From Sabulicella rubraurantiaca (GTDB taxonomy: Bacteria > Pseudomonadota > Alphaproteobacteria > Acetobacterales > Acetobacteraceae): a DNA stretch of 64,000 nucleotides. The notes below the pieces were generated by a model. The model searched no databases. It was not told the origin of the DNA and saw only the letters and a program-made list of their open reading frames with translations. Each line of letters opens with the position of its first letter. The stretch's first letter is position 1. The position numbers were made by a program, and so were the translations under genes. Below, in pieces: positions 1 through 64,000 of this stretch. The DNA lies in assembly GCF_017355885.1 (NCBI RefSeq), contig NZ_JAFEUU010000002.1, positions 310,001 through 374,000 of the forward strand. Direction: 5' to 3'.

Positions 1-348
1 GCGGCCGCGTGCGGCGACGGTGCCGATCGCGACGCGCTCGCCATCAAGCGGTCGCAGCATTTCCGCTTCCAGAATTCCGTTGACGGGAAAGCCCGCGGCA
101 TCCGTCACCGTGACGGCGATTTCGCCATCCGCCTGCGCCACGCGCGCCGTCCAGCCCAGCGCGTCCTGGCGGCGGCCTTCCTCGATGACGTGGTTATAGG
201 CGCGGCCGCGATCATAGGCGCGGCCGGTGGTGACGCCGGTGAAGGTGCCGACCGCGGAGGTGATCAGCACCGCGTTCACCGCCACCACCACGCCCATGCC
301 GCCCACGAAGACCCAGGGGATCCAGCGGCTCTTGCGTTCGGTGCTCAT
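1..348 (-). CDS. fixH: FixH family protein, 3' end cut by window edge
   Basis: Partial gene; only the first 116 codons are inside the window. The product starts MSTERKSRWIPWVFVGGMG, a short cytoplasmic tail followed by one membrane helix, then a periplasmic region containing the VTVTDAAGFPV stretch typical of FixH. FixH/CcoH proteins assist assembly of cytochrome cbb3 oxidase, together with CcoG and the copper ATPase CcoI. The ATG overlaps the TGA of ccoG (ATGA), so the two are translationally coupled and this is the next gene of the cco operon. ccoI and ccoS would be expected further left, outside the window. Confidence 0.85.
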   Translation of the reverse strand, partial: MSTERKSRWIPWVFVGGMGVVVAVNAVLITSAVGTFTGVTTGRAYDRGRAYNHVIEEGRRQDALGWTARVAQADGEIAVTVTDAAGFPVNGILEAEMLRPLDGERVAIGTVAARGR

Positions 349-1832
349 GGGTGCGGTCCCAGGAAGGCCGAGGTGGCGCTGGCCTGGACGCGGCCCTCTG
401 CGTCCAGCAGGCGGAAGGTAACCTCCACCCGCTCCGGCAAGCGGAGCGAGGGCGGCGCGGAAACGAAGGCGCGGTAGGAGGCGATGGCGTCCGGCCGCGC
501 ATGCAGCAGGGGCCGCCCCTGCGGGTCATGTGGCGCCTCTGGTACCATCAGCGAAAGATCCGCAGGACCACGGATTTCGAGGGTCAGGGTTCCGCCCTCG
601 CGCAGCTTGTTGGCGAGCTTCAGCGTGTAGGCGTTGCGGATGCCGCCATTGGAGAGCCGCACGAAGAGCGGCGCGCGGTCGGGCAGCACGGAGATGGTCA
701 GCGTCTCCCGCAGCATCCATGCGCCGAGCATCAGCGCCGCCACGGCGCCAAGCGCGCCGGCATAGATCAGCGTGCGGACGCGCAGGAAGTTCGGCGCCCG
801 GCGTGCCGCCATTCCCGCCTCGCGCCGCGCCGGACCGGGCTCCATGCCCTTCGTCGCGGCGGTGGAGGCAGCGAGGTTGGACAGGGTCTCGAAGGCGATC
901 AGCCCCTTCTCGCGGCCCAGCCTTCCCATCACGTCGTCGCAGGCGTCGATGCACAGGCCGCAGCCGATGCATTCGAGCTGCTGGCCGTCGCGGATGTCGA
1001 TGCCGGTGGGGCAGACATGGACGCAGGCCTTGCAGTTCACGCAATCGCCCGCCGCCGCGTCGCTCGGCTTTCCGCGCCGCTCGCCGCGCCATTCGCGATA
1101 GGTGACGACGAGGGAGTTCTCGTCGAGCATGGCGCCCTGGATGCGCGGCCAGGGGCACATATAGGTGCAGACCTGCTCGCGTGCCCCGCCGGCCAGCAGC
1201 CAGGTCGTGCCGGTGAACAGGGCGAAGAAGCCATAGACGGTGAGGCCGGCCTCACCGGCCAGCATCTCGCGCGTCAAGGTCGGCGCGTCGTTGAAATACA
1301 TGATCCAGGCGCCGCCCGTGGCCATGGCGATGAACAGCCAGGCGGCGTGCTTCACCGTCTTCTTGCGCCACCACACGACGTTGCGCGGGCCGGCATCCAG
1401 CTTGATGCGGGCGTTGCGGTCGCCCTCCACCTTGCGCTCGACCCACTGGAACAGGTCGGTCCAGACGGTCTGCGGGCAGGCGAAGCCGCACCAGACGCGG
1501 CCGAAGAGCGAGGTGGCCGCGAAGAGACCGATCGCGGCCAGGATCAGCAGGCCGACGAGGTAATAGACTTCCTGCGGCCAGATCTCGATCGGGCCGAGGA
1601 AGAGGCGCGCATGGGCCATGTCGACCAGCACCGCCTGGTCGGGCACGCCCGGCCCGCGGTCCCAGCGCAGCCAGGGAACGGCGTAGTAGAGGCCGAGCAG
1701 CAGGAAGAGCACGGTCCACTTGGCACGCCGCACCGGCCCGGCGACCGCGCGCGGCTGCACCTTGACGTGGGAGGCGTAGAGGGAGGGCAGCGCCGCCCCC
1801 TCGATCTTCCGCTCGGCCTGCATCATGCCCAT
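345..1832 (-). CDS. ccoG: Cytochrome c oxidase accessory protein CcoG (FixG/RdxA)
   Basis: A 495-residue membrane iron-sulfur protein, normal length for CcoG. Five hydrophobic segments are visible, the first near residues 38-58. A polyferredoxin region near 265-310 holds two CxxCxxCxxxCP-like 4Fe-4S motifs (CVNCKACVHVCP and CIGCGLCIDAC), and there is an earlier CGFACPQTVW motif. A FixG immunoglobulin-like C-terminal domain follows. CcoG is known to act in copper handling during cbb3 oxidase assembly. It lies 12 nt after ccoP and overlaps fixH by ATGA, so it is co-transcribed. Two other Met codons sit within four residues of the chosen start, so the exact start is not certain. Confidence 0.95.
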   Translation of the reverse strand: MGMMQAERKIEGAALPSLYASHVKVQPRAVAGPVRRAKWTVLFLLLGLYYAVPWLRWDRGPGVPDQAVLVDMAHARLFLGPIEIWPQEVYYLVGLLILAAIGLFAATSLFGRVWCGFACPQTVWTDLFQWVERKVEGDRNARIKLDAGPRNVVWWRKKTVKHAAWLFIAMATGGAWIMYFNDAPTLTREMLAGEAGLTVYGFFALFTGTTWLLAGGAREQVCTYMCPWPRIQGAMLDENSLVVTYREWRGERRGKPSDAAAGDCVNCKACVHVCPTGIDIRDGQQLECIGCGLCIDACDDVMGRLGREKGLIAFETLSNLAASTAATKGMEPGPARREAGMAARRAPNFLRVRTLIYAGALGAVAALMLGAWMLRETLTISVLPDRAPLFVRLSNGGIRNAYTLKLANKLREGGTLTLEIRGPADLSLMVPEAPHDPQGRPLLHARPDAIASYRAFVSAPPSLRLPERVEVTFRLLDAEGRVQASATSAFLGPHP

Positions 1833-1844
1833 CGCGCGGTTCCC

Positions 1845-2711
1845 TTACTCGCCGCCGCCCAGCGAGTGGACGTAGAGGGTGAGCATGTTCACCACCGCCG
1901 GGTCGAGGCGCCCCTGCCAGGAGGGCATCACGCCCGCGCGGCTATAGGCGATGGTGCGCATGATCGCGGCCTTGTCGCCGCCGAACAGCCAGATGCGGTC
2001 GTTCAGCCGCGGCGCCCCCATGTCGCGGTTGCCCTCGCCGCGCTCACCATGGCAGCTCGCGCAGTTCTCGCTGAACAGCGCCTCACCGCGCCCGGCCGCC
2101 TCGGCATTGGTGGCGCGGCCGGTGAGCGACAGCACGTATTCGGCGGTGTCGTTCACCTGGGCGGCGTTCAGCATGCCGGTGGACAGGAAGGCGGGCATGG
2201 CGATGCCGCGCTGGTCGTCGCTCTCGCCGGCGCGGACGCCGTGGCGGATCGTGTGCTGGATCTCGTCCAGCTTGCCGCCGAAGAGCCAGTCATCGTCGGC
2301 CAGCGACGGGAAGCCAAGCGCGCCCTGCCCGCCCGCGCCATGACAGCCGGCGCAGGTGTTGTTGAAGGCGCCACGCCCGCCCGCCAGGGCGAAGGCGCGC
2401 ATCTCCGGGTCGGCGGCGATCTCGCCGGGGGTTGCCTCGCGCAGCCGCGCCAGCATCGGCTCGATCCGCGCGCGCTCCGCCGCGATCTCGGCCGGCAGGG
2501 CGCCGCGCGCCGTCCAGCCGGAGAGGCCGGTGAGGCCGCTGACCGGGATGGCGGGGTAGATCACCACCCAGGCCAGGGCGAAGACGACGGTGGCGTAGAA
2601 GGTCCACAGCCACCAGCGCGGCATCGGGGTGTCCAGTTCCTTGAGGCCGTCCCACTCGTGGCCCGTGGTCATCTGGCCCGAGATGGCGTCCTTCTCGATC
2701 TTGGTCGGCAT
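1845..2711 (-). CDS. ccoP: Cytochrome cbb3 oxidase diheme subunit III
   Basis: A 288-residue membrane-anchored diheme cytochrome c, normal length for CcoP. An N-terminal cytoplasmic stretch with the motif GHEWDGL and TPMPRWW precedes a single membrane helix near residues 35-58. Two class I cytochrome c domains follow with heme sites CAGCH (about residue 118) and CASCH (about residue 216). Methionine-containing loops (AMPAFL, VMPSWQG) would give the sixth heme ligands. CcoP passes electrons from soluble cytochrome c to CcoO and CcoN. It sits between ccoQ and ccoG in the standard ccoNOQP order. Confidence 0.96.
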   Translation of the reverse strand: MPTKIEKDAISGQMTTGHEWDGLKELDTPMPRWWLWTFYATVVFALAWVVIYPAIPVSGLTGLSGWTARGALPAEIAAERARIEPMLARLREATPGEIAADPEMRAFALAGGRGAFNNTCAGCHGAGGQGALGFPSLADDDWLFGGKLDEIQHTIRHGVRAGESDDQRGIAMPAFLSTGMLNAAQVNDTAEYVLSLTGRATNAEAAGRGEALFSENCASCHGERGEGNRDMGAPRLNDRIWLFGGDKAAIMRTIAYSRAGVMPSWQGRLDPAVVNMLTLYVHSLGGGE

Positions 2712-2718
2712 GGTGCGT

Positions 2719-2880
2719 TCAGCCTTTCTCAGCCCGGTCGTCGTCGCGCAGGATCATCTTGCCGCGCTCTTCCCAGGTCTTCTTTCGCGTCGGCCACAGC
2801 ACCCAGACCAGGATCCCGCCGAAGAGGACGAAGAACCAAAGGACCCAGAGGCTGTTGAACAGGGATTGCAGCTCGTGCAT
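2719..2880 (-). CDS. ccoQ: Cytochrome cbb3 oxidase subunit CcoQ
   Basis: A 53-residue single-helix protein, easily missed because it is so short. It starts MHELQSLFNSLWVLWFFVLF, followed by a hydrophobic helix and then a basic/acidic tail with PTRKKTWEERGKMI and a terminal DDDRAEKG. Size, topology and position between ccoO and ccoP match CcoQ/FixQ, which stabilises the interaction of CcoP with the CcoNO core. The start lies 10 nt after the ccoO stop and the stop lies 7 nt before the ccoP start, as expected for an operon member. Confidence 0.9.
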   Translation of the reverse strand: MHELQSLFNSLWVLWFFVLFGGILVWVLWPTRKKTWEERGKMILRDDDRAEKG

Positions 2881-2890
2881 CGCGCGGGCC

Positions 2891-3622
2891 TCACTGCTGC
2901 CGCAGCTGCTCGGGCGTCACGTCGCGGAAATCGACGAGGGTGCCGAGCATCTGCAGATAGGCGACCAGCGCATCCATCTCGGTGACGCGCTGGGGGTTGC
3001 CGTCGAAGGCCGCCTGGCGGGCGCGGGCGTAGCGGGAGGAGAAGCCGCTCGCATCCGCGTCCGGCCGGGCCTGCGCCTCCAGGTCGGCGCGGGCATTGGC
3101 CACCATCTCCTCCGTGTAGGGCACGCCGAGGGCGCGCTGCGCCCGCAGGTGCGCCTCGATGCCGCTGTAGTCGAGCGGGCGGTCGAGGAAGGCGTAGGCG
3201 GGCATGACCGTGTCGGGCACGAGGTCGCGCGGGGCGCGCAGATGCGCCGCCTGCCAGTCATCGGAATAGCGGCCGCCGACGCGCGCCAGGTCGGGGCCGG
3301 TGCGCTTGGAACCCCACTGGAACGGGCGGTCATACATGCTCTCCGCCGCCAGCGAGTAGTGGCCATAGCGCTCGTTCTCGTCGCGGAAGGGCCGCACCAT
3401 CTGGCTGTGGCAGGCGTAGCAGCCCTCGCGCACGTAGATATTGCGGCCCATCAGCTCCAGCGGGGTGTAGGGGCGCACGCCCTGCACCCGCTCGATCGTG
3501 CTCTCCACCGTGAAGAGCGGCACGATCTGCGCGAGCCCGCCGATGGAGACGGTGATCAGGGTGAGCACGCTGAGCAGGATGACGTTCCGCTCGATCGTGC
3601 CGTGGGTGAACTTCTTGAGCAT
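2891..3622 (-). CDS. ccoO: Cytochrome cbb3 oxidase monoheme subunit II
   Basis: A 243-residue membrane-anchored monoheme cytochrome c. The N-terminal anchor (about residues 12-35) is followed by the periplasmic domain with the characteristic [16 protein letters not shown] heme-binding stretch near residue 70. [20 protein letters not shown], typical of CcoO, follows. Length is normal. It transfers electrons from CcoP to the CcoN catalytic subunit. It is separated from ccoN by 13 nt and from ccoQ by 10 nt. Confidence 0.96.
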
Positions 3623-3635
3623 GTCTCTGCCTCGC

Positions 3636-5135
3636 TCACTCGGCCGGCACGGGCTGGGCGGCGGGGGCGGCGACGCGCGCCTCCTCCACCTCCTCGCCGG
3701 CGGTGATGGTCTTGAAGACGTTCCAGGCCATGAGGATCGCGCCCGAGAGGTAGAGCACGCCGCCCAGGGCGCGGATCACGTAGTACGGGTGCATGGCCGC
3801 AACCGTCTCGATGAAGGAGTACTGGAGGAAGCCCAGCTCATCGTAGGCGCGCCACATGAGGCCCTGCATGATGCCGGACACCCACATCGCGGTGATGTAG
3901 AGGACGATGCCCAGCGTCGCGAGCCAGAAGTGCCAGGCGATCAGCGCCTCGCTCCACATCCGCGCGCGCTTCCACAGCACCGGGATCAGCCAGTACAGCG
4001 CGCCGAAGGTGATGAAGCCGTTCCAGCCCAGCGCGCCGGAATGCACGTGGCCGATGGTCCAGTCCGTGTAGTGCGACAGAGAGTTCACGGCCTTGATGGA
4101 CATGACCGGGCCCTCGAAGGTGGACATGCCGTAGAAGGCGACCGCGGTGACGCTGAAGCGCAGGCCCGCATTGGTGCGCAGCTTGTCCCAGGCGCCCGAG
4201 AGGGTCATGATCCCGTTGATCATTCCGCCCCAGCTCGGCATCCACAGCATCACCGAGAACACCATGCCCAGCGTCTGCGCCCAGTCGGGCAGCGCGGTGT
4301 AGTGCAGGTGGTGCGGACCCGCCCAGATGTAGAGGAAGATGATGCTCCAGAAGTGGACGATGGACAGGCGGTAGGAATAGACCGGCCGCTCGGCCTGCTT
4401 GGGGATGAAGTAGTACATCATCCCGAGGAAGCCCGCGGTCAGGAAGAAGCCCACCGCGTTGTGGCCGTACCACCACTGGATCATCGCCCCCTGCACGCCG
4501 GCCGGCGCCGCATAGGAGAAGGTCGAGGTGAGCGCCAGCGGCAGGGAGACGTTGTTGCCGATGTGCAGCAGCGCGACGGTGATGATGAAGGCCAGGAAGA
4601 ACCAGTTCGCGACGTAGATGTGCGGCTCCTCGCGCCGCATGATCGTGCCCGCGTAGGCCAGCAGGTACATCACCCAAAGCACGGTCAGCCACAGGTCGGA
4701 GAACCACTCTGGCTCCGCGTATTCCTTCCCCTGCGTGACGCCGAGCACGTAGCCCAGCGCGGCGGTGACGATGAAGAACTGGTAGCCCCAGAACAGCCAC
4801 CACCCCATCTCCTCGCCGCCCCAGAGCCGCGCGCGGCAGGTGCGCTGCACGATGTAGAGCGAGGTGCCCAGCAGCGCATTGCCGCCGAAGGCGAAGATGA
4901 CGGCGGAGGTGTGGACGGGGCGCAGCCGGCCGAAGCTGGTCCATTCCAGTCCCAGGTTCAGCGCTGGCCAGGCGAGCTGGGAGGCGATGACGACCCCCAC
5001 CAGGAAGCCGACAATGCCCCAGAACATCGTGGCGATGGCGAAGGCGCGGATGGGGTCTTCCACATAGGCCACCCCCGTCCCCTGTCGCGCCGCCGCCCAA
5101 TTCCCCGGGCTGGCGGCCATGCTCGCGCTGGCCAT
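3636..5135 (-). CDS. ccoN: Cytochrome cbb3 oxidase catalytic subunit I
   Basis: Heme-copper oxidase subunit I of the cbb3 class with about twelve membrane helices. Conserved segments include [13 protein letters not shown], the copper/heme histidine region [14 protein letters not shown], and the [13 protein letters not shown] region with the low-spin heme histidine. The longest open frame begins at 5192. I chose the internal Met ([12 protein letters not shown]) at 5135 because GAGGAGAG precedes it at good spacing and the upstream residues look like untranslated leader. This gives 499 residues. It reduces oxygen to water at very low oxygen tension. It is the first gene of ccoNOQPG-fixH, and an FNR/FixK box lies about 82-95 bp upstream. 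Confidence 0.95.
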
Positions 5136-5216
5136 GCGAAACTCTCCTCGTCCTTCAGGCCCGGGGCGCAATCCGCCCCGCTGGTGGCTCATGCGCCTGG
5201 GGAAGGCGTGGCGTCC

Positions 5217-5230
5217 TTGATCAGGATCAA
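5217..5230. promoter_or_regulatory. FNR/FixK-type operator, perfect palindrome
   Basis: TTGAT-CAGG-ATCAA, an exact match to the anaerobox consensus TTGAT-N4-ATCAA. It is centred about 88 bp upstream of the chosen ccoN start and about 64 bp upstream of the divergent DUF2189 gene. Fnr/FixK-family activators bind this site at low oxygen in alphaproteobacteria. Position between divergent genes means it could serve both directions. No promoter start has been mapped, so which gene it activates is inferred. Confidence 0.9.
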
Positions 5231-5287
5231 GCGGTCCCGGCGCCGCCGCATGGCAGAGTCTCGCCCACGCCCGGGAGAATCACGCGG

Positions 5288-6088
5288 ATGAGCATTGACA
5301 CCTTTCCAACCCCCATTCCGTCGCACGGAAGGATTCGGCGCGTGGCCACGGACCGGCCATGGACGTGGCTGGCGCGCGGCTGGGCGGATTTCCTGGCGGC
5401 CAAGCCGGTCAGCCTCGCCTACGGCTTCGCGCTGACCCTGTTCGGCTGGCTGATGGCGCTGCTGCTGTTCGAGACGGGGACGGCCTGGGCGATCCTGCCG
5501 GCGACGGCGGGGTTCTTCATCCTGGCGCCCCTCCTCGCCGCCGGGCTCTACGAGACCAGCCGCCGCCTGGAGCTTGGCGAGAGGCCGGGGCTGGCCGAGG
5601 CGGTGGCGGGGTTCCGGCGCAACGGCGTCCAGCTGGCGATGATGGGGGCGCTTCTGCTCGTCATCCACCTGTTCTGGACGCGCGTGGCCGGGCTGCTCTT
5701 TGCGCTGTTCTTCGGCTTCGGCTTCGCGCCCACCCTCGCGGACCTGCCCCTGGCCCTGCTGCGGAGCGAGCACGTCCTGCCCTTCCTCGTCATCGGCACG
5801 GGGTTCGGCTTCGTGCTGGCCACCGTGGCCTTCGCGACCTGCGCCGTATCCATCCCGCTGCTGGTGGATCAGCCGGAGGTGAGCTTCCTGGAAGCGGTGA
5901 CCGTGTCCCTGCAGGCGGTGATGGAGAACAAGGGGGCCATGGCGCTCTGGGCCGGGCTGATCGTGGTCTTCACCGGCCTCGCCCTCATCCCGTTCTTTCT
6001 GGGACTGGCCGTGGCGCTGCCCTTGATCGGCCACGCCACCTGGCACGCCTATCGCGACCTGGTGGCGCCGGACGTCCTCAGAGCATGA
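5288..6088 (+). CDS. DUF2189 family integral membrane protein
   Basis: A 266-residue protein with about six hydrophobic helices (e.g. around residues 43-65, 68-90, 118-140, 160-190 and 215-260). The stretches RGWADFLAAKPVSLAYG near the N-terminus and FETGTAWAILPATAGFFILAP match the DUF2189 family. The function of the family is not known. In alphaproteobacteria these genes often lie near respiratory oxidase genes. Here the gene is transcribed divergently from ccoN across a perfect FNR box, so oxygen-dependent expression is plausible. Its 3' end overlaps a doubtful short minus-strand frame. Confidence 0.8.
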   Translation: MSIDTFPTPIPSHGRIRRVATDRPWTWLARGWADFLAAKPVSLAYGFALTLFGWLMALLLFETGTAWAILPATAGFFILAPLLAAGLYETSRRLELGERPGLAEAVAGFRRNGVQLAMMGALLLVIHLFWTRVAGLLFALFFGFGFAPTLADLPLALLRSEHVLPFLVIGTGFGFVLATVAFATCAVSIPLLVDQPEVSFLEAVTVSLQAVMENKGAMALWAGLIVVFTGLALIPFFLGLAVALPLIGHATWHAYRDLVAPDVLRA

Positions 6089-6263
6089 CGTCGCTGACCG
6101 GCTTGCGCGCGGCGTAGCTGCCGCTCAGCGGGTTGGCGACCCAGCCGGAGGCGTCGGCGAGGAACCCGGCCTCGTCCATGCGCCCATGGGCGACCTCCCA
6201 CCTATGCCAGGAGATCTGCTCCGTCAGGATGGAGGCGCCGGCCTCACGGAAGAAGCCTTCCAC
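6078..6263 (-). CDS. Doubtful 61-residue open frame
   Basis: A short frame beginning at a possible GTG and ending with a protein-like C-terminus (…EQISWHRWEVAHGRMDEAGF and KPVSDVML). The amino-acid composition is not that of a shadow frame, but there is no ATG and no clear ribosome-binding site. It overlaps the end of the DUF2189 gene by 11 nt in convergent orientation. A nearby ATG at about 6298 reads a different frame, so a frameshift between the two is possible. I do not recognise a family. It may be a decayed remnant. The rest of 6264-6375 shows no gene. Confidence 0.25.
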   Translation of the reverse strand: MEGFFREAGASILTEQISWHRWEVAHGRMDEAGFLADASGWVANPLSGSYAARKPVSDVML

Positions 6264-6375
6264 CCTGGCAGGCCGCCAAGGAGATTGATCTGCTGCATCG
6301 CGGCGCCCTGCGATCGCATCCGATGCGGCGGCGACTAGGAGATCGTCCCTTAAGCCCCCCGGTAAGCGGCGCCTC

Positions 6376-7107
6376 TCAACCAGCGAGGCGCAGCGCGAGT
6401 GCCAGCAGCACCACGCCGTTGAACATGAAGAGCCTGCCGGCCAGGGCCTGGGCCCGCCCGCCCGCGACGCGGCGGAAGAATTGCCCGAGCAGTGCCACGC
6501 CCAGCAGCGCCGGCACCGTCCCGGTGGCGAAGCCCGCCATGGCGAGGGCGCCTGCCAGGGCGCTGCCCGAGGCCGCCGCCCCGGCCAGCGCCGCCCAGAG
6601 CAGCCCGCAGGGCAAGGCCGACAGCAGGAAGCCAAGCCGGAACCCTGCCCAGGGTCCCGGCGCGGCAAGAAGCGGGCCGAGGCGGCGCGACAGGAAATCG
6701 GGCAGGAGCGACTTGGGCAGGCGCGGCAGGAGCGCCGCCAGCCTTGCCGAGCCCTGGGCCAGCATCGCCAGCGCCGCCAGGGCGAGGAGCAGCGCCGCGA
6801 CGAAGCGCATCCCGGTCAGCCCCGCCAACAGCGCGCCGAACCCGCCCGCGGCCGCGCCCAGCGCCGCGTAGCCCGTGGCCCTTCCCAGGTGATAGGGCAG
6901 CAGCGCCGCCCCCGCGAGGCGGCGAAGCGACCCGCCGGACAGCGCCGAATCCGCCCGCGCACCCGCCTGGGCCAGCACGAAGGGGCCGCACATCCCGGCA
7001 CAATGGGTCAGCCCGCCCGCCAGACCGGCCAGGAACAAGCTGCCCACCAGCGCGGGCAGCCCCGCCGGGCCGAGCGCGGCAAGGTCATGGAGGCAATCCG
7101 CCAGCAT
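6376..7107 (-). CDS. SafE/UreH-like membrane protein (sulfite exporter TauE/SafE family)
   Basis: About 243 residues and six to seven hydrophobic helices. Near the N-terminus is GGLTHCAGMCGPFVLA, the cysteine-containing signature of COG2836/DsbD_2-like transporters. A second conserved block is FLLSALPCGLLWAALAGAA in the middle. Members near cbb3 genes are thought to act in metal or thiol handling during oxidase maturation, but the annotation as sulfite exporter is only by family name. I chose the Met at 7107 (MLADCLHDL) rather than 7143, because the upstream extension is arginine-rich and runs towards the divergent pdxA. Confidence 0.75.
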   Translation of the reverse strand: MLADCLHDLAALGPAGLPALVGSLFLAGLAGGLTHCAGMCGPFVLAQAGARADSALSGGSLRRLAGAALLPYHLGRATGYAALGAAAGGFGALLAGLTGMRFVAALLLALAALAMLAQGSARLAALLPRLPKSLLPDFLSRRLGPLLAAPGPWAGFRLGFLLSALPCGLLWAALAGAAASGSALAGALAMAGFATGTVPALLGVALLGQFFRRVAGGRAQALAGRLFMFNGVVLLALALRLAG

Positions 7108-7208
7108 GAGGGGAAGCCTAGCCCAAAGGCGGCGTCGCCGCATTGCGCCGCATCAAATCCGCAGCGGCCCCGATGCGCGGCCGGCGCGGCTGGGGTAAGC
7201 CGCTTCCC

Positions 7209-8177
7209 ATGCTCGCACTCACCATGGGCGAACCCGCCGGAATCGGCCCCGAGATCTCTGCCCTCGCCTGGCAGGCGCTGCGGCGGGAAGGGCCGGGCTT
7301 CGTGCTGCTGGGCGACGCGGATCTCGTTTCCGGGGTTCCGGTGGCGCGGGTGGCCTCGCCCGAGGAGGCTGAGGCCGCCTTCCCCGAGTCCCTGCCGGTG
7401 CTGCACCACCCCCTTCCCGTCCCCGTCCAGCCCGGCCGGCCCGATCCGGCCAATGCCCCTGCCGTGCTCCGCTCCATCGAGGAGGCGGTCGCCCTCGCCC
7501 GCGCCAGGCGCGTGGGGGCGGTGGTCACGAACCCGATCCAGAAAGCGGTGCTGACCGCCGCCGGCTTCCCCCATCCCGGCCACACCGAATTCCTGGGCGA
7601 GCTGGCCGGAACGGGCGTGCCGCCGGTGATGATGCTGGCCTGCCCGGAGCTTCGTGTGGTGCCGGTGACGGTGCACGAGCCCCTGGCCAGGGCGATCGCG
7701 CGGCTGACGCCGGAGCTGATCGTGGAGCATGCGCGCATCACCCATGCGGCGCTGCGGCGCGACTTCGGCATCGCGGCGCCGCGCCTCGCCGTCGCGGGGC
7801 TGAACCCCCATGCGGGCGAGGCCGGCACGCTGGGCCATGAGGACGAGGCGATCGTCGCCCCGGCCGTGGCCGCGCTGCGCTCGGAAGGAATCGCCGCCAC
7901 CGGGCCGCACCCGCCGGACACGATGTTCACCGCCCTGGCCCGGCCCGGCTACGACGCCGCCATCTGCCTGTATCACGACCAGGCGCTGATCCCGATCAAG
8001 ACGCTGGACATGGAGGGGGGCGTGAACGTCACCCTCGGCCTGTCCATCATCCGCACCTCGCCCGACCACGGCACGGCGCTCGACATCGCCGGGACGGGGC
8101 GAGCCAGCCCGAACAGCCTGATCGCCGCGCTGCGCCTTGGGGCGCGGCTGGCCGAAGCCCGGAGGAACGCCGCCTGA
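7209..8177 (+). CDS. pdxA: 4-hydroxythreonine-4-phosphate dehydrogenase
   Basis: A 322-residue enzyme of the DXP-dependent vitamin B6 pathway. It oxidises 4-phosphohydroxy-L-threonine, giving the amino-ketone that PdxJ condenses with deoxyxylulose phosphate. The start [15 protein letters not shown] at 7209 carries the N-terminal family signature. [20 protein letters not shown] supplies the metal/substrate histidine region and [12 protein letters not shown] is the C-terminal signature. The open frame extends upstream to 7143, but that part is not conserved-looking. The TGA overlaps the pdxJ ATG (TGATG), so the two B6 enzymes are coupled. Confidence 0.95.
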
Positions 8178-8911
8178 TGCGCCTGTCCGTCAACGTGGAC
8201 CACGTCGCCACCCTGCGGAACGCCCGCGGCGGCGCCTTCCCCTGCCCCGTCGCGGCGGCGCGGCTCTGCATGGAATCCGGCGCGGACGGCATCACGGTCC
8301 ACCTGCGGGAGGACCGGCGCCACATCCGCGACGCCGACGTGTTCCGCATCGCCGCCGAAGTGCCGACGCGACTGAACTTCGAGATGGCGGCGACGGAGGA
8401 GATGGTGGCGACCGCCCTGAAGCTGCGCGAGGGGCATGGCCTCGCCGCATGCTGCATCGTGCCGGAGAAGCGCGCGGAGCTGACGACGGAGGGCGGGCTG
8501 GATGTCCTCGGCGCCGGGCCGTTCCTGGCCGATGCCGTGCGGCGCCTGGCAGAGTCGGGCATCGAGGTCTCGCTCTTCGTGGAGCCGGACGCGGCGCAGA
8601 TCGCCCGCACTGCCGCGCTGGGTGCCCAGGCCATCGAACTGCACACCGGCACCTATGCCGAGGCGCCGGAGGCCGAGCGCGCCCCCCTCGCCGCCCGATT
8701 GGCCGAGGCGGCACGGGCGGCGGCAGGGATGGGGCTCAAGGTCCATGCCGGGCACGGGCTGTCCTTCGACACGGTGGGCGCCATCGCCGCCATGCCGGAG
8801 GTGGAGGAAGTGTCCATCGGACACTTCCTGATCGGCGCCGCCGTGTTCGAGGGGCTTCCCGGCGCGATCCAGCGGATGCGGGCGGCGATGGCCCGCCCCT
8901 CCCCGCGCTGA
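8177..8911 (+). CDS. pdxJ: Pyridoxine 5'-phosphate synthase
   Basis: A 244-residue TIM-barrel enzyme that condenses 1-deoxyxylulose 5-phosphate with 3-amino-2-oxopropyl phosphate. Family motifs are RLSVNVDHVATLRNARGG at the N-terminus, HLREDRRHIRD, and the VPEKRAELTTEGGLD catalytic loop. HAGHGLSFDTVGAIA and VSIGHFLIGAAVFEGL form the phosphate-binding end of the barrel. Length is normal. It starts inside the pdxA stop codon and forms a two-gene B6 operon with it. Confidence 0.96.
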   Translation: MRLSVNVDHVATLRNARGGAFPCPVAAARLCMESGADGITVHLREDRRHIRDADVFRIAAEVPTRLNFEMAATEEMVATALKLREGHGLAACCIVPEKRAELTTEGGLDVLGAGPFLADAVRRLAESGIEVSLFVEPDAAQIARTAALGAQAIELHTGTYAEAPEAERAPLAARLAEAARAAAGMGLKVHAGHGLSFDTVGAIAAMPEVEEVSIGHFLIGAAVFEGLPGAIQRMRAAMARPSPR

Positions 8912-8951
8912 CCGGGTTTCCCCGGCCAGGCTTCCGGTCTAGGGGGCGCGC

Positions 8952-9911
8952 GTGACCGGACTCGCGACCCTCTTCCCGCCCCCCATCCTGTTCTTCGCCC
9001 TGGGCTTCGGGGCCGGCGCCGCGCGCGCCGACCTGTCCATCCCCGACGCCCTGGCCAAGACGCTCTCGCTCTACTTGATGGTCGCCATCGGGCTGAAGGG
9101 TGGGGCAGCGCTGGCCGCGCCCGGCGGTGCGGAGGGGCTCTGGGCCGCGCTGGCGGTGGGGGTGGCCCTGTCCTTCCTCCTGCCCGTGCCGGCCTTCGGC
9201 CTCCTGCGCCTGGGCACCGGGCTGGACCGCGACACGGCCGCCGCGGTGGCTGGGCATTACGGCAGCGTCTCCGTTGTCACCTTTGCCGCCGCCTCCGGCA
9301 TCCTGGCGACGCGCGGCGTCCCGGCCGAGGGCTTCATGCCCGCCGTGCTGGCGGCGATGGAAACCCCAGCCATCCTGTCCGCCATCCTGCTCGCCCGGAT
9401 GGGCGGGAGCACCGGGGGGCCGAAGCTGCAAGGCTGCAAGCTGGCACGCGAGGTGCTGCTGAACGGGCCGGTGGTGCTGCTGCTCGGCTCCTTCCTGATC
9501 GGCTCGATCACCGGCCCGGCGGGCAAGGCGCAGCTTGCCCCCTTCACCGAGGCGCTGTTTCCGGGCGCGCTGTGCCTCTTCCTGCTGGAGATGGGGCTGA
9601 TGGCGGTGCGGCAGCTTCGCACCGGCGGGGGCGTGCTGCCGACGCGGCTGATCCTCTTCGCGCTGGTCATGCCGCTGATCGGCGGCGCGGCGGGCTTTGC
9701 AGGCGGGCTTCTGGCGGGGCTCTCGCCGGGCGGGTTGGCGTTGATGTCGGTGCTGGGGGCCTCGGCCTCCTACATCGCGGTGCCGGCGGCGATGCGGCTT
9801 GCCCTGCCCCTGGCCGATCCCGGCATCTATGTGACCCTGTCCGTCGCCGTCACCTTCCCCTTCAATATCCTGGTGGGGATTCCCCTGTGGCTGAGGATGG
9901 CGGGCACATGA
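8952..9911 (+). CDS. SbtA-like sodium-dependent bicarbonate transporter family permease
   Basis: A 319-residue membrane protein with about ten helices. Recognisable SbtA (DUF897) features are SLYLMVAIGLKGGAALA in the N-terminal half, GHYGSVSVVTFAAA in the middle and SASYIAVPAAMRLALP near the C-terminus. The chosen start is GTG at 8952. SbtA proteins of cyanobacteria take up bicarbonate with sodium. The substrate in heterotrophic proteobacteria has not been shown by this sequence. The following gene overlaps by ATGA and is PII-like, the same arrangement as sbtA-sbtB. Confidence 0.8.
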   Translation: MTGLATLFPPPILFFALGFGAGAARADLSIPDALAKTLSLYLMVAIGLKGGAALAAPGGAEGLWAALAVGVALSFLLPVPAFGLLRLGTGLDRDTAAAVAGHYGSVSVVTFAAASGILATRGVPAEGFMPAVLAAMETPAILSAILLARMGGSTGGPKLQGCKLAREVLLNGPVVLLLGSFLIGSITGPAGKAQLAPFTEALFPGALCLFLLEMGLMAVRQLRTGGGVLPTRLILFALVMPLIGGAAGFAGGLLAGLSPGGLALMSVLGASASYIAVPAAMRLALPLADPGIYVTLSVAVTFPFNILVGIPLWLRMAGT

Positions 9912-10228
9912 ACGAGACGGCGCTGCACGCGCGCAAGCGAATCGAGATCGTGGTGGAGGCGAAGCGCGCCGACGACGTGACGGAGCTGCTCGACCGGCTG
10001 GGCGCGACGGGCTGGACCGTGCTGCCCGTTGCGCAGGGACGCGGCCGCCAGGGCATCCGCCAATCGGGCGACCTGTCCGGCGTGTTGGACAACGTGCTGA
10101 TCCTCTGCATCGGCAGCGCCGGGTTGGCGGAGCGGGTGCTGGCGGCGCGCGAGGAGCTGCTGGGCGCCCGCCCGGCCATCGTCTCGGTCAGTGAGTGCCA
10201 GGTGCTGCGGGGCGAGCGCTTCGGCTGA
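9908..10228 (+). CDS. PII-like regulator, SbtB type
   Basis: A 106-residue ferredoxin-like-fold protein beginning MNETALHARKRIEIVVEAKR. TELLDRLGATGWTVLPVAQG and GQGIRQSGD-like glycine-rich T-loop residues (GRGRQGIRQSGDLSG) are followed by VSVSECQVLRGERF. Placement directly after an SbtA-like permease with an ATGA overlap supports an SbtB role, gating the transporter in response to adenine nucleotides. The C-terminal disulfide-type motif found in several cyanobacterial SbtB proteins is not present. A longer open frame starting at 9572 is a shadow of the permease. Confidence 0.75.
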   Translation: MNETALHARKRIEIVVEAKRADDVTELLDRLGATGWTVLPVAQGRGRQGIRQSGDLSGVLDNVLILCIGSAGLAERVLAAREELLGARPAIVSVSECQVLRGERFG

Positions 10229-10235
10229 GGCGGCC

Positions 10236-10254
10236 CGGGGCGGCTTCCGCCCCG
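10236..10254. terminator. GC-rich hairpin after the SbtB-like gene
   Basis: CGGGGCGG-CTT-CCGCCCCG, a perfect 8-bp stem with a 3-nt loop, 8 nt after the stop codon. There is no strong T tract, so it is intrinsic-terminator-like rather than classical. Confidence 0.6.
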
Positions 10255-10271
10255 TCGCATGTTCCGGGTCG

Positions 10272-10289
10272 TCAGGCGTTTCCGCCTGA
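10272..10289. terminator. Hairpin between convergent genes
   Basis: TCAGGCG-TTTC-CGCCTGA, a perfect 7-bp stem with a 4-nt loop, 12 nt beyond the end of the minus-strand lipoprotein gene. It may terminate that gene or act in both directions. Confidence 0.55.
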
Positions 10290-10300
10290 GTTGGAAAAGC

Positions 10301-10825
10301 CTACTGCGGACCGCGCCGCCGATTCAGTGCCAGTTCCTCCGGCGAAAGGCGGAACCCCACCAGGATGCGCAGATCCTGGATGCGGCGCCCTTCCCGCACG
10401 GGGAAGGCAATCTCGATGGATGGGGTCGCAAGCTCGGCCCGCGTCGTGTTGGGCGCGAAGGTGACGGGCAGGACGAAACCCTGGCGGCTCAGCACGTTGT
10501 CGCCCTCGACCACGGCGATGAACCAGGGAAGTTCTGCCGTGCGCGTCGTGGCGGCCGGGCCGCGATCCACCCGCATCCGCACCGAGACCGTGGCATCCAC
10601 CGAGCGGTCGCGCCGGCCGCGGCGGCAATTGCCGTCCACCGCCGTGATCCGCGCATCCAGCACCAGGGTGGACAGATCGGGCGGGGCGCCGGGGCGGTAG
10701 CGGGTCAGGTCGGCCGCGTCGGCAGGCAGGGAAAGCTGCGGGCAGGCCACCAGCCGGTCCTCGAGCCGGCCGCTGCCGCACCCCGCCAGCGCCAAGGCCA
10801 CAGCCGCCACCATCCACTGCCGCAT
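10301..10825 (-). CDS. Predicted lipoprotein, function unknown
   Basis: A 174-residue protein. The start at 10825 (MRQWMVAAVALALAGCGSG) was chosen because a strong GGAGGAGGG precedes it. The longer frame to 10939 has an arginine/glycine-rich extension without signal features. The first 20 residues form a lipoprotein signal with lipobox LALAGC, so the mature protein is expected to be attached through Cys-16. The rest is soluble-looking, with a beta-rich pattern (ARITAVDGNC, DATVSVRMRVD, AELPWFIAVVEGD). I do not recognise a named family. It lies alone, convergent with sbtB and divergent from ispH. Confidence 0.75.
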   Translation of the reverse strand: MRQWMVAAVALALAGCGSGRLEDRLVACPQLSLPADAADLTRYRPGAPPDLSTLVLDARITAVDGNCRRGRRDRSVDATVSVRMRVDRGPAATTRTAELPWFIAVVEGDNVLSRQGFVLPVTFAPNTTRAELATPSIEIAFPVREGRRIQDLRILVGFRLSPEELALNRRRGPQ

Positions 10826-10962
10826 CAAGAGCCCTCCTCCGCCACGTCTCCCGGAGGAGCCCAGCCCGCCGGCGCGGGTCAGGCCCCAGGTCCGCGTCTC
10901 TGGCACCAAACCGGCCGAAGGGATAGATAGCGGGACCATTCCCAGTCCGGACGCCCCGACCC

Positions 10963-11922
10963 ATGGCCGAACAGCGCCCCCTGCATGTCCTCCTCGCCGG
11001 CCCGCGCGGCTTCTGCGCCGGGGTGGATCGCGCCATCAAAATCGTGGAGGAGGCGCTGCGCCGCTACGGCGCGCCCGTCTATGTCCGGCACGAAATCGTC
11101 CATAACCGCTTCGTGGTGCAGTCCCTGGAGCGGCAGGGCGCCGTCTTCGTGGAGGAGCTGGACGAGATCCCGGATGACGGCCAGCCCGTCGTCTTCTCCG
11201 CCCATGGCGTACCCAAGGCCATCCCGGCCGAGGCGGAGCGGCGGCAGATGTTCTTCCTGGACGCCACCTGCCCGCTGGTCAGCAAGGTGCACCGGGAGGC
11301 GGAGCATCATTTCAGCCGCGGCCGCCACATGTTCCTGATCGGCCATGCCGGCCACCCGGAAGTGGTGGGCACGATGGGCCAGCTTCCCTCCGGCGCGGTG
11401 ACGCTGGTGGAGGACGAGGAGGATGCGCGCCGCGTCCAGCCGCCGGCGGGCGTGCCGCTCGCCTTCATCACCCAGACGACGCTCTCCGTGGACGACACGG
11501 CCGAGATCGTGGAGATCCTGCGCAGCCGCTTCCCGGAGATGTCCGCGCCGGCCAAGGAAGACATCTGCTACGCCACCACCAACCGGCAGGCGGCGGTGAA
11601 GGCCATCGCGCCCCAGGTGGACATGATGATCGTGGTGGGGGCGCCCAACTCCTCCAACTCGGTGCGGCTGAAGGAGGTCGCGCTGCGCGCCGGCTGCGCG
11701 CAGTCGCTGATGGTGCAGCGCGGCGCCGACCTCGACCTGTCGCGGCTGGAGGGCGTGTCGCGCCTCGGCATCACTGCCGGCGCCTCGGCACCCGAGGTGC
11801 TGGTGGAGGAGGTGCTGGCCCGGCTGCGCGAGCGCTTTGCCGTCACCACCGAGGAGGTGGTGGTGGCGGAGGAGAAGATCATCTTCAAGCTGCCTTCCGC
11901 GCTCACGGCCCAGCCCGCCTGA
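10963..11922 (+). CDS. ispH: 4-hydroxy-3-methylbut-2-enyl diphosphate reductase
   Basis: A 319-residue iron-sulfur enzyme, last step of the MEP isoprenoid pathway, giving IPP and DMAPP. The three cluster cysteines are visible in [24 protein letters not shown] and [12 protein letters not shown]. Substrate-binding [21 protein letters not shown] and [11 protein letters not shown] are also present. Length is normal. It is followed after 7 nt by thrB and then rnhA on the same strand, suggesting one operon. Confidence 0.97.
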
Positions 11923-11929
11923 CCCATCC

Positions 11930-12898
11930 ATGGCCGTCTACACGGAGGTGTCGGACGAGGCGCTTCGCCTCTTCCTGGAGGATTATGCTCTCGGCTCGCT
12001 GCTGGCCTTCCGCGGCATCGCGGAGGGGGTAGAGAACAGCAACTACGCGCTGAAGACGGAGGCTGGGGATTTCATCCTCACCCTCTACGAGAAGCGCGTG
12101 GACCCGGGCGAGCTGCCCTGGTTCCTCGGGTTGATGCGCCACCTCGCCGCTCACGGCCTGCCCTGCCCCGAGCCGGTTCCGGCACGCGACGGCGAGGCGC
12201 TGCGCGAGCTGGCCGGGCGTCCCGCCGCCATCTGCACCTTCCTGCCCGGCGTCTGGCCGCGCCGCGTCCGCCCGTCGCATTGCGAGCCGCTGGGCGAGGC
12301 GCTGGGGGCGCTGCACCTCGCGGGAGAGGGCTTCGCGGCGACGCGGCGCAACGGCCTCGGCCCCGATTCCTGGAGGCCGCTGCTGGAGCGCTGCCGCCCG
12401 GATGCCGATCCGGCGCTGATGCGGGAGCTGGATGGGGCGCTGTCCGCCATCCTCGACGCCTGGCCGACGGAGGGGCTTCTGCCGCGCGGCCACATCCACG
12501 CCGACCTCTTCCCCGACAACGTGTTCTTTCTGGATTCGGGGCGGCGCCCTGCCGTTTCGGGGCTGATCGACTTCTACTTCGCCTGCACGGACCTGCTCGC
12601 CTATGACGTCGCGGTGTGCCTCAACGCCTGGTGCTTCGAGGAGGCGCGCGAGTTCAACGTCACCAAGGCGCGCTCGCTGCTGCGCGGCTACGAAGCCCGC
12701 CGCCCCCTGTCGCGCGAGGAGCGGGCGGCGCTGCCGCTGCTGTGCCAGGGCGCGGCGATGCGCTTCCTGCTGACCCGCCTCTTCGATTGGGTGAACACCC
12801 CCGCCGGGGCCATGGTGACCCGCAAGGACCCGATGGAATACCTGCACAAGCTGCGCTTCTTCCGCAAAGCCCCCTCGGCGGAGGCGATCGGTGGCTGA
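11930..12898 (+). CDS. thrB: Homoserine kinase, APH-fold type
   Basis: A 322-residue kinase phosphorylating homoserine in threonine synthesis. The start [19 protein letters not shown] at 11930 is the usual N-terminus of the alphaproteobacterial ThrB family. The open frame continues upstream but only as ispH shadow. [20 protein letters not shown] is the nucleotide-binding region. [14 protein letters not shown] is the catalytic loop, and [19 protein letters not shown] holds the metal-binding Asp. The stop lies inside the start of rnhA. Confidence 0.94.
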
Positions 12899-13334
12899 GG
12901 AGCGCACGGTCGAGATCTGGACCGATGGCGGCTGCAAGCCCAATCCCGGCCCGGGCGGCTGGGCTGCCATCCTGCGCTTCGGCACGGCGGAGAAGGAGCT
13001 GTCGGGCTACGAGGCCGCCACGACCAACAACCGCATGGAGCTGACGGCGGCCTGCGCGGCGCTGGAGGCGCTGACGCGGCCCTGCACCGTCATCCTGCAC
13101 ACGGACAGCGAATACCTCCGCAACGGGATGGAGCGCTGGGTGAAAGGCTGGATCCGCAACGACTGGCGCAACGCCGCGCGTGATCCGGTGAAGAACTACG
13201 AACTCTGGCAACGCCTCCTGGCCGCCGCCAAGCCGCACCGCATCGAGTGGCGCTGGGTGCGCGGCCATGCGGGCGACACGATGAACGAGCGCGCCGACCG
13301 TCTGGCGACGCAGGCGCGCGAAGCAGGCCGCTAG
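12891..13334 (+). CDS. rnhA: Ribonuclease HI
   Basis: A 147-residue RNase H starting at GTG ([20 protein letters not shown]), overlapping the thrB stop by 8 nt. The four acidic residues of the active site are in [22 protein letters not shown] and NERADRLA. The flexible-loop histidine is in [10 protein letters not shown]. It removes RNA from RNA-DNA hybrids. Length is normal for the type HI enzyme. Confidence 0.96.
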
Positions 13335-13446
13335 CGCGGCCATCGCCGCGCAACCTTCCTCTGGCTGGGCGGTTCTTTCCCGAACGGGGGTTCATGACGA
13401 CGCATTATCATTTTCTTCATCTCGCCAGCTTGGCGAGGTGCTCGCT

Positions 13447-14454
13447 ATGACGCTTCGCATCAGCGTCGTGATCCCCACGCGCAATCGCACGCATCTGCTC
13501 GGCGAGACGCTCGATTCGGTGCTGGCGCAGGACCGCCCTCCATACGAGGTGATCGTGGTGGATGACGGCTCCACCGATGACACGCTCTCCATGCTCGAGG
13601 CCTATGCCGGACGGGTGACGGTGGGCTGCATCCCGCATTCGGGCGCGATGGTGGCCCGCAATGCCGGGGCGCGCCTCGCCAGCGGGGACGTGGTCGCCTT
13701 CTGCGACAGCGACGATGTTTGGCTGCCCGGCCATCTCGAAGCCCTGGCGCGGCTCTGGGAGGCGGTTCCGGAGCTGAACGCCGCTTATGCCAATTTTCGC
13801 CTCGTGCGCGACGGCGTCTGGGCCGAGCGCGACAAGTTCTCCGACGCGCCGCCCGGCTTCTTCGCGGGGGCGCGGCTGCTGGGCGGCGGCCTCGCCCTCT
13901 TCGACGAGCCCCCTCTCCCACGCCTGCTGCGCTTCACCCCGTTCTTTCCCTCGGCCCTGGCCGCGCGGCGCGACTTCCTCCGCCGCATCGGCGGCTGGGA
14001 CGAGGCGGCGCCACAGGGCGCGAGCAGCGATTTCGCCACGGCGCTGCGGGTCGCGGAGCATCCGCGCATCGGCCTCGTGCTCAGCGCCACGGTCAGCATC
14101 CGCCAGCCGGCGCGGCTCTCGCCGGCGCAGGTGCAACGGATGAACCTGGATGACGCCGCCATTCTCGACCACGTGCTCCAAACACGGCCGAGCCTGCGGC
14201 CCCACGCCCCCGCCATCCGCGCCAGCGCGCGGCGGCGGCGGCTGCAGGCGCTGGAAACCGCCTTCGTGCGGCAGGATTTCGCCGCCGTGCGCGCCATTGC
14301 CGCACAGCTCGGTTCCACCCGGCCGCTGCGCGTCCACGCCAAGGTCGGCGTCGCGGCGCTGCCGCCCGGGCTGCGCACCGTGGCCGCGCGCACGCTGCTC
14401 AGCCTCGGCACGCTCCGCAGCCAGACGGTGCGGCGCGTCGCGCAGGGAGCATAG
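13447..14454 (+). CDS. Family 2 glycosyltransferase
   Basis: A 335-residue GT-A fold enzyme. The start at 13447 is preceded by GAGGTG at good spacing. The nucleotide-sugar site is SVVIPTRNRTHLLGETLDS with VIVVDDGSTDDT, and the DxD-like metal motif is FCDSDDVWLPGHLEAL. The C-terminal 120 residues are helical and arginine-rich, a region with no assigned role. The acceptor cannot be told from sequence. It stands alone after rnhA and converges with the acyl-CoA dehydrogenase with only 5 nt between the stops. Confidence 0.85.
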   Translation: MTLRISVVIPTRNRTHLLGETLDSVLAQDRPPYEVIVVDDGSTDDTLSMLEAYAGRVTVGCIPHSGAMVARNAGARLASGDVVAFCDSDDVWLPGHLEALARLWEAVPELNAAYANFRLVRDGVWAERDKFSDAPPGFFAGARLLGGGLALFDEPPLPRLLRFTPFFPSALAARRDFLRRIGGWDEAAPQGASSDFATALRVAEHPRIGLVLSATVSIRQPARLSPAQVQRMNLDDAAILDHVLQTRPSLRPHAPAIRASARRRRLQALETAFVRQDFAAVRAIAAQLGSTRPLRVHAKVGVAALPPGLRTVAARTLLSLGTLRSQTVRRVAQGA

Positions 14455-14459
14455 CGGCC

Positions 14460-15674
14460 CTACTCGGCCGCGAGGCGCCCGGCTTCCTCGCGCGCCAGGG
14501 CCATGAAGCCCTCGCGCGTCTGCGGCAGCTTGCGGCCCAGGAGCTGCTCCGCGACCTGGTTGCGGAGGATCTGCGCCGTGCCGCCCGCGATGGGGAACAT
14601 GCGGGCGTCGCGCACGGCGCGCTCCATCGGGTTGTCGCGCGAATAGCCGGCGGCGCCCCAGAGCTGCAGCGCCATGTTGGTCACCTCCACCGCGCTGTCG
14701 GCCGCCAGCACCTTGGCGCGGGCCGCCATCAGCCGGTCGGGGAAGCCGTTGGGGCCGGCGCTGGCCGCCGCCTGCCAGATCAGGGCGCGGCTGGCTTCCA
14801 GCTTGATCGACATGTCCGCCAGCATCCAGGACAGGCCCTGGAACTCGGCGATGGGGCGGCCGAACTGGCGACGCTTCTGCACGAAGTCCAGCGCGCGGTC
14901 ATAGGCGCCGGCGGCGATGCCAAGCGCGGCGGTGGCGGCGCCGACCCGCTGGCCGTTATAGGCGTCCATCAGCTTCGCGAAGCCGCGCTTGAAGCCGCCG
15001 CCCGCACGCAGGACCATGGAATCCGGCACCTCCAGGTCGCGGAAATGCAACTCCGCCTCCGGCATGCCGCACAGCCCCATGGAGGGGATGCGCCGCTCCA
15101 CCACCAGGTTCGGATGCGGCCCGAGCACGAGGAAGCCGCCGATCCCCTTCTCCTCTCCATCCTCGATGGCGCGGGCGAAGATCAGGTGCAGGCGCGACAC
15201 GCCGCCGCCGGTGATCCAGTGCTTCACGCCGTTGATCACCCAGGTGTCGCCCCGCCGGACGGCAGTGGTCGTCATCTCGGAGGCGGCGGAGCCGGCCTCT
15301 GGCTCGGTGATGCAGATGGCGGGCTTGTCGCCGGCCAGCACCGCATCGGCGGCGATGCGGCGCTGCGCGTCGGTGCCATAGGCCATGGTGGCGCCGATCG
15401 CACCCATATTGGCCTCGACGGCGATGCGGCCGCACACGGCGCAGCCCTTCGCCATCTCCTCCACCACCAGCACGGCATCCAGGTAGTTGCCGCCCGGCCC
15501 GCCCCATTCGCGCGGGATGGTGAGGCCCATGAAGCCGGCCTCCGTCATCCGCCGCACCATGGGCCAGGGATATTGCCCCGTGCGGTCGGTCTCGGCAGCC
15601 TGGGCGGCAGCTTCCTGCGCCAGTTCGCGGGCGCGCGCGCGCAGGCGTTCCTGCTCCGCCGTCAGGGTGAACAT
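14460..15674 (-). CDS. Acyl-CoA dehydrogenase family protein
   Basis: A 404-residue FAD enzyme with the three acyl-CoA dehydrogenase domains. CITEPEAGSAASEMTTTAVR is the FAD/substrate signature, WVINGVKHWITGGGVSRLHL the middle beta domain, and GGTAQILRNQVAEQLLGR the C-terminal signature. The segment that often holds the catalytic Glu (GY-x-x-E-x-P-x-E-R) reads GYSRDNPMER, i.e. Asp, so substrate class and activity should not be assumed. It starts 4 nt after the DUF533 gene stop on the same strand, so the two are probably co-translated. Confidence 0.9.
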   Translation of the reverse strand: MFTLTAEQERLRARARELAQEAAAQAAETDRTGQYPWPMVRRMTEAGFMGLTIPREWGGPGGNYLDAVLVVEEMAKGCAVCGRIAVEANMGAIGATMAYGTDAQRRIAADAVLAGDKPAICITEPEAGSAASEMTTTAVRRGDTWVINGVKHWITGGGVSRLHLIFARAIEDGEEKGIGGFLVLGPHPNLVVERRIPSMGLCGMPEAELHFRDLEVPDSMVLRAGGGFKRGFAKLMDAYNGQRVGAATAALGIAAGAYDRALDFVQKRRQFGRPIAEFQGLSWMLADMSIKLEASRALIWQAAASAGPNGFPDRLMAARAKVLAADSAVEVTNMALQLWGAAGYSRDNPMERAVRDARMFPIAGGTAQILRNQVAEQLLGRKLPQTREGFMALAREEAGRLAAE

Positions 15675-15678
15675 GGCT

Positions 15679-16317
15679 TCATCCTCCCAGTCTTGCTTCG
15701 ATGGCGGCGCGCGTCGCGGCCGAGAGCTTCAGCGCCTCGCCCAGCCCGTCGAGCCAGGTGCGTTCGCGTTCGCTGATCGCGCCGGCCCCGGCGCAGGCGG
15801 CGGCGTAGATCTGCGCCGCCAGCATCGGGTCGCGTGCCTCGCGCGCCAGGGCGGCGGCCTCCGCCGGGCGGTCGAAATCGGCGAGGACGAGGTCGCGCTC
15901 CTCGGCCGAGAGCCCGGCCTCGTCCAGGCGGCGGGCGATGGCGGCGCGCTCCTCGCGGTCCAGCGTGCCGTCGGATTTGGCGCCGGCGATCATGGCGCGC
16001 AGCAGCAGCAGCGCCTCGCGCGTCTCGGCGGCGGGGGCGGCGGGGCGCGAGGCGGTTTCGGGCAGGCGGCGCGCCGGTTCGGCGCCGCGGCGGATGGGGG
16101 GCGGGGGGGCGGGGTCGGCGCTGCTGGAAGGGGTGGTGCTGCGCGGACGTTCCAGTGCATCGGCGGCGATGCCGGCCAGGGCACCGACCACCCGGCCGAT
16201 CTGGCGGCCGTCGTGCTGCGTCAGCCCGAAGGGCAGGCGCCCCCGCGCCGGGGTGCGCCGGGCCGGGCGGCGCGCATGGCCTTCCAGCACGGCGCCAAGA
16301 ATGCGGCCGAGATCCAT
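15679..16317 (-). CDS. DUF533 (TerB-like fold) protein
   Basis: A 212-residue protein. The N-terminal MDLGRILGAVLEGHARR is typical of DUF533/YebE proteins. A proline-rich linker (residues about 55-95) precedes a TerB-like helical domain with LLLRAMIAGAKSDGTLDREE, the acidic metal-binding-like pattern of tellurite-resistance TerB proteins. AAQIYAAACAGAGAISERER follows near the end. The family function is unknown. It is immediately upstream of the acyl-CoA dehydrogenase, and neither neighbour explains its role. Confidence 0.8.
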   Translation of the reverse strand: MDLGRILGAVLEGHARRPARRTPARGRLPFGLTQHDGRQIGRVVGALAGIAADALERPRSTTPSSSADPAPPPPIRRGAEPARRLPETASRPAAPAAETREALLLLRAMIAGAKSDGTLDREERAAIARRLDEAGLSAEERDLVLADFDRPAEAAALAREARDPMLAAQIYAAACAGAGAISERERTWLDGLGEALKLSAATRAAIEARLGG

Positions 16318-16360
16318 CCGGTCAGCCTAGGGCAGATTCCGAAGGGCCGGAAACCGCCCG

Positions 16361-17326
16361 CTAGGCCAGGACGGTGCTGGCGGAAACCGGCTCCTCCGCC
16401 GGGCAGGGTGCGGGGCCCTCCAGCCCGGCGCGGATCACGGGCAGCAGGGCGCGGAACTCGGCGGCGCGGGGGCTGCGGGGCCGCCAGGCCAAGGCCAGGG
16501 TGCGGGAGGGCGCCTCGCCCGGTTCGCCGAAGAGGGGGCGAAGCTCGACGTCCGCGCCGCCCAGCACGCCCCCTTCCACGGCGAGGCGGGGCAGCAGGGT
16601 CAGGCCCAGCCCGCCCGCCACCATCTGCACCAGCGTGTGGAGGGAGGTGGCGGCGAATTCCTCGCCCGAGGCCAGGCTGCGCGGCAGGCCGCAGGCCTCT
16701 TGCGCCTGGGCCCGCAGGCAATGCCCCTCCTCCAGCAGCAGCATGGGCTCGCCGGTCAGGGCGGATGCGGCCACGCCGGGCTGGGCGCAAAGCCGATGCT
16801 CGGGCGGAAGGGCCAGGAGGAAGGGATCGGCGAAAACCGGCTCGACCTCCAGACCGTCGCATTCGCAGGGAAGCGCGAGGAGCAGCAGGTCCAGTCGCCC
16901 GGCGAGAAGCTGCGCGCGCAGCCGCTCCGTCGTGTCCTCGCGCAGCCAGAGGCGCAGCCGGGGCAGCGCGTCGCGCAGGGCGGGCATCAGCCGCGGCAGC
17001 AGGAAGGGACCGACCGTGGGGATGACGCCCAGGCGCAGCGGGCCCGAAAGCGGGTCACGCGAGGCGGCGATGGTTTCCGCCACCGCCTCCAGCGCGGTGA
17101 GCGCGGCGCGGCCCCGCGCCACCACGTCCAGCCCCAGCGGGGTGAAGACCACGCGCTTGCTGTTGGAGCGGTCGAGCAGGCTGGCGCCGAATTGCCGCTC
17201 CAGCGCGATCACCCCGGCGGAGAGCGTGGATTGGGTGACGGCGCAGGCGGCGGCGGCGCGGCCGAAATGCCCGTGATCCGCCAGGGCGACGACATAACGA
17301 AGCTGCTGTGGGCTGGGGAGGTGCAT
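16361..17326 (-). CDS. oxyR: Hydrogen peroxide-sensing LysR regulator OxyR
   Basis: A 321-residue LysR-family activator. The N-terminal winged helix (QQLRYVVALADHGHFGRAAA, VTQSTLSAGVIALERQFG) is followed by the effector domain. EEGHCLRAQAQEACGL matches the OxyR redox loop: two cysteines nine residues apart, equivalent to Cys199 and Cys208 of E. coli. I chose ATG at 17326; a TTG immediately precedes it. It lies 3' of the manganese catalase on the same strand and near ahpCD, the usual OxyR targets, which supports the name. Confidence 0.9.
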   Translation of the reverse strand: MHLPSPQQLRYVVALADHGHFGRAAAACAVTQSTLSAGVIALERQFGASLLDRSNSKRVVFTPLGLDVVARGRAALTALEAVAETIAASRDPLSGPLRLGVIPTVGPFLLPRLMPALRDALPRLRLWLREDTTERLRAQLLAGRLDLLLLALPCECDGLEVEPVFADPFLLALPPEHRLCAQPGVAASALTGEPMLLLEEGHCLRAQAQEACGLPRSLASGEEFAATSLHTLVQMVAGGLGLTLLPRLAVEGGVLGGADVELRPLFGEPGEAPSRTLALAWRPRSPRAAEFRALLPVIRAGLEGPAPCPAEEPVSASTVLA

Positions 17327-17430
17327 CAATCAGGCTGGCCAGACATCCGAGGATCATTAAGGATCATCGAAGGCGCCGGTCCAGCCCGCCAGGGCGCAGG
17401 GCCGGCATGAATCCGGCCCTGCGCCGTGTC

Positions 17431-18357
17431 TCAGCGCGACATCTTGTAGAGCTTGGTCGCCACTTCGAACATTTCCTCCGGCGCGTAATCCGGGGTGAAG
17501 GCGGAGGCGACGCCGGTGAGGTCGTGGATCTTGCCGCCCTCGGGCATGCCCTCGACCACCTCCAGCTCGCCTGGCGGATCGCCCGGCAGGGCCTGCTCGC
17601 CGCCACCGCCCCAGATGCCCGCCATCTCGCGATAATCCTCGGGGCTGAAGGTGTAGAGGCGGCGATGCGAGCCCTCGGCCAGGTATTTCTGGCACTCGGG
17701 GATCTTGTCGAGCGGGATGTTCGGCGTGGGCAGCACCTTGTCGAGATCGGCGCCGGTGATCTTCTTGATCGCGAGCGCATAGGCGTGGGCGTGCACCGAG
17801 CCGCGCACCAGGAGGTAGCCGCAGACTTCGCGGCCCGTGGGATCGGTCAGGCTTTCATAGACGCGCAGCTTGTGCAGCCGGGCGCCGCATTCCAGGTGAA
17901 AATTGTGCAGCAGGTCCACGATGACGTTGCCCGTTGTCGTGACGAAGTCGCGATTCCAGGCCGCGCCGTTGCTGTCCACCGGCATGGAGCCGCCACCATT
18001 CGAGTAGAAAGAGGCAGCGAGGCGGATGTCCTTCATCGCATCGAAAGGCGCGTTCGAGATGTCGGCGCCGCCCTTCTCGTTCGCCTCGGAATCGGGACCG
18101 TTCGCGAGCATGGCGACGCCGTTGCTCACCAATTCCACGTGGCCCAACTCCTCCGCCGTGATGGCGGCGACGATGGAGTAGAAGGGGCGCAACTTGGACT
18201 TCGAGCGGAAATTGAAGCTCTGGAACATGTAGTTCCCGAGGGTGGACATCTCGCCATACTTGCCGCCGAGCAGTTCCTGCAACGCGGCTGCGGCGTTGGG
18301 GTCCTGACGCTTGGGCGCGGGCAACTCGGTCTGCAGCTTGTCGACGCGCAGGAACAT
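17431..18357 (-). CDS. Manganese (non-heme) catalase
   Basis: A 308-residue ferritin-fold dimanganese catalase that converts hydrogen peroxide to water and oxygen. Ligand regions include ITAEELGHVELVS (Glu-x-x-His) and LHNFHLECGARLHKLRVYE. GEMSTLGNYMFQSFNFRSK is the N-terminal helix with the first Glu. GGAGG-like GGAGG upstream of the ATG fixes the start. It is divergent from ahpC across a 226-bp region with a long palindrome, and oxyR lies 3' of it. Together these genes form a peroxide-defence cluster. Confidence 0.93.
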   Translation of the reverse strand: MFLRVDKLQTELPAPKRQDPNAAAALQELLGGKYGEMSTLGNYMFQSFNFRSKSKLRPFYSIVAAITAEELGHVELVSNGVAMLANGPDSEANEKGGADISNAPFDAMKDIRLAASFYSNGGGSMPVDSNGAAWNRDFVTTTGNVIVDLLHNFHLECGARLHKLRVYESLTDPTGREVCGYLLVRGSVHAHAYALAIKKITGADLDKVLPTPNIPLDKIPECQKYLAEGSHRRLYTFSPEDYREMAGIWGGGGEQALPGDPPGELEVVEGMPEGGKIHDLTGVASAFTPDYAPEEMFEVATKLYKMSR

Positions 18358-18459
18358 CGGAAACCTCCGATTGGGGGGATCATGACCAGGAATGGTCCTG
18401 CCTCGAACGCTTCCTGTCCTGACTGGCTTCCCACAGGACCGATGATTTCATTCGGTGTG

Positions 18460-18482
18460 TTTCATCGAGAAAGCTGATGAAA
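18460..18482. promoter_or_regulatory. Candidate OxyR operator between catalase and ahpC
   Basis: TTTCATC-N9-GATGAAA, a perfect 7-bp inverted repeat containing the T-N11-A pattern of LysR-family sites. A partial repeat of the same half site (GATGATTTCATTC) lies just left of it at 18441-18453. It is about 103 bp from the catalase start and about 102 bp from the ahpC start. OxyR as the binder is inferred from the neighbouring oxyR gene. Confidence 0.5.
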
Positions 18483-18583
18483 CTCGCGCAAAGGATTCAT
18501 TGGTGCACCGCAGCATCGCATGGCATCTCCACGCGTGAGCGGCCCCGGAGGGCTGCTGCAACGACATCAGGAGTGACAAGCGA

Positions 18584-19159
18584 ATGCTCACCGTTGGTGA
18601 CAAGTTCCCCGCCTTCCAGCTGACCGCCGTGAAGGGCGGCGCGGAGGGCTTGGCCGGCCCGGGCAAGTCCTTCGAGGACATCACTTCCGAGTCCAACCCC
18701 GGCAAGTGGAAGATCGTCTTCTTCTGGCCCAAGGACTTCACCTTTGTCTGCCCGACCGAGATCGCGGCCTTCGGCAAGCTGAACAGCGAGTTCGAAGACC
18801 GTGATGCGGTGATCTACGGCGTGTCCTGCGACAGCGAGTTCGTCCACCTGAACTGGCGCGTCCACAACAGCGACCTGAAGGACCTTCCCTTCCCGATGCT
18901 GGCCGACATCAAGCGCGAGCTGGCGACGGCGCTGGGCGTGCTCGACAAGCAGGCCGGCGTGCCGCTGCGCGTCACCTTCATCGTGGACCCGGAGAACACG
19001 ATCCAGCACGTCGCGGTGAACGGGCTGAACGTGGGCCGCAACCCGCAGGAGACGCTGCGCATCCTCGACGCGCTGCAGACGGACGAGCTGTGCCCCTGCA
19101 ACTGGACCAAGGGCGAGGACGCGCTGAAGCCGCAGGAGCTGTTCGAGAAGGCGGCCTAA
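18584..19159 (+). CDS. ahpC: Alkyl hydroperoxide reductase C / peroxiredoxin
   Basis: A 191-residue two-cysteine peroxiredoxin. The peroxidatic Cys is in DFTFVCPTEIAAFG and the resolving region is DELCPCNW near the C-terminus, the pattern of AhpC proteins reduced by AhpD. AGGAG precedes the ATG. It removes hydrogen peroxide and organic hydroperoxides. ahpD follows 160 nt downstream on the same strand, separated by two strong hairpins. Confidence 0.95.
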   Translation: MLTVGDKFPAFQLTAVKGGAEGLAGPGKSFEDITSESNPGKWKIVFFWPKDFTFVCPTEIAAFGKLNSEFEDRDAVIYGVSCDSEFVHLNWRVHNSDLKDLPFPMLADIKRELATALGVLDKQAGVPLRVTFIVDPENTIQHVAVNGLNVGRNPQETLRILDALQTDELCPCNWTKGEDALKPQELFEKAA

Positions 19160-19218
19160 GGCCGCCTTCCATCGCACCGTCTGGTAGCCGCCACACCAAC
19201 CCTACCTGCCGGTGCGAA

Positions 19219-19277
19219 AGGGGGGCATCCAGCCCCCTTAGACCCCCCGCTTTCAGCCGCACGTGTGCGGCTGAAAG
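19219..19277 (+). other. Two strong hairpins between ahpC and ahpD
   Basis: The first is GGGGGC-ATCCA-GCCCCC (19219-19239, with flanking A/T pairs). The second is a 13-bp perfect inverted repeat, CTTTCAGCCGCAC-GT-GTGCGGCTGAAAG (19250-19277). Neither is followed by a clear T tract. They may terminate or attenuate transcription after ahpC, or protect the 3' end, so that ahpC and ahpD are made in different amounts. Confidence 0.6.
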
Positions 19278-19319
19278 ACGCGTTTCTCCCCTTCCCCAAT
19301 CTGCCCCTTGGAGCCCGCC

Positions 19320-19850
19320 ATGTCGCTGGAAGCCCTTCGCAACGCCCTGCCCGAATACGCCAAGGACCAGAAGCTGAACCTCGGCAGCCTCTCCACAGAG
19401 CCGTCACTCTCCGCGCAACAGCGCGCCGGCACCTTTGTCGTCTCCGCACTGGCGAGCCGCAACGCGACGGTGATCCGGAACACCCTGGCGGAGTTTGGCC
19501 CACAGCTTTCCCCTGAGGCGCTGAATGCCGCGAAGGCCGCCGCCTCCATCATGGGGATGAACAACATCTACTACCGCTTCACCCACCTCGTGCATGGCGA
19601 CTACGCCACCATGCCGGCGAAGCTGCGCATGAACGTGATGGCGAAGCCGGGCGTGGACAAGGTGGATTTCGAGCTCTGGTCGCTCGCCGTCTCCGCGATC
19701 AATGGCTGCGGCATGTGCATGGAGAGCCACGAGAAGGTTCTGCTGCAGCACGGCGTCACCAAGGAGCAGGTGCAGGCCGCCATCCGCATCGCCGCCGTCG
19801 TGCATGCCACGGCCGCGACGCTGGACGCCGAGGAAGCGCTCGCGGCCTAA
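19320..19850 (+). CDS. ahpD: Alkyl hydroperoxidase D
   Basis: A 176-residue carboxymuconolactone decarboxylase-fold protein starting [20 protein letters not shown] at 19320. A TTG 12 nt upstream would give a slightly longer form but is less likely. The active site is [18 protein letters not shown] (Cys-x-x-Cys plus the relay His). It reduces AhpC. Length is normal. The stop is followed by a 15-bp palindrome, TTCGCCG-C-CGGCGAA, at 19861-19875 that may end the transcript. Confidence 0.94.
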
Positions 19851-19928
19851 GTAAATCCACTTCGCCGCCGGCGAAGATTGCATGAATCACGATATATACA
19901 ATTTTTAGTTGAGTAAGGGGAAGCCCCG

Positions 19929-21893
19929 ATGCTTCCCCTCACCGATCCGCTTAACCATCGCGTGAGGATCAATCTGCTGGGACAACTTCCTGGCGGGAAT
20001 CTCCGGGTGGTTGGGACCATGAGCGGCAGCATCAACGTGGTGACAGGGTCGGTCGAGGACGATGTGGCCGTCCCCGGGGAAAGCTCCCCGCTGGTGACCG
20101 GCAGCTTCACCGCCGGCGACGATCTCATCTACGCCTCCAACGGCGACGACACGCTGGATGGCGGGGAAGGTGTGAACCAGTATTACGTCGGCGACGGCGT
20201 CCGGGTCATGATCTGGCATTCCGGCGCTGCCGCCGCGGCCTATCCCGTGCTGGTGTACAAGTTCGGCCTCGACGGCGCGCTCTGGGGCATCGACCGGCTG
20301 GCGAATTTCTCGGTCTTCGCCGGTGGCGCCGAGGAGGATCAGATCCGCCTGGGCCTGCAGGACGACACGGTCTGCGGCGGCGCTGGCGACGACTACCTGG
20401 ATGGCGGGGCCGGGGTGAACGCCCTCGTCTTCCTGGGCGAGGTGGATATGGGCGTGCAGGTGGACCTGTCGCGCTTCTGCGCCCGCGATGCCTGGGGCTT
20501 CACCGACCAGATCCACAATTTCCGGAACGTGATCGGCACGTCGCTGGACGACGAGATCATCGGCAACGAGCAGAACAACACGCTGGATGGCGGGGCCGGG
20601 AATGATTCGCTGACGGCCTTTGCCGGCGACAACCTGCTGCTGGGCGGCGAGGGCAACGACCTTCTCGAAGGCGGAGCCAGCGCGGATACGCTGGTGGGCG
20701 GGACGGGCGACGACGTCTACTTCGTCTCCAGCCTCTCGGCGGTGGTGGTCGAGGAAGCGGATGGCGGCGGCGACGCGCTCTGGGCCCTCGTCGACGGATT
20801 CGTCGTGCCGCTGCATGTCGAGGTCGCCGCGCTGGGCGGCACCGCGCGCCTGCTCACCGGCTCCGACGGCGGCATGCAGCTCTTCGCCAATGCCTCCTTC
20901 GGCTCCACCCTGAACGCTGGTAGCGGCAACGACACGCTCAACGGCTCCACCTTCGCCGATACGCTCTCGGGCGGCGCAGGCACCGACGTGATCTACGGCA
21001 ATGGCGGGGCCGACACCCTGCTCGGCGGGACGGGCGACGACCTCTTCGTCGTCAAGGATCCCGCGGCCCGCTTGGTCGAAATGGAGGCCGAGGGCAAGGA
21101 CGTCGCGGTGTTCGACGGCAACCACGCCTTCACCCTCGACGCGCATGTCGAGTTTGGCCTTATGATCAACGACACCCATATCCTCCAGGGGCCAGACACC
21201 GGTGCGACGCTGGTGAACTTCGGCAACCTCGCCGCGACGCTGACGGGCGGCGCGGGCAATGACACCCTGTTCGGCAACACGCTGGGTGGCGAGACGCTCT
21301 CGGGCGGCGGGGGCAACGACACGCTTGTGGGCGGCGGCGGTGCCGACACGCTGATCGGCAGCATGGGTGACGACACCTACACGATCCAGGACGCGGGCGA
21401 CGCCGTGATCGAGCTCGAAGGCGAAGGCAATGATCTTGCCTTCGTTTACGTCAATGGCTGGACGGTGCCGCTGGGCGTCGAAACCGCGCAGCTGGTCGGC
21501 CTGGCCACCCAGCTTGCGGGCGGCACGGGGGCCCAGACGCTGGTGGGCAACATGGATCTCGCCTCCACCCTCGATGGCGGCGCGGGCGACGACACGCTGG
21601 TCGGCACGAGCTTCGCCGACAAGCTGCGCGGCGGCACCGGCAATGACGTCATCGTCTCCGGCGGTGGCGCGGATCAGCTCATCTTCGATGCGCAAAGCTG
21701 GGGCGCGGACAATGTCTTCGGCCTCGTCGCCGGCTCGGGCTTCGGGTTGGATCTGCGTGGCTCGGGTGTGTCCGGCCTCGCTGCCGTTACCCTCTCCGCC
21801 TTCGATGGCGGGGTGATGCTGCAATCCGAACAGGGCTCCATCGCCTTCTTCGGCCTCACCACCCAGCAGGTGCAGGACGCGCTGATCTTCTGA
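19929..21893 (+). CDS. RTX-type calcium-binding repeat protein
   Basis: A 654-residue acidic protein dominated by glycine/aspartate nonapeptides (GGxGxDxLx). Runs include LDGGAGNDSL, LVGGTGDDVYF and LSGGGGNDTLVGGGGADTLI. After residue 250 it contains three units of about 105-110 residues. Each starts with a G-x-GDD-x-(Y/F) motif, has an acidic/hydrophobic spacer, and ends in several RTX repeats. There is no enzymatic domain or N-terminal signal, so type I secretion through a C-terminal signal is likely, although no secretion genes are nearby. The start at 19929 follows AAGGGG; a Met at 20019 (MSGSINVVTG) is an alternative. Confidence 0.8.
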   Translation: MLPLTDPLNHRVRINLLGQLPGGNLRVVGTMSGSINVVTGSVEDDVAVPGESSPLVTGSFTAGDDLIYASNGDDTLDGGEGVNQYYVGDGVRVMIWHSGAAAAAYPVLVYKFGLDGALWGIDRLANFSVFAGGAEEDQIRLGLQDDTVCGGAGDDYLDGGAGVNALVFLGEVDMGVQVDLSRFCARDAWGFTDQIHNFRNVIGTSLDDEIIGNEQNNTLDGGAGNDSLTAFAGDNLLLGGEGNDLLEGGASADTLVGGTGDDVYFVSSLSAVVVEEADGGGDALWALVDGFVVPLHVEVAALGGTARLLTGSDGGMQLFANASFGSTLNAGSGNDTLNGSTFADTLSGGAGTDVIYGNGGADTLLGGTGDDLFVVKDPAARLVEMEAEGKDVAVFDGNHAFTLDAHVEFGLMINDTHILQGPDTGATLVNFGNLAATLTGGAGNDTLFGNTLGGETLSGGGGNDTLVGGGGADTLIGSMGDDTYTIQDAGDAVIELEGEGNDLAFVYVNGWTVPLGVETAQLVGLATQLAGGTGAQTLVGNMDLASTLDGGAGDDTLVGTSFADKLRGGTGNDVIVSGGGADQLIFDAQSWGADNVFGLVAGSGFGLDLRGSGVSGLAAVTLSAFDGGVMLQSEQGSIAFFGLTTQQVQDALIF

Positions 21894-21951
21894 TCAGCCT
21901 GTGGAGGGACGCACCGCAAGGTGCGTTCCTTCCAGGGAAGGATGCCAGGGT

Positions 21952-22173
21952 TCAGACAGGTTCCAGCAAGGCCTCGTCGAAGAAGTCGAGATAGCGCCTT
22001 GCCATCTCGCGTGCCGTCGAGGGCTGCGGAAGCGCCTTTACCAGCCCCTCATGCATCATGGGTTCCATCGCCTTCCGCATCGCCCGCACCAGGTCGGCCG
22101 GATCATTCGGCAGGAAGTGCAGGCCCGAGACGCCGCCGACATTCGGGCAAGGCAAGGACGCCTTCTGTTGCAT
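21952..22173 (-). pseudogene. C-terminal remnant of a GT4-type glycosyltransferase
   Basis: The 73 residues available read NVGGVSGLHFLPNDPADLVR and then AREMARRYLDFFDEAL, resembling the last 60 residues of group 1 glycosyltransferases. The N-terminal domain and donor-binding region are missing. The ATG that opens the frame has no ribosome-binding site. A neighbouring frame just upstream carries ERISIFGT, possibly more of the same gene after a frameshift. The rest of 21894-22276 holds no other gene that I can see. The family call is tentative. Confidence 0.45.
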
Positions 22174-22276
22174 GTGCCGAAGATGGAAATGCGCTCGCGC
22201 GCAGGTAGAGAGGGCGGCCAGGACACAGTTGTGGCACCTGAGCGAGCCGAAATGCAGCCGCAGCGCCCATTACGTC

Positions 22277-24118
22277 CTAGCGCGCCTGGTCGCCCGGCGA
22301 GATGGACAGCGCGATGCGGCACTCCACCCCTTCCGGCCCGAGTTCGTAATTCACCTCCGCACCGAGCTGGTAGGGCAATGCATGTTCGATCAGCTCGCGG
22401 CCACGGCCATGGCCGCGCCGCTCCTCGGCATCCGGCGCGGAAATGGCCGCGCCGTGCTCGCTCCAATGGACGTGGAGGCAACGCCCGCCGTCGGATTGCG
22501 TGGTCAGCCACCACCGGACGGCCAGCCGGCCTTCCGGGCTGGAGAGCGCCCCGTACTTCACGGCATTGGTCGCGAGCTCGTGCAGCGCGAGCGCGAAGGT
22601 CTGCACCATGACCGAGCGCAGCAGCACCCCTGGCGGCCCATCGAGCGTGACTTGGTCCCCCCCGTCCCCCCTCCCGAGTGCGCCATGAGCCTGCAACTCG
22701 GTCCGCAGAAGCTCATCGAAGGCAATGCGGTCCCAGGCACCCAGGCGCGACAGGAGGTAATTCGCACGCGCCAAGGCGCCGAGCCGGGCGTTGAAGCGTT
22801 CACCGAAGGCATCGAGCGAGGCGACATCCTTGCGCGTCTGCCGCGCCATGGCCTGGACGAGGCCGAGGATGTTGCGGGAGCGGTGCTGGAGTTCCGCGAC
22901 GAGAACCTCCATGCGCGCCGCCGTTGCCTTGGCGTCGGTGACATCCTGCCCGATGCAGCCGATGCGCACGACGCGCCCCTCGCCATCGCGGATGGGAAAC
23001 TCGGTGTTGCGGAGCCAGCGCACCGCCCCATCCGAGGGCCGCACGATGCGATACTCGAAGTTCACGTGCTCACCAACGAGAACGCGGTCGAGAGCCGCCA
23101 AGGCCGTGTCGCGGTCGTCGGGGTGGATCAGCGCCGTCCAGTTGTGAAACATGTCGCCTTCCAGCGCAGCGGAGCAGTTCACGCCGTAGATGGGCTCGAA
23201 GGCAGGCGAGAGGTATTCCCACTGCAGCGTCTCCGCATTGCGGATCCACAGAACATTCGTCGAGGCGTCGGCGAATTGCCGGGACCGTTCCTCGCTCATG
23301 CGCAGCGCCTCCTCGGCCTTCCGGCGTTCCGAAAGGTCTGCGGTCACGACCAGGAAATTGCCTGGCCGGCCGTTGCGGTCCCGCAGTCGCGTGATCGTGC
23401 TGCTCGCCCATACCATGCTGCCGTCGGGCCGGATGTAGCGCTTGTCTAGGGAGGTCGCCTCGCCTTGGGTGGCAGCACGAACAAGCGCGACGGTGCTTGG
23501 GGGTAGATCGTCGGCATGGGTGACATCCGGAACCGAAAGGCGGAGCAGTTCCTCGCGCGAGCGGCCGAGAAGCTGACACAGCGCATCGTTGACCGCGAGG
23601 AAGCGGCCATTCTCCGCCACCTCCGACAGTCCCACGGCGGCCTGCGCGAAGATGGTGGCGAGGCGCTCCTCGCTATCCCCCGCGTGGCTGGCGTTTTCGG
23701 CCAGCACGACCAGAACGCCGCCGACCTCGCCGCTGTCATCTCGCACAGGGCTGAAGGAGGCGGTGAACCGAGCCTCCTGCGACTGCCCGTCTTGCTCCAC
23801 AAGCATGGAGAAATCCCCGACCGTGACCGTCTCGCCTGCCAGGGCGCGCTGGAAGAGCGGGCCGTTCACCGCCCAGCTCTCAGGCCAAGCCTCTTCCGCC
23901 GGCCGGCCCAGGGCGAAAGCGTGCTTGGCGCCCGCGACCGCGATCAGGGCGTCGTTGTAGATCTGGATGAAGCGGGGCCCCCAGGCGAGCAGGATGGGAA
24001 AGCCACTGGGGAGGATGATGTCGAGCGCGGCCCGCAGGTTTCTCGGCCAAGCCTCGACGGGCCCGAGCGGCGACCCAGCCCAATCATGAGCGTGGATGCG
24101 TGCCGCGATCTCGCCCAT
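22277..24118 (-). CDS. PAS-domain HWE-family histidine kinase
   Basis: A 613-residue soluble sensor kinase. An N-terminal PAS-like region (about 1-140) is followed by two PAS domains (about 145-275 and 280-405). The HWE kinase core starts near 409 with ELQHRSRNILGLVQAMA (phospho-acceptor His about 412). LHELATNAVKYGAL is the N box and HVHWSEHG holds the WxE motif that defines the family. GAGGTGGAG precedes the ATG. No membrane segment is seen, so it senses an internal cue. The stand-alone receiver gene lies 93 nt upstream on the same strand and is its most likely partner. Confidence 0.92.
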   Translation of the reverse strand: MGEIAARIHAHDWAGSPLGPVEAWPRNLRAALDIILPSGFPILLAWGPRFIQIYNDALIAVAGAKHAFALGRPAEEAWPESWAVNGPLFQRALAGETVTVGDFSMLVEQDGQSQEARFTASFSPVRDDSGEVGGVLVVLAENASHAGDSEERLATIFAQAAVGLSEVAENGRFLAVNDALCQLLGRSREELLRLSVPDVTHADDLPPSTVALVRAATQGEATSLDKRYIRPDGSMVWASSTITRLRDRNGRPGNFLVVTADLSERRKAEEALRMSEERSRQFADASTNVLWIRNAETLQWEYLSPAFEPIYGVNCSAALEGDMFHNWTALIHPDDRDTALAALDRVLVGEHVNFEYRIVRPSDGAVRWLRNTEFPIRDGEGRVVRIGCIGQDVTDAKATAARMEVLVAELQHRSRNILGLVQAMARQTRKDVASLDAFGERFNARLGALARANYLLSRLGAWDRIAFDELLRTELQAHGALGRGDGGDQVTLDGPPGVLLRSVMVQTFALALHELATNAVKYGALSSPEGRLAVRWWLTTQSDGGRCLHVHWSEHGAAISAPDAEERRGHGRGRELIEHALPYQLGAEVNYELGPEGVECRIALSISPGDQAR

Positions 24119-24211
24119 CGCTCCACCTCTGCTTGAGGCCTGGGGCGCTGGGCCATCCAGGCCATCTCCACCATGGGACCAGCCTGGGCAGGGGAAAAAC
24201 GAACCTCGAGC

Positions 24212-24598
24212 CTAGGCGCTTGAAGAATGCTCAAACTGCTCGCAGAGAATGTGGATCACACGAGAAGTCTCCAAGGGCTTCTCGCACAAAAGAACGTCCT
24301 GGAAGGCGGGCGCGAGGGCGTCGCGGTTGTAGCCCGTCGCGAACAGGATGGGCACGCCCAGACGGCGGAGCGCATCAGCGACGGGATAGACGGTTGCGCC
24401 CATGAGCTTGACGTCGAGCACGGCTGCGTCGACGCGCTCATGCCGATCGAGGATTCTCATGGCCGCGTCCACCGTGGCCACGGGGCCGAGAACATTCGCT
24501 CCGGCCATTTCCAGCTGCTCTGCTAGGTCGCGGGCGATCAAGTACTCGTCCTCAACGACCAGGATGTTTCGGCCAGCGATTGCCTCAGCCTGTGACAT
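24212..24598 (-). CDS. Stand-alone receiver-domain response regulator (24 kb copy)
   Basis: A 128-residue single REC domain without an output domain. Acidic pocket ED is at 16-17 (ILVVEDEYLIARDLAEQLE), phospho-acceptor Asp62 in AAVLDVKL, Thr88 in FATGYN and Lys107 in LLCEKP. It is the same length as the receivers at 40590-40976 and 55162-55548 and clearly of the same family. It is the first gene of a likely two-gene unit with the HWE kinase. Such proteins usually act as phosphate relays or sinks, or bind another protein when phosphorylated. Confidence 0.9.
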   Translation of the reverse strand: MSQAEAIAGRNILVVEDEYLIARDLAEQLEMAGANVLGPVATVDAAMRILDRHERVDAAVLDVKLMGATVYPVADALRRLGVPILFATGYNRDALAPAFQDVLLCEKPLETSRVIHILCEQFEHSSSA

Positions 24599-24901
24599 GC
24601 AGACCCCTCAACTTCCATAACAGTAGCAACCAAAATACATGATCACAACTGGAAATTGCGACAACGATCATCTGCGTGGCTCATTCTGCAATGCAGCAGG
24701 GAGTGCGCCCACCGAGCCTCGGTGCGCGACGAGACTACACGAATGCACGCGAGAGAATCGTGCATGCGCTACGTCGCAGGAGACGAAAAAGGGTACTTCG
24801 GAACGCCGGATCGTCTGCTCCAGCACAACCCCATCCGGATTTTTGCGGAACTGCAAGAAGCAGCGGGCGCTGCTATCCCGCGCTCACAAGAGGGATTGTG
24901 C
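24599..24901. other. Intergenic region, no gene seen
   Basis: This stretch separates the receiver gene (leftwards) from the doubtful rightward gene at 24902. It is lower in GC near 24610-24665 (CCATAACAGTAGC, AAAATACATGATCAC), which suggests promoters for the receiver-kinase unit. I see no conserved coding frame or strong palindrome. Confidence 0.4.
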
Positions 24902-25165
24902 ATGCGCGCCCTGCGAAAGTTGAAGAGCGGCTACGAGCAAATCGGGTGGACTGCCCTGACCGATGATGGACGAGGCACGTTCAGAGTCCAGACGGGCCCT
25001 GAGCCCCAGGACTTCACCCTGTTCGTCACCACTTGGGTTCCGAGCGAAGCCGGAACCGGCATGTCATCCGGCAGCGAGCGAGCCGTGCTGGTATCGGCGT
25101 GGCAGGACCCAGCGCTGCTCCCCGGCTGGCAGCCGGTGGGGGCCTGCACGTCTCCGGTCCGCTGA
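24902..25165 (+). CDS. Small hypothetical protein
   Basis: An 87-residue frame starting MRALRKLKSGYEQIGWTALT, with protein-like codon choice and stretches such as GTFRVQTGPEPQDFTLFVTT. A weak GAGGGA lies 7-12 nt upstream of the ATG. The open frame extends to 24656, but the upstream part is low quality. I do not recognise the family. The opposite strand is also open here, and which strand is coding rests only on appearance. Confidence 0.4.
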   Translation: MRALRKLKSGYEQIGWTALTDDGRGTFRVQTGPEPQDFTLFVTTWVPSEAGTGMSSGSERAVLVSAWQDPALLPGWQPVGACTSPVR

Positions 25166-25336
25166 TCGGCGACGGACGTCTGCATGGCATCTCCGAACCC
25201 GTGGAGGGAGGGCACTGACCTCCACCACGGGGATGTACCGGCCCATATTAATTCATTGGCATGAAATAACGGAACCGGCGTAGCATAGCCACGCCAGGGG
25301 CCGGACCCAGGTGGCCTCGGCGTGGAGGACGCCGTC

Positions 25337-26950
25337 ATGCCGTATTCCGCCGTCGCCCGCGCGCTGATCGCCGCCGGCCTCGTTGTCACGCCGCTTGCAG
25401 TTCGCGCCCAGCAGCATGATCACAGCCACGCCGGAAGCCAAGCTGCCGTTCTCGGCCGCGTACACTTCCCCGTGCAATGTTCCCCCGAGGCGCAAGCCGC
25501 CTTTGACGAGGGGATGAAGCTGCAGCACTCCTTCTGGTACCAGGCCGCCGGCCAGGCCTTCCAGCAGGCGCGGCAGCGTGATCCCGGCTGCACCATGACC
25601 CATTGGGGCGAGGCGTTGTCGCTGCTCACCAATCCCTACAGCCCGCCCTCCCCGGCCAATCTGCGCCAGGGCCGCGCCTTGCTCGAGGAGGCGAAGCGCC
25701 TGGGTGCGCGGAACGAGCGCGAGGCCGCCTACGTGGATGCGCTGTCGCTGGTCTTCGCCGGTGACGACGTGGCGCAACACCGTGCCCGCCTCGGCGCCTA
25801 CCGCGATGCCATGGGGCAGCTGCACGCCCGCTTCCCCGACGACACCGAAGGAGCGATCCAGTACGCGCTGATCCTGGGTGTCGCTGCCTCACCCGCCGAC
25901 AAGACCTATGCCGACCAGCTTCGCGGCGCTGCGATCCTGGAAGCGGAGTGGGAGCGCCAGCCCGAGCATCCGGGCATCGTCCATTACCTCATCCACCTCT
26001 ACGACTACCCGCCTCTCGCCGCACGCGGCGTTCGCGCGGCCGAGCGCTATGCGACGCTGGCGGCGGATGCGGCGCACGCGCTGCACATGCCATCGCACAT
26101 CTTCACCCGGATCGGCCGCTGGGATGGCTCGATCGAGAGCAATCAGCGCTCGGCCGAGCGCGCCGTCGCCACCGGGGACGTGGATGGTGAGTTCCACGCG
26201 ATCGACTACATGGTCTATGCCTATCTGCAGACGGGCCAGGACGAGGCCGCGCGCCGTGCCCTGTCCTCTGCCGGCCGGGCACGCTCGGCCACGCCGCCGC
26301 GCAACGCCCATGCCTTCGCCGCTGCCGCCATGCCGGCGCGGCTCGCGCTGGAGCGGGGCGCCTGGGCCGAGGCGGCGGCGCTGCCTGCCCCGGCGCAAGA
26401 AGGCGCCTTTCCCTACACGGACGCGCTGACGCATTTCGCCCGGGCCATCGGCCTTGCCCGCTCCGGCCGACCACAGGAGGCTTCCGCCGACATCGAGGCG
26501 CTGCGCCGCATCGCAGAGACGCTGCGCACGCGCGACGCCTACTGGTCTGAGCAGGTGGACATCCAGCGCCAATCCGCCGAGGGCGTGGCGCTCTTCGCGG
26601 CTGGCCGGCAGGAGGAAGGGCTGACCACGCTGCGCGCTGCGGCCGACCGTGAAGGGCGCACCGAGAAGCACGTGGTGACGCCGGGCCCGCTGGCGCCAGC
26701 GCGCGAACTGCTGGCAGAGGCGCTGCTGGAGGCCCGCCAGCCCGCTGCCGCGCTGACTGAGTTCGAGGCCGTGCAGCAGACCGAGCCACGCCGCTTCCGC
26801 GCCGTCGCTGGTGCCGCCCGCGCGGCGGAGCAGGCGGGCAACCGCGACGCGGCGCGCCGCCACTATGCGGCGCTGCTGGAGATCGCTCCGAATGCGGATG
26901 CCAGCCGGCAGGAACTGGTCCAGGCGAGGGCTTTCGTCGGCACGCGGTGA
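25337..26950 (+). CDS. Exported tetratricopeptide-repeat protein
   Basis: A 537-residue protein. GTGGAGGAC before the ATG at 25337 decides the start. The N-terminus (ARALIAAGLVVTPLAVRAQQ) is a signal peptide with a likely AxA cleavage, followed by a His-rich HDHSHAG. The body is alpha-helical with TPR-like pairs (FDEGMKLQHSFWYQAAGQAF, EHPGIVHYLIHLYDYP, HALHMPSHIFTRIGRWDGSI). The CTMTHWGEALSL and HMPSHIF motifs are shared by a family of periplasmic TPR proteins of unknown role. No operon partner is evident. Confidence 0.8.
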   Translation: MPYSAVARALIAAGLVVTPLAVRAQQHDHSHAGSQAAVLGRVHFPVQCSPEAQAAFDEGMKLQHSFWYQAAGQAFQQARQRDPGCTMTHWGEALSLLTNPYSPPSPANLRQGRALLEEAKRLGARNEREAAYVDALSLVFAGDDVAQHRARLGAYRDAMGQLHARFPDDTEGAIQYALILGVAASPADKTYADQLRGAAILEAEWERQPEHPGIVHYLIHLYDYPPLAARGVRAAERYATLAADAAHALHMPSHIFTRIGRWDGSIESNQRSAERAVATGDVDGEFHAIDYMVYAYLQTGQDEAARRALSSAGRARSATPPRNAHAFAAAAMPARLALERGAWAEAAALPAPAQEGAFPYTDALTHFARAIGLARSGRPQEASADIEALRRIAETLRTRDAYWSEQVDIQRQSAEGVALFAAGRQEEGLTTLRAAADREGRTEKHVVTPGPLAPARELLAEALLEARQPAAALTEFEAVQQTEPRRFRAVAGAARAAEQAGNRDAARRHYAALLEIAPNADASRQELVQARAFVGTR

Positions 26951-27322
26951 CTGCGCCGGTCTTGCCTGGGTGTTGCGGAGGATTTCCTGGCCAAGCCGGG
27001 TTCCGTCTTCGGGCGGTGCCCGGCGCTTTGAACGGTTACGGGATGCGCGTGCCGTCTACGAGATGGCCAGAGGCACCTCAGCGATGGAAGCCTCCTGACG
27101 TGTCCGGCCACGCCCTGAATGCTGCTGGTGGACCTGTGAGTGATGGAGCAGCGCTAAGCCACGTCTAAAGGGCGCTGCCGGATAGCGCTCCCAAGCCGAG
27201 CGGTCTCGCGAGGCGGACACACGGCCTCGACTTGGGCAAGGATGGCACGGTGGATGGGGCGCGCCACGCTGCCCTCCCTCGCGGATCGCGACCTGTGCCA
27301 TCCTGCGCCAAGGAGGCAGCCC
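26951..27322. other. Intergenic region, no gene seen
   Basis: 372 bp between the TPR gene and the fused receiver gene. Short frames here lack ribosome-binding sites and coding character. The last bases (AGGAGG at about 27311-27316) form the ribosome-binding site of the next gene. Confidence 0.4.
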
Positions 27323-28153
27323 ATGCCCGAACCGGGGACCCCGCTGGCGCAGGCAGAGCGCCACGTCCGCGAAGGCGAGCAGCGCGTCGCACGCCAGGCG
27401 GCCCTCGTCGCCCGGCTGGCCAGGCGGGGGCTGAACGCGACCGAAGCCCAGATCGTCCTGGAACACCTGCAGACGACCCTCGAACTCTTCCGCGACCACC
27501 TTTGGATGGAGCGCCAGGGGCGCCTGGAGCCCCGCCCGTCGCTCCCGGACACCGGCACGGGGGGCGGCGCGTTCGAAGGACATGAAAACCCGAAGCGGAC
27601 GTGTCGCATGATGGCCGAGCAGCAGCAAAGGCAGGAGGATCGGGGCTTGCGCGCAGGGCTGGCGGTGCTGGTCGCGGAGGACCGGGGCTTCATCGCCAAC
27701 CAGGTTGCCATGGCCCTGCGCCGCGGGGGCTGCGTCGTCGTCGGCCCTGCCGCGACACTTCAGGCGGCACTCTCACTGGCGCAGGGCAACGAAGCCATCG
27801 GCGCCGCGGTGCTCGACATCGATCTTCGCGGCGAGGCGGTCTATCCGGTCGCCGAGATCCTGCGCGATCGCGGCCTGCCCTTCCTGTTCCTCACCGGCTT
27901 CGGAGCCCCCATCATCCCCGAGCCTTGGCGGGACGCACCCCGCCTCGAAAAGCCCTTCGATCCCCCGGCCCTGCTCGTCGCGCTCCGCTCCGCCATCGCC
28001 CAGCCGCCCCCGACGGGCCAGGTTCCAGCCGAAGACGCCGCCCCGCCCTCGCGTGTGGTGCAGCGGGCCTGGGAGGCGATCCGCCGCAGCCGTGACCTCA
28101 TCACCGAGGGCCGGATCGCCGCCAGGCAGGGCGGTTTCGTCAGCAAGCAATAG
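27323..28153 (+). CDS. Fusion of the 73-residue helical family to a receiver domain
   Basis: A 276-residue protein. Residues 1-70 align without gaps with the small helical proteins at 54 kb (AERHVREGEQRVARQ at 11-25, ending QGRLEP). A 40-residue linker follows. Residues 110-225 form a receiver domain: Glu119-Asp120, phospho-acceptor Asp165 in AAVLDIDL, Thr191 in FLTGFG and Lys210 in LEKPF. A 50-residue basic tail ends the protein. AGGAGG six bases before the ATG at 27323 decides the start. The linker contains MMAEQQQ, which looks like an old start codon, so the fusion probably arose by loss of the stop of the small gene. It converges with the large HWE kinase (30 nt apart). Confidence 0.85.
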   Translation: MPEPGTPLAQAERHVREGEQRVARQAALVARLARRGLNATEAQIVLEHLQTTLELFRDHLWMERQGRLEPRPSLPDTGTGGGAFEGHENPKRTCRMMAEQQQRQEDRGLRAGLAVLVAEDRGFIANQVAMALRRGGCVVVGPAATLQAALSLAQGNEAIGAAVLDIDLRGEAVYPVAEILRDRGLPFLFLTGFGAPIIPEPWRDAPRLEKPFDPPALLVALRSAIAQPPPTGQVPAEDAAPPSRVVQRAWEAIRRSRDLITEGRIAARQGGFVSKQ

Positions 28154-28183
28154 GATCGCGGCAGGGATCGGCACCTCCGCCGG

Positions 28184-31100
28184 TCAGGCGCCGCCATCCT
28201 CGAGGGGCAGCCGGACCGAGCATTGCAGACCATCGGCAGCGAATTCGATCGTGGTTTCCGCATCCAGCTCGTAGGGCAGCAACTGCTCGAGCAGGTCGAG
28301 CCCGAAGCCCCGGCGCCGGGCGGCATCCCCCGCCGGCATCGCCACGCCGCTCTCGCTCCAGTCGAGCTGCAATCCGGGCGGCTCCCCCCTGCCGTCCGTG
28401 GACCAGGTGACCGCGAGCCTGCCCCCGCCGCCAAGCGCGCCGTGCTTCAGCGCGTTGGTCAGAAGTTCGTGCAGCGCGAGCGCCAGCAGCTGCACCGCCC
28501 GCGCCGGCAGCGTGACCTCCGGCCCGCTCAGCGTGACGCGCTCATGGCTCTCGTCCACGCCATGGGCCGCCAGTTCCAGCCGCAGCAACTCGCCGACCGT
28601 CACGTTGGGCGCCACCTCGCGCGACAGCAGCCCCTGGACCCGGCCCAGGGCGGCGAGGCGCTGCGAGAAGCCGCGGCCGAACTCCTCCAGGGAGGTGCTG
28701 GTGGCCTGGATCTGCTCGGCGATGCCGGAGACCACGGCCAGCAGGTTGCGGCCGCGGTGGTGCAGCTCCTCGATCAGGATGCGCTGCTCCTGCGCCTGGC
28801 GCATCTCCTCCACATCCGTGGTGGTGCCGATCCACTCGGTGATGCTGCCCCCCTGCCCTGCCCCTGGGCCGCCGCGCACCGGCAAGGCCTGGCTCTGCAC
28901 CCATTGCCAGCGCCCCTCGGCAGCGTGCCAGAGGCGGTGCTCGACCCGGAAGGCGCCGCCGCTCTCCCGGGCCTCGCGCCAAGCCTCCAGCACCGCGGCG
29001 CGGTCCGCGGGATGCACGGCGTCAAGCCAGCCCAGGTTGAGGCTTGCCTCCAGGCCCTGCCCGGTGAAGCCCTGCCATTGCGGGCTGGCCCAGCTCCAGC
29101 GCCCCTCGCCGCCCGAGCGCCAGACCGGCTGCGGAATGCCCTCCACCAGCGTGCGAAGCCGCGCCTCGCTCGCAAGCAGCGCCTGCTGCACCCGCCGGGC
29201 CTCGGTCACGTCCTGGCCGATCTTGATGAACTCCCGGACCTCGCCATCGGCGCCCACGAGCGACTGGGTCGAGCCGTCGATGAAGATGCGGGCACCGTCC
29301 TTGCGCAGATGCTCCCGGACGTTCGGTGCCACCCCCTCGCGCAGCGCTATCTCCCTCTCCTTCTGCGGCTCCCCCGTGGCGACATCCTCGGGCACGAAGG
29401 TCCGGTCCACGGACCGGCCCAGCATCTCCGCTTCCGACCAGCCGAAGACCGCCGCCGCGCCAGGCGGCCAGGAGGTGACAAGGCCTTCCCTGTCGATGGT
29501 AAGGATCGCGTAGTCGCGCACGCTCCCCACCAGCAGCTGGAACCGCTCCTCACTTTCGCGCAGCTTGGCCTGCGCAACTTCCTCCTGCAGACGCAGGACC
29601 TCCGTCTGCGCCGCCTTCCAGTCGGTGATGTCCTTGGTGGTTGTCGCGACGCCATCCCCGAGCTTGACGACGGATTGGAGGAACCAGCCGTCGAATTGTT
29701 CGTGCACGTAGTGCCGTTCGTTCTGCTCGGGCACGCCGGTCTCGGTCACGCGCTTGAAGGTGTCGAAGATGCCTTCCACGACCACGCCCGGGTTTCGCTC
29801 GAGGAGGCTCTCGCCACGAATCTCCCCGTACCGGCTCTCCGAGGTGTGGTTGTTGAGAACCCAGCGGAAGTCGGTGATCTGCCCGGCCTCGTCGCGCACC
29901 GCCTCGAAGACCTGGATCATGTCCGTCGAGGCGTCCATGGTTGCCTGGAGCAGGTCGCGGCTCGCGTGAAGCTCGGCCGTACGCTCCTCGACCTGCGCCT
30001 CGAGCTCGCTCCGGTATCTCTCCTCGGCCGCGCGGAGCCGGTCCTGCGCCTCGCGCCGGGCGGTCACGTCGCTGCCGGCGCCGAACCACTCGGCGATCTC
30101 GCCGTCGGGGCGGAGGATGGGGACGGCCCGCGACAGGACCCAGCCGACCCCTCCATCGGCCAGACGCACACGGTGCTCCATCTCGAAGAGCAACTTCGCC
30201 CGGATTGCCTCCTCGATGGCCGCGAAGACGGTGGGCCGGTCCTCCGGAAGGAGGTAGTCCTCCGCCCAGTTCTCGATGGGCTCGACCGTGTCGGCCAGCA
30301 CGTCCTGGCCGGCTAGCTGGTATACCTGCTGCCAGTCGGCGCTCACGCGGTACACCATGTAGGAGCCAGCCGTGACGAGACCGCGGAACCGTGCCTCGCT
30401 TTCACGCAGCACGTCCTCGGCGAGCTTGCGGTCATGAATGTCCATCGACGCGCCAAACCACCGGACGATCTCTCCGCTGCGCGGGCCGCGATAGGGCTCG
30501 GCGCGCACGAGGAACCACCGGTAATCGCCTGACTTCGACCGGATCCGGTGCTCGACTTCAAAGATCCCGCCCGTGCGCGCGGCTTCCTCGAACCGCGCCA
30601 TCGTCTCGCCCGCATCGTCAGGATGGACGAAGTCCGTCGCGACCTCCGCCGCGGTCGTGACGTTGGTCGGCGCGCCGATGTAGTTCTCCCAATGGCGGTT
30701 GAAGAACACCAGGCGGCCTTCGCCGTCAGTGACCCAGATGATGGGCGGCGCGACGTCCGCCATCAGCCGGAACTGCGCTTCGCTTTCGCGAAGCCAGTCA
30801 TCCGCCAGCACCTGGTCGGTGATGTCGAAGCTGACGCCGTTGATGATCCACGGGCTTTCTGGGTCGGCCCGACCGCGCAGCTGCACCCAGCGCCCGGCAT
30901 TCGGGCCGCGAGCCACCTGCATCCGCACGCTGACCTCTTCGCCCGGGGCTGCTTGGCTGGCCATCCCGGCTTCGAGCCAGGCGACGCCTTCAGGATGCAT
31001 CAGACCGGCGTACAGGGACACCTCACTGGGCTGGCCGGTGGTGGACACGCCCCATAGTCTCTGGGCCACCTGGTCGGCCCGCACGGATCGCTCACGTGTA

Positions 31101-32458
31101 TCCCACCTCCAGGCTCCCATCCCGCCGCTCTCCAATGCCAGGCGGCGAAGTTGCTCGCTCTCCTGGAGTGCCAGCTCCGCTTGCCTGCGCTCGGTGATGT
31201 CCTGAAAGACGATCGCGACGCGCGGAGGCTTGCCATCGTCCCCGCCACCGACCCGCGAGACGTGACAGTCGTACCAACGGCCATGGGGTTTCAGATAGCG
31301 CTCGAGCCGCTCGCTGATTCCGCTGCGCGCTACACGCCCGTAGATTTCCAGCCAATAGACCTCGGCCTCCGGGACGAGTTCGCTGAACAGGCGGTGATCG
31401 TAGCGTCGTCCGGTCAGGCGAGACGCCGCAGGGTTTCCCTGCAGATAAAGGGCATCGACCACCTTTCCGTCCGCGTCGCAGATCAGCTCGGCGGTAACGA
31501 ATCCCTCGTCGATGGATTCGAACAAGGTGCGATAATTCAGCTCGCTCTCCCGCAACGCATCCTCGGCCTGCCGGCGATCCGTGACGTCGCGCCAGAACAC
31601 GGCCAGGGCACCGTCCGCTGTGGGGAATGCCCGCATCTCGAGCCATCGGGCGCGCCCCTGGTCCCAGGCGTATTGGTGCTCGAGCGAGACGGGCACGCGC
31701 TCGGCCATGGCCTTTCGGAGGAGCTGCCCGACCTCGGACTGCTCACTCCCAGGGTATGCTTCCCAATGCGAGCGGCCGACGACCGCGTCTCGGGGGCGCC
31801 CGTCCAAGCGCAGAGCTTCGCGATTGTGTTCAAGGATGGTGAAGTCGGGGGCCAGCACGCCGAAGCCTTCGCCCATCCCATCCAGCACGCGGCTGAGCCG
31901 TTCTTCGCGCTCCGCCAATCCGCTGCGCGCCTGCTCCCGCTCCACCGTCACGCGGAGGCGGTCGATGACCGGCCCCAGTACCATGGAGTAGGTCTTGAGG
32001 AACTCGATGTCTCCCTGGTCGAACTCCCGCGGCTCGCGCGCGTCGACCTGCAAGATCCCCCACGGCCTTCGGCCAGGCAGCAGGATCGGCACGTTGACCA
32101 GCGCGATGGCGCCATGCTCGCGAAGGAAAGGCGGAAACTCGAAGCGCTCCTCGCACGCGATATCGTTGGTGATGACCGGCTCTGCCTTCTTGATCGCATA
32201 GGCTTCCGACGAACGATCGCTCAGGCTGACGCGCTCGTGGCCGACGATCCCGGGCCGCCAGCCGATGCCGGCCCGCACGAAGCCTGTGTTCGTCTCACGG
32301 TCGATCTCCATGACCTTCGCCAGATCAGTGCCCAGGGCCTTGGCTATGAGACGGCAACCCTCGGTGAGGATCTCGTCCAGGTCTTCATGGTCGAGCACGA
32401 AGTCCCCGAAATCAGCCAGCACGCGCTGGCGCCTCATCATCTCGTCTTGGCCGGCCAT
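28184..32458 (-). CDS. Large GAF/multi-PAS HWE-family histidine kinase
   Basis: A 1424-residue soluble kinase. Order: GAF domain (about 10-175), then eight PAS-like domains of about 110-130 residues, each ending in a DxT/DIT-type linker (VTDRRQAEDAL, ITERRQAELAL, ITDQVLADDWL, VTARREAQDRL, VTEARRVQQAL). The HWE core starts near 1231 with ELHHRGRNLLAVVSG (phospho-acceptor His about 1233), ALHELLTNALKHGAL and LDWSESG (WxE). No membrane helices are seen. At least one PAS (residues about 950-1080, with FDTFKRVTETG) is divergent. The convergent receiver fusion is the nearest possible partner. Unusually many sensor domains suggest integration of several signals. Confidence 0.92.
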   Translation of the reverse strand: MAGQDEMMRRQRVLADFGDFVLDHEDLDEILTEGCRLIAKALGTDLAKVMEIDRETNTGFVRAGIGWRPGIVGHERVSLSDRSSEAYAIKKAEPVITNDIACEERFEFPPFLREHGAIALVNVPILLPGRRPWGILQVDAREPREFDQGDIEFLKTYSMVLGPVIDRLRVTVEREQARSGLAEREERLSRVLDGMGEGFGVLAPDFTILEHNREALRLDGRPRDAVVGRSHWEAYPGSEQSEVGQLLRKAMAERVPVSLEHQYAWDQGRARWLEMRAFPTADGALAVFWRDVTDRRQAEDALRESELNYRTLFESIDEGFVTAELICDADGKVVDALYLQGNPAASRLTGRRYDHRLFSELVPEAEVYWLEIYGRVARSGISERLERYLKPHGRWYDCHVSRVGGGDDGKPPRVAIVFQDITERRQAELALQESEQLRRLALESGGMGAWRWDTRERSVRADQVAQRLWGVSTTGQPSEVSLYAGLMHPEGVAWLEAGMASQAAPGEEVSVRMQVARGPNAGRWVQLRGRADPESPWIINGVSFDITDQVLADDWLRESEAQFRLMADVAPPIIWVTDGEGRLVFFNRHWENYIGAPTNVTTAAEVATDFVHPDDAGETMARFEEAARTGGIFEVEHRIRSKSGDYRWFLVRAEPYRGPRSGEIVRWFGASMDIHDRKLAEDVLRESEARFRGLVTAGSYMVYRVSADWQQVYQLAGQDVLADTVEPIENWAEDYLLPEDRPTVFAAIEEAIRAKLLFEMEHRVRLADGGVGWVLSRAVPILRPDGEIAEWFGAGSDVTARREAQDRLRAAEERYRSELEAQVEERTAELHASRDLLQATMDASTDMIQVFEAVRDEAGQITDFRWVLNNHTSESRYGEIRGESLLERNPGVVVEGIFDTFKRVTETGVPEQNERHYVHEQFDGWFLQSVVKLGDGVATTTKDITDWKAAQTEVLRLQEEVAQAKLRESEERFQLLVGSVRDYAILTIDREGLVTSWPPGAAAVFGWSEAEMLGRSVDRTFVPEDVATGEPQKEREIALREGVAPNVREHLRKDGARIFIDGSTQSLVGADGEVREFIKIGQDVTEARRVQQALLASEARLRTLVEGIPQPVWRSGGEGRWSWASPQWQGFTGQGLEASLNLGWLDAVHPADRAAVLEAWREARESGGAFRVEHRLWHAAEGRWQWVQSQALPVRGGPGAGQGGSITEWIGTTTDVEEMRQAQEQRILIEELHHRGRNLLAVVSGIAEQIQATSTSLEEFGRGFSQRLAALGRVQGLLSREVAPNVTVGELLRLELAAHGVDESHERVTLSGPEVTLPARAVQLLALALHELLTNALKHGALGGGGRLAVTWSTDGRGEPPGLQLDWSESGVAMPAGDAARRRGFGLDLLEQLLPYELDAETTIEFAADGLQCSVRLPLEDGGA

Positions 32459-32645
32459 TTTCTTCCAACGCCCCGGGCGCCAACCCGGTCAGCCTAGGAC
32501 TTCGGCCGGTGTTGGGCGAGCCTGAGAAGCCGCGCGACCGGCAGGGCCTCAAGCTCCGCTATCCGCTCAGGGCCGCCCAATATCGTCGCGCCGCTTGATG
32601 TCAGGGCGGCTGACCTCCGCTGTCCTGCTGCACCGGGCACAGTCG

Positions 32646-32777
32646 GGCGCGATCAGGAAAGCCGCCATGGGCGATGCCATAGATTCCGCATCGCCATGCG
32701 GTATGACCGATGCGTCCACACCTCCTTCAGCGTCATGGCGCTGGCCGCCACCGTCACCTTCTGGCTCAATCAGTGAG
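32646..32777 (+). pseudogene. IS5-family transposase C-terminal remnant
   Basis: The frame ending at 32777 reads FRIAMRYDRCVHTSFSVMAL and ends TFWLNQ. This resembles the conserved C-terminus of IS5-group transposases (RRIA-x-RYD, then a hydrophobic end). Only about 45 codons are left; no start, DDE motif or inverted repeats can be seen. The rest of 32459-33048, between the large kinase and the MFS gene, holds no gene I can support. Confidence 0.5.
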
Positions 32778-33048
32778 TCCTGAGCCTAGGCCATGCGCCT
32801 CTTGGAAATGGCACAGACCTTCAAATTGGTCGTCGCGGTGAGCGGCTCATGAAACCCCTCTGAGCCCGCCAGGGCCGCCGAGCCTTGCCCTCTGAGCCGC
32901 TTGTGCGGGCGCTTGATATGAGGATCGGCTTTCGAACGACCGAGGTGGCGCGAGTCACATCGCCACCCACACGAAACAGCATGCGCCGGTCGACGCCTGC
33001 CGCCGGGCCCGTGACCAGAGAGATGTATCACGGTACAGGACCGCTCCC

Positions 33049-34311
33049 TCAGTTCCGGCCAGCAAGAAGCCTCACGACCACAAAGCCGATCAACACGACG
33101 GGCGCGAGGTGCCCGAAGGCGAGTGCCCAGGCCATGACGCTGTCCCGCCCCGCGAGGTCGAGCGCAAGCCCAACGCCGAGTGGCCCCAGGAAACCACCGG
33201 CGTAGCCACACATGCTGTGCAGCCCCATGGTCGCTCCCCGCCAGGCCTTGTCGGCCGCGGCTACCGTCCCCGCCGTCAGTGCGGCGCTGTCGAGGTAGAT
33301 CACCGCGTTCCAAGCCAGCACGCAAAGGACGGCAACGGGGCCCCAGAGCCCGAAGGACAGACCCGTCGCCACGCTCAGCACCGCCCCCGCCAGCATAGCG
33401 GTGGCGACGATCCGATCGCGTCCCAGCCGCTGCGCCATCTCGTTCCCGGTGACCGAGACGGCGATGCCGAGGAGGCCGGCAGCGGTGAACAAGGCATTGG
33501 GGTCAAGCAGCCAGCCTGACGCATCGCCTCGCGCCATGACGACTGCGAGGAAAGTGACGCCCCATGCACGCAGCGCGGCCATTTCCCAGGTGTGCACGGT
33601 GTAGCCGGCGATCCAGGCCATGGCCGCGCGGTTCCGGACAACAGGGCGGAAATCCAGCAGCTCGGCTACCGATGCCTTTGGGTCGTGTCGCGCCACTTCG
33701 GGCCCGGCAACGAGCATGATGGTGAGGAAGGCGACCAAAGCCGTCGCTGCTCCGAAGAGGAATACGCCGGTTGGGCCCGTGACGGCGCTGAGAAGGCCAG
33801 CCACCGCGAAGGAAGCTGCGCCGGCGATGCCGACGCCCAGCGCATGCCAACTCACCGCACGGGATTGCTCAGCACCTTCCAGCCGGTCGGCGACCATCTT
33901 GAGGCCGGGCATGTAGCAGCCCGCCCATCCGACCCCAGCGATGACGCGACACAGCAGGGCGCTCCAGAAGCCGTCGACCGCGACGGCCATTCCAAGATGC
34001 GAGAGCGCCGTCAGCCCTGCCCCGACGAGATAGATCCGCCGCGATGGCACACGGTCCGTCAGCGCGACCAGCACGGGAACCGACGGCACGTAGGCCGCGA
34101 AGAAGGCGCCGACGAGCCAGCCCGCCTCCGTGGCCGAAAGGGACCAGCGGTCCATGAAGACTGGCAGCAACGCGGGCAGGAAGAAGGCACCGACCTGCAC
34201 CAGGACCTGCGCGCTGACCACGGCCGCGACGGCACGACTGGCAGTCAAGGTCGTGGCGACCGCGGTGAGGTGGCGGAGATCACGGGCGCCGGGCCGGAAC
34301 CTGCTCGCCAT
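33049..34311 (-). CDS. MFS transporter, last gene of the arsenic operon
   Basis: A 420-residue major facilitator with about twelve helices and the loop-2/3 motif LVALTDRVPSRRIYLVG. GVGWAGCYMPGLKMVADRLE is in helix 4/5. Its ATG overlaps the 3' end of arsC by 32 nt, so it is transcribed with arsR-arsO-arsC. Substrate cannot be told. Arsenical efflux is suggested only by context, since no arsB or acr3 is present in the cluster. A TTG start further in is also possible. Confidence 0.85.
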   Translation of the reverse strand: MASRFRPGARDLRHLTAVATTLTASRAVAAVVSAQVLVQVGAFFLPALLPVFMDRWSLSATEAGWLVGAFFAAYVPSVPVLVALTDRVPSRRIYLVGAGLTALSHLGMAVAVDGFWSALLCRVIAGVGWAGCYMPGLKMVADRLEGAEQSRAVSWHALGVGIAGAASFAVAGLLSAVTGPTGVFLFGAATALVAFLTIMLVAGPEVARHDPKASVAELLDFRPVVRNRAAMAWIAGYTVHTWEMAALRAWGVTFLAVVMARGDASGWLLDPNALFTAAGLLGIAVSVTGNEMAQRLGRDRIVATAMLAGAVLSVATGLSFGLWGPVAVLCVLAWNAVIYLDSAALTAGTVAAADKAWRGATMGLHSMCGYAGGFLGPLGVGLALDLAGRDSVMAWALAFGHLAPVVLIGFVVVRLLAGRN

Positions 34312-34690
34312 CCTCCTTCTCGAAGTTCCGTGCGAGCGGCGCGTCGAGCAGGTCCAGGACCAGTTCGGAAGGCCGGCAGAGCCGCACGCCCTTGGGCGTG
34401 GCGACGATGGGGCGGTTCAGGAGGATCGGATGCGTCTCGATGGCGTCCAGCAACGCCTCATCCGTCAGGGCGGGGTCATCCAGGCCAAGGGCATCATACG
34501 GCGTGCCCTTGCGCCGCAGCACGTCGCGCAGCGGCACGCCCATCCGCTGCGCCAAATCCAGCACCTCCGCGCGGCTCGGCGGCGTCTTGAGATACTCGAC
34601 CACCCTGGGTTCCAGGCCAGCCCCGCGGATCATGGCCAGCGTGTTGCGCGAAGTGCCGCAGGCCGGGTTGTGGTAGATGGTGACTGTCAC
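34280..34690 (-). CDS. arsC: Arsenate reductase, glutaredoxin-coupled ArsC
   Basis: A 136-residue ArsC of the glutaredoxin-dependent (R773) class starting at GTG. The catalytic Cys is in TIYHNPACGTSRNTLAMIR. The downstream arginines of the oxyanion site are in VLLRRKG-like DVLRRKGTPYDALGL and HPILLNRPIV. It reduces arsenate to arsenite. GTGA overlap with the broken aquaporin upstream and overlap with the MFS gene downstream show tight operon packing. Because an upstream gene in the longer open frame shares its frame, the start could be misplaced by automatic calling. Confidence 0.92.
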   Translation of the reverse strand: MTVTIYHNPACGTSRNTLAMIRGAGLEPRVVEYLKTPPSRAEVLDLAQRMGVPLRDVLRRKGTPYDALGLDDPALTDEALLDAIETHPILLNRPIVATPKGVRLCRPSELVLDLLDAPLARNFEKEDGEQVPARRP

Positions 34691-35316
34691 GGTCCGAGCT
34701 CCGCTTTCGTGGGGACAGGATGAAGCGCTGACGGGCGCAGGAGCCATCCGACAGGCGCCGCGGCGAGGAGCACGCTGGCGATCTGCGTGGCCACGAAGAC
34801 TGGCAGGTCGGCCGGGCGGATGCCAGAGAAGGCGTTCGTCAGCGACCGTGCATCGCGACGGCAGGGTTTGCGAAGGAAGTGGAGGCGGTGAACCAATAGG
34901 CGGCGGTGATGTAGAGGCCGACCAGCCAGGGGAATGCACGCCGTTCGAAGCGGAGGCCGGCAAGGGTCCCAGGACCAGCCCGAAGGTGGCGACGCTTTCC
35001 AAGAGCCATTGCGCGCCGGCCGTCCCCGCAGCGCCTCCAGCGAGCTGAGCCAGGGCATAGAAGCCGGCCTCCCGTGGCAGCAACTCGCCACGGGCCACGA
35101 AGACCAGAGACACGGCCGGGTTGAGATGCGCTCCCGAGACCGGACCGAAGATCGTGATCAGCACACGAGCATCGCGCCGGTCGCCAGGGGCGCCAGGGCC
35201 GTGTCGCCGGTCAGCCGTTCGGCCATGATGCCGGAGCCGACGACGGTCGCGACCAACAGCGCGGTCCCGAGCGCTTCGGCGACGACACGTCGGGGCAGGT
35301 CGAAAGCGGCTGTCAC
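34687..35316 (-). pseudogene. Broken aquaporin (AqpS-like) of the arsenic operon
   Basis: Aquaporin sequence is present but divided among frames. GTG-initiated TAAFDLPRRVVAEALGTAL…GAMLV runs to a stop near 35161. The NPA segment GPVSGAHLNPAVSLVF continues in a second frame. ASTSFANPAVAMHGR (second NPA box) is in a third, and SLTNAFSGIRPADLPVFVAT is again shifted. At least three frame changes are needed. In rhizobial ars operons AqpS lets arsenite leave the cell. The preserved overlaps at both ends (GTGA with arsO and with arsC) show it was once an active operon member. Sequencing error is possible but would have to occur three times. Confidence 0.8.
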
Positions 35317-36716
35317 TGACAGCACGAAGCCTGCGCCGCTGCTGACACCTCGGCTGGCTCGCCCAAATTTGGTGCGCGGCAGCTTGGTTCATCGGTAAGC
35401 CCTCCAACCCGCTCCGCCGCGCCGCAGCAACCGGCCGCGGCGCTGGCTTTCCGGTCATGCGGCTTGGTGGGGCCGGAACAGACGCCGGTCTCGGGCAGGG
35501 CAAGTTCCACACGGCGTGCGGCGTCCTCGTCGCCCGAGAGGTGGGCCACGATACTGCGGACCTGCTCGTGGCCGGTGGCCAACAGGAAGGTCGGCGCGCG
35601 GCCGTAGGACTTCATGCCGGCGACGTAGAGGCCAGGCTCCTCCGGATGGCGCAGCTCCACCTCGCCATGGGGACGCACGGTGCCGCACGAATGCATGTTC
35701 GGATCAATGAGGGGCGCCAGTGCCGGCGTCGCCTGCACGGCGGGGTCGAGGGACAGGCGAAGCTCGGCAAGCGGTCTCAGATCGGGGCGGAAGCCCGTGG
35801 CGCCGACCACGCGGTCTACTTCGACCGCATGCGGGCGTCCATTCAGAATTCCCTCCACACGGATCGCTCCGCCCCGCGTCCCGAGCAGTCGGTGCACCAG
35901 AAAGGGCGCCAGCGCCGCCACCCGTGCCTCTTCAACAAGCGCGCGGGCACGGGCTCCGAGCGCTCCACGCGCTGCAAGCCCGTCATTGCTGCCGCCGCCG
36001 AAATTCGCCGCACCCAGCGGACGGCGGAAAGCCCAGGTCGTGTCGGTTCCTGGCGCCTCGTTGGCGAGGTCAGCAAGCGCTTCGACCACGTTCATGGCGG
36101 AGTGCCCGGCCCCCACCACAAGAGTGCGCTGTCCTGCATAGGTCGCACGGTCGCGCCCGAGCACGTCGGGTATGCCGTAGAAGACGCGGCTAGGCTCACC
36201 AGGCGCGGGCAGCCCGTGCGCGCCGACCGGATTGGGGCTGCTCCATGTGCCGGAGCAGTCGATCACGGCGCGGGCCTCGATTTCCTCAACGGCACCGGAC
36301 GGGCTTTCGATCTGAACGACGAAGGGGGTGCTGTCGCGCGAGCCGTCGCGCTGCAAGTCGTGGTGGCGGCGCGACAGGCCGATGACCCGCGCCTCCAGGC
36401 GGAGCCGCGCCGCGAGGGCGGGGTGCGCCGCGAGCGGCGCGAGGTAGTCGCGGACGAGTTCCTCGCCGGTCGGGTGGTGATCAGGGTCGGGCGCGGACCA
36501 GCCGGTTTCCCACAGCAGCCGGACGGCTGCGGCGTCGGTGTTGAAGCGCCAAGGCGAGAACATACGCACATGGGCCCACTCGCGCACGGCGGATGCGGGT
36601 GTCGGACCCGCTTCGAGCAGAACGGATGGCTGGTTCCGCTCGATCAGATGGGCCGTCGCGGCAAGGCCAATAGGGCCGGCGCCCACGACGACGACGGGCA
36701 GCGAAAGCCGGTTCAT
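35313..36716 (-). CDS. Flavin-dependent monooxygenase of the arsenic operon (ArsO-like)
   Basis: A 467-residue two-dinucleotide-binding flavoprotein. FAD site: VVVVGAGPIGLAATAHL near the N-terminus. NADPH site: TLVVGAGHSAMNVVEALADL near residue 195. A further conserved block is RVVGATGFRPDLRPL. The C-terminal 60 residues carry two CC pairs plus other Cys residues (AAAGCCGAAERVGG, AQASCCQ), an unusual tail that could bind trivalent arsenic. It is coupled to arsR by ATGA. Its reaction on arsenicals is not proved by sequence. Confidence 0.82.
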   Translation of the reverse strand: MNRLSLPVVVVGAGPIGLAATAHLIERNQPSVLLEAGPTPASAVREWAHVRMFSPWRFNTDAAAVRLLWETGWSAPDPDHHPTGEELVRDYLAPLAAHPALAARLRLEARVIGLSRRHHDLQRDGSRDSTPFVVQIESPSGAVEEIEARAVIDCSGTWSSPNPVGAHGLPAPGEPSRVFYGIPDVLGRDRATYAGQRTLVVGAGHSAMNVVEALADLANEAPGTDTTWAFRRPLGAANFGGGSNDGLAARGALGARARALVEEARVAALAPFLVHRLLGTRGGAIRVEGILNGRPHAVEVDRVVGATGFRPDLRPLAELRLSLDPAVQATPALAPLIDPNMHSCGTVRPHGEVELRHPEEPGLYVAGMKSYGRAPTFLLATGHEQVRSIVAHLSGDEDAARRVELALPETGVCSGPTKPHDRKASAAAGCCGAAERVGGLTDEPSCRAPNLGEPAEVSAAAQASCCQ

Positions 36717-37075
36717 GGTGCTTTCCTTTTGGCGAGGGAGGATTCAGCGATGGTCGTGCAAGCCGCAGCCGTTGTTAGGCGGGCGGACAGGCCACGCCCG
36801 CAGCAATTCTCGGTCAGGAAGCCGATCAGGTCGTTCATGGCCGCGAAGTCGGCGGCATAGATGATCTGTCGGCCCAGGCGGCGCTGGGTCGCCAAGCCGG
36901 CGCGCAGCAGATGCTGGAGATGGAAGGTGAGCGACGAGGCTGGGATGCCAACCCGCTCCGCGATCACGCCAGCAGCAAGGCCCTCCGGACCGCATTCGAC
37001 GAGGAGGCGGAAGGCAGCGAGGCGATGCTCATGGGCGAGCGCTCCGAGAGCGGTGACTGCGAGGCTGGCATCCAT
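36713..37075 (-). CDS. arsR: ArsR-family arsenic-responsive repressor
   Basis: A 120-residue winged-helix protein. HTH region: VIAERVGIPASSLTFHLQHL followed by the wing LATQRRLGRQIIYAAD. Candidate metalloid-binding cysteines are the CC in FLTENCCGRGL near residue 91 plus later Cys residues. First gene of the operon arsR-arsO-(aqpS)-arsC-MFS, with an inverted-repeat operator upstream. It would release DNA on binding arsenite or antimonite. Confidence 0.9.
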   Translation of the reverse strand: MDASLAVTALGALAHEHRLAAFRLLVECGPEGLAAGVIAERVGIPASSLTFHLQHLLRAGLATQRRLGRQIIYAADFAAMNDLIGFLTENCCGRGLSARLTTAAACTTIAESSLAKRKAP

Positions 37076-37139
37076 GCGGCTGGCCTGACATTTCGATAGA
37101 AGCCGAAGCTACGCGACGCCATCACCACAAATCAACTAT

Positions 37140-37159
37140 ATTTCTCGAATTATCGAAAT
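37140..37159. promoter_or_regulatory. Candidate ArsR operator
   Basis: ATTTCTCGA-ATTA-TCGAAAT, an imperfect inverted repeat in the AT-rich gap upstream of arsR. A further half site (CATTTCGATAGA) lies at about 37089-37100, next to the arsR start. Spacing and sequence suit ArsR binding; no binding data are implied. Confidence 0.55.
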
Positions 37160-37276
37160 GATCCTTTCGGCTACCTACCTGGGTGGTGGGACGGGCTTCA
37201 TCCAACGCCGACATCATACGTGAACCGCTCTGCGAACGCCGAGCGCGGCAACCCGACTTCGCGCGTCCGAGCCTCG

Positions 37277-38038
37277 ATGGCCCAAGGCTCCGCCAAAGAT
37301 TTGAATAACCCTGAAAATGAGGTCAGTTGGCTGGGTGGCTGGCGGGGAGCTATTCGTCCGAGTGGAACCAGCAGCGAGCCATCCGTCCCGATCCCTGACG
37401 ATATCGCTGCCAAGTTGGCCGCTGTTCGCGCTTTACTTGGGCGGGTCCAGGCGCGCGTCGCTGCGAGCCAGCGCCTCCTTGCCGAGAGCGATCAACGGCT
37501 GGCGCAGTCGGACCAGTGCCTGATCAGGCCTGGCGGCAGGACGAATGGGAGTGAGCCTGTGTCGGAACAGAAGCCAGGGGTAGGCCCATTGCATAACGAC
37601 GCAGAAGCCCACCGGCGGGAGGCCGAGGCACGACGCGAGGCCGCGGAGGGCCGGCGTGAGGAAGCCTCTCGACAGCAGGCGGCGGCTGAGGCGGGCCGTA
37701 TCGCCGGAGAGGAGCGGCGGGTGCTGGGCGAAGAGGGCCGTCAGACCCAGGAGGATCTGCGCGAATTGGCGGAAACCACCCGCGCCGCTGCGGAAGAGAC
37801 GCGCACCGTCGCCGAGGAGGTTCGGGCGGCTCGCGAAGAGGTGCGCCAGGCCCGCGAGGAAGGGCGCCGGATGACCGAAGAGATCCGGCAGCTGGCCGAG
37901 GAGATCCGCGCCGAGGCCGAGAGGCTCCGGGCTGAGGCCGAAGCCGAGCGTGTTGCGGCTGAGCAGCAGCGCGGGCTTCTCGAGGAAATGCGCCGCACCC
38001 TGCAGGAGCTCGGGCTTCGAAAAGCAGACGGCGAGTAG
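37277..38038 (+). CDS. Long coiled-coil protein
   Basis: About 253 residues from the ATG at 37277; a GTG at 37220 would add 19. Neither start has a good ribosome-binding site. Residues from about 115 to the end are an almost continuous charged helix with seven- and eleven-residue periodicity (EAHRREAEARREAAEGRREE, EEVRAAREEVRQAREEGRRM, EEIRAEAERLRAEAEAERVA). The N-terminal part is low complexity. No enzyme motif, signal or membrane helix is seen. It resembles the 73-residue family in composition but does not align with it. It is divergent from arsR. Confidence 0.65.
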   Translation: MAQGSAKDLNNPENEVSWLGGWRGAIRPSGTSSEPSVPIPDDIAAKLAAVRALLGRVQARVAASQRLLAESDQRLAQSDQCLIRPGGRTNGSEPVSEQKPGVGPLHNDAEAHRREAEARREAAEGRREEASRQQAAAEAGRIAGEERRVLGEEGRQTQEDLRELAETTRAAAEETRTVAEEVRAAREEVRQAREEGRRMTEEIRQLAEEIRAEAERLRAEAEAERVAAEQQRGLLEEMRRTLQELGLRKADGE

Positions 38039-38346
38039 CCTGTTGCGTAATCTCGTTCACAGCACCGGGCGATGGCCTCCCGCCATGCTCGGGGTAGCTG
38101 ACTTGCCACCGCAGGCTCCTCGCGATGCTACGGATTGGCCAGCCCTTCCTCCACCGACCCGTGTGGACGCATTTGCCACAGCCCTGATCGAACCTGCGGA
38201 GAGCTGCCGGCAGCAAGCGGGTTGAAGCGACAGAAGTGCGGCCACACGCGGTTCATGTCGGCCATGAAACCTTATGCATTTTTATGTATTCTCGAAGCAC
38301 TACCAGACTAACAGCTTCCTCATGGTTGCTATTCTAAGGGACAGTT

Positions 38347-38387
38347 GGGCCCCATCCCGTCGCTCCCGAGGCGACAGGGTGGGGCCA
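38347..38387. repeat. Long GC-rich hairpin
   Basis: GGCCCCATCCCGTCGC pairs with GGCGACAGGGTGGGGCC around a short loop, about 16 bp with few mismatches. It stands alone about 80 bp before the candidate RNA element. There is no T tract, so it could be a transcription end, a processing site or part of a longer RNA. Confidence 0.55.
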
Positions 38388-38469
38388 TCCAACATAGAGG
38401 TCTTCCGCATAGTCCACTTGTCCAACGAGGACGCCGTCTGTTCGCGCTTGGCGTCCACATTGGAATGAA

Positions 38470-38636
38470 AACTTCTCGTGCGGGAGGCGTTATTTCTCTT
38501 GTCCCTGCTCCTCCGCTCAGAAGAGCGGTGCCGGGGATGCAAGTCCCCGGGGACGCCTCGGGCCGGAGCCGCCAACCACTATCTTTCTGCGGCTTCGAGA
38601 AGCCCCGCCAGCCATCCGGCGGGGCTTCGTCGTTTA
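38470..38636 (+). ncRNA. Candidate structured RNA, copy 1
   Basis: A stretch of about 167 bp that recurs in inverted orientation at 54283-54451. Predicted helices are as follows. P1 is GAGGCGT with ACGCCTC, enclosing two hairpins: P2 CCGCTC-AGAA-GAGCGG and P3 CCGGGGA-TGCAAG-TCCCCGG. P4 is GAGCCGC with GCGGCTTC. The element ends in a terminator hairpin. P1, P3 and P4 can still form in copy 2, with paired changes in P4 (GAGGCC with GGTTTC) and an unchanged P3 loop TGCAAG. No frame looks protein-coding. A promoter is not obvious. It could be a small RNA or a conserved 3' UTR. I cannot match it to a named RNA family by eye. Confidence 0.5.
38600..38627 (+). terminator. Intrinsic terminator of the candidate RNA
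   Basis: AAGCCCCGCC-N8-GGCGGGGCTT, a perfect 10-bp stem, followed by CGTCGTTT. It is the 3' end of the element described at 38470. Confidence 0.75.
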
Positions 38637-39075
38637 TGGCGCTCACGTGCTCTTAGTGGTCAAGAGAGTTCGGGGCCGTTTCCCGCTCAAGCACAAAAAA
38701 AGCTCGCCATTCTGATAATGGCAGGCTCAGCGTCGCGTGTCCGTGCCCGTGTTTGCCGCATCGAAACAGTGTCAGCCAAATCCCTCGCTCTGCCCACTCG
38801 CCATTACTAGCGCCAAGTTACAGGTAATTGCTGAACAAAGCCGTATGATTCGCGCTGGTAGTACGCTCTGCAAACCACCCTCCAACGACAGAGATCACAT
38901 CCTAAACCTTCTAAAGCGTCGGCAGGTCAGCGTTTATTACAGTCTCAAAAATGACGCAATGCCTCATGCCCTAAGCATTTGAATGTCCCAGTCAATATTC
39001 CTAGGCATGATTTTTGCTGCGAGAGGAGCGGAGGTGATCGTTCCTCCAGTTAGGTTGCATGGTAGGAGGGCAAAA
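38637..39075. other. Intergenic region of lower GC, no gene supported
   Basis: 439 bp before the PEP-CTERM gene. GC is lower than in neighbours (e.g. an A7 run near 38695). One 81-residue frame (38737-38982) has no ribosome-binding site and no recognisable features. The last part (TAGGAGGGC at about 39063-39071) is the ribosome-binding site of the next gene. The sequence 38039-38346, before the long hairpin, also shows no gene. Confidence 0.4.
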
Positions 39076-39816
39076 ATGCGGAAGTTTCTTCTGGCGACAG
39101 TGGCGCTAGCAGGTCCCACGCTAGCCGCGCCCGACTCACAGGCCGCGCTGATCCTGTCCGCCAATGTTGGTGGCACAATCTTCAGCTGCGCCGACCAAGC
39201 CGCCTGCGACACCAACTCGGCGGTCGGGGTTCTCGGGATTGGGACCACCTCCAGCCCCCAAACCATCAACGGCGTCAATGTCTTCGGGTCACTCAGCACC
39301 GCGACGGGGATCCCTGGAAACCCAGGCACGGGCACAGATGGCCTCAGCAGCAGTTCGCTGCAGGTGATCAACACCACCGGCAGCAAACAGACCATCAACG
39401 TCTCGGTGAGTGCGACCGACTATCTGCATGGCGGCCCCCTGGCTTTCCTCTCGGGTTCCGGGACGATGCAGGGCAATGCCGGGGAGTCGATCACGCTGAG
39501 CTACTACGCCGACGATGCGAACTCGCAGGGTGGTCAGACACCCAATGATCGGCCTGGCACTCAGCTGTTCAGCCAAACCTTCAGTGCGCCGGCCACTGCT
39601 CCGTACAGCTTCTCCCTGAACGAGCAGGCTGGGGTCAACCTGACATCTCCCTACTCCCTGACGCTCGGGTTCGACTTCTCGCTGGATCCGGGAGGGCAGC
39701 TGCTGAGCCGCGGCCAAGCCCTCACCATCCCTGTTCCCGAACCGGCGAGCCTCGCGCTCCTCGGTGCCGGGCTGCTCGGCTTGGGCTTGGCGTGCCGTCG
39801 TAAGATGGCCGCATGA
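39076..39816 (+). CDS. PEP-CTERM exported protein
   Basis: A 246-residue protein starting MRKFLLATVALAGPTLAAPD, a signal peptide; TAGGAGG before the ATG decides this start over the longer frame to 38983. The middle is Ser/Thr/Gly-rich and beta-like. The C-terminus IPVPEPASLALLGAGLLGLG followed by RRK is a classical PEP-CTERM sorting signal (PEP motif, hydrophobic helix, basic end), recognised by exosortase. No exosortase gene is in this window. Likely an envelope or extracellular matrix protein. Confidence 0.88.
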   Translation: MRKFLLATVALAGPTLAAPDSQAALILSANVGGTIFSCADQAACDTNSAVGVLGIGTTSSPQTINGVNVFGSLSTATGIPGNPGTGTDGLSSSSLQVINTTGSKQTINVSVSATDYLHGGPLAFLSGSGTMQGNAGESITLSYYADDANSQGGQTPNDRPGTQLFSQTFSAPATAPYSFSLNEQAGVNLTSPYSLTLGFDFSLDPGGQLLSRGQALTIPVPEPASLALLGAGLLGLGLACRRKMAA

Positions 39817-40023
39817 CGTACTGACGGGGCGCTTCTGCCCGGAAGCAACTCACGCGCTCTGGTGGGATCTTCCCGCCGGAGCGCAGCACGTCCCGTTCCT
39901 TTCGCGCACATGAAGTCGTGGGCCTGCTTGCAGTCGCAGACACCGTGACCCAGCGCCGCTGCTCCGTGGAACGCCGCCTTTTGCTCGCGGAGCGACTACA
40001 TCGAGGATGAAGGCTTCGTCGGT

Positions 40024-40245
40024 TCAGGGCGCGAGGCCGTGCCGCTCGCGCTCTCTCCTGAGCTTCCTTCGCGCGATGTTCAGATAGGCTTGCAGCGTCT
40101 CGAGTGTCAGCTTGGCGAGGTCGAAGGCCTAAGACCGGCCGTAGCCCTGCAGCATTTCCACTCTGGCCCGCTGGCGAGCGACGCGTTCCTCGGCCTCGCG
40201 GACATGCCGCCCGGCCATGGCCAAGGGCCCCTCGCGCGGGTGCAT
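40024..40245 (-). pseudogene. 73-residue helical family, copy with internal stop
   Basis: The 222-nt frame aligns codon for codon with the intact genes at 54061 and 54452: MHPREGPLAMAGRHVREAEE at the start and RRERERHGLAP at the end. Codon 39 is TAG (positions 40129-40131), so only 38 residues would be made. Everything else, including the start and length, is preserved, which points to a recent inactivation. It lies between the PEP-CTERM gene and an H-NS fragment. Confidence 0.8.
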
Positions 40246-40380
40246 GCGCGCCTCCTGCCGCCTCAACGTTCTGTTGTGGCCGTCGATGCCGGCGCATGCT
40301 GAACGCCATTACCCTAGCGGACAAGGCTGGATGGCCAATCAGTCCCTGAGGTGCGAAAGGCCGCCCTTCGCAGACAGATG

Positions 40381-40475
40381 TTTGATCAGGAAGTCGTCTT
40401 TGGCCTTACTGTCGGGCTAGGCGACCTGAAGCCATCTCGGCATGCGGCCACGGCCGCTCCAAAGCTCCCCGCCCG
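40381..40475 (-). pseudogene. H-NS-type DNA-binding domain remnant with stop codon
   Basis: The frame reads GGELWSGRGRMPRWLQVA, then TAG (40417-40419), then PDSKAKDDFLI. It aligns without gaps with the H-NS C-terminal fragment at 53055. The TAG stands where that copy has CAG (Gln). WSGRGR-x-PRWL is the AT-hook-like core of H-NS proteins. The N-terminal oligomerisation domain is absent and the natural stop is lost. Confidence 0.65.
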
Positions 40476-40533
40476 GACTAAGCAAACGGCGTCAGCCGCT
40501 CACAGCATAGCACGGTTACGCGAACAAAAATTC

Positions 40534-40549
40534 ACATGCGTACGCATGT
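40534..40549. promoter_or_regulatory. Perfect 16-bp palindrome upstream of the 40 kb receiver
   Basis: ACATGCGT-ACGCATGT, 41 bp before the receiver ATG. The surrounding leader (CACGGTTACGC, AACAAAAATT, CCCGCTTGATA) is also conserved in front of the 55 kb receiver, where the palindrome itself is degraded. Candidate operator; the binding protein is unknown. Confidence 0.5.
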
Positions 40550-40589
40550 CGCCCGCTTGATAGTCACAGACAGTGAGGGAGGCAGCACG

Positions 40590-40976
40590 ATGCCCCATGC
40601 TGGAAAGCTGACGCGGCGAAGCATCCTGGTCGTTGAGGATGAGTACCTCATCGCGCGCGACCTGGCGGAAGAGTTGGAGATGGTCGGGGCCGAGGTGCTG
40701 GGCCCGGTCGCCACGCTGAGCGCTGCGCTTCGCCTCATCGCGCGCAGTGGGTGCATCGACGCGGCCGTGCTCGACGTGAAGCTGGGGGCAGAAAGCGTCT
40801 ACCCCGTGGCCGATGCCCTCAGGCGTCGCGGCATCCCGTTTGTTTTCTGCACCGGCTACGACCGCGGCGCACTCGCCCCCGCCTTCCGCGACGCCCTTTT
40901 GTGCGAGAAGCCGAGCGAGCCCGCCGACATCATCCGGGCCCTGCAAGACCAATTCAGGTCACAGATTGCCGCCTGA
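40590..40976 (+). CDS. Stand-alone receiver-domain response regulator (40 kb copy)
   Basis: 128 residues, a receiver domain only. Glu16-Asp17 (ILVVEDEYLIARDLAEELE), Asp62 (AAVLDVKLGAES), Thr88 (FCTGYD) and Lys107 (LLCEKPSEP) are all present, so it should be phosphorylatable. GGGAGG before the ATG at 40590 decides the start. Very similar in DNA to the 55 kb copy, including leader and terminator. It converges with the KGG gene over a shared terminator. No kinase is adjacent; the HWE kinases at 22-32 kb are candidates. Confidence 0.92.
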   Translation: MPHAGKLTRRSILVVEDEYLIARDLAEELEMVGAEVLGPVATLSAALRLIARSGCIDAAVLDVKLGAESVYPVADALRRRGIPFVFCTGYDRGALAPAFRDALLCEKPSEPADIIRALQDQFRSQIAA

Positions 40977-41002
40977 GGCGGGGAGGCCTTCGCTCCCCGC
41001 CT
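40976..41002. terminator. Bidirectional terminator between receiver and KGG gene
   Basis: AGGCGGGGAG-N7-CTCCCCGCCT, a perfect 10-bp stem starting at the last base of the receiver stop codon. The same structure with a different 7-nt loop is found at 55136-55162 beside the paralogous receiver. Confidence 0.8.
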
Positions 41003-41019
41003 GTGGGTGTGTTTGTTGC

Positions 41020-41382
41020 CTAGCGGCCGCCGCGGGAGTTTTCGCCGCCCTTCCGGCCAGCCTCGCGGGCGCGCTCCGGGTCATCGGCGAAGTTGCCGCC
41101 GCCCCCGCCACCACCGCTGCTGCCACCGCCACCGCCGCCGCCATGGGACGCCTCGCCGCCTTTCCGGCCGGCTTCCGCCGCCAACTCCCGGTCCTTCGAG
41201 AATGAGCGATCCTCTGGCGCGACGGACTGCCCACCTTTCCGGCCTGCCTCGGCGGCGAGTTCAGGGTCCTTGGAGAAAGAGCGGTCTTCCGGCGCCACGT
41301 TCTTGCCGCCCTCGCGCCCCGCCTCGCTGGCACGCTTGGGATCGTCAGCGAAATTACCGCCACCACTGCCTTGTTGAGCCAT
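41020..41382 (-). CDS. KGG-repeat stress-induced protein
   Basis: A 120-residue, very hydrophilic glycine-rich protein with four repeats of the (E/A)AGR(K/E)GG motif (SEAGREGGKN, AEAGRKGGQS, AEAGRKGGEA, REAGRKGGEN). FADDP and APEDRSFSKD spacers and a polyglycine linker separate them. This is the KGG/GsiB-like family associated with general stress, desiccation and stationary phase. No membrane or signal features. It converges with the receiver gene. A remnant of its 3' end lies beside the 55 kb receiver. Confidence 0.85.
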   Translation of the reverse strand: MAQQGSGGGNFADDPKRASEAGREGGKNVAPEDRSFSKDPELAAEAGRKGGQSVAPEDRSFSKDRELAAEAGRKGGEASHGGGGGGGSSGGGGGGGNFADDPERAREAGRKGGENSRGGR

Positions 41383-41792
41383 GTGAGTGGAGGTGACGGG
41401 GGCGCGCGCTGTTCCATCGTGGAGTTGCTGTGGCGCCCTAGCCGCTCACAACATCGCATTCACCGGCTCGTGCTTCGGACAACGCATCATGCTGGGGCCA
41501 ACTAAGCTGACGGTTGCCACTTCTTCCCCCTTGAGGATCTAAGCACCGGCGCTGACGGCGGCCGCCACTCTTCGCCTGGTGGATAGGCGCCTTGGCTGCT
41601 TCAACTCTTCACGCTTGCGGCGTAAGCGGCGCGCGGCGCGGCGCCCTATCGATGGCAGCGAGACGGAGGCAGTGCGCTTATCGCACCGTGTCCGGAGCAG
41701 GCATCTCGAGGGCGTGTAACAAAACTTGGCGCCTCCCGCCCGGCGAGACGCGGTAGCGTGCAATCTGCCGGGGCCAACACGGGAGACAGCTC
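41383..41792. other. Intergenic region, no gene supported
   Basis: 410 bp between the divergent KGG and NTF2-like genes, expected to hold both promoters. A basic minus-strand frame at 41539-41763 has no ribosome-binding site. I see no strong palindrome or known operator. Confidence 0.4.
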
Positions 41793-42221
41793 ATGCTCCG
41801 ACGTGCTCTCGCCCTGGCGGTCCCCGCCGGGATCATAGCCCACGGCACGAAGGCGAGTGCCCAGGTGGGCGACCGACAGGCCATCGATGCCCTCATGGAG
41901 CGTTTCGCCGAAGCCTACAACCGCAAGGACGCCGACGCGATTGCTGCCCTTTTTACGGAAGACGGCATCCTCAGCGGCCCGGCGCCGATCCTCATCGGCA
42001 GGCCGGCGATCGCGCAGAACTACAAGGGGCGACTTGAACAGGGCTTTGGAAATATCCGCTTTCAGTTCCAGCACTATGCCCCGGACGGCGCCTGGGCCGC
42101 AGGTGGCTATATGGTCCGCCTCCCCCAAGGGACTGAGCGACAAGGCAACGTCACCAGCATCTTCCAGCGCCAAGGCGATACACTGCTGATCCGCGTCCAT
42201 ACGTTCAACTTCCACGGGTAA
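41793..42221 (+). CDS. Exported NTF2-like (SnoaL/DUF4440) protein
   Basis: A 142-residue protein. MLRRALALAVPAGIIAHGTK with ASAQ forms a signal peptide. The mature part is a cone-shaped NTF2-like fold (AIDALMERFAEAYNRKDADA, LFTEDGILSGP, and FQFQHYAPDGAWAAGGYMVR). GGGAGAC precedes the ATG. The family includes small-molecule binding proteins and isomerases, and no substrate can be inferred. It may be co-expressed with the following outer-membrane-like gene. Confidence 0.78.
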   Translation: MLRRALALAVPAGIIAHGTKASAQVGDRQAIDALMERFAEAYNRKDADAIAALFTEDGILSGPAPILIGRPAIAQNYKGRLEQGFGNIRFQFQHYAPDGAWAAGGYMVRLPQGTERQGNVTSIFQRQGDTLLIRVHTFNFHG

Positions 42222-42399
42222 GATCGACGCTGAGCGCTCAACGGATTTCAACTGGCTAGCGGCAGCTGGCTTGACGATGACTGGCCCGAAACCACTCTCG
42301 TGCCCTCTGATTACAGGCCTTCAATCTGTCGCGTATCTTGCCCTTCGCCTCAATCCAGCGATCCATTACGACAGATCGCTGCTGGATAAGGATGATGCG

Positions 42400-43272
42400 A
42401 TGCCAGACGGAGCACGCCCGTCGCTCTTCCGTTGTCTGATGGGACTGGTCTTGGTGGCAGCACCTGCGGCAGCACAAGAAGGCGCAGGCGCGGAGGCCGA
42501 GCAGCTTGTTCTCGCGGCCGACCCCTTCGAAACCACGGACCCCCTCGCTGCGAAGCCGGGGGAAGCGGAACTGGCGTTCATTGGAATTTACGAACGCGCA
42601 CGCCAGGGGGCGTATCGCGACACAGGAGCGGTCGCGACTGAAATTCAACTTGGCGTGGCCCCCAGGCTTGAAATCCGCTTCGGGCAGTTGGGCGCCTACG
42701 GCAATCTTCAAACGCGGGGGCGGCCCGCCACTTCCGGCGCTACAGGAACGGATCCCTCCCAAGGCAATGGCGCAGGACCAGCCTGGGGTGGATCAACGCG
42801 TCTTGGGTTCCTGTACCAGATCACGGAGGAGCGGGGTGCGGTTCCCGTCATCTCGCTGCTCGGCCGCGTGCTCTCGGTCTATGGCCCAGGCACGCCCAGC
42901 CACGAAGGCGAGGTGGCTGCACTTTTTGGCAAAACGCTTGGCTCCGGCGCCCGGGCTGTGGGTCTTAACCTCAACCTCGGCTGGACCACCCGCTTTGCTC
43001 CCCTACCTGGTGAGCGGCCGAACCAGTATTCCTTCACCGCGGCCGTTGGCACGGGCGTCTCGCGCGACACGGTCGTTGTGCTCTCTCATGCGCGGCGGCA
43101 GCAGGAACGCGGCGAACGTGACTTCAGTCTCGTCGAAGTAGGCGTCCGCCATCGTTTTGCCGACGACTGGCCCATTCTGGGTTTCGCCATAGGCGCTGGG
43201 ACCACGCGGGATACGCCGGCCCTGCTGGTGAGCTTCGCCGCACAATGGTCCTTCGGGGCGGGAGCGAGGTAA
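42400..43272 (+). CDS. Outer-membrane beta-barrel-like exported protein
   Basis: About 290 residues from the ATG at 42400. The open frame reaches 42271, but only this start gives a signal peptide (LFRCLMGLVLVAAPAAAQEG). The mature protein has alternating beta strands such as GVAPRLEIRFGQLGAYGN, GARAVGLNLNLGWTTRFA and DFSLVEVGVRHRF, and ends with aromatic-containing SFAAQWSF. This resembles the MetA-pathway/phenol-degradation transporter-like barrels. Function unknown. Confidence 0.72.
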   Translation: MPDGARPSLFRCLMGLVLVAAPAAAQEGAGAEAEQLVLAADPFETTDPLAAKPGEAELAFIGIYERARQGAYRDTGAVATEIQLGVAPRLEIRFGQLGAYGNLQTRGRPATSGATGTDPSQGNGAGPAWGGSTRLGFLYQITEERGAVPVISLLGRVLSVYGPGTPSHEGEVAALFGKTLGSGARAVGLNLNLGWTTRFAPLPGERPNQYSFTAAVGTGVSRDTVVVLSHARRQQERGERDFSLVEVGVRHRFADDWPILGFAIGAGTTRDTPALLVSFAAQWSFGAGAR

Positions 43273-43404
43273 AGCCTGCGCTCTTCTACGCTCTACCAAG
43301 CAAGCTGCTGGAGCAGCGCCGCCCCTTGGCGTAGCGAAAAGTCTGCAAAAACCTCTGCTGACGCAGGTGGCTTGGCTACGGTTGATACCTGACTGTTTCG
43401 CTGT

Positions 43405-44325
43405 CTATCGGAACGATACTGGCATCATTTCCGCATCTCTGCCGGTCCCATGGAGCGCGGCAGCGAAGAACTCAGCCGCCTGTGCCGCCGAGAGTTCCGC
43501 CAACTCCGGGCACGAATGCGCCGGCACCGTGCCGCTTTCGCGCGGCCACGGTTGGGCGGTGGCTGGGCTCCCGCCGGACTGGGGAAGGTCCCAGGCATAG
43601 GTCGCGCCCTCGTAGGAAATGCGCCGCACTGACTCCGTCGGCCCGAAAGCTGCGGCCAGAGCGCCACAGGCGGTGGGCGGGTTGGCCGGGTCGTCCCCGC
43701 CGTGCAGGATCAGGACGGGTGATGGCGTGGCCCTACTTGCCTGCGGCGCGGAGAGCAGTTCGGCCAAGCTCGCGCATCCCGGGTAGAGCAGCAGGCGGGC
43801 GGCGAAGGACCGGTGGCCGTCATCCCACGCCGGCGCGAGCGCCACCGCGCGGGCGCCGATGCCGAACCCAAGCCCGCCGATGCGCGTCGGGTTCACCCGG
43901 GGGTCGCGCGTGAGCACCGCCACGGTGCGCGTCACGAGTTCGGCCGCTTCAGACTCTCCGGGGAGCGGCTCTGGTGCGCCATCGAGCGGATTGGCGCGGA
44001 GTTCGACCTCAAGGACAGCAATCCCGGCCGCATTGAGCCGCGCGATGTAACTCCGGCTGCGCCTGTCCAGCCCAAGCGTGTCGTGGACGATCAGCACCGC
44101 AGGCGGCGCAGGCGTGCCTTCCATGGGGAGGTACAGGAGCCCTGTGACGCCATCCGGGCCGTGGAATACTTCGGACGAGGCAGTCTGCGCGAGCGGCGAG
44201 AGGGTGAGGACGACCGAGACAGCGCAAGCAGCGATGGCGCAGCGGAGCCAGGACGTAGGGTGTGCCGATGGCGCCTCTTCCTGCGCAAGGGCAGGAGGTA
44301 GCACGTGGCTGGCTTGGGTGTTCAT
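43405..44325 (-). CDS. Dienelactone hydrolase-like protein lacking catalytic residues
   Basis: A 306-residue protein starting MNTQASHVLPPALAQEEAPS, with a hydrophobic segment near residues 30-50 that may be a signal anchor. The alpha/beta hydrolase domain has the DLH landmarks PAVLIVHDTLGLDRRS and VLILHGGDDPANPP. The nucleophile elbow reads IGGLGFGIGARA, with Gly where DLH has Cys or Ser. The position of the catalytic His reads GATYAW rather than GxxHAF. Only the Asp region is kept. It is therefore probably not a hydrolase. It is divergent from a LysR gene. Confidence 0.75.
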   Translation of the reverse strand: MNTQASHVLPPALAQEEAPSAHPTSWLRCAIAACAVSVVLTLSPLAQTASSEVFHGPDGVTGLLYLPMEGTPAPPAVLIVHDTLGLDRRSRSYIARLNAAGIAVLEVELRANPLDGAPEPLPGESEAAELVTRTVAVLTRDPRVNPTRIGGLGFGIGARAVALAPAWDDGHRSFAARLLLYPGCASLAELLSAPQASRATPSPVLILHGGDDPANPPTACGALAAAFGPTESVRRISYEGATYAWDLPQSGGSPATAQPWPRESGTVPAHSCPELAELSAAQAAEFFAAALHGTGRDAEMMPVSFR

Positions 44326-44639
44326 CGTGGCCCCTGAGCCTCTTGAAAACCCAGCCATTTGGGGCGAGTGCCATGCCACGGCGCAAAGCATGATTTCTCA
44401 GGGAAGCCTTAGAAATTCTCATGAAGTCGGCTCTAGGCGCTTCGACCTTGAATCAGCGCGCACAAGCCCGAACGTTGCGTGAGCCCAGGGGGGCGCTGAA
44501 GCTTGAGGTGCTGGCCTCGGGCGCACCAGCCACGGCTCATCGCTGGCCTTTAGTGCCCAAAGACAGAGCTTTTTATCCGCCTGATCGCGATCTAGACTCG
44601 GCTCGCTGCTTCATCAGATTTTCTCATGAGTGCCAGGAC
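44326..44639. other. Divergent promoter region
   Basis: 314 bp between the DLH-like gene and the LysR gene, where LysR regulators usually bind. Frames here are shadows. I see no clear T-N11-A palindrome by eye. Confidence 0.35.
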
Positions 44640-45569
44640 ATGCTGCGTCGCCTGCCGCCGCTGAACGCCATCCGGGCCTTCGAGGCCGCCGCGCGGAGCG
44701 AGAGCTTCACGCGGGCGGCTGAGGAACTCTGCGTGACGCCCGGGGCGGTCAGTCACCAGGTCAAGGCGTTGGAGCAGAGCCTTGGTGTCCGGTTGTTCCT
44801 GCGCGAACGCCAGCGGCTGTCCTTGACGGAGGCGGGCCGCGAGTACCTCGCGGTCACCCGCGACGCGCTGGACCGGATCGCGCTCGGCACGGCTCGTCTC
44901 GTGCAGCGTCAGACGTCCGGTATCCTGACGGTCAGCACCTCGCCGGACTTCGCCGCGAAGTGGCTCGTCAATCGGCTCGGACGCTTCGCCGAGACCCACC
45001 CAGAGATCGATCTCCGCGTGTCGGCATCGGCGCATCACGTCGACCTCTCACGGGGCGAGGTCGATCTCGCGGTCCGCCATGGGGACGGCAACTGGCCGGG
45101 TCTTCACGTTGTGCGCTTGTGCTCGGAGCGGCTGTTTCCTGTCTGCAGTCCAAAGCTCTTCTCCGGGCGGAAGCGCATCACCACCCCGTCTGATCTCCTT
45201 CGTCTCCCACTGCTGCGCCTTGAGGATGAAAGGACCTGGGCGAGGTGGTTCTCAGCTGCGGGCGTGCGGGAGCCCGTGCCCCGCGGCCCGGTGTTGAACC
45301 AGGCGAGCATGCTGATCGACGCCGCGGTGGATGGGCAGGGTGTGGCGCTGGCCCGGACGGCTCTTGTGGCGTGGGACCTCATCCAGGGCCGCCTGGTGCG
45401 ACCGGTGGATGTTTCGTTGCCGATGGCGAACACGTACTGGGTCGTCTGCCCATCCGCAGTTGCGGACGTGCCGAGGATCGCGACCTTCCGCGACTGGCTC
45501 CTCGCCGAGGCGAAGGAGGACATGGGCCGCCTGCGGCAGCGCGGGATGGCGGGCGAGCGACGAGCGTAA
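44640..45569 (+). CDS. GcvA-type LysR transcriptional regulator
   Basis: A 309-residue regulator. LPPLNAIRAFEAAARSESFT and VTPGAVSHQVKALEQSLGVR form the winged helix, typical of the GcvA/AmpR branch. The effector domain has GILTVSTSPDFAAKWLVNRL and DLAVRHGDGNWPGLHVVRL. ATG 44640 (MLRRLPPLNAIRAF) is the family start; the longer frame to 44421 is not supported. It probably controls the divergent DLH-like gene. Its ligand is unknown. Confidence 0.88.
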   Translation: MLRRLPPLNAIRAFEAAARSESFTRAAEELCVTPGAVSHQVKALEQSLGVRLFLRERQRLSLTEAGREYLAVTRDALDRIALGTARLVQRQTSGILTVSTSPDFAAKWLVNRLGRFAETHPEIDLRVSASAHHVDLSRGEVDLAVRHGDGNWPGLHVVRLCSERLFPVCSPKLFSGRKRITTPSDLLRLPLLRLEDERTWARWFSAAGVREPVPRGPVLNQASMLIDAAVDGQGVALARTALVAWDLIQGRLVRPVDVSLPMANTYWVVCPSAVADVPRIATFRDWLLAEAKEDMGRLRQRGMAGERRA

Positions 45570-45685
45570 TCCTGCCACCCTCCTTCTGATCTGCTTGCGG
45601 TTCTCTGGTGTGCTCAGCGCGCCCTACTGCCGCAAAGGCAAGCCCAACAGCCAGAGCAACCTCAGGAACAGGTGCTGACCAGCCC

Positions 45686-46726
45686 TTAACGCCCGCGTCG
45701 GGGAGCAGCAAAGTACCGATGCAGGTCATTGAAGATCGCCGCGCCGCGCGTGAGTCGCTCCTCGTCATCCTCAGTCGCCGCGCAAAGGCCCGCGATTAGC
45801 GTCCGAACCCCATCTGCCTCAGGGCGGCCGAACTTGCCGTCTTTGAGGTCAATATCGTGCACGATCTCGGCCACCGCAGCGAGGGCGTGGTCGCCCTCCA
45901 GGTCGGCCCGACGCATCAGCACCTCGAAGGTGCAACGGTCTCCTTCGTGGGTGATCTCGGCCTCGGCCATGTCAAAGCGGATCTCGCCACGGACCGATGC
46001 GGCCGACTTGCCCCGCACGAAACGGAACCGCGCCGAAGGGTCAATGAAGCGTCGCACGAGCCAGGCTGAGGCGATGCGGTCCACGTGAACTCCAGCGCGC
46101 GTCACCCAGACCTTCCCCTTCAGCGCTGCGGCACCAGAGGCTCCCTCTGGTGCAACTGCCTTGGAGGGTGTGCCAGTTATGTCCGCCATTCGCTGGCCAA
46201 GCTCGCGAAGGAGGCTTTCCGCCGCTTGGCGGCCGTGTGCGCCGAAGAAGTCGATTGTCACGGCCTGTTCGAACCTTGACCGGAGGCGGGTGAGCCTCGT
46301 GCGCAACTCGCTTGTCGCACCGGCGCCAGACCTGTCCGCCTCGTCGAGGTCCGCGGCAAGCGTGCGGGCCTCCTCGGCCAGCGTCTCGTAATCGGCGTCC
46401 CTGGCCCGATCGAAGAGGGCGCGGACCTCGGCATCCGTCATGCCGTCGACCAAGCGCGCCTCACAGACCAGCGGCTCGCCTCCGGCCTCGGCGATCTCTT
46501 TCGCGAGCCAGCCGAAATCCTCCTGCGCCTCCGCCGTCAAGGGCAGCGCATAGGCCGCGTTCTTCAGGGCCACGGCGCCGAGCGCTTGCAGCCGCCGCCA
46601 GACCTTCACGCGGAGGTAGGCCGGCTTGGATGGCAGTTGGAAGACGAGCAGCAGCCAGCGTGCCTCGCCCCCGGCTTCGGACGAGGCCCTATCGGAGCTG
46701 GCCTGCTGCTCTGCTGTCCTGCTCAT
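45686..46726 (-). CDS. chrB: Chromate resistance protein ChrB
   Basis: A 346-residue protein. The N-terminal domain (ARWLLLVFQLPSKPAYLRVK, WRRLQALGAVALKNAAYALP) is the ChrB helix-turn-helix-like part. The C-terminal domain (GVHVDRIASAWLVRRFIDPS, FVRGKSAASVRGEIRFDM, GDRCTFEVLMRR) is the chromate-resistance exported/ChrB domain. ChrB proteins act as chromate-responsive regulators. It overlaps the upstream MFS gene by ATGA. The domain recurs alone in the plus-strand gene at 49097. Confidence 0.9.
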   Translation of the reverse strand: MSRTAEQQASSDRASSEAGGEARWLLLVFQLPSKPAYLRVKVWRRLQALGAVALKNAAYALPLTAEAQEDFGWLAKEIAEAGGEPLVCEARLVDGMTDAEVRALFDRARDADYETLAEEARTLAADLDEADRSGAGATSELRTRLTRLRSRFEQAVTIDFFGAHGRQAAESLLRELGQRMADITGTPSKAVAPEGASGAAALKGKVWVTRAGVHVDRIASAWLVRRFIDPSARFRFVRGKSAASVRGEIRFDMAEAEITHEGDRCTFEVLMRRADLEGDHALAAVAEIVHDIDLKDGKFGRPEADGVRTLIAGLCAATEDDEERLTRGAAIFNDLHRYFAAPRRGR

Positions 46727-47967
46727 CGGCCGCCAGCATCGCGCAGTCCGCCCTGGGGCGCACGCCGTGCCACCTCCTCCGGCGGCCGAACCTGGGAGAA
46801 AGCCTGGAGCAGCAGGAGGTCATAGGTGATCTTGAGTGCCCCAGCGAAGATCAGCGGCCAACCAAAGGGGCTGAGCCCCATCAGCCAGCCGGAGATCAGC
46901 GGCGAGAGGGCTGCGGCAAAACCGCGAGGCACGGCAGTGATGCTCGCCGCAGCCGGCCGCTCATGCGGTTCGACAACCGCCATGACGTAGGAGGAGCGGG
47001 TCGGCACGTCCATCTGAGACAGCAGAGCGCGCAAGACCAGCAGACCGAATGTGACAGTCGCATCTGGTGCGAAAGCGACGAGGATGAGGAACACGCTTGA
47101 TGGCAGATGGGTGAAGACCATCGTGTTCACCAGCCCGAAGCGTGCCGCCAAGGGGACGGCGGCGAAGTAGGACACGGCCGAGCAGAGGCTCGTCACGAAG
47201 AAGATCGTGCCGACGGCTGCCACGTCGAGCCCGAACCGCTCGGATAGCCAGAGCGCGAGCAGCGAGTTCACCACAAACCCGCCCCCGAAGCTGTCGAGCG
47301 AGAACAGTGCGGCAAGGCCATAGACCCGCCGACGCGACGGGCCGAGCGGTGCCGGCGGCGCGTCTCCCGGTGCCTCGGCGCGCGGCGACAGGCTGCGGTA
47401 GAGCGCGAAGCTTGCGAGCCCGAGGCCGCCGTAGAGCAGGAACAGCGCGTCGGCGATGGTGCGCGCCGAGGCGATCGACCCCAGCCAGTCCACGGCGCCG
47501 GCCGCGAGCGCGCCTAGGGCGCCGACCATCGAACCCACGAAGCTGTAGCGGGCGAACGCAGCAGTGCGCCGCTCCGCCGGCACCGACTGCGTCAGCACCG
47601 TGTGCTCCAGGGGAAGGAAAACGCCCACATCGCCCCCGGTCGGGCTGAGAGTGCCGACGAAGGCGATCAGCAGCAGCGGCCAGAAGCTGTCGAGAACGCC
47701 GAAAGCGAAGCCGCTCGCGGCCATCAGCAGGCTGGCTGCCAGCAGCGCGGGGCGGCGTCGGATGCGGTGGCCAACCGCGCCAAGCCCCAAAGCCAGGAGT
47801 GACGAGCCGAGCAGGGTGGCTGTCGAGATCGCTCCCACGGCCAGCGCGTCAAATCCAAGGCTGGACAGGTGAACAGGAAGGAGGATGGCAACGTAGCCAT
47901 CACCGAAGGCGCGCAATCCCCGCGCGAGCAGAATGCGCCGCGTGTCGGCCGGATTGCCCACGCTCAT
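46723..47967 (-). CDS. MFS transporter of the chromate island
   Basis: A 414-residue twelve-helix major facilitator starting MSVGNPADTRRILLARGLRA. Conserved blocks include GDGYVAILLPVHLSSLGFD, ADALFLLYGGLGLASFALY and QMDVPTRSSYVMAVVEPHER. MFS genes next to chrB are common in chromate operons; the substrate is not known. First gene of a leftward pair with chrB, divergent from the sod-rhodanese gene across 155 bp. Confidence 0.88.
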   Translation of the reverse strand: MSVGNPADTRRILLARGLRAFGDGYVAILLPVHLSSLGFDALAVGAISTATLLGSSLLALGLGAVGHRIRRRPALLAASLLMAASGFAFGVLDSFWPLLLIAFVGTLSPTGGDVGVFLPLEHTVLTQSVPAERRTAAFARYSFVGSMVGALGALAAGAVDWLGSIASARTIADALFLLYGGLGLASFALYRSLSPRAEAPGDAPPAPLGPSRRRVYGLAALFSLDSFGGGFVVNSLLALWLSERFGLDVAAVGTIFFVTSLCSAVSYFAAVPLAARFGLVNTMVFTHLPSSVFLILVAFAPDATVTFGLLVLRALLSQMDVPTRSSYVMAVVEPHERPAAASITAVPRGFAAALSPLISGWLMGLSPFGWPLIFAGALKITYDLLLLQAFSQVRPPEEVARRAPQGGLRDAGGR

Positions 47968-48122
47968 GTGGGAGCACTCATCTCCAAGCCCTCCTCATCG
48001 GCACATCCCAATTTGTGAGGAAGTCGTATCATGAAAGAGGGAAAATGCAACACTTGTATCTCATACCGGATCTGGCGTAGCGTTGGAACGCCAGCCAGCG
48101 AACCCCACAAGGAGTCGCCCGA

Positions 48123-49100
48123 ATGCCCCAGGCCGTCGCGCCTCTGAGCTTCAAGCCGTCACGGCTCCAGGGCCTCTCAGAACGCCTGCTGGCCAGCCAT
48201 TACGAGAACAACTACGGGGGCGCCTTACGGCGCCTGAACGCCATCGAGCGCCGCCTGGGCGAGATCGATTGGAGTTCAGCCCCGGTTTTCGAGATCAACG
48301 GCCTCAAGCGGGAGGAGCTGATCGCGGCCGGCTCAGTGATCCTGCACGAGGTCTACTTCGAAGGGCTCGGTGGCGAGGGGGGCGACCCCAACGGCGGCCT
48401 CGCCGCCGCACTTGAGCGGGACTTCGGCTCGGTCGCGCGCTGGCGTGCCGAGTTCGTCGGCATGGGCAAGGCCCTGGCCGGCGGGTCAGGCTGGGTGGTC
48501 CTCGCCTGGTCACCGCGCCTCGGTCGACTGGTGAACCACTGGGCGGCCGACCATGCCCACGGCTTGGCCGGCGGGTTGCCGGTGCTCGCGCTCGACATGT
48601 ACGAGCACTCCTACCACATCGACTTCGGCGCCCGCGCTGGCGAGTACGTCGACACGGTGATGCGCAATCTCCATTGGGGCCGTGTCGCGGCACGCCATAC
48701 GGCGGCGCTCTCCGCCGCAGTGCCGACCCCTGCCGCGCCTTACCCAGAGCCTGAAACCGTTTCGGCCGAGCGGCTGCGCGACATGCTCGCGCGCGGCGAA
48801 CCTGTCACGGTCCTCGACGCGCGAAAGCCCGAGGATCTGGCAGCCGCGTCCGACCGCATCGCGGGGTCCATCTGGCGCGACCCCGCCGCAATCGCCCGCT
48901 GGGCGGAGGACCTGCCGCGCGACCGACCGGTGGTCGCCTACTGCGTCTACGGCTTCCAGGTGAGCGGCGACGCAGCGGCCGAACTCCGGCGCCGGGGCTT
49001 TGATGCGGTGGTCCTGGGCGGCGGCATTGCCGCTTGGCACGCCATCGGCGCGCAGACAGCGCCCGTCAACAAGACAGACATCGAGGGAGAAGTGCGATGA
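48123..49100 (+). CDS. Superoxide dismutase-rhodanese fusion (ChrC/ChrE type)
   Basis: A 325-residue two-domain protein. Residues 1-205 are an Fe/Mn superoxide dismutase with all four metal ligand positions: His in LLASHYENNYGG, His in SVILHEVYFEG, and Asp and His in LALDMYEHSYHIDFG. Residues about 222-320 are a rhodanese domain with TVLDARKPEDLAAA and the active-site loop VVAYCVYGFQVSG (Cys). ChrC is a superoxide dismutase and ChrE a rhodanese-like protein of chromate operons; here they are one chain. It would limit superoxide made during chromate reduction. It overlaps the next gene by ATGA. Confidence 0.9.
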   Translation: MPQAVAPLSFKPSRLQGLSERLLASHYENNYGGALRRLNAIERRLGEIDWSSAPVFEINGLKREELIAAGSVILHEVYFEGLGGEGGDPNGGLAAALERDFGSVARWRAEFVGMGKALAGGSGWVVLAWSPRLGRLVNHWAADHAHGLAGGLPVLALDMYEHSYHIDFGARAGEYVDTVMRNLHWGRVAARHTAALSAAVPTPAAPYPEPETVSAERLRDMLARGEPVTVLDARKPEDLAAASDRIAGSIWRDPAAIARWAEDLPRDRPVVAYCVYGFQVSGDAAAELRRRGFDAVVLGGGIAAWHAIGAQTAPVNKTDIEGEVR

Positions 49101-49582
49101 CGAAATGGGTCACCCGCGAGCGTCCGAAGATCGACCGCATTGCCTGCCCCTGGCTGATCCGGCGCTTCGTCGAGGCCGACGCCGAGTTCCTCTATGTGCC
49201 GACCGACCGTGTCTTCGCGGCGGCAAGGGAAACCGGCGCGATCCCCTATGACATCCCCGGTGCAGAGCCATTCGCGCATGACGGCGAACTCTGCTCCTTT
49301 GACGCCATCATCAAGCATTATGAGCTGAAGGACCCCGCCCTGCGGCGGCTGGCCCTGATCGTGCGGGGCGCTGACACCGCCCGGCATGATCTGGCGCCGG
49401 AGGCCTCCGGCCTGCATGCCATCTCAATGGGACTGTCTGCGAATATTCCGGACGACCATGCGATGCTGGAGCAGGGCATGGTGATCTACGACGCGCTTTA
49501 CGCCTGGTGCCAATCCGAGAAGCCAGAGATCCATAACTGGACGCCGACGAGCCGCGTCGTGTCGCCGGAGGCCGCATCTTGA
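49097..49582 (+). CDS. ChrB C-terminal domain protein
   Basis: A 161-residue protein starting MTKWVTRERPKIDRIACPWL at 49097; ATGA overlap with the previous stop supports this start over the longer frame. It consists only of the chromate-resistance domain shared with the C-terminal half of ChrB (IACPWLIRRFVEADAEFLYV, HDGELCSFDAIIKHY, LHAISMGLSANIPDDHAML). It lacks the N-terminal regulatory half. Its job is unknown; coupling to chrA suggests a role in transport or sensing. Confidence 0.87.
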   Translation: MTKWVTRERPKIDRIACPWLIRRFVEADAEFLYVPTDRVFAAARETGAIPYDIPGAEPFAHDGELCSFDAIIKHYELKDPALRRLALIVRGADTARHDLAPEASGLHAISMGLSANIPDDHAMLEQGMVIYDALYAWCQSEKPEIHNWTPTSRVVSPEAAS

Positions 49583-50964
49583 ACGGCACTTCCACTGAAG
49601 CTGCCGCGACGGCGGCGGCCCGTTCGGCGGCAGCTGAGGCGACGGCCCGCATGCCATCCTTTGGTGAGGCCTTCAAAGTCTGGCTGAAGGTCGGGCTGCT
49701 CTCCTTTGGTGGCCCGGCGGGGCAGATCGCCCTGCTGCACCGCGAGGTCGTGGACGACCGCAACTGGGTCTCGGACGCGCGCTTCCTGCATGCGCTGAAC
49801 TTCTGCGCCTTGCTGCCGGGACCGGAGGCGCAGCAGCTTGCCACCTATCTTGGCTGGCTCATGCACGGGGTGCGCGGCGGCGTCGCCGCCGGGGCGCTGT
49901 TCGTCGTGCCGGGCGTGGTGGTGATGCTTGGCCTCACACTCCTTTATGTCACCTTTGGCGAGGTGCCCGCCGTCGCGGCGCTGTTCTTCGGCCTGAAATG
50001 TGCGGTGCTCGTTCTGGTGGTCGAGGCATTGCTGCGCGTGGCGCGGCGCGCGCTCAAGACGAACGAAGCCTGGGCCCTCGCAGCTACGGCCTTTCTGGCC
50101 CTTTACCTCTTCGGCGTGCCGTTCCCGATCGTCGTCCTGACCGCCGCCGTCATCGGCTACTTCGCGCCAGGCGCCTTCAAGGCAGGGGCCCACGGCTCCG
50201 CAAAGGACGGTCCACCCGCGGTGCTTGATGCGGTTCTGGCGGCGGACCCAGAACGGCCGGCTCGATTTGCGGCGAAGGCCTGGCGCGCCGGCTGGATTGC
50301 TGTCGCGCTCTGGCTGGTCCCCGTCGCGGTGCTGATGCTCATCGTCGGTGGCGTCTTCGCGGATGTTGCTTGGTTCTTCTCGAAGATGGCCGTGGTCACG
50401 GTGGGAGGCGCTTATGCCGTGCTCGCCTATGTCGCCCAGGAGGCCGTCCAAAGCTATGGCTGGCTCACGCCAGAGCAGATGCTGGTGGGCCTCGGTCTCG
50501 CTGAGACTACGCCTGGGCCGCTAATCCTGGTCCTGCAGTTTGTTGGCTTTCTTGCCGGCTATGGTGCGGGGGGTCTTGTCTGGGGCGTCTTGGCCTCTCT
50601 TCTGACGGTCTGGGTCACCTTCGCGCCCTGCTTTGCCTTCATCTTTCTGGGTGCCCCCTACGTCGAGAGACTGCATTCGAACCGGGAACTGACAGGCGCC
50701 CTGGCGGCGGTGACGGCGGCGGTGGTCGGGGTCATTGCCAACCTCGCGCTCTGGTTCGGCCTACGCGTGCTGTTCGCCGATGTGGGGCGTTGGGAGATTG
50801 GGCCGCTAGGCCTCGATGTCCCCAGGCTCAGCTCGTTGGATCCGGTCGCCCTTGCGCTCGCCGCGCTCGCTGCCGTCTGCTTGTTCTGGCTGAGGCTTGG
50901 CCTGCTGCGCACCCTCGGTATCACGGCCGCCGTTGGGCTGGTGGCGAAGCTCGTTCTGGGATGA
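49579..50964 (+). CDS. chrA: Chromate efflux transporter ChrA
   Basis: A 461-residue long-chain CHR transporter with two homologous halves. Each half carries the conserved pattern: FKVWLKVGLLSFGGPAGQIA and LLPGPEAQQLATYLGW in the first, FFSKMAVVTVGGAYAVLAYV and GLAETTPGPLILVLQFVGF in the second. It exports chromate. The frame opens at TTG, which overlaps the preceding TGA. An internal ATG at 49651 (MPSFGEAFKVWLKV) with GAGGCGAC upstream is an alternative start. Main resistance gene of the island. Confidence 0.94.
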   Translation: MNGTSTEAAATAAARSAAAEATARMPSFGEAFKVWLKVGLLSFGGPAGQIALLHREVVDDRNWVSDARFLHALNFCALLPGPEAQQLATYLGWLMHGVRGGVAAGALFVVPGVVVMLGLTLLYVTFGEVPAVAALFFGLKCAVLVLVVEALLRVARRALKTNEAWALAATAFLALYLFGVPFPIVVLTAAVIGYFAPGAFKAGAHGSAKDGPPAVLDAVLAADPERPARFAAKAWRAGWIAVALWLVPVAVLMLIVGGVFADVAWFFSKMAVVTVGGAYAVLAYVAQEAVQSYGWLTPEQMLVGLGLAETTPGPLILVLQFVGFLAGYGAGGLVWGVLASLLTVWVTFAPCFAFIFLGAPYVERLHSNRELTGALAAVTAAVVGVIANLALWFGLRVLFADVGRWEIGPLGLDVPRLSSLDPVALALAALAAVCLFWLRLGLLRTLGITAAVGLVAKLVLG

Positions 50965-51170
50965 AGCTGGCATGGGCGCAGCACCGCGAGTGGCTGGCTT
51001 AAGAGTTCTGGCCCAGCTGGCAGCACCGGGGGATGGACGCCTGCTCTCGTCAGCCCCCGCAAGGTCCAAGCTCCGCCTGAACGGCAGAAGGCCGAACAGC
51101 AGGTCATGGTTTTTCTTCGTCACCATCGTGGGAGCCGACCGCCGCACCCACATTCCAGGAGGATGAAGCC

Positions 51171-52151
51171 ATGCACATTCGGACGACGCTCAGGATCGTT
51201 CTTCTGAGCCTTGTCGCGCTGATGCCGCAGGCAGGGGCGTCCGGCCAAACCCAGCCGAACGCCACTGCGCCTGCGCCCAGCGCGCCGGGCGGGGACCCGG
51301 ACTGGCGCAACACCATTGCCGAGGTGCTGGGAAAGCCCGGCACCGATATGCCCGGCGAAGTCTACCGCGTTGCGCTGCCGCGCACCGACCTGCAGGTGAC
51401 ACTCGACGGCGTGCGGCTCCTGCCGGGCTTTGCGCTCGGCTCATGGGTGGCCTTCCATGAGCATGGCGGGCAGGTCATGCTGATGGGCGACTTGGTCCTG
51501 CTGGAAAGCGAGATCGCGCCCGTGATGCGCCGCCTTGCCGAAGGCGGCGTGGAGGTGACGGCCCTGCACAATCACCTCGTCCGGGCCCAGCCAGCCACCA
51601 TGTATCTGCACGTAGCTGGCCTCGGAGAGCCAAGGCGGATCGCTGTCGTCCTTCGGACCGCAGTCCAGGAAAGCGCGACACCGCTCGAAGGTGCCGCGAG
51701 CCCGTCCGCGGAGGACAGGATGGAGGGGCTCGACACCGCCGCCTTCACCCAGGCTCTCGGCCGCGAGGGTCGTGTCGCTGGGGCCGTCTATTCCGTGTCG
51801 GTGCCGCGCGCGGAGGCGGTTCAGGAGAATGGCGCGGAGGTGCCGCCGGCCATGGGTCTCGGAACGGTGATCAACCTCCAGGCGGCCGGAAATGGCCGAG
51901 CCGCGGTCACGGGTGATTTCGTCCTGACAGCCCCCGAGGTGGTACCGGTTCAGCGGGCGCTGGTTGAGAGCGGCATCGAGGTCACCGCCATCCACAACCA
52001 CATGCTTCACGAGCAGCCCCGCTTGTTCTTCATGCACTTCTGGGGGGTGGGCGAGCCCGAGGGCTTGGCCCGCGGCCTGCGCACGGCGCTCGATCGCACG
52101 AATAGCCGCCGCACCGATGCGGCGCCTGGCCGTGATGGCGGTCGGAGGTGA
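51171..52151 (+). CDS. Exported DUF1259 protein
   Basis: A 326-residue protein with GGAGG before the ATG and signal peptide LRIVLLSLVALMPQAGASGQ. It contains two homologous DUF1259 halves, each with the signature VTA(L/I)HNH(L/M) followed by QPxxxxxHxxGxGEP: EVTALHNHLVRAQPATMYLH at about 125 and EVTAIHNHMLHEQPRLFFMH at about 260. His-rich motifs suggest metal binding. Such genes are often found in chromate islands. Role unknown. Confidence 0.85.
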   Translation: MHIRTTLRIVLLSLVALMPQAGASGQTQPNATAPAPSAPGGDPDWRNTIAEVLGKPGTDMPGEVYRVALPRTDLQVTLDGVRLLPGFALGSWVAFHEHGGQVMLMGDLVLLESEIAPVMRRLAEGGVEVTALHNHLVRAQPATMYLHVAGLGEPRRIAVVLRTAVQESATPLEGAASPSAEDRMEGLDTAAFTQALGREGRVAGAVYSVSVPRAEAVQENGAEVPPAMGLGTVINLQAAGNGRAAVTGDFVLTAPEVVPVQRALVESGIEVTAIHNHMLHEQPRLFFMHFWGVGEPEGLARGLRTALDRTNSRRTDAAPGRDGGRR

Positions 52152-52161
52152 GGAGGCAGCC

Positions 52162-52854
52162 ATGCGGAGTGATCAGCAATCCACGCAAGGCGCGCTTGTC
52201 GCCGCGCTTCTGATGGGCGCCATCGCCGTGGCGCTTGGATCCCGAGGCGTCGCGGCGCAGACCGCTGGGGCGACGGTGCCGCACACCTTCGAAGATATGC
52301 CCGCAGGCACTCCGCCGCCTGGCTTCACCTTCGCGCTCACGGGCCGGGGTCGGTCCGTGCGGTGGGTGGTGCTTGAGGACCGGTCGTCGCCAGCCGGTCC
52401 GGCCGTGCTCGCCGAGACAAGCGGCGATCGGACGAGCGACCGCTTTCCGCTGGCGATTCTGGACGGCTTCGAGGCGCGCGACGTGGCCGTATCGGTGCGG
52501 TTCAGGCCGGTTTCCGGCACCATCGACCAAGCGGCAGGGCTGGTGGTGCGGCTTCGTGACCCGCGCAACTACTACATTGCCCGTGCCAACGCGCTGGAGA
52601 ACAACGTGCGCCTTTATCGCGTCGTGGACGGGCGGCGGACCCAGTTTGCGGGCGTCGATGTTCCGGTGCCCCGTGACCGATGGCAGACGCTGGGGCTCCG
52701 TGTCGAGGGCGACCGGTTGGTAGTTTCGCTCGACGGACGCGAGCTGTTTGCTGTGACAGACCGAACCTTCCGCGAGGCTGGCCGGGTGGGGCTGTGGACA
52801 AAGGCGGACAGCGTCACCCATTTCGATGACTTCCGCGTGGAGCTGGTGCGGTAG
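52162..52854 (+). CDS. Exported LamG/concanavalin-like protein
   Basis: A 230-residue protein. The start at 52162 follows GAGGAGG and begins MRSDQQSTQGALVAALLMGA, a signal peptide ending VAAQ. The mature part is a beta-sandwich like DUF1080/LamG domains: FPLAILDGFEARDVAVSVRF, AAGLVVRLRDPRNYYIARAN, LGLRVEGDRLVVSLDGRELF and GLWTKADSVTHFDDFRVE. It binds polysaccharide or acts structurally in known relatives. Ten nt after the DUF1259 gene, so the two form a unit at the end of the chromate island. Confidence 0.78.
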   Translation: MRSDQQSTQGALVAALLMGAIAVALGSRGVAAQTAGATVPHTFEDMPAGTPPPGFTFALTGRGRSVRWVVLEDRSSPAGPAVLAETSGDRTSDRFPLAILDGFEARDVAVSVRFRPVSGTIDQAAGLVVRLRDPRNYYIARANALENNVRLYRVVDGRRTQFAGVDVPVPRDRWQTLGLRVEGDRLVVSLDGRELFAVTDRTFREAGRVGLWTKADSVTHFDDFRVELVR

Positions 52855-53054
52855 CGGCACGCAGTGACTTTGGAAGAGGGCGTGGCAGCGCATCAGGGAG
52901 CGACTCTTGTGCGCGGCGTCGGCGACGTGGGCTCCACCGTTGCACACACGCTGTTTCTCGCAGGTGTCGCCGTTGGCCTCCATGACGGGCCAGCCCCGGC
53001 TGCCGTTCCAGGCGATTAGCCGAAGCGTGGCGCAGAGCAAGCCTGAGACTCATG

Positions 53055-53288
53055 TTATCCGATTAGAAATTCGTCCCTGGACTTGCCGCATGCCTGGTCG
53101 GCCTGCAGCCACCTAGGCATGCGGCCATGGCCGCTCCAAAGCTCCCTGTTCGGTCCACGGTATTCCGGTGCAGGGCTCTCGCGTTCACCCTTCCGCGCCG
53201 ACTTTCCTCGGCTGCGCCCGGTCGGCTGGGTTGGACTCACCGAGAACTCAAACAGCGTTAGCTCGTAGCGCCCTTGTTCGCGATCCAT
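53055..53288 (-). CDS. Short H-NS C-terminal domain protein, probable fragment
   Basis: A 77-residue frame whose last 45 residues are the H-NS DNA-binding domain: PAPEYRGPNRELWSGHGRMP, then RWLQADQACGKSRDEFLIG. The usual N-terminal dimerisation helices are absent; residues 1-30 are low quality. It may be a translated mini-protein or a remnant. It is paralogous to the broken fragment at 40381. Placed at the edge of the chromate island and the helical-family block. The stretch 52855-53054 before it holds no gene. Confidence 0.5.
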   Translation of the reverse strand: MDREQGRYELTLFEFSVSPTQPTGRSRGKSARKGERESPAPEYRGPNRELWSGHGRMPRWLQADQACGKSRDEFLIG

Positions 53289-54060
53289 GCGCCCGAGTAG
53301 ATGGCGAGCGAGGGGTAATGGCTGCTATCGCCGAGGCGGACAGCCCGATATTCCGGCTATCGTGCTGGACTGCCGTCCGCGCTTCTGCCCTCCTGCTCCT
53401 GCCCAAGAGTGGCTGCGGCGCGACCCCATGGATGGTAGCGACACATTCTCCTGCGGCGCCGAGAGGATCCTGCGCCAGCGTGGGCTATGCCCCTCAGAAG
53501 CGGCGATGCCAGCGCGTGTAACGGGCGACGACTTCGGGGCGGACCCGGCGATACCACGAGCGGAACCAGCCATGGTGGACGATCAGCATTGAGACGAGCG
53601 CATCTGATTGGAAGTGAAGGCACCACGCCTCCTTGGTCGACGGCTCGTACAATTTGGGTCAGGTGACGGTCGAGTTGGCAGTAATGCGTACGGTCCGATC
53701 AGGCGCCGGGCCGCCTCAGGCCACGGCAGGCCTGAGAAGCCCCCCCAGCTCGGGCGCGATCGCTTGGCTTCGGCCGGTTCGACATGATCGCCCGTCGCTG
53801 AGATCCAACAGCAGAGTACTGGCGGAAGTATTCTTGGGCATAAAAATGGAGCCCTGTCGCCTGAGTGGATTAAAGGGCCTCAAAAAAGACTAACCGGCAG
53901 ACTTGGAAATAGCGCAGTCACAAAAATATCACGCGATACTGCTCCGGAGTGGGAGAAGAGAAAATATCAGCTGCCAAGCAGTGTCCGGCTCCTTTGCTGA
54001 ATGTTGGTGTACTTGCGGTGGCCCCCTTGGCGCTCCGCGCATTCATGCCCAGGAAAGCGG
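53289..54060. other. Long region without a supported gene
   Basis: 772 bp of mixed base composition. A minus-strand frame ending at 53494 (HHGWFRSWYRRVRPEVVARY and a basic end) looks partly protein-like but has only a TTG start and no ribosome-binding site; it may be a fragment. From about 53860 the GC content drops (e.g. AAAAATATCACGCGATACTG), which may hold the promoter of the next gene. Confidence 0.4.
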
Positions 54061-54282
54061 ATGAGCTTTATGGAGGACCCGATCGCTCAGGCAGAGCGCC
54101 TTGTTCGAGAGGCGGAGGAGCGGGTCGCACAAGGGCGAGCCTTGGTGGAGCGGCTAGAGCGGGACGGGCATCCTGACTTGGCCCACACAGCGCGGGAATT
54201 GCTGGCGATCCATGAAACGAGACTGGCACTCCGGCGCGAACACCTGCGGATCGAGCGCAAGTGGCATGGCTTTGATCCCTGA
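54061..54282 (+). CDS. 73-residue helical family, copy A (intact)
   Basis: A 73-residue protein starting MSFMEDPIAQAERLVREAEE and ending IERKWHGFDP. It is fully charged and helical, without Cys, signal or membrane segment; heptad spacing suggests one or two coiled coils broken near residues 36-42 (DGHPDL). AGGAAAG lies before the ATG; a second ATG at 54070 is possible. It aligns without gaps with copies at 54452, 40024 and 54757 and with the first 70 residues of the receiver fusion at 27323. No function is known to me; small alphaproteobacterial proteins of this kind are annotated only as hypothetical. Confidence 0.8.
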   Translation: MSFMEDPIAQAERLVREAEERVAQGRALVERLERDGHPDLAHTARELLAIHETRLALRREHLRIERKWHGFDP

Positions 54283-54451
54283 AACGACGAAGCCCCGTCG
54301 ATGGCTGGGGGCTTCTCGAAACCTTAGGAAGGTAAGGGTAGGACCGGCCTCGGCCCGAGGCGTCCTCAGGGACTTGCATCCCCAGCACCGATCTTCCTGG
54401 CGGAGGAACAAGGATGAGAGAAATAACGCCTCCCGCACGAGAAGTTCGTTT
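54283..54451 (-). ncRNA. Candidate structured RNA, copy 2
   Basis: Inverted paralogue of 38470-38636. On this strand it starts right after the stop of copy B and ends in the terminator hairpin GAAGCCCC/GGGGGCTTC (54289-54315), which also closes the convergent copy A. P1 (GAGGCGT with ACGCCTC) and the P3 loop TGCAAG are unchanged. P4 differs in sequence but still pairs. P2 is weaker. Here it looks like a 3' UTR of copy B, whereas copy 1 has no such gene upstream, so an independent RNA or a 3'-end-derived small RNA are both possible. Confidence 0.48.
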
Positions 54452-54673
54452 TTAGGGTTCGAGGCCGTGCCGCTCGCGCTCAATACGAAGGTGGCCGCGC
54501 ATCAGCTCCAAGGTCGATAGCAGGACCTGCAGCGTGCTCCTGCCAATCTCAGCGGCCTTGGGGTGGTTATCCCGCTCCATCTCCTCGATGATGGCGCGCT
54601 GGCGGGCCACGCGCTCTTCGCCCTCTCGGACGTGGCGTTCCGCCATGGCTAAAGCGTCTTCATGCGGGTCCAT
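54452..54673 (-). CDS. 73-residue helical family, copy B (intact)
   Basis: 73 residues, MDPHEDALAMAERHVREGEE at the start and LRIERERHGLEP at the end; ACGGAGG before the ATG at 54673 decides the start (the frame is open to 54700). Same length as copy A, to which it is convergent. The core differs (EEMERDNHPKAAEIG) while both ends are conserved, suggesting the ends carry the function or contact surface. The candidate RNA element follows directly. Confidence 0.82.
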   Translation of the reverse strand: MDPHEDALAMAERHVREGEERVARQRAIIEEMERDNHPKAAEIGRSTLQVLLSTLELMRGHLRIERERHGLEP

Positions 54674-54756
54674 GGATGCCTCCGTAGACGAGACCGGCAC
54701 TCTCTCACAGAAGATGCCGCCGGTCCCGCTCTCACTGGAGGTGCCACTTTCCCACC

Positions 54757-54979
54757 TCAGGGTTCGAGACCATGCCGTTCGCGCTCTCTCCTAAGGTTCC
54801 TTTGCGCAATGCTCGGACAGGTCTGCCTTGTCTCAAGCGTCAATTCGGCGAGATCGAAGGCCTCGGACCGGCCGTAGCTCCGCAACATTTCCACTCTGGC
54901 CCCCCTGGCGCGCGACGCGTTCCTCGGCGTCGCGGGCATGCCGCTCGGCCATGGCCAAGGGTCCCTCGCGCGGCAGCAT
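54757..54979 (-). pseudogene. 73-residue helical family, copy C (frameshifted)
   Basis: Starts MLPREGPLAMAERHARDAEE and, after a shift, ends RRERERHGLEP. The total length is 223 nt, one more than the intact genes. A run of six G at about 54905-54910 replaces the shorter run of the 40 kb copy, so a single inserted G explains the break. Its DNA is closer to the 40 kb pseudogene than to copies A and B. It lies between copy B and the KGG remnant. Confidence 0.78.
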
Positions 54980-55070
54980 ACGCGCCTCCGTCAGCAACAA
55001 CGGCCTTTCGCGGCAGGAGAAGCCCGCAAGTGCACCTCGCGGGATCGCCTTCCTCACCTTTCGCGCCGCA

Positions 55071-55118
55071 TCGAAGGCCGGCCGGAAGGATGGCGAAGAC
55101 GCCCACGGCGGCCGCTAG
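55071..55118 (+). pseudogene. 3' remnant of a KGG stress-protein gene
   Basis: The last 15 codons read ASKAGRKDGEDAHGGR then TAG, matching AREAGRKGGENSRGGR of the intact gene at 41020. The preceding sequence is unrelated, so a rearrangement breakpoint lies near 55070. Same position relative to the receiver and its terminator as in the 41 kb locus. Confidence 0.7.
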
Positions 55119-55135
55119 GCAACAAACACACCGAT

Positions 55136-55162
55136 AGGCGGGGAGTAAGGGTCTCCCCGCCT
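55136..55162. terminator. Bidirectional terminator beside the 55 kb receiver
   Basis: AGGCGGGGAG-N7-CTCCCCGCCT, a perfect 10-bp stem touching the receiver stop codon. Paralogue of 40976-41002. Confidence 0.78.
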
Positions 55163-55548
55163 CAGGCGGCAAGCTGTGACTCAAGCTGGTCTTGCAGGGC
55201 CCGGATGACGTCAGCGGGCTCGCTCGGCTTCTCGCACAAGAGGGCGTCGCGGAAGGCGGGGGCGAGTGCGCCGCGGTCGTAGCCGGTGCAGAAGACAAGC
55301 GGTATGCCGCGACGCCTGAGGGTATCGGCCACGGGGTAGACGCTTTCTGCCCCCAGCTTCACGTCGAGCACGGCTGCGTCGATGTGCTCACTGCGTGCGA
55401 TGAGTTGCTGCGCAGCGTGCAGCGTGGCGACTGGACCCAGCACCTCGGCCCCAACCATCTCCAGCTCTTCCGCCATGTCACGCGCGATGAGGTACTCATC
55501 CTCGACGACCAGGATGGTTCGCTGCGTCAGCCTTCCAACATTGCACAT
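55162..55548 (-). CDS. Stand-alone receiver-domain response regulator (55 kb copy)
   Basis: 128 residues, MCNVGRLTQRTILVVEDEYL at the start; GGGAGGTG before the ATG decides it. Glu16-Asp17, Asp62 (AAVLDVKLGAES), Thr88 (FCTGYD) and Lys107 (LLCEKPSEP) are intact. It differs from the 40 kb copy at few positions, mostly in residues 1-12, 45-56 and at the C-terminus. The leader of about 120 bp is conserved too. Inverted duplicate; both copies seem functional. Confidence 0.92.
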   Translation of the reverse strand: MCNVGRLTQRTILVVEDEYLIARDMAEELEMVGAEVLGPVATLHAAQQLIARSEHIDAAVLDVKLGAESVYPVADTLRRRGIPLVFCTGYDRGALAPAFRDALLCEKPSEPADVIRALQDQLESQLAA

Positions 55549-55819
55549 AGTTGCACCTCCCTGACTGCCTGCGATTATCAAGCGGGTTGCATGCCTGCGC
55601 GTGTTAATTTTTGTTAGCGCAACCGTGCCATGCAGTGGGCGGGTACCATGCAGTGGACGGTTGACGCCGTTTTCCTGAGGGCTTCCTAACGTGGCCTTCT
55701 GTCGCTTCGCGCACCATCCTGGCTGGCGAGGTCGAAGCCGCTGAAGGGTCCTGAAGCCATGAAACTTGCGACGGCACCTGCTGCGGTATCAGGGCGTTGT
55801 TGCGCGGGAGGAGGCGCCT

Positions 55820-56145
55820 ATGGGGCCGCTTGAGCACCGCTTGGCAGTGGCCGAGCAACACATCCGGGAAGCTGAAGAACGGGTCATGCTCCAGCGCGCG
55901 AGAGTGGAGCGGAGCGGCTTGTCCGCGAAGCAGAGCACAGGGTGATGCGGAAGCGTGCCCTCATTGCCCGCCTGGAGCGCAGCGAAACCCCCGACGCCGC
56001 CTTGGCGGCACGAGAGGCTCTGAAGGTGTTTCACCGGACCTTGGAACTGACGCGCGAACATCTGCGCCTTGAACGCCAACGCCACGGTCGCGGCCGCTCA
56101 AAGGTAGAAGCCCCCGTCGAGAGGGCGAGGGCTTCGGTCTTTTAG
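55820..56145 (+). pseudogene. 73-residue helical family, copy D (partial tandem duplication)
   Basis: GGGAGGAGG and ATG at 55820 start MGPLEHRLAVAEQHIREAEE, but the frame stops at 55943-55945 after 41 residues. In another frame from about 55908 the family starts again (AERLVREAEHRVMRKRALIA) and runs on to EHLRLERQRHGRGR, then continues through the normal stop position to 56145. So about 60 bp of the 5' part is duplicated out of frame and the original stop is lost. The second part could still be translated from GTG or ATG at 55942-55947. The gap 55549-55819 before it holds no other gene. Confidence 0.65.
56107..56142 (+). terminator. Intrinsic terminator after copy D
   Basis: GAAGCCC pairs with GGGCTTC (56107-56135) and is followed by GGTCTTTT. 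Sequence type (GAAGCCCC/GGGGCTTC) resembles the terminators at 54289 and 38600. Confidence 0.7.
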
Positions 56146-56298
56146 GCGAACTGACCGCGCCTCACGATGCCGAGCGCTAGGAAGGTCAGCCCGGCCGGCG
56201 CGGGGACGGGCACTGGCCCGGCAGGTGTGACTAGGACGGCGGGCGACATAGTACCGCTGAAGAAGCAGCTGCCGGCGCTCCCGTTGCACAGCACCCCC
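56142..56298 (-). pseudogene. Remnant of a VPAPA/PEP-CTERM sorted protein
   Basis: The frame ends PVPVPAPAGLTFLALGIVRR followed by GQFA and TAA, like the VPAPA variant of exosortase sorting signals. The hydrophobic stretch is too short, suggesting an internal deletion. Upstream residues (GSAGSCFFSGTMSPAV) look like the end of an exported domain, but no start is found. The rest of 56299-56508 shows no gene. Confidence 0.4.
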
Positions 56299-56508
56299 GG
56301 CAATCCGCTGTGTGGGCGGAGGTGACGCGATCCCCTGAACTGCCTGTTGGCGGCGACGTCGAAGGTGCACGCCTTGTCCGTGGCCGGTGATTAGCTGACC
56401 GCGCAGACAGTGCATTGCCCCACAATCGAGCCCCAATTGCGCATTCGGTGCGGAGGGTGATGTTGGACCATTGGGTCCGCAGTTTCGGGGTCCGCTATTT
56501 CAAGAGGC

Positions 56509-56529
56509 CAAAGACCTTATAAGTCTTTG
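56509..56529 (-). terminator. Hairpin downstream of tRNA-Lys
   Basis: CAAAGAC-N7-GTCTTTG, a perfect 7-bp stem 8 nt beyond the 3' CCA of the tRNA gene. Plausible end of the tRNA transcript, although no T tract follows. Confidence 0.5.
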
Positions 56530-56536
56530 AAATCCA

Positions 56537-56612
56537 TGGTGAGCCCGCTGGGACTCGAACCCAGGACCCCATGATTAAAAGTCACGTGCTCTACCGACTG
56601 AGCTACGGGCTC
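56537..56612 (-). tRNA. tRNA-Lys (anticodon TTT)
   Basis: A 76-nt cloverleaf. Acceptor stem GAGCCCG pairs with CGGGCTC, and CCA is encoded. The D arm is GCTCAGTCGGTAGAGC. The anticodon arm has loop CTTTTAA with anticodon TTT. The T arm contains GGTTCGAGTC. All stems pair. Its 3' end faces the accessory region, the usual side for island insertion, but no repeated 3' tRNA fragment was seen elsewhere in the window. Confidence 0.96.
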
Positions 56613-56654
56613 GCGCTGCGCGCGGCTCTCTAAGGCCGCGCGCAGGTCATTCCG

Positions 56655-57218
56655 TCAAGTGTCCGCCAGCACCTTCATGCGGACGATCCGGTCCGGCGTG
56701 CGCGGCGGCTCGCCGCGGGCGATGCGGTCCACCTTGTCCATGCCGGCCGTCACCTGGCCCCAGATGGTGTACTGGTTGTTCAGGAACTCGCCGGGCGCGA
56801 ACATGATGAAGAACTGGCTGTTGGCGCTGTTCGGGTTCTGGGAACGCGCCATGCCGCAGGTGCCGCGCAGGAAGCGCGCGCGGGAGGCGGGAACGAACTC
56901 AGCCGGAAGGTCGGCATAGCCGCGGTCGCGGAACCCGCCCGTGCCGGTGCCGGTCGGGTCGCCGCCCTGGGCCATGAAGCCCTCGATCACGCGGTGGAAG
57001 GGCGTGCCGTCATACAGGCCCTTGCGCGTCAGCTCTTTGATCCGCTCCACGTGGCGCGGCGCCAGGTCCGGGCGCAGCTGGATGGTCACGTCGCCATCCT
57101 TCAGCGTCATAATCAGCGTGTTCTCGCGGTCCGCCGCGGGCTGGGCCTCGGCTTCGTTGGTGTCGGACATGACGGCTCCCATCAGGGTTGCGGTGGCAAG
57201 CAGGGTGCGACGGTGCAT
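56655..57218 (-). CDS. Peptidyl-prolyl cis-trans isomerase, cyclophilin type
   Basis: About 187 residues. Catalytic core: TPFHRVIEGFMAQGGDPTGT, ANSQFFIMFAPGEFLNNQYT and WGQVTAGMDKVDRIA. ATG 57218 follows AGGGGG and gives a hydrophobic arginine-rich start (MHRRTLLATATLMGAV), possibly a signal peptide ending AEAQ. A Met at 57170 preceded by GGGAG would give a cytosolic form, so location is uncertain. It lies just after coaD on the same strand (16 nt). Confidence 0.9.
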   Translation of the reverse strand: MHRRTLLATATLMGAVMSDTNEAEAQPAADRENTLIMTLKDGDVTIQLRPDLAPRHVERIKELTRKGLYDGTPFHRVIEGFMAQGGDPTGTGTGGFRDRGYADLPAEFVPASRARFLRGTCGMARSQNPNSANSQFFIMFAPGEFLNNQYTIWGQVTAGMDKVDRIARGEPPRTPDRIVRMKVLADT

Positions 57219-57234
57219 GGGCATCCCCCTGTGT

Positions 57235-57735
57235 TCAGCGGCCCACGCGGGCCAGGGTCTTTTCCAGCGTCAGCGGCGGGACGAATGTGGAGATGTCGCC
57301 GCCCAGCTGCGCGATTTCCTTCACGAAGCGCGAAGAGATGAAGTGGTTGCGCTCGCTTGCCATCAGGAACACCGTCTCCACGCCCGAGTCCAGACGGTGG
57401 TTCATTCCCGCCATCTGGAACTCGTAGTCGAAATCGGTGACGGCGCGCAGCCCGCGCACGATCATCCCGGCCCCCACCTCCCTCGCGAAGCCGATCAGGA
57501 GGCCGGTGAAGGGCTTCACCTCGATCGTGCAGCCGGTGCGCTCGGCGACGGCGCGCGTCTCGGCCTCCACCAGGGCCACGCGCTCCTCCAGCGGGAAGAG
57601 CGGCCCCTTGCCGGTGTTGATGGCGACCCCGATCACCAGGCGGTCCACCAGACGCGCGGCGCGGCCGATCACGTCCAGGTGGCCGTTGGTCACGGGGTCG
57701 AAGGTGCCCGGGTAGAGGGCAGTACGAGTCGTCAT
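57235..57735 (-). CDS. coaD: Phosphopantetheine adenylyltransferase
   Basis: A 166-residue nucleotidyltransferase, fourth step of coenzyme A synthesis. [20 protein letters not shown] holds the T/HxGH nucleotide site. [20 protein letters not shown] and [17 protein letters not shown] are family signatures. Length is normal. It overlaps the gyrA stop by ATGA, so it is co-transcribed with gyrA. Confidence 0.96.
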
Positions 57736-60431
57736 GCCTCTGGCGCTTCCTCGTCGTCGATGACGGGGAAGCAGGAGGTGACGCGCTCGCTCTCGTCAAG
57801 CCGCTGGAACATGACGCCCTGGGAGAGCCGCCCCGTGCGCCGCACCTGCTGCGCCTCGAAGCGGATCGCCTGGCCGCCATCGGTCATCAGCATGATGTGG
57901 TCGCCCGGAGTCACCGTGAAGCAGGCCACCACCGCGTCGCCCGTGCGGCGCGACAGGGTGATGTTGCCGATGCCCTGACCGCCGCGGCCGGTGACGCGGT
58001 ATTCGTAGGCGCTGGTGCGCTTGCCGAAGCCGCGATCGGTGACGGTGAGGAGGATCTGCTCGCGCCGCGCCATCTCGTCCAGGCGCTCGGCGCTCAGCGT
58101 CACCTCGGCCACGGGCTCCTCGTCGGCGGCGTTGGGGACGGCTTCGCCCTCTTCGCCATTGGCGGGGCGGCGCGCCTTGAGGAAGGCGGCCCGCTCCTCC
58201 ACCGTCGCATCCACGTGGGTCAGCACGGCGAGGCCGATCACGGCGTCGTCGCCTGCCAGCTTGATGCCGCGCACGCCGGTCGAATCGCGCCCGGCGAAGA
58301 CGCGCAGCACGTCCTCCGTCGCCTGGAAGCGGATGGCCCGGCCCTTGCGGGTGGCCAGCAGCACGTCATCCCCCTCGCGGCAGGTGGCGACGCCGATCAA
58401 CGAATCCCCCTCATCCAGCTTCATGGCGATGAGGCCGGAGGAGCGGACGTTGCGGAAATCGGACAGGCGGTTGCGGCGGACATTGCCCTGCTGGGTGGCG
58501 AAGACGAGGTGCAGCGCCTCCCACAGGCTTTCATCCTGCGGCAGCGGCAGCACGGCCGTCACCCCCTCCCCATCCGCCAGGTTCAGCACCTGCCGCAAGG
58601 AGCGGCCCTTGCCGCCCGTCCCGCCCTCGGGCAGCTGCCAGACCTTCTCGCGGAAGACGAGACCGCGATTGGTGAAGAACAGCACCCATTGGTGGGTGTG
58701 GCCGATGAAGCTGCGCACCACCACGTCGTCGGCGCGGGTGGCGGCGGCGCTGCGTCCCTTGCCGCCCCGGTTCTGCGCCCGGAACACGTCAAGCGGCGTA
58801 CGCTTCACGTAGCCGTCGCGCGTCAGCGTCACCACCATGGTGGCGGGGGCGATCAGGCTCTCGTCGTCGATGTCGCCCGCATGGTCGTCGATCCGCGTCA
58901 GGCGCGGGCTGGCGAGAGTGGCGCGGACCGCCGTCAGCTCCTCGGACATCACCTCCAGGCGGCGCGGGCGGCTGGACAGGATCTCCAGCAGCTCGGTGAT
59001 GCGGGCGCCGACCTCCTTCAGCTCGGCGTCGATCTTCTCGCGCTCGAGGCCCGTCAGGCGTTGGAGGCGGAGCTCCAGGATGCCGCGGGCCTGGGCTTCC
59101 GTCAGGCGGATCGTGCCCTCGGCCGTGACCTCGTTGCCCTCGTCCTGCACCAGCGCGACCAGCGGGCCGACATCGGCGGCAGGCCAGTCGCGCGCCATCA
59201 GCGCCACGCGGGCGGCGGCGGCGTCCGGGCTTTCGCGGATGAGGCGGATCACCTCATCGATATTGGCCACGGCGACGGCGAGGCCGATGAGGTTGTGCGC
59301 CCGCTCGCGCGCCTTCTGCAGCCGGAAGCGGGAGCGGCGCTCGATCACCTCCTCGCGGAAGCCGATGAAGGCGAGCAGCGCGTCACGCAGCCCCATCTGC
59401 TGCGGCCGGCCCTTGTGCAGCGCCAGGAAGTTGACGGGGAAGGAGATCTGCAGCTGCGTCATGCGGTAGAGCTGGTTCAGCACCACCTCCGCATTCGCGT
59501 CCTTCTTCACCTCGATGACGATGCGCAGGCCGGAGCGGTCGGACTCGTCGCGCAGGTCGGAGATGCCCTCGATCGCCTTGGCGCGCACCAGCTCCGCGAT
59601 CTTCTCGATCAGCGCCGCCTTGTTCACTTGGTAGGGAACCTCGGAGACGATGATGGCCTGGCGGCCGCCCTTCATCTCCTCGATGTCGCAGAGCGCGCGC
59701 AGCGGGATGGAGCCGCGTCCCGTCTCGAAGGCGGAGCGCACCCCGGCGCGGCCGAGGATGATGCCGCCCGTCGGGAAGTCAGGGGCGGGAATGATCTCCA
59801 TGAGCTCAGACAGGGTGGTGTCCGGCTCGTGGATCAGGCGCAACGTGGCGTCGATCACCTCGCCCGGATTATGGGTCGGGATGTTGGTCGCCATGCCGAC
59901 GGCGATGCCGCCGGCGCCGTTCACCAGCAGGTTCGGGAAGGCGGCGGGAAGGACGCGCGGCTCCTCTGCCGATTCGTCGTAATTCGGGACGAAATCGACC
60001 GTGTCCTCCTCGATCCCCTCCAGCAGCGCCGTGGCGGATTTCGCGAGGCGGACCTCGGTGTAGCGCATCGCCGCGGGCGGATCGCCGTCCATGGAGCCGA
60101 AATTGCCCTGCCCATCCACCAGCGGCACGCGCATGGAGAAGGGCTGGGCCATGCGGACCATGGCTTCGTAGATCGCGCTGTCGCCGTGCGGGTGATACTT
60201 GCCCATCACGTCGCCGACCACGCGGGCTGACTTGCGGTGTGGCTTGTCGGAGGCATAGCCGCTCTCATGCATCGCATAGAGGATGCGGCGATGGACGGGC
60301 TTCAGCCCGTCGCGCACATCCGGCAGCGCGCGGGAGACGATGACGCTCATCGCGTAGTCGAGGAAGGAGCGTCGCATCTCCTGCTCGACCGCGATCGGCG
60401 CGATGTCGGGCGGGGTGGTCTCGTCGGTCAA
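57732..60431 (-). CDS. gyrA: DNA gyrase subunit A
   Basis: An 899-residue type II topoisomerase subunit. Active-site Tyr is in [10 protein letters not shown]. The quinolone-resistance region reads [17 protein letters not shown] with Ser at the position equal to Ser83 of E. coli and Glu at position 87. The GyrA box QNRGGKGR in the C-terminal beta-pinwheel (about 565-572) distinguishes it from ParC. An acidic insert with [15 protein letters not shown] lies late in the pinwheel. It precedes coaD and the cyclophilin gene in one leftward unit. Confidence 0.97.
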
Positions 60432-60447
60432 GGTTCAGGGAGTCCGA

Positions 60448-61002
60448 TCAGAAGGGAATGTCGTCGTCGAGGTCGGGCTTGCCGCGGCCACCGCCGCTGC
60501 CGCCGCCGGAGTCCCAGCCACCGGAGGAGCGGCCTCCGCCGCTGCCGCCGCCGGAGGAGCGTCCGCCGCCGCCATAGCCGCCACCGCCGCCCGAGCGGCC
60601 GCCGCCGGAGAAGCCGGAGGGCTCTGCCCCCATGTCATCCCCGCCGCCGCCTTGGCCGCGCCCCCCGACGAGGGTGAGCTCGCCGCGGAAGTTCCGCAGC
60701 ACGATCTCGGTGGTGTAGCGCTCCTGGCCGGACTGGTCCTGCCACTTGCGCGTCTCGAGCTGGCCTTCGAGATAGACCTCGCTGCCCTTGCGCAGATACC
60801 GCTCGGCAATCTCGCCCAGCTTCTCGTTGAAGATCGCCACCGAGTGCCATTCGGTGCGCTCCTGCTGCTGGCCCTCGCGGTCCTTGTAGCGCTCCGACGT
60901 CGCCACACGCAGGTTCACCACCTTGCCGCCATTCTGGAAGTTCCGAACCTCGGGGTCCTTCCCGAGACGACCCAGGATGATCACCTTGTTCACGCCGGCC
61001 AT
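60448..61002 (-). CDS. ssb: Single-stranded DNA-binding protein
   Basis: About 184 residues. OB fold at 1-110 ([40 protein letters not shown]), then a long Gly/Ser-rich linker and the acidic tip DLDDDIPF that recruits repair proteins. I chose the second ATG (61002) because GAGGA is well placed for it and too close to the first (61011). It is divergent from uvrA across a LexA box, the usual arrangement. Confidence 0.95.
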
Positions 61003-61023
61003 CGCACACACATCCTCGAAACC

Positions 61024-61052
61024 AAGGGGCTTTCCTTAGCGGAAAACCCCTT
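61024..61052 (-). other. Hairpin in the ssb leader
   Basis: AAGGGG-C-TTTCC, loop TTAGC, GGAAA-A-CCCCTT: 11 pairs with one mismatch, ending 22 nt before the ssb start. It lies in the 5' UTR of ssb and could be a leader structure or attenuator. Confidence 0.5.
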
Positions 61053-61085
61053 TCACACCCACCCCATATGGTGCTTGAAGGGCAA

Positions 61086-61100
61086 GAACGCAATGCGAAC
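61086..61100. promoter_or_regulatory. LexA (SOS) box between ssb and uvrA
   Basis: GAAC-N7-GAAC, the exact alphaproteobacterial LexA motif (GTTC-N7-GTTC on the other strand). It lies 27 nt before the uvrA start and 84 nt before ssb. uvrA, and perhaps ssb, should be induced by DNA damage. Confidence 0.85.
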
Positions 61101-61127
61101 ATTGTCCCTTTTTGGAGCTGTGCCCCC

Positions 61128-64000
61128 ATGCCCCGCGATGCCGCCGAACTCGCCTCCACCGCCGGGCTGATCCGGATCCGGGGGGCCCGGCAGCACAACC
61201 TGAAGTCCGTGGATCTGGACCTGCCGCGGGGCAAGCTGGTGGTCCTGACCGGACTGTCAGGGTCGGGCAAATCCTCCCTCGCCTTCGACACCATCTATGC
61301 CGAGGGGCAGCGGCGCTACGTGGAGAGCCTGTCGGCCTATGCGCGGCAGTTCCTCCAGCTGATGCAGAAGCCGGACGTGGACAGCATCGAGGGCCTGTCC
61401 CCGGCGATCTCCATCGAGCAGAAGACCACCTCGCACAATCCCCGCTCCACCGTTGGCACGGTGACGGAGATCCATGACTACATGCGCCTGCTCTGGGCGC
61501 GGGTGGGCGTGCCCTATTCCCCGGCGACCGGCCTTCCCATCGAGGCGCAAAGCGTGTCCCAGATGGTGGACCGCGTGCTGGCCATGCCGGAGGGGACGCG
61601 GCTCCTGATCCTGGCGCCGGTGATCCGGGGCAAGAAAGGCGAGTATCGCAAGGAACTGGCCGAGTATCAGCGCCGCGGCTTCGAGCGGGTGAAGATCAAC
61701 GGCGCGCTGCACCGGATCGAGGAGGCGCCGAAGCTCGACAAGAAGCTGAAGCATGACATCGAGGTGGTGGTGGACCGCGTGGTGGTGCGGCCCGATCTGG
61801 GCCAGCGCCTCGCCGACAGCTTCGAGACGGCGCTCGGCCTCGCGGACGGCATCGCCTATGCGGAGAATGCTGATAGCGGCGAGCGCACGGTGTTCAGCCA
61901 GAAATTCGCCTGCCCGGAGAGCGGGTTCAGTATCGAGGAGATCGAGCCGCGCCTCTTCTCCTTCAACTCGCCGCAGGGCGCCTGCCCGGAATGCGACGGG
62001 CTGGGCGTCGAAAGCTTCTTCGACCCGGCGCTGGTGGTTCCCCAAGAGGGGCTGTCGCTGAAGGAGGGCGCCATCGCCCCCTGGGCCGGCAACGCGTCGA
62101 GCGCCTATTACGACCAGACCCTCGCCTCGCTCGCCAAGCACCTGAAGATCAGCGCCGAGGCGCCGTGGGAGGAGCTGCCGGAGGCGGCGCGGAACGCGAT
62201 CCTGCACGGCACCGGCTCCACCCCCGTCACGCTGCGCTACAAGGACGGGCTGCGCGCCTATGAGGTGGAGAAGCCCTTCGAGGGCGTGATCCGCAACCTC
62301 CAGCGCCGCTTCCGCGAATCCGACAATCCCTGGGTGCGCGAGGATCTTTCGCGCTACCAGGCGGAAAAACCCTGCCATGTCTGCGAGGGCTTCCGGCTGA
62401 AGCCGCAGGCGCTCGCGGTGAAGGTGGCGGGCAGCCACATCGGCGAGGCCAGCGCCCTGTCCATCCGGCGCGCGCGCGAATGGTTCGCCTCGGTCAACGA
62501 CACGCTGACGCCGCAGCGCCAGGAGATCGCGCGCCGCATCCTGCGCGAGATCGAGGAGCGGCTGCAGTTCCTGGTGGATGTGGGGCTGGACTACCTGTCC
62601 CTCGCCCGCTCCTCGGCTACGTTGTCGGGCGGGGAGAGCCAGCGCATCCGGCTGGCCTCGCAGATCGGCTCCGGCCTCACGGGCGTGCTCTACGTGCTGG
62701 ACGAGCCCTCCATCGGGCTGCACCAGCGCGACAATGAGCGCCTGCTGGGCACGCTGCGCCGCCTGCGCGACCTGGGCAACACGGTGCTGGTCGTGGAGCA
62801 CGACGAGGATGCGATCCGCACCGCCGACTGGCTGGTGGATATTGGCCCCGGCGCCGGGGCGCATGGCGGCACGGTGGTGAGCCAGGGCACGCCCGACACG
62901 GTGACGCGCGACACGAAGTCGCTCACCGGCGACTACCTGGCCGGGCGGCGCGAGATCCCGATGCCGCAGTCGCGGCGCAAGCCGGACATGAAGCGGGCCA
63001 TCCGCGTCGTCGGCGCACGGGGCAACAACCTCAAGGACGTGACGGCGGAGTTCCCGCTGGGCACCTTCACCGCCGTGGCCGGCGTGTCGGGCGGCGGCAA
63101 GTCGACCCTCGTGATCGAGACCCTCTACAACGGGCTGTCGCGCCGCCTGATGGGCAGCGCCGTCGTGCCCGCGCCGCACCAGCGCATCGAGGGGCTGGAG
63201 CACGTGGACAAGGTGATCGACATCGACCAGTCGCCCATCGGCCGCACGCCGCGCTCCAACCCCGCCACCTATACGGGGCTCTTCGCGCCGATCCGCGACT
63301 GGTTCTCCGAGCTGCCGGAAAGCCGGGCGCGCGGCTACAAGTCGGGCCGCTTCTCCTTCAACGTGAAGGGCGGGCGCTGCGAGGCGTGCCAGGGCGACGG
63401 CGTCATCAAGATCGAGATGCACTTCCTGCCCGATGTCTACGTCACCTGCGACACCTGCAAGGGCAAGCGCTACAACCGCGAGACGCTGGACGTGAAGTTC
63501 CGCGGCAAGAGCATCGCCGACGTGCTGGACATGACGGTGAGCGAGGGGCGCGAGTTCTTCTCCGCCGTACCGCCCATCCACGACAAGCTGAAGACGCTGG
63601 AGGAGGTGGGGCTGGGCTACATCCACCTCGGCCAGCAGGCCACGACGCTCTCGGGCGGCGAGGCGCAGCGCATCAAGCTGGCCAAGGAACTGTCGCGCCG
63701 CGCCACCGGCCGCACCCTCTACATCCTCGACGAGCCGACGACGGGTCTGCATTTCGAGGATGTGCGCAAGCTGCTGGAGGTGCTGCACGCGCTGGTGAAG
63801 GGCGGCAACACCGTCATCGTCATCGAGCACAATCTGGAGGTCATCAAGACCGCCGATTGGGTGCTCGACCTCGGACCAGAAGGGGGCGAGGGCGGCGGGC
63901 GCATCGTGGCGCATGGCACGCCGGAGGAGGTGGCGGCGAACCCGGACAGCCACACCGGGCGGTTCCTGCGGCCGATCCTGGAACGCCACGCCCCGGTGAA
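61128..64000 (+). CDS. uvrA: Excinuclease ABC subunit A, 3' end cut by window edge
   Basis: 957 codons are present and only the last few residues can be missing. Two ABC modules: Walker [15 protein letters not shown] (about 42) and [14 protein letters not shown] (about 655). Signature motifs are [11 protein letters not shown] and [11 protein letters not shown]. The zinc finger in the second half is [11 protein letters not shown] with [12 protein letters not shown]. The first zinc-finger pair reads CPES…CPEC, lacking one Cys, as in other alphaproteobacterial UvrA proteins. It recognises DNA damage in nucleotide excision repair. GGAGCTG precedes the ATG. The stop is not seen. Confidence 0.96.

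Follow-up and report, generated by a model that had tools for sequence, protein, structure and literature searches.

A multi-copy family of mobile genes encoding a small predicted helical hairpin, with a possible link to two-component signalling, in Sabulicella rubraurantiaca

Several of the closest described counterparts of the proteins analysed here come from two-component signalling. Sda, an antikinase of B. subtilis, is a small helical hairpin that docks on the DHp domain of the kinase KinA and blocks kinase signalling (PMC7430163, PMC9430884). Single-domain response regulators such as MrrA, SdrG and Sma0114 carry the FATGUY motif, PFXFATG(G/Y), and are described as hubs of promiscuous phosphorylation, in which the basis of specificity is still unexplained (PMC5964349). 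We analysed a window of 64,000 nucleotides from S. rubraurantiaca (positions 310,001 to 374,000 of contig NZ_JAFEUU010000002.1), in which a family of genes encodes a predicted hairpin that is likewise small and helical. The family protein has about 73 residues, however, whereas Sda has 46 and acts on KinA. Sda has a Pfam model, and no such match appeared among 36 family members at E<=0.01. The FATGUY-like regulators beside these genes are proposed partners, not the hairpin itself, and the five neighbouring regulators each depart at one or two positions from the motif as given above. The family also recalls morons, the term for such phage cargo genes, in that it can occur as a lone opposite-strand gene among tail genes, but most hairpin copies found lie outside phage modules. 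A further described helical hairpin, ROP/ROM of ColE1, gave the top fold match, which was not significant.

The small-hairpin gene family is real and is present at six loci of the window (Table 1), as the earlier note had claimed for five loci and the N terminus of copy F. Copies C and D share 82.5% nucleotide identity over 246 nt, and copy B shares 78.7% over 202 nt with a copy on contig C9. A family profile gave 60 matches at E<=0.01 in a six-frame set and none, even at E<=10, once that set was shuffled or reversed. The similarity is thus one of homology, and low-complexity coiled-coil composition, which the earlier note had named as a possible refutation, is ruled out. Nor did the profile match a coiled-coil gene of 272 aa that lies in the window.

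Table 1. Family copies, signalling genes and RNA-like elements in the window.
Feature	Position	Strand	Remarks
Copy A, intact 73-residue ORF	54061..54282	+	second in-frame ATG at 54070
Copy B, intact 73-residue ORF	54452..54673	-	co-directional with D and response regulator
Copy C, TAG at codon 39	40024..40245	-	
Copy D, frameshifted by one inserted base	54757..54979	-	
Copy E, two diverged family units joined, broken frame	55820..56145	+	
Copy F, hairpin fused to receiver-like domain, 276 aa	27323..28153	+	
FATGUY-like single-domain response regulator, PFVFCTGY	40536..40976	+	divergent from copy C; Pfam under cut-off
Paralogous response regulator, PLVFCTGY	55162..55581	-	same-strand upstream of D and B; Pfam under cut-off
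Further response regulator of FATGUY-like type, PILFATGY	24227..24592	-	64% identical to the regulator at 40536
GAF/multi-PAS HWE histidine kinase, 1424 aa	28184..32458	-	HWE_HK 60 bits, cut-off 22.8; convergent with F
165-nt element, terminator-like hairpin at end	54282..54446	-	convergent with copy A
Other copy of the 165-nt element	38467-38635	+	

The individual copies largely bear out the first description of them. A, B and C are each 222 nt long, with the nonsense codon of C where it had been placed, and D is 223 nt long owing to a single extra G after about codon 25. Copy E had been described as an out-of-frame tandem duplication; a recent duplication is rejected, as the DNA alignment of its two parts scored 15, whereas 300 shuffles reached up to 17. 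As proteins, the two diverged parts score 56 against each other, lower than either scores against most other copies. For the 5' part the highest scores are those with C (90) and B (86); for the 3' part they are those with A (164), a copy from Roseococcus (159) and B (158). The exact parentage of the two parts is therefore unsure, and they may descend from an old duplication. In copy F, the hairpin forms the N terminus of one open frame of 276 residues. Its receiver-like domain reaches 19.6 bits with Pfam Response_reg, under the cut-off of 30.2, and also falls under the curated cut-off of the NCBIfam receiver model; the D, T and K sites of a receiver are present when read by eye. Shine-Dalgarno-like sequences, also read by eye, precede all six window copies (AGGAAAG upstream of A and GGAGG upstream of B).

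The family is not confined to the 16 kb in which it was first noticed. A profile search of the genome returned 16 match places, which we read as 14 copies, on nine contigs; six of these copies have an intact frame and eight are broken or truncated. One copy in each of the relatives G121 and G036 also carries an internal TAG, and repeated gain and loss is supported. The profile search that the earlier note proposed therefore bore out a multi-copy family, with a patchy distribution: the gene occurs in 13 of 200 genomes in the family-level survey, this genome included, while the three other genomes of the same genus shown among the 200 lack it. Relatives can hold many copies: G036 has 7 places, G091 has 6 and G051 has 5. 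A class-wide search at E<=1e-5 found 2 of 289 genomes, namely this one and one with a partial match.

Judged by sequence, the hairpin matches no catalogued family, since among 36 members a weak Pfam match (DUF892, E 0.0011) and a weak NCBIfam match (a chlamydial Inc model, E 0.0092) each involved one member; a characterised family was the other refutation foreseen. Pfam DUF5667 (E 0.075 with copy A) and NCBIfam SecE (E 0.13) were likewise weak. Models for the NepR anti-sigma factors exist in family databases, and no such match was found among the 36 members in Pfam or NCBIfam. PDB sequences gave no match below 0.27, and literature searches turned up no title on the present family. The predicted fold is a two-helix antiparallel hairpin (helices 7-34 and 38-68; pLDDT 94.2), so that the helical part of the suggested dimeric coiled coil was upheld, in a model that is a monomer. 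Fold searches against the PDB and viral models returned nothing at E<=0.001. Only R13, E19, L48 and L55 are conserved in at least 90% of members. The His at position 14 is replaced by Leu in copy A and the C63 copy; the family thus lacks the invariant phospho-accepting His of an HPt or DHp phosphotransfer domain, and this assignment was rejected.

The best functional lead offered by gene context is a putative role in two-component signalling. In the relative G121, the hairpin is fused to the C terminus of an HWE kinase in one open frame, independently of the window fusion F. In Rhizobium CB3060, the small gene and the next FATGUY-type regulator gene overlap by ATGA, and the order small gene, response regulator, response regulator, HWE kinase recurs in CB3090 and NXC24; the neighbouring Rhizobium regulators read PFVFTTGY and PYVFATGY. 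The hairpin gene of Methylobacterium currus has a response regulator on one side and, on the other, a PAS kinase matching the HWE region, and CheB adjoins the hairpin gene in three genomes, with a hybrid kinase on the opposite side in one. In our genome, an HWE kinase or a window-like response regulator stands no more than 5 kb from 6 of the 11 copy clusters, against 5.8% coverage by such 5-kb surroundings (binomial p 1.4e-5); with the duplicated segment excluded, the count is 5 of 10 clusters (p 1.3e-4). Other results speak against the link. Among 12 relatives, the count by eye was low, at least 5 of 27 clusters. G091 has three HWE kinases and one window-like regulator for its six places, and G051, with its five copies, lacks both an HWE kinase (E<=0.001) and any similar regulator (E<=1e-10). 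The three window regulators are close variants of PFXFATG(G/Y), none matching it letter for letter; Response_reg scores of 25.7 and 26.7 bits stay under the cut-off of 30.2, and PhyR-type and PRK13435 models also match under cut-off. An EcfG-type promoter consensus, whose presence would have favoured the link, was found in none of 70 upstream regions in strict form (61 family matches and 9 other genes or copies) and in two in loose form; no sigma-70-like promoter was found in 53900-56300.

Because the hairpin is sometimes joined to parts of a signalling system, it is perhaps an undescribed helper of that system. The reading we prefer, tentatively and at somewhat less than an even chance, is that of a mobile family of hairpins of about 73 residues that undergoes birth-and-death turnover and whose likely function is that of adaptor or modulator in the alphaproteobacterial HWE-kinase/FATGUY-response-regulator network. 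Phages, plasmids and segmental duplication would spread the genes, some lineages would stay under constraint while redundant copies decay, and the hairpin would dock on a kinase core or receiver and so alter phosphotransfer. The data establish homology, the number of copies and their decay, dN/dS values under 1, both fusions, the recurring gene order in rhizobia and carriage on mobile elements, and the fold as a prediction; physical binding by the hairpin, the direction of its effect and the identity of its partner we infer.

A rather unlikely but substantial alternative is that the gene is phage or plasmid cargo, a moron serving phage-host or element-element conflict, and that its nearness to signalling genes merely reflects accessory regions rich in both. 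The gene is indeed mobile outside the window. In Pseudoroseomonas and at two Siccirubricoccus loci it lies on the opposite strand between tail-J-like and tail-spike-like genes, as a lone gene in a phage structural module at L067 and, through the same gene order, at L069 and L070. Two viral contigs of ~44.5 kb carry it and probably represent those two Siccirubricoccus loci as prophages, with identities of 100% and 90%. An integrase gene stands 32 nt from the hairpin gene in Paracraurococcus, ParA-like genes lie 0.3-4.6 kb off at three loci (Pfam identifies two of them, and the third resembles these two), and on contig C2 of our genome a DDE transposase adjoins a truncated copy. The initial impression of a gene without mobile-element features is therefore uncontradicted by the subset of window neighbours scanned and fails for the family at large. 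The patchy distribution described above also suits cargo. What argues against it is that the hairpin has been fused with two-component domains twice independently and that its gene can overlap that of a response regulator. Searches for phage or defence relatives argue likewise: PADLOC models matched none of 32 members (E<=0.01), two PHROGs families matched unconvincingly (E 0.056 and 0.088, each with one member of seven) and none matched the prophage copy, and one Belnapia member found nothing in 50,697 phage records. Against the signalling reading, in turn, stand the many copies whose neighbours are unrelated to it: genes for phage tails, an aminotransferase, a RecD-like helicase, a patatin, CBS proteins, an iron permease and RelA/SpoT.

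It is improbable that segmental duplication within an accessory region has left the copies behind mostly as neutral debris, with no maintained role. The eight defective copies would fit, as would the duplication of neighbouring genes and of the RNA-like element alongside family copies. Yet dN/dS lay well below 1 among intact copies and across genera: of the 22 pairs tried, 21 gave values of 0.16-0.72 and one had a saturated dS, and the seven tried pairs of intact copies from our genome gave 0.17-0.55. Pairs including a broken copy gave likewise low values (0.16-0.72), so that dN/dS reports past constraint. The ribosome-binding-like sequences ahead of every window copy also count against debris.

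Still less probable is dosage or diversifying selection, which the earlier note had suggested as the force behind gain and loss. High copy numbers in relatives speak for it, as does the tree, on which copies from our genome cluster (5 changes, where shuffled labels average 10.9 and none of 500 shuffles is as low); this is as expected for a lineage-specific expansion, and the copies may have one origin. Diversifying selection was not borne out, as no pair of the 22 had dN/dS above 1, a measure whose pairwise averages selection at single sites can escape.

A ROP-like RNA-binding hairpin acting on nearby structured RNAs is highly improbable: the top Foldseek match is a lengthened ROP variant (TM 0.84) and a hairpin-bearing RNA-like element of ~169 nt converges on two family copies, but the match has an E-value of 1.5, at which any two-helix hairpin might match, and the 169-nt element was found in our genome only (1 of 200, E<=1e-5). 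In an Rfam scan of 36000-57000, tRNA alone reached its gathering score.

If the preferred signalling reading holds, a hairpin fused or coupled to both the kinase and the receiver sides would directly suggest itself as a factor that confers specificity on the FATGUY hub or gates it. A bolder extension, which we consider unlikely, is that hairpins able to plug into the host HWE-kinase/FATGUY hub travel on the phages and plasmids of Acetobacteraceae and rhizobia, and that hosts have repeatedly domesticated them by kinase or receiver fusion and by keeping several copies, yielding an additional, mobile layer of two-component regulators. Should the signalling link fail, an uncatalogued multi-copy accessory family with well-documented decay remains; should it be true, the family would be an example of signalling modulators moving on phages.

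As the earlier note had proposed, six loci in the window (copies A to F) encode a single family of small proteins of about 73 residues. Copies A and B have intact frames of 73 residues each. We confirmed the TAG at codon 39 of copy C and the single inserted base of copy D (length, 223 nt), and found that the family does form the N-terminus of F, whose 276-residue frame includes a receiver-like domain. Copy E, by contrast with the earlier reading, is not a recent tandem duplication but two diverged family units joined together; the DNA alignment of its two parts scored 15, within the range of shuffled sequence (maximum, 17; n = 300). The 5' part scored highest with C (90) and B (86) and the 3' part with A (164), a Roseococcus copy (159), and B (158); because the best scores are spread over several copies, the parentage of these parts is unsure. 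At the DNA level, C and D are 82.5% identical over 246 nt, and B and the copy on contig C9 of the same genome are 78.7% identical over 202 nt. A profile search of six-frame translations (0.92 million residues) gave 60 matches at E ≤ 0.01 and none in the same set shuffled or reversed, a control that tests composition rather than sensitivity, since most of these loci had been retrieved with related queries or had gone into building them.

The window is positions 310001-374000 of contig C24 in a 5.0-Mb draft assembly. A protein search of this assembly matched 16 places, corresponding by our reading to 14 copies, with D and E accounting for two places each. The frame is intact in six copies (A, B, F, and those on contigs C9, C5, and C63); the other eight (C, D, E, and those on C25, C37, C21, C11, and C2) are broken or truncated.

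Family copies and other features of the window and of other contigs of this genome
Feature	Position	Strand	Remarks
Copy A	54061-54282	+	
Copy B	54452-54673	-	
Copy C	40024-40245	-	
Copy D	54757-54979	-	
Copy E	55820-56145	+	
Copy F	27323-28153	+	
C25 copy			stop
C37 copy			3' end unmatched
C21 copy			stop; 5' part unmatched
C11 and C2 copies			5' part unmatched; frame open
Response regulator 1	40536-40976	+	
Response regulator 2	55162-55581	-	
Regulator segment	40496-41063		
Inverted repeat of segment	55075-55642		88% identical
~169-nt element	38467-38635	+	predicted hairpins, terminator-like end
~169-nt element	54282-54446	-	predicted hairpins, terminator-like end
PEP-CTERM-like gene	38983-39816		end presumed PEP-CTERM-like
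KGG-repeat gene	41020-41382	-	product presumed
KGG-repeat gene, C30	L100 2285-2629		product presumed
Coiled-coil protein	37220-38038	+	272 residues; no Pfam family
Direct repeat, 93 nt	40384-40476, 53061-53153		76% identical; near both clusters

Among 200 Acetobacteraceae genomes, 13 had a match at E ≤ 1e-4, this one included, with seven places in G036, six in G091, and five in G051; none of the three other genomes of the genus shown had one. Class-wide, the count was 2 of 289 genomes at E ≤ 1e-5, again including this one. A scan of named genomes yielded 16 loci, including ones from Belnapia, Paracraurococcus, Pseudoroseomonas, Siccirubricoccus, Roseococcus, and an uncultured Rhodopila. Ten plasmid records matched at E ≤ 1 (Rhizobium, Sinorhizobium, Skermanella, Microvirga, and Methylobacterium), and the profile also matched all nine that were fetched, at 1.2e-11 or better.

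Several copies lie among or beside genes of mobile elements. At one Pseudoroseomonas and two Siccirubricoccus loci, the small gene is on the opposite strand, 62 to 86 nt from tail-J-like and tail-spike-like genes, with tape-measure and distal tail genes farther out; this tail-module reading comes from a scan of locus L067 and, for the others, from matching gene order and one scanned L069 protein. In the prophage tail modules of L067, L069, and L070, an esterase/PHB-depolymerase-like gene is also found close to the tail spike, and almost the same set of genes occurs on two Siccirubricoccus contigs. The small gene is present on two 44.5-kb viral contigs, 100% and 90% identical to a Siccirubricoccus copy; this identity and a shared genome number suggest that they are probably the same prophages as at those two loci. 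One Belnapia member had no match among 50,697 phage records. Three copies have ParA-like genes at distances of 0.3 to 4.6 kb (two assigned by Pfam and one by similarity); one copy has an integrase gene 32 nt away, and the truncated C2 copy has a DDE transposase at 15 nt.

Other window sequences are also repeated. The response regulator segment recurs inverted at 55075-55642, and regulator copies 83 to 95% identical occur on C30, C14, and C15. The gene convergent with the first regulator, whose product we take to be a KGG-repeat stress-type protein, is repeated together with it on C30. Downstream, copy C and the C37 copy are flanked by a common stretch of 862 nt (87% identical). The ~169-nt element, possibly an RNA gene, is present as one partial and three full copies (two in the window and one on C9, with 84 to 89% identity to the first), and it converges with the small genes of A and C9. 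It matched no Rfam family and none of 199 other Acetobacteraceae genomes at E ≤ 1e-5, with one weak match in Roseococcus (L074; E = 4e-4). Genes similar to the presumably PEP-CTERM-like window gene adjoin small-gene copies in L021, L022, and L019 (the last with no Pfam family), and open reading frames resembling the coiled-coil protein lie near copies in L019, L022, and L066, a likeness that may be of composition only.

Values of dN/dS were 0.16 to 0.72 in 21 of 22 pairs, with dS near or above 1 in many, and dS was saturated in the remaining pair. The highest value, for C versus D, comes from 26 codons, both copies being broken; other pairs that include a broken copy are also low, so dN/dS reports past constraint. 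The tree (73 columns) resolved little, with 3 of 48 branches starred. Weak forks (support, 81 to 90) joined C with the C5 and C37 copies; A with the 3' part of E and the Roseococcus copy; and F with divergent members, including those of rhizobia. The copies of this genome required 5 changes, compared with a mean of 10.9 after shuffling; since starred branches force only one, they may have a single origin.

AlphaFold2 (32 rows) predicted helices at residues 7 to 34 and 38 to 68 (mean pLDDT, 94.2; pTM, 0.80). Conservation reaches 90% or more at R13, E19, L48, and L55. His 14 varies among members, which makes it an unlikely site of phosphotransfer. The top fold match in the PDB, a lengthened ROP, had an E value of 1.5, which is no evidence of kinship.

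Fusions and neighborhoods point toward two-component signaling. The F frame is convergent with a gene for a GAF/PAS HWE histidine kinase of 1,424 residues. Pfam receiver scores were 19.6 bits for F and 25.7 and 26.7 bits for window regulators 1 and 2 (FATGUY-like), all below the 30.2 cutoff, as were matches of F and regulator 1 to PhyR-type and PRK13435 models. In G121, an HWE kinase carries another copy at its C-terminus, after a short linker and in a single open frame. Three Rhizobium plasmids have the order small gene, FATGUY-type regulator, second such regulator (opposite strand), and HWE kinase, with an ATGA overlap between small gene and regulator in CB3060. Within the 4- to 5-kb flanks fetched for 9 of the 10 plasmid records, 6 of 9 had a regulator or HWE match within 5 kb, the regulator match of Microvirga being weak. 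Of the 11 clusters in this genome, 6 have an HWE kinase or similar regulator no more than 5 kb away (coverage, 5.8%; P = 1.4e-5), or 5 of 10 without the duplicated segment (P = 1.3e-4), counting the 19 of 22 HWE places listed; in 12 relatives, by eye, the same holds for at least 5 of 27 clusters among the HWE matches listed. Elsewhere, copies adjoin CheB (G143, G108, and G064), a hybrid kinase (G108), a PAS protein (G051), a Crp-type regulator (G064), and GGDEF/EAL (G003).

The partnership cannot be obligate, since G051 has five copies yet no HWE or similar-regulator match. Neighbors foreign to two-component signaling include an aminotransferase (C9 copy), a TctC receptor and RecD-like helicase (C63 copy), patatin (G003), CBS proteins and an iron permease (G036), RelA/SpoT (G075), and a ligase-like gene (L073); several small adjoining open reading frames had no Pfam match. 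The evidence for the family, its decay, and its mobility is good, and a signaling role, as suggested by the fusions and neighborhoods, has slightly less than an even chance of being correct. Nothing in the sequence supports membership in the Sda family, but the small protein may work like Sda, a hairpin that acts on a kinase.
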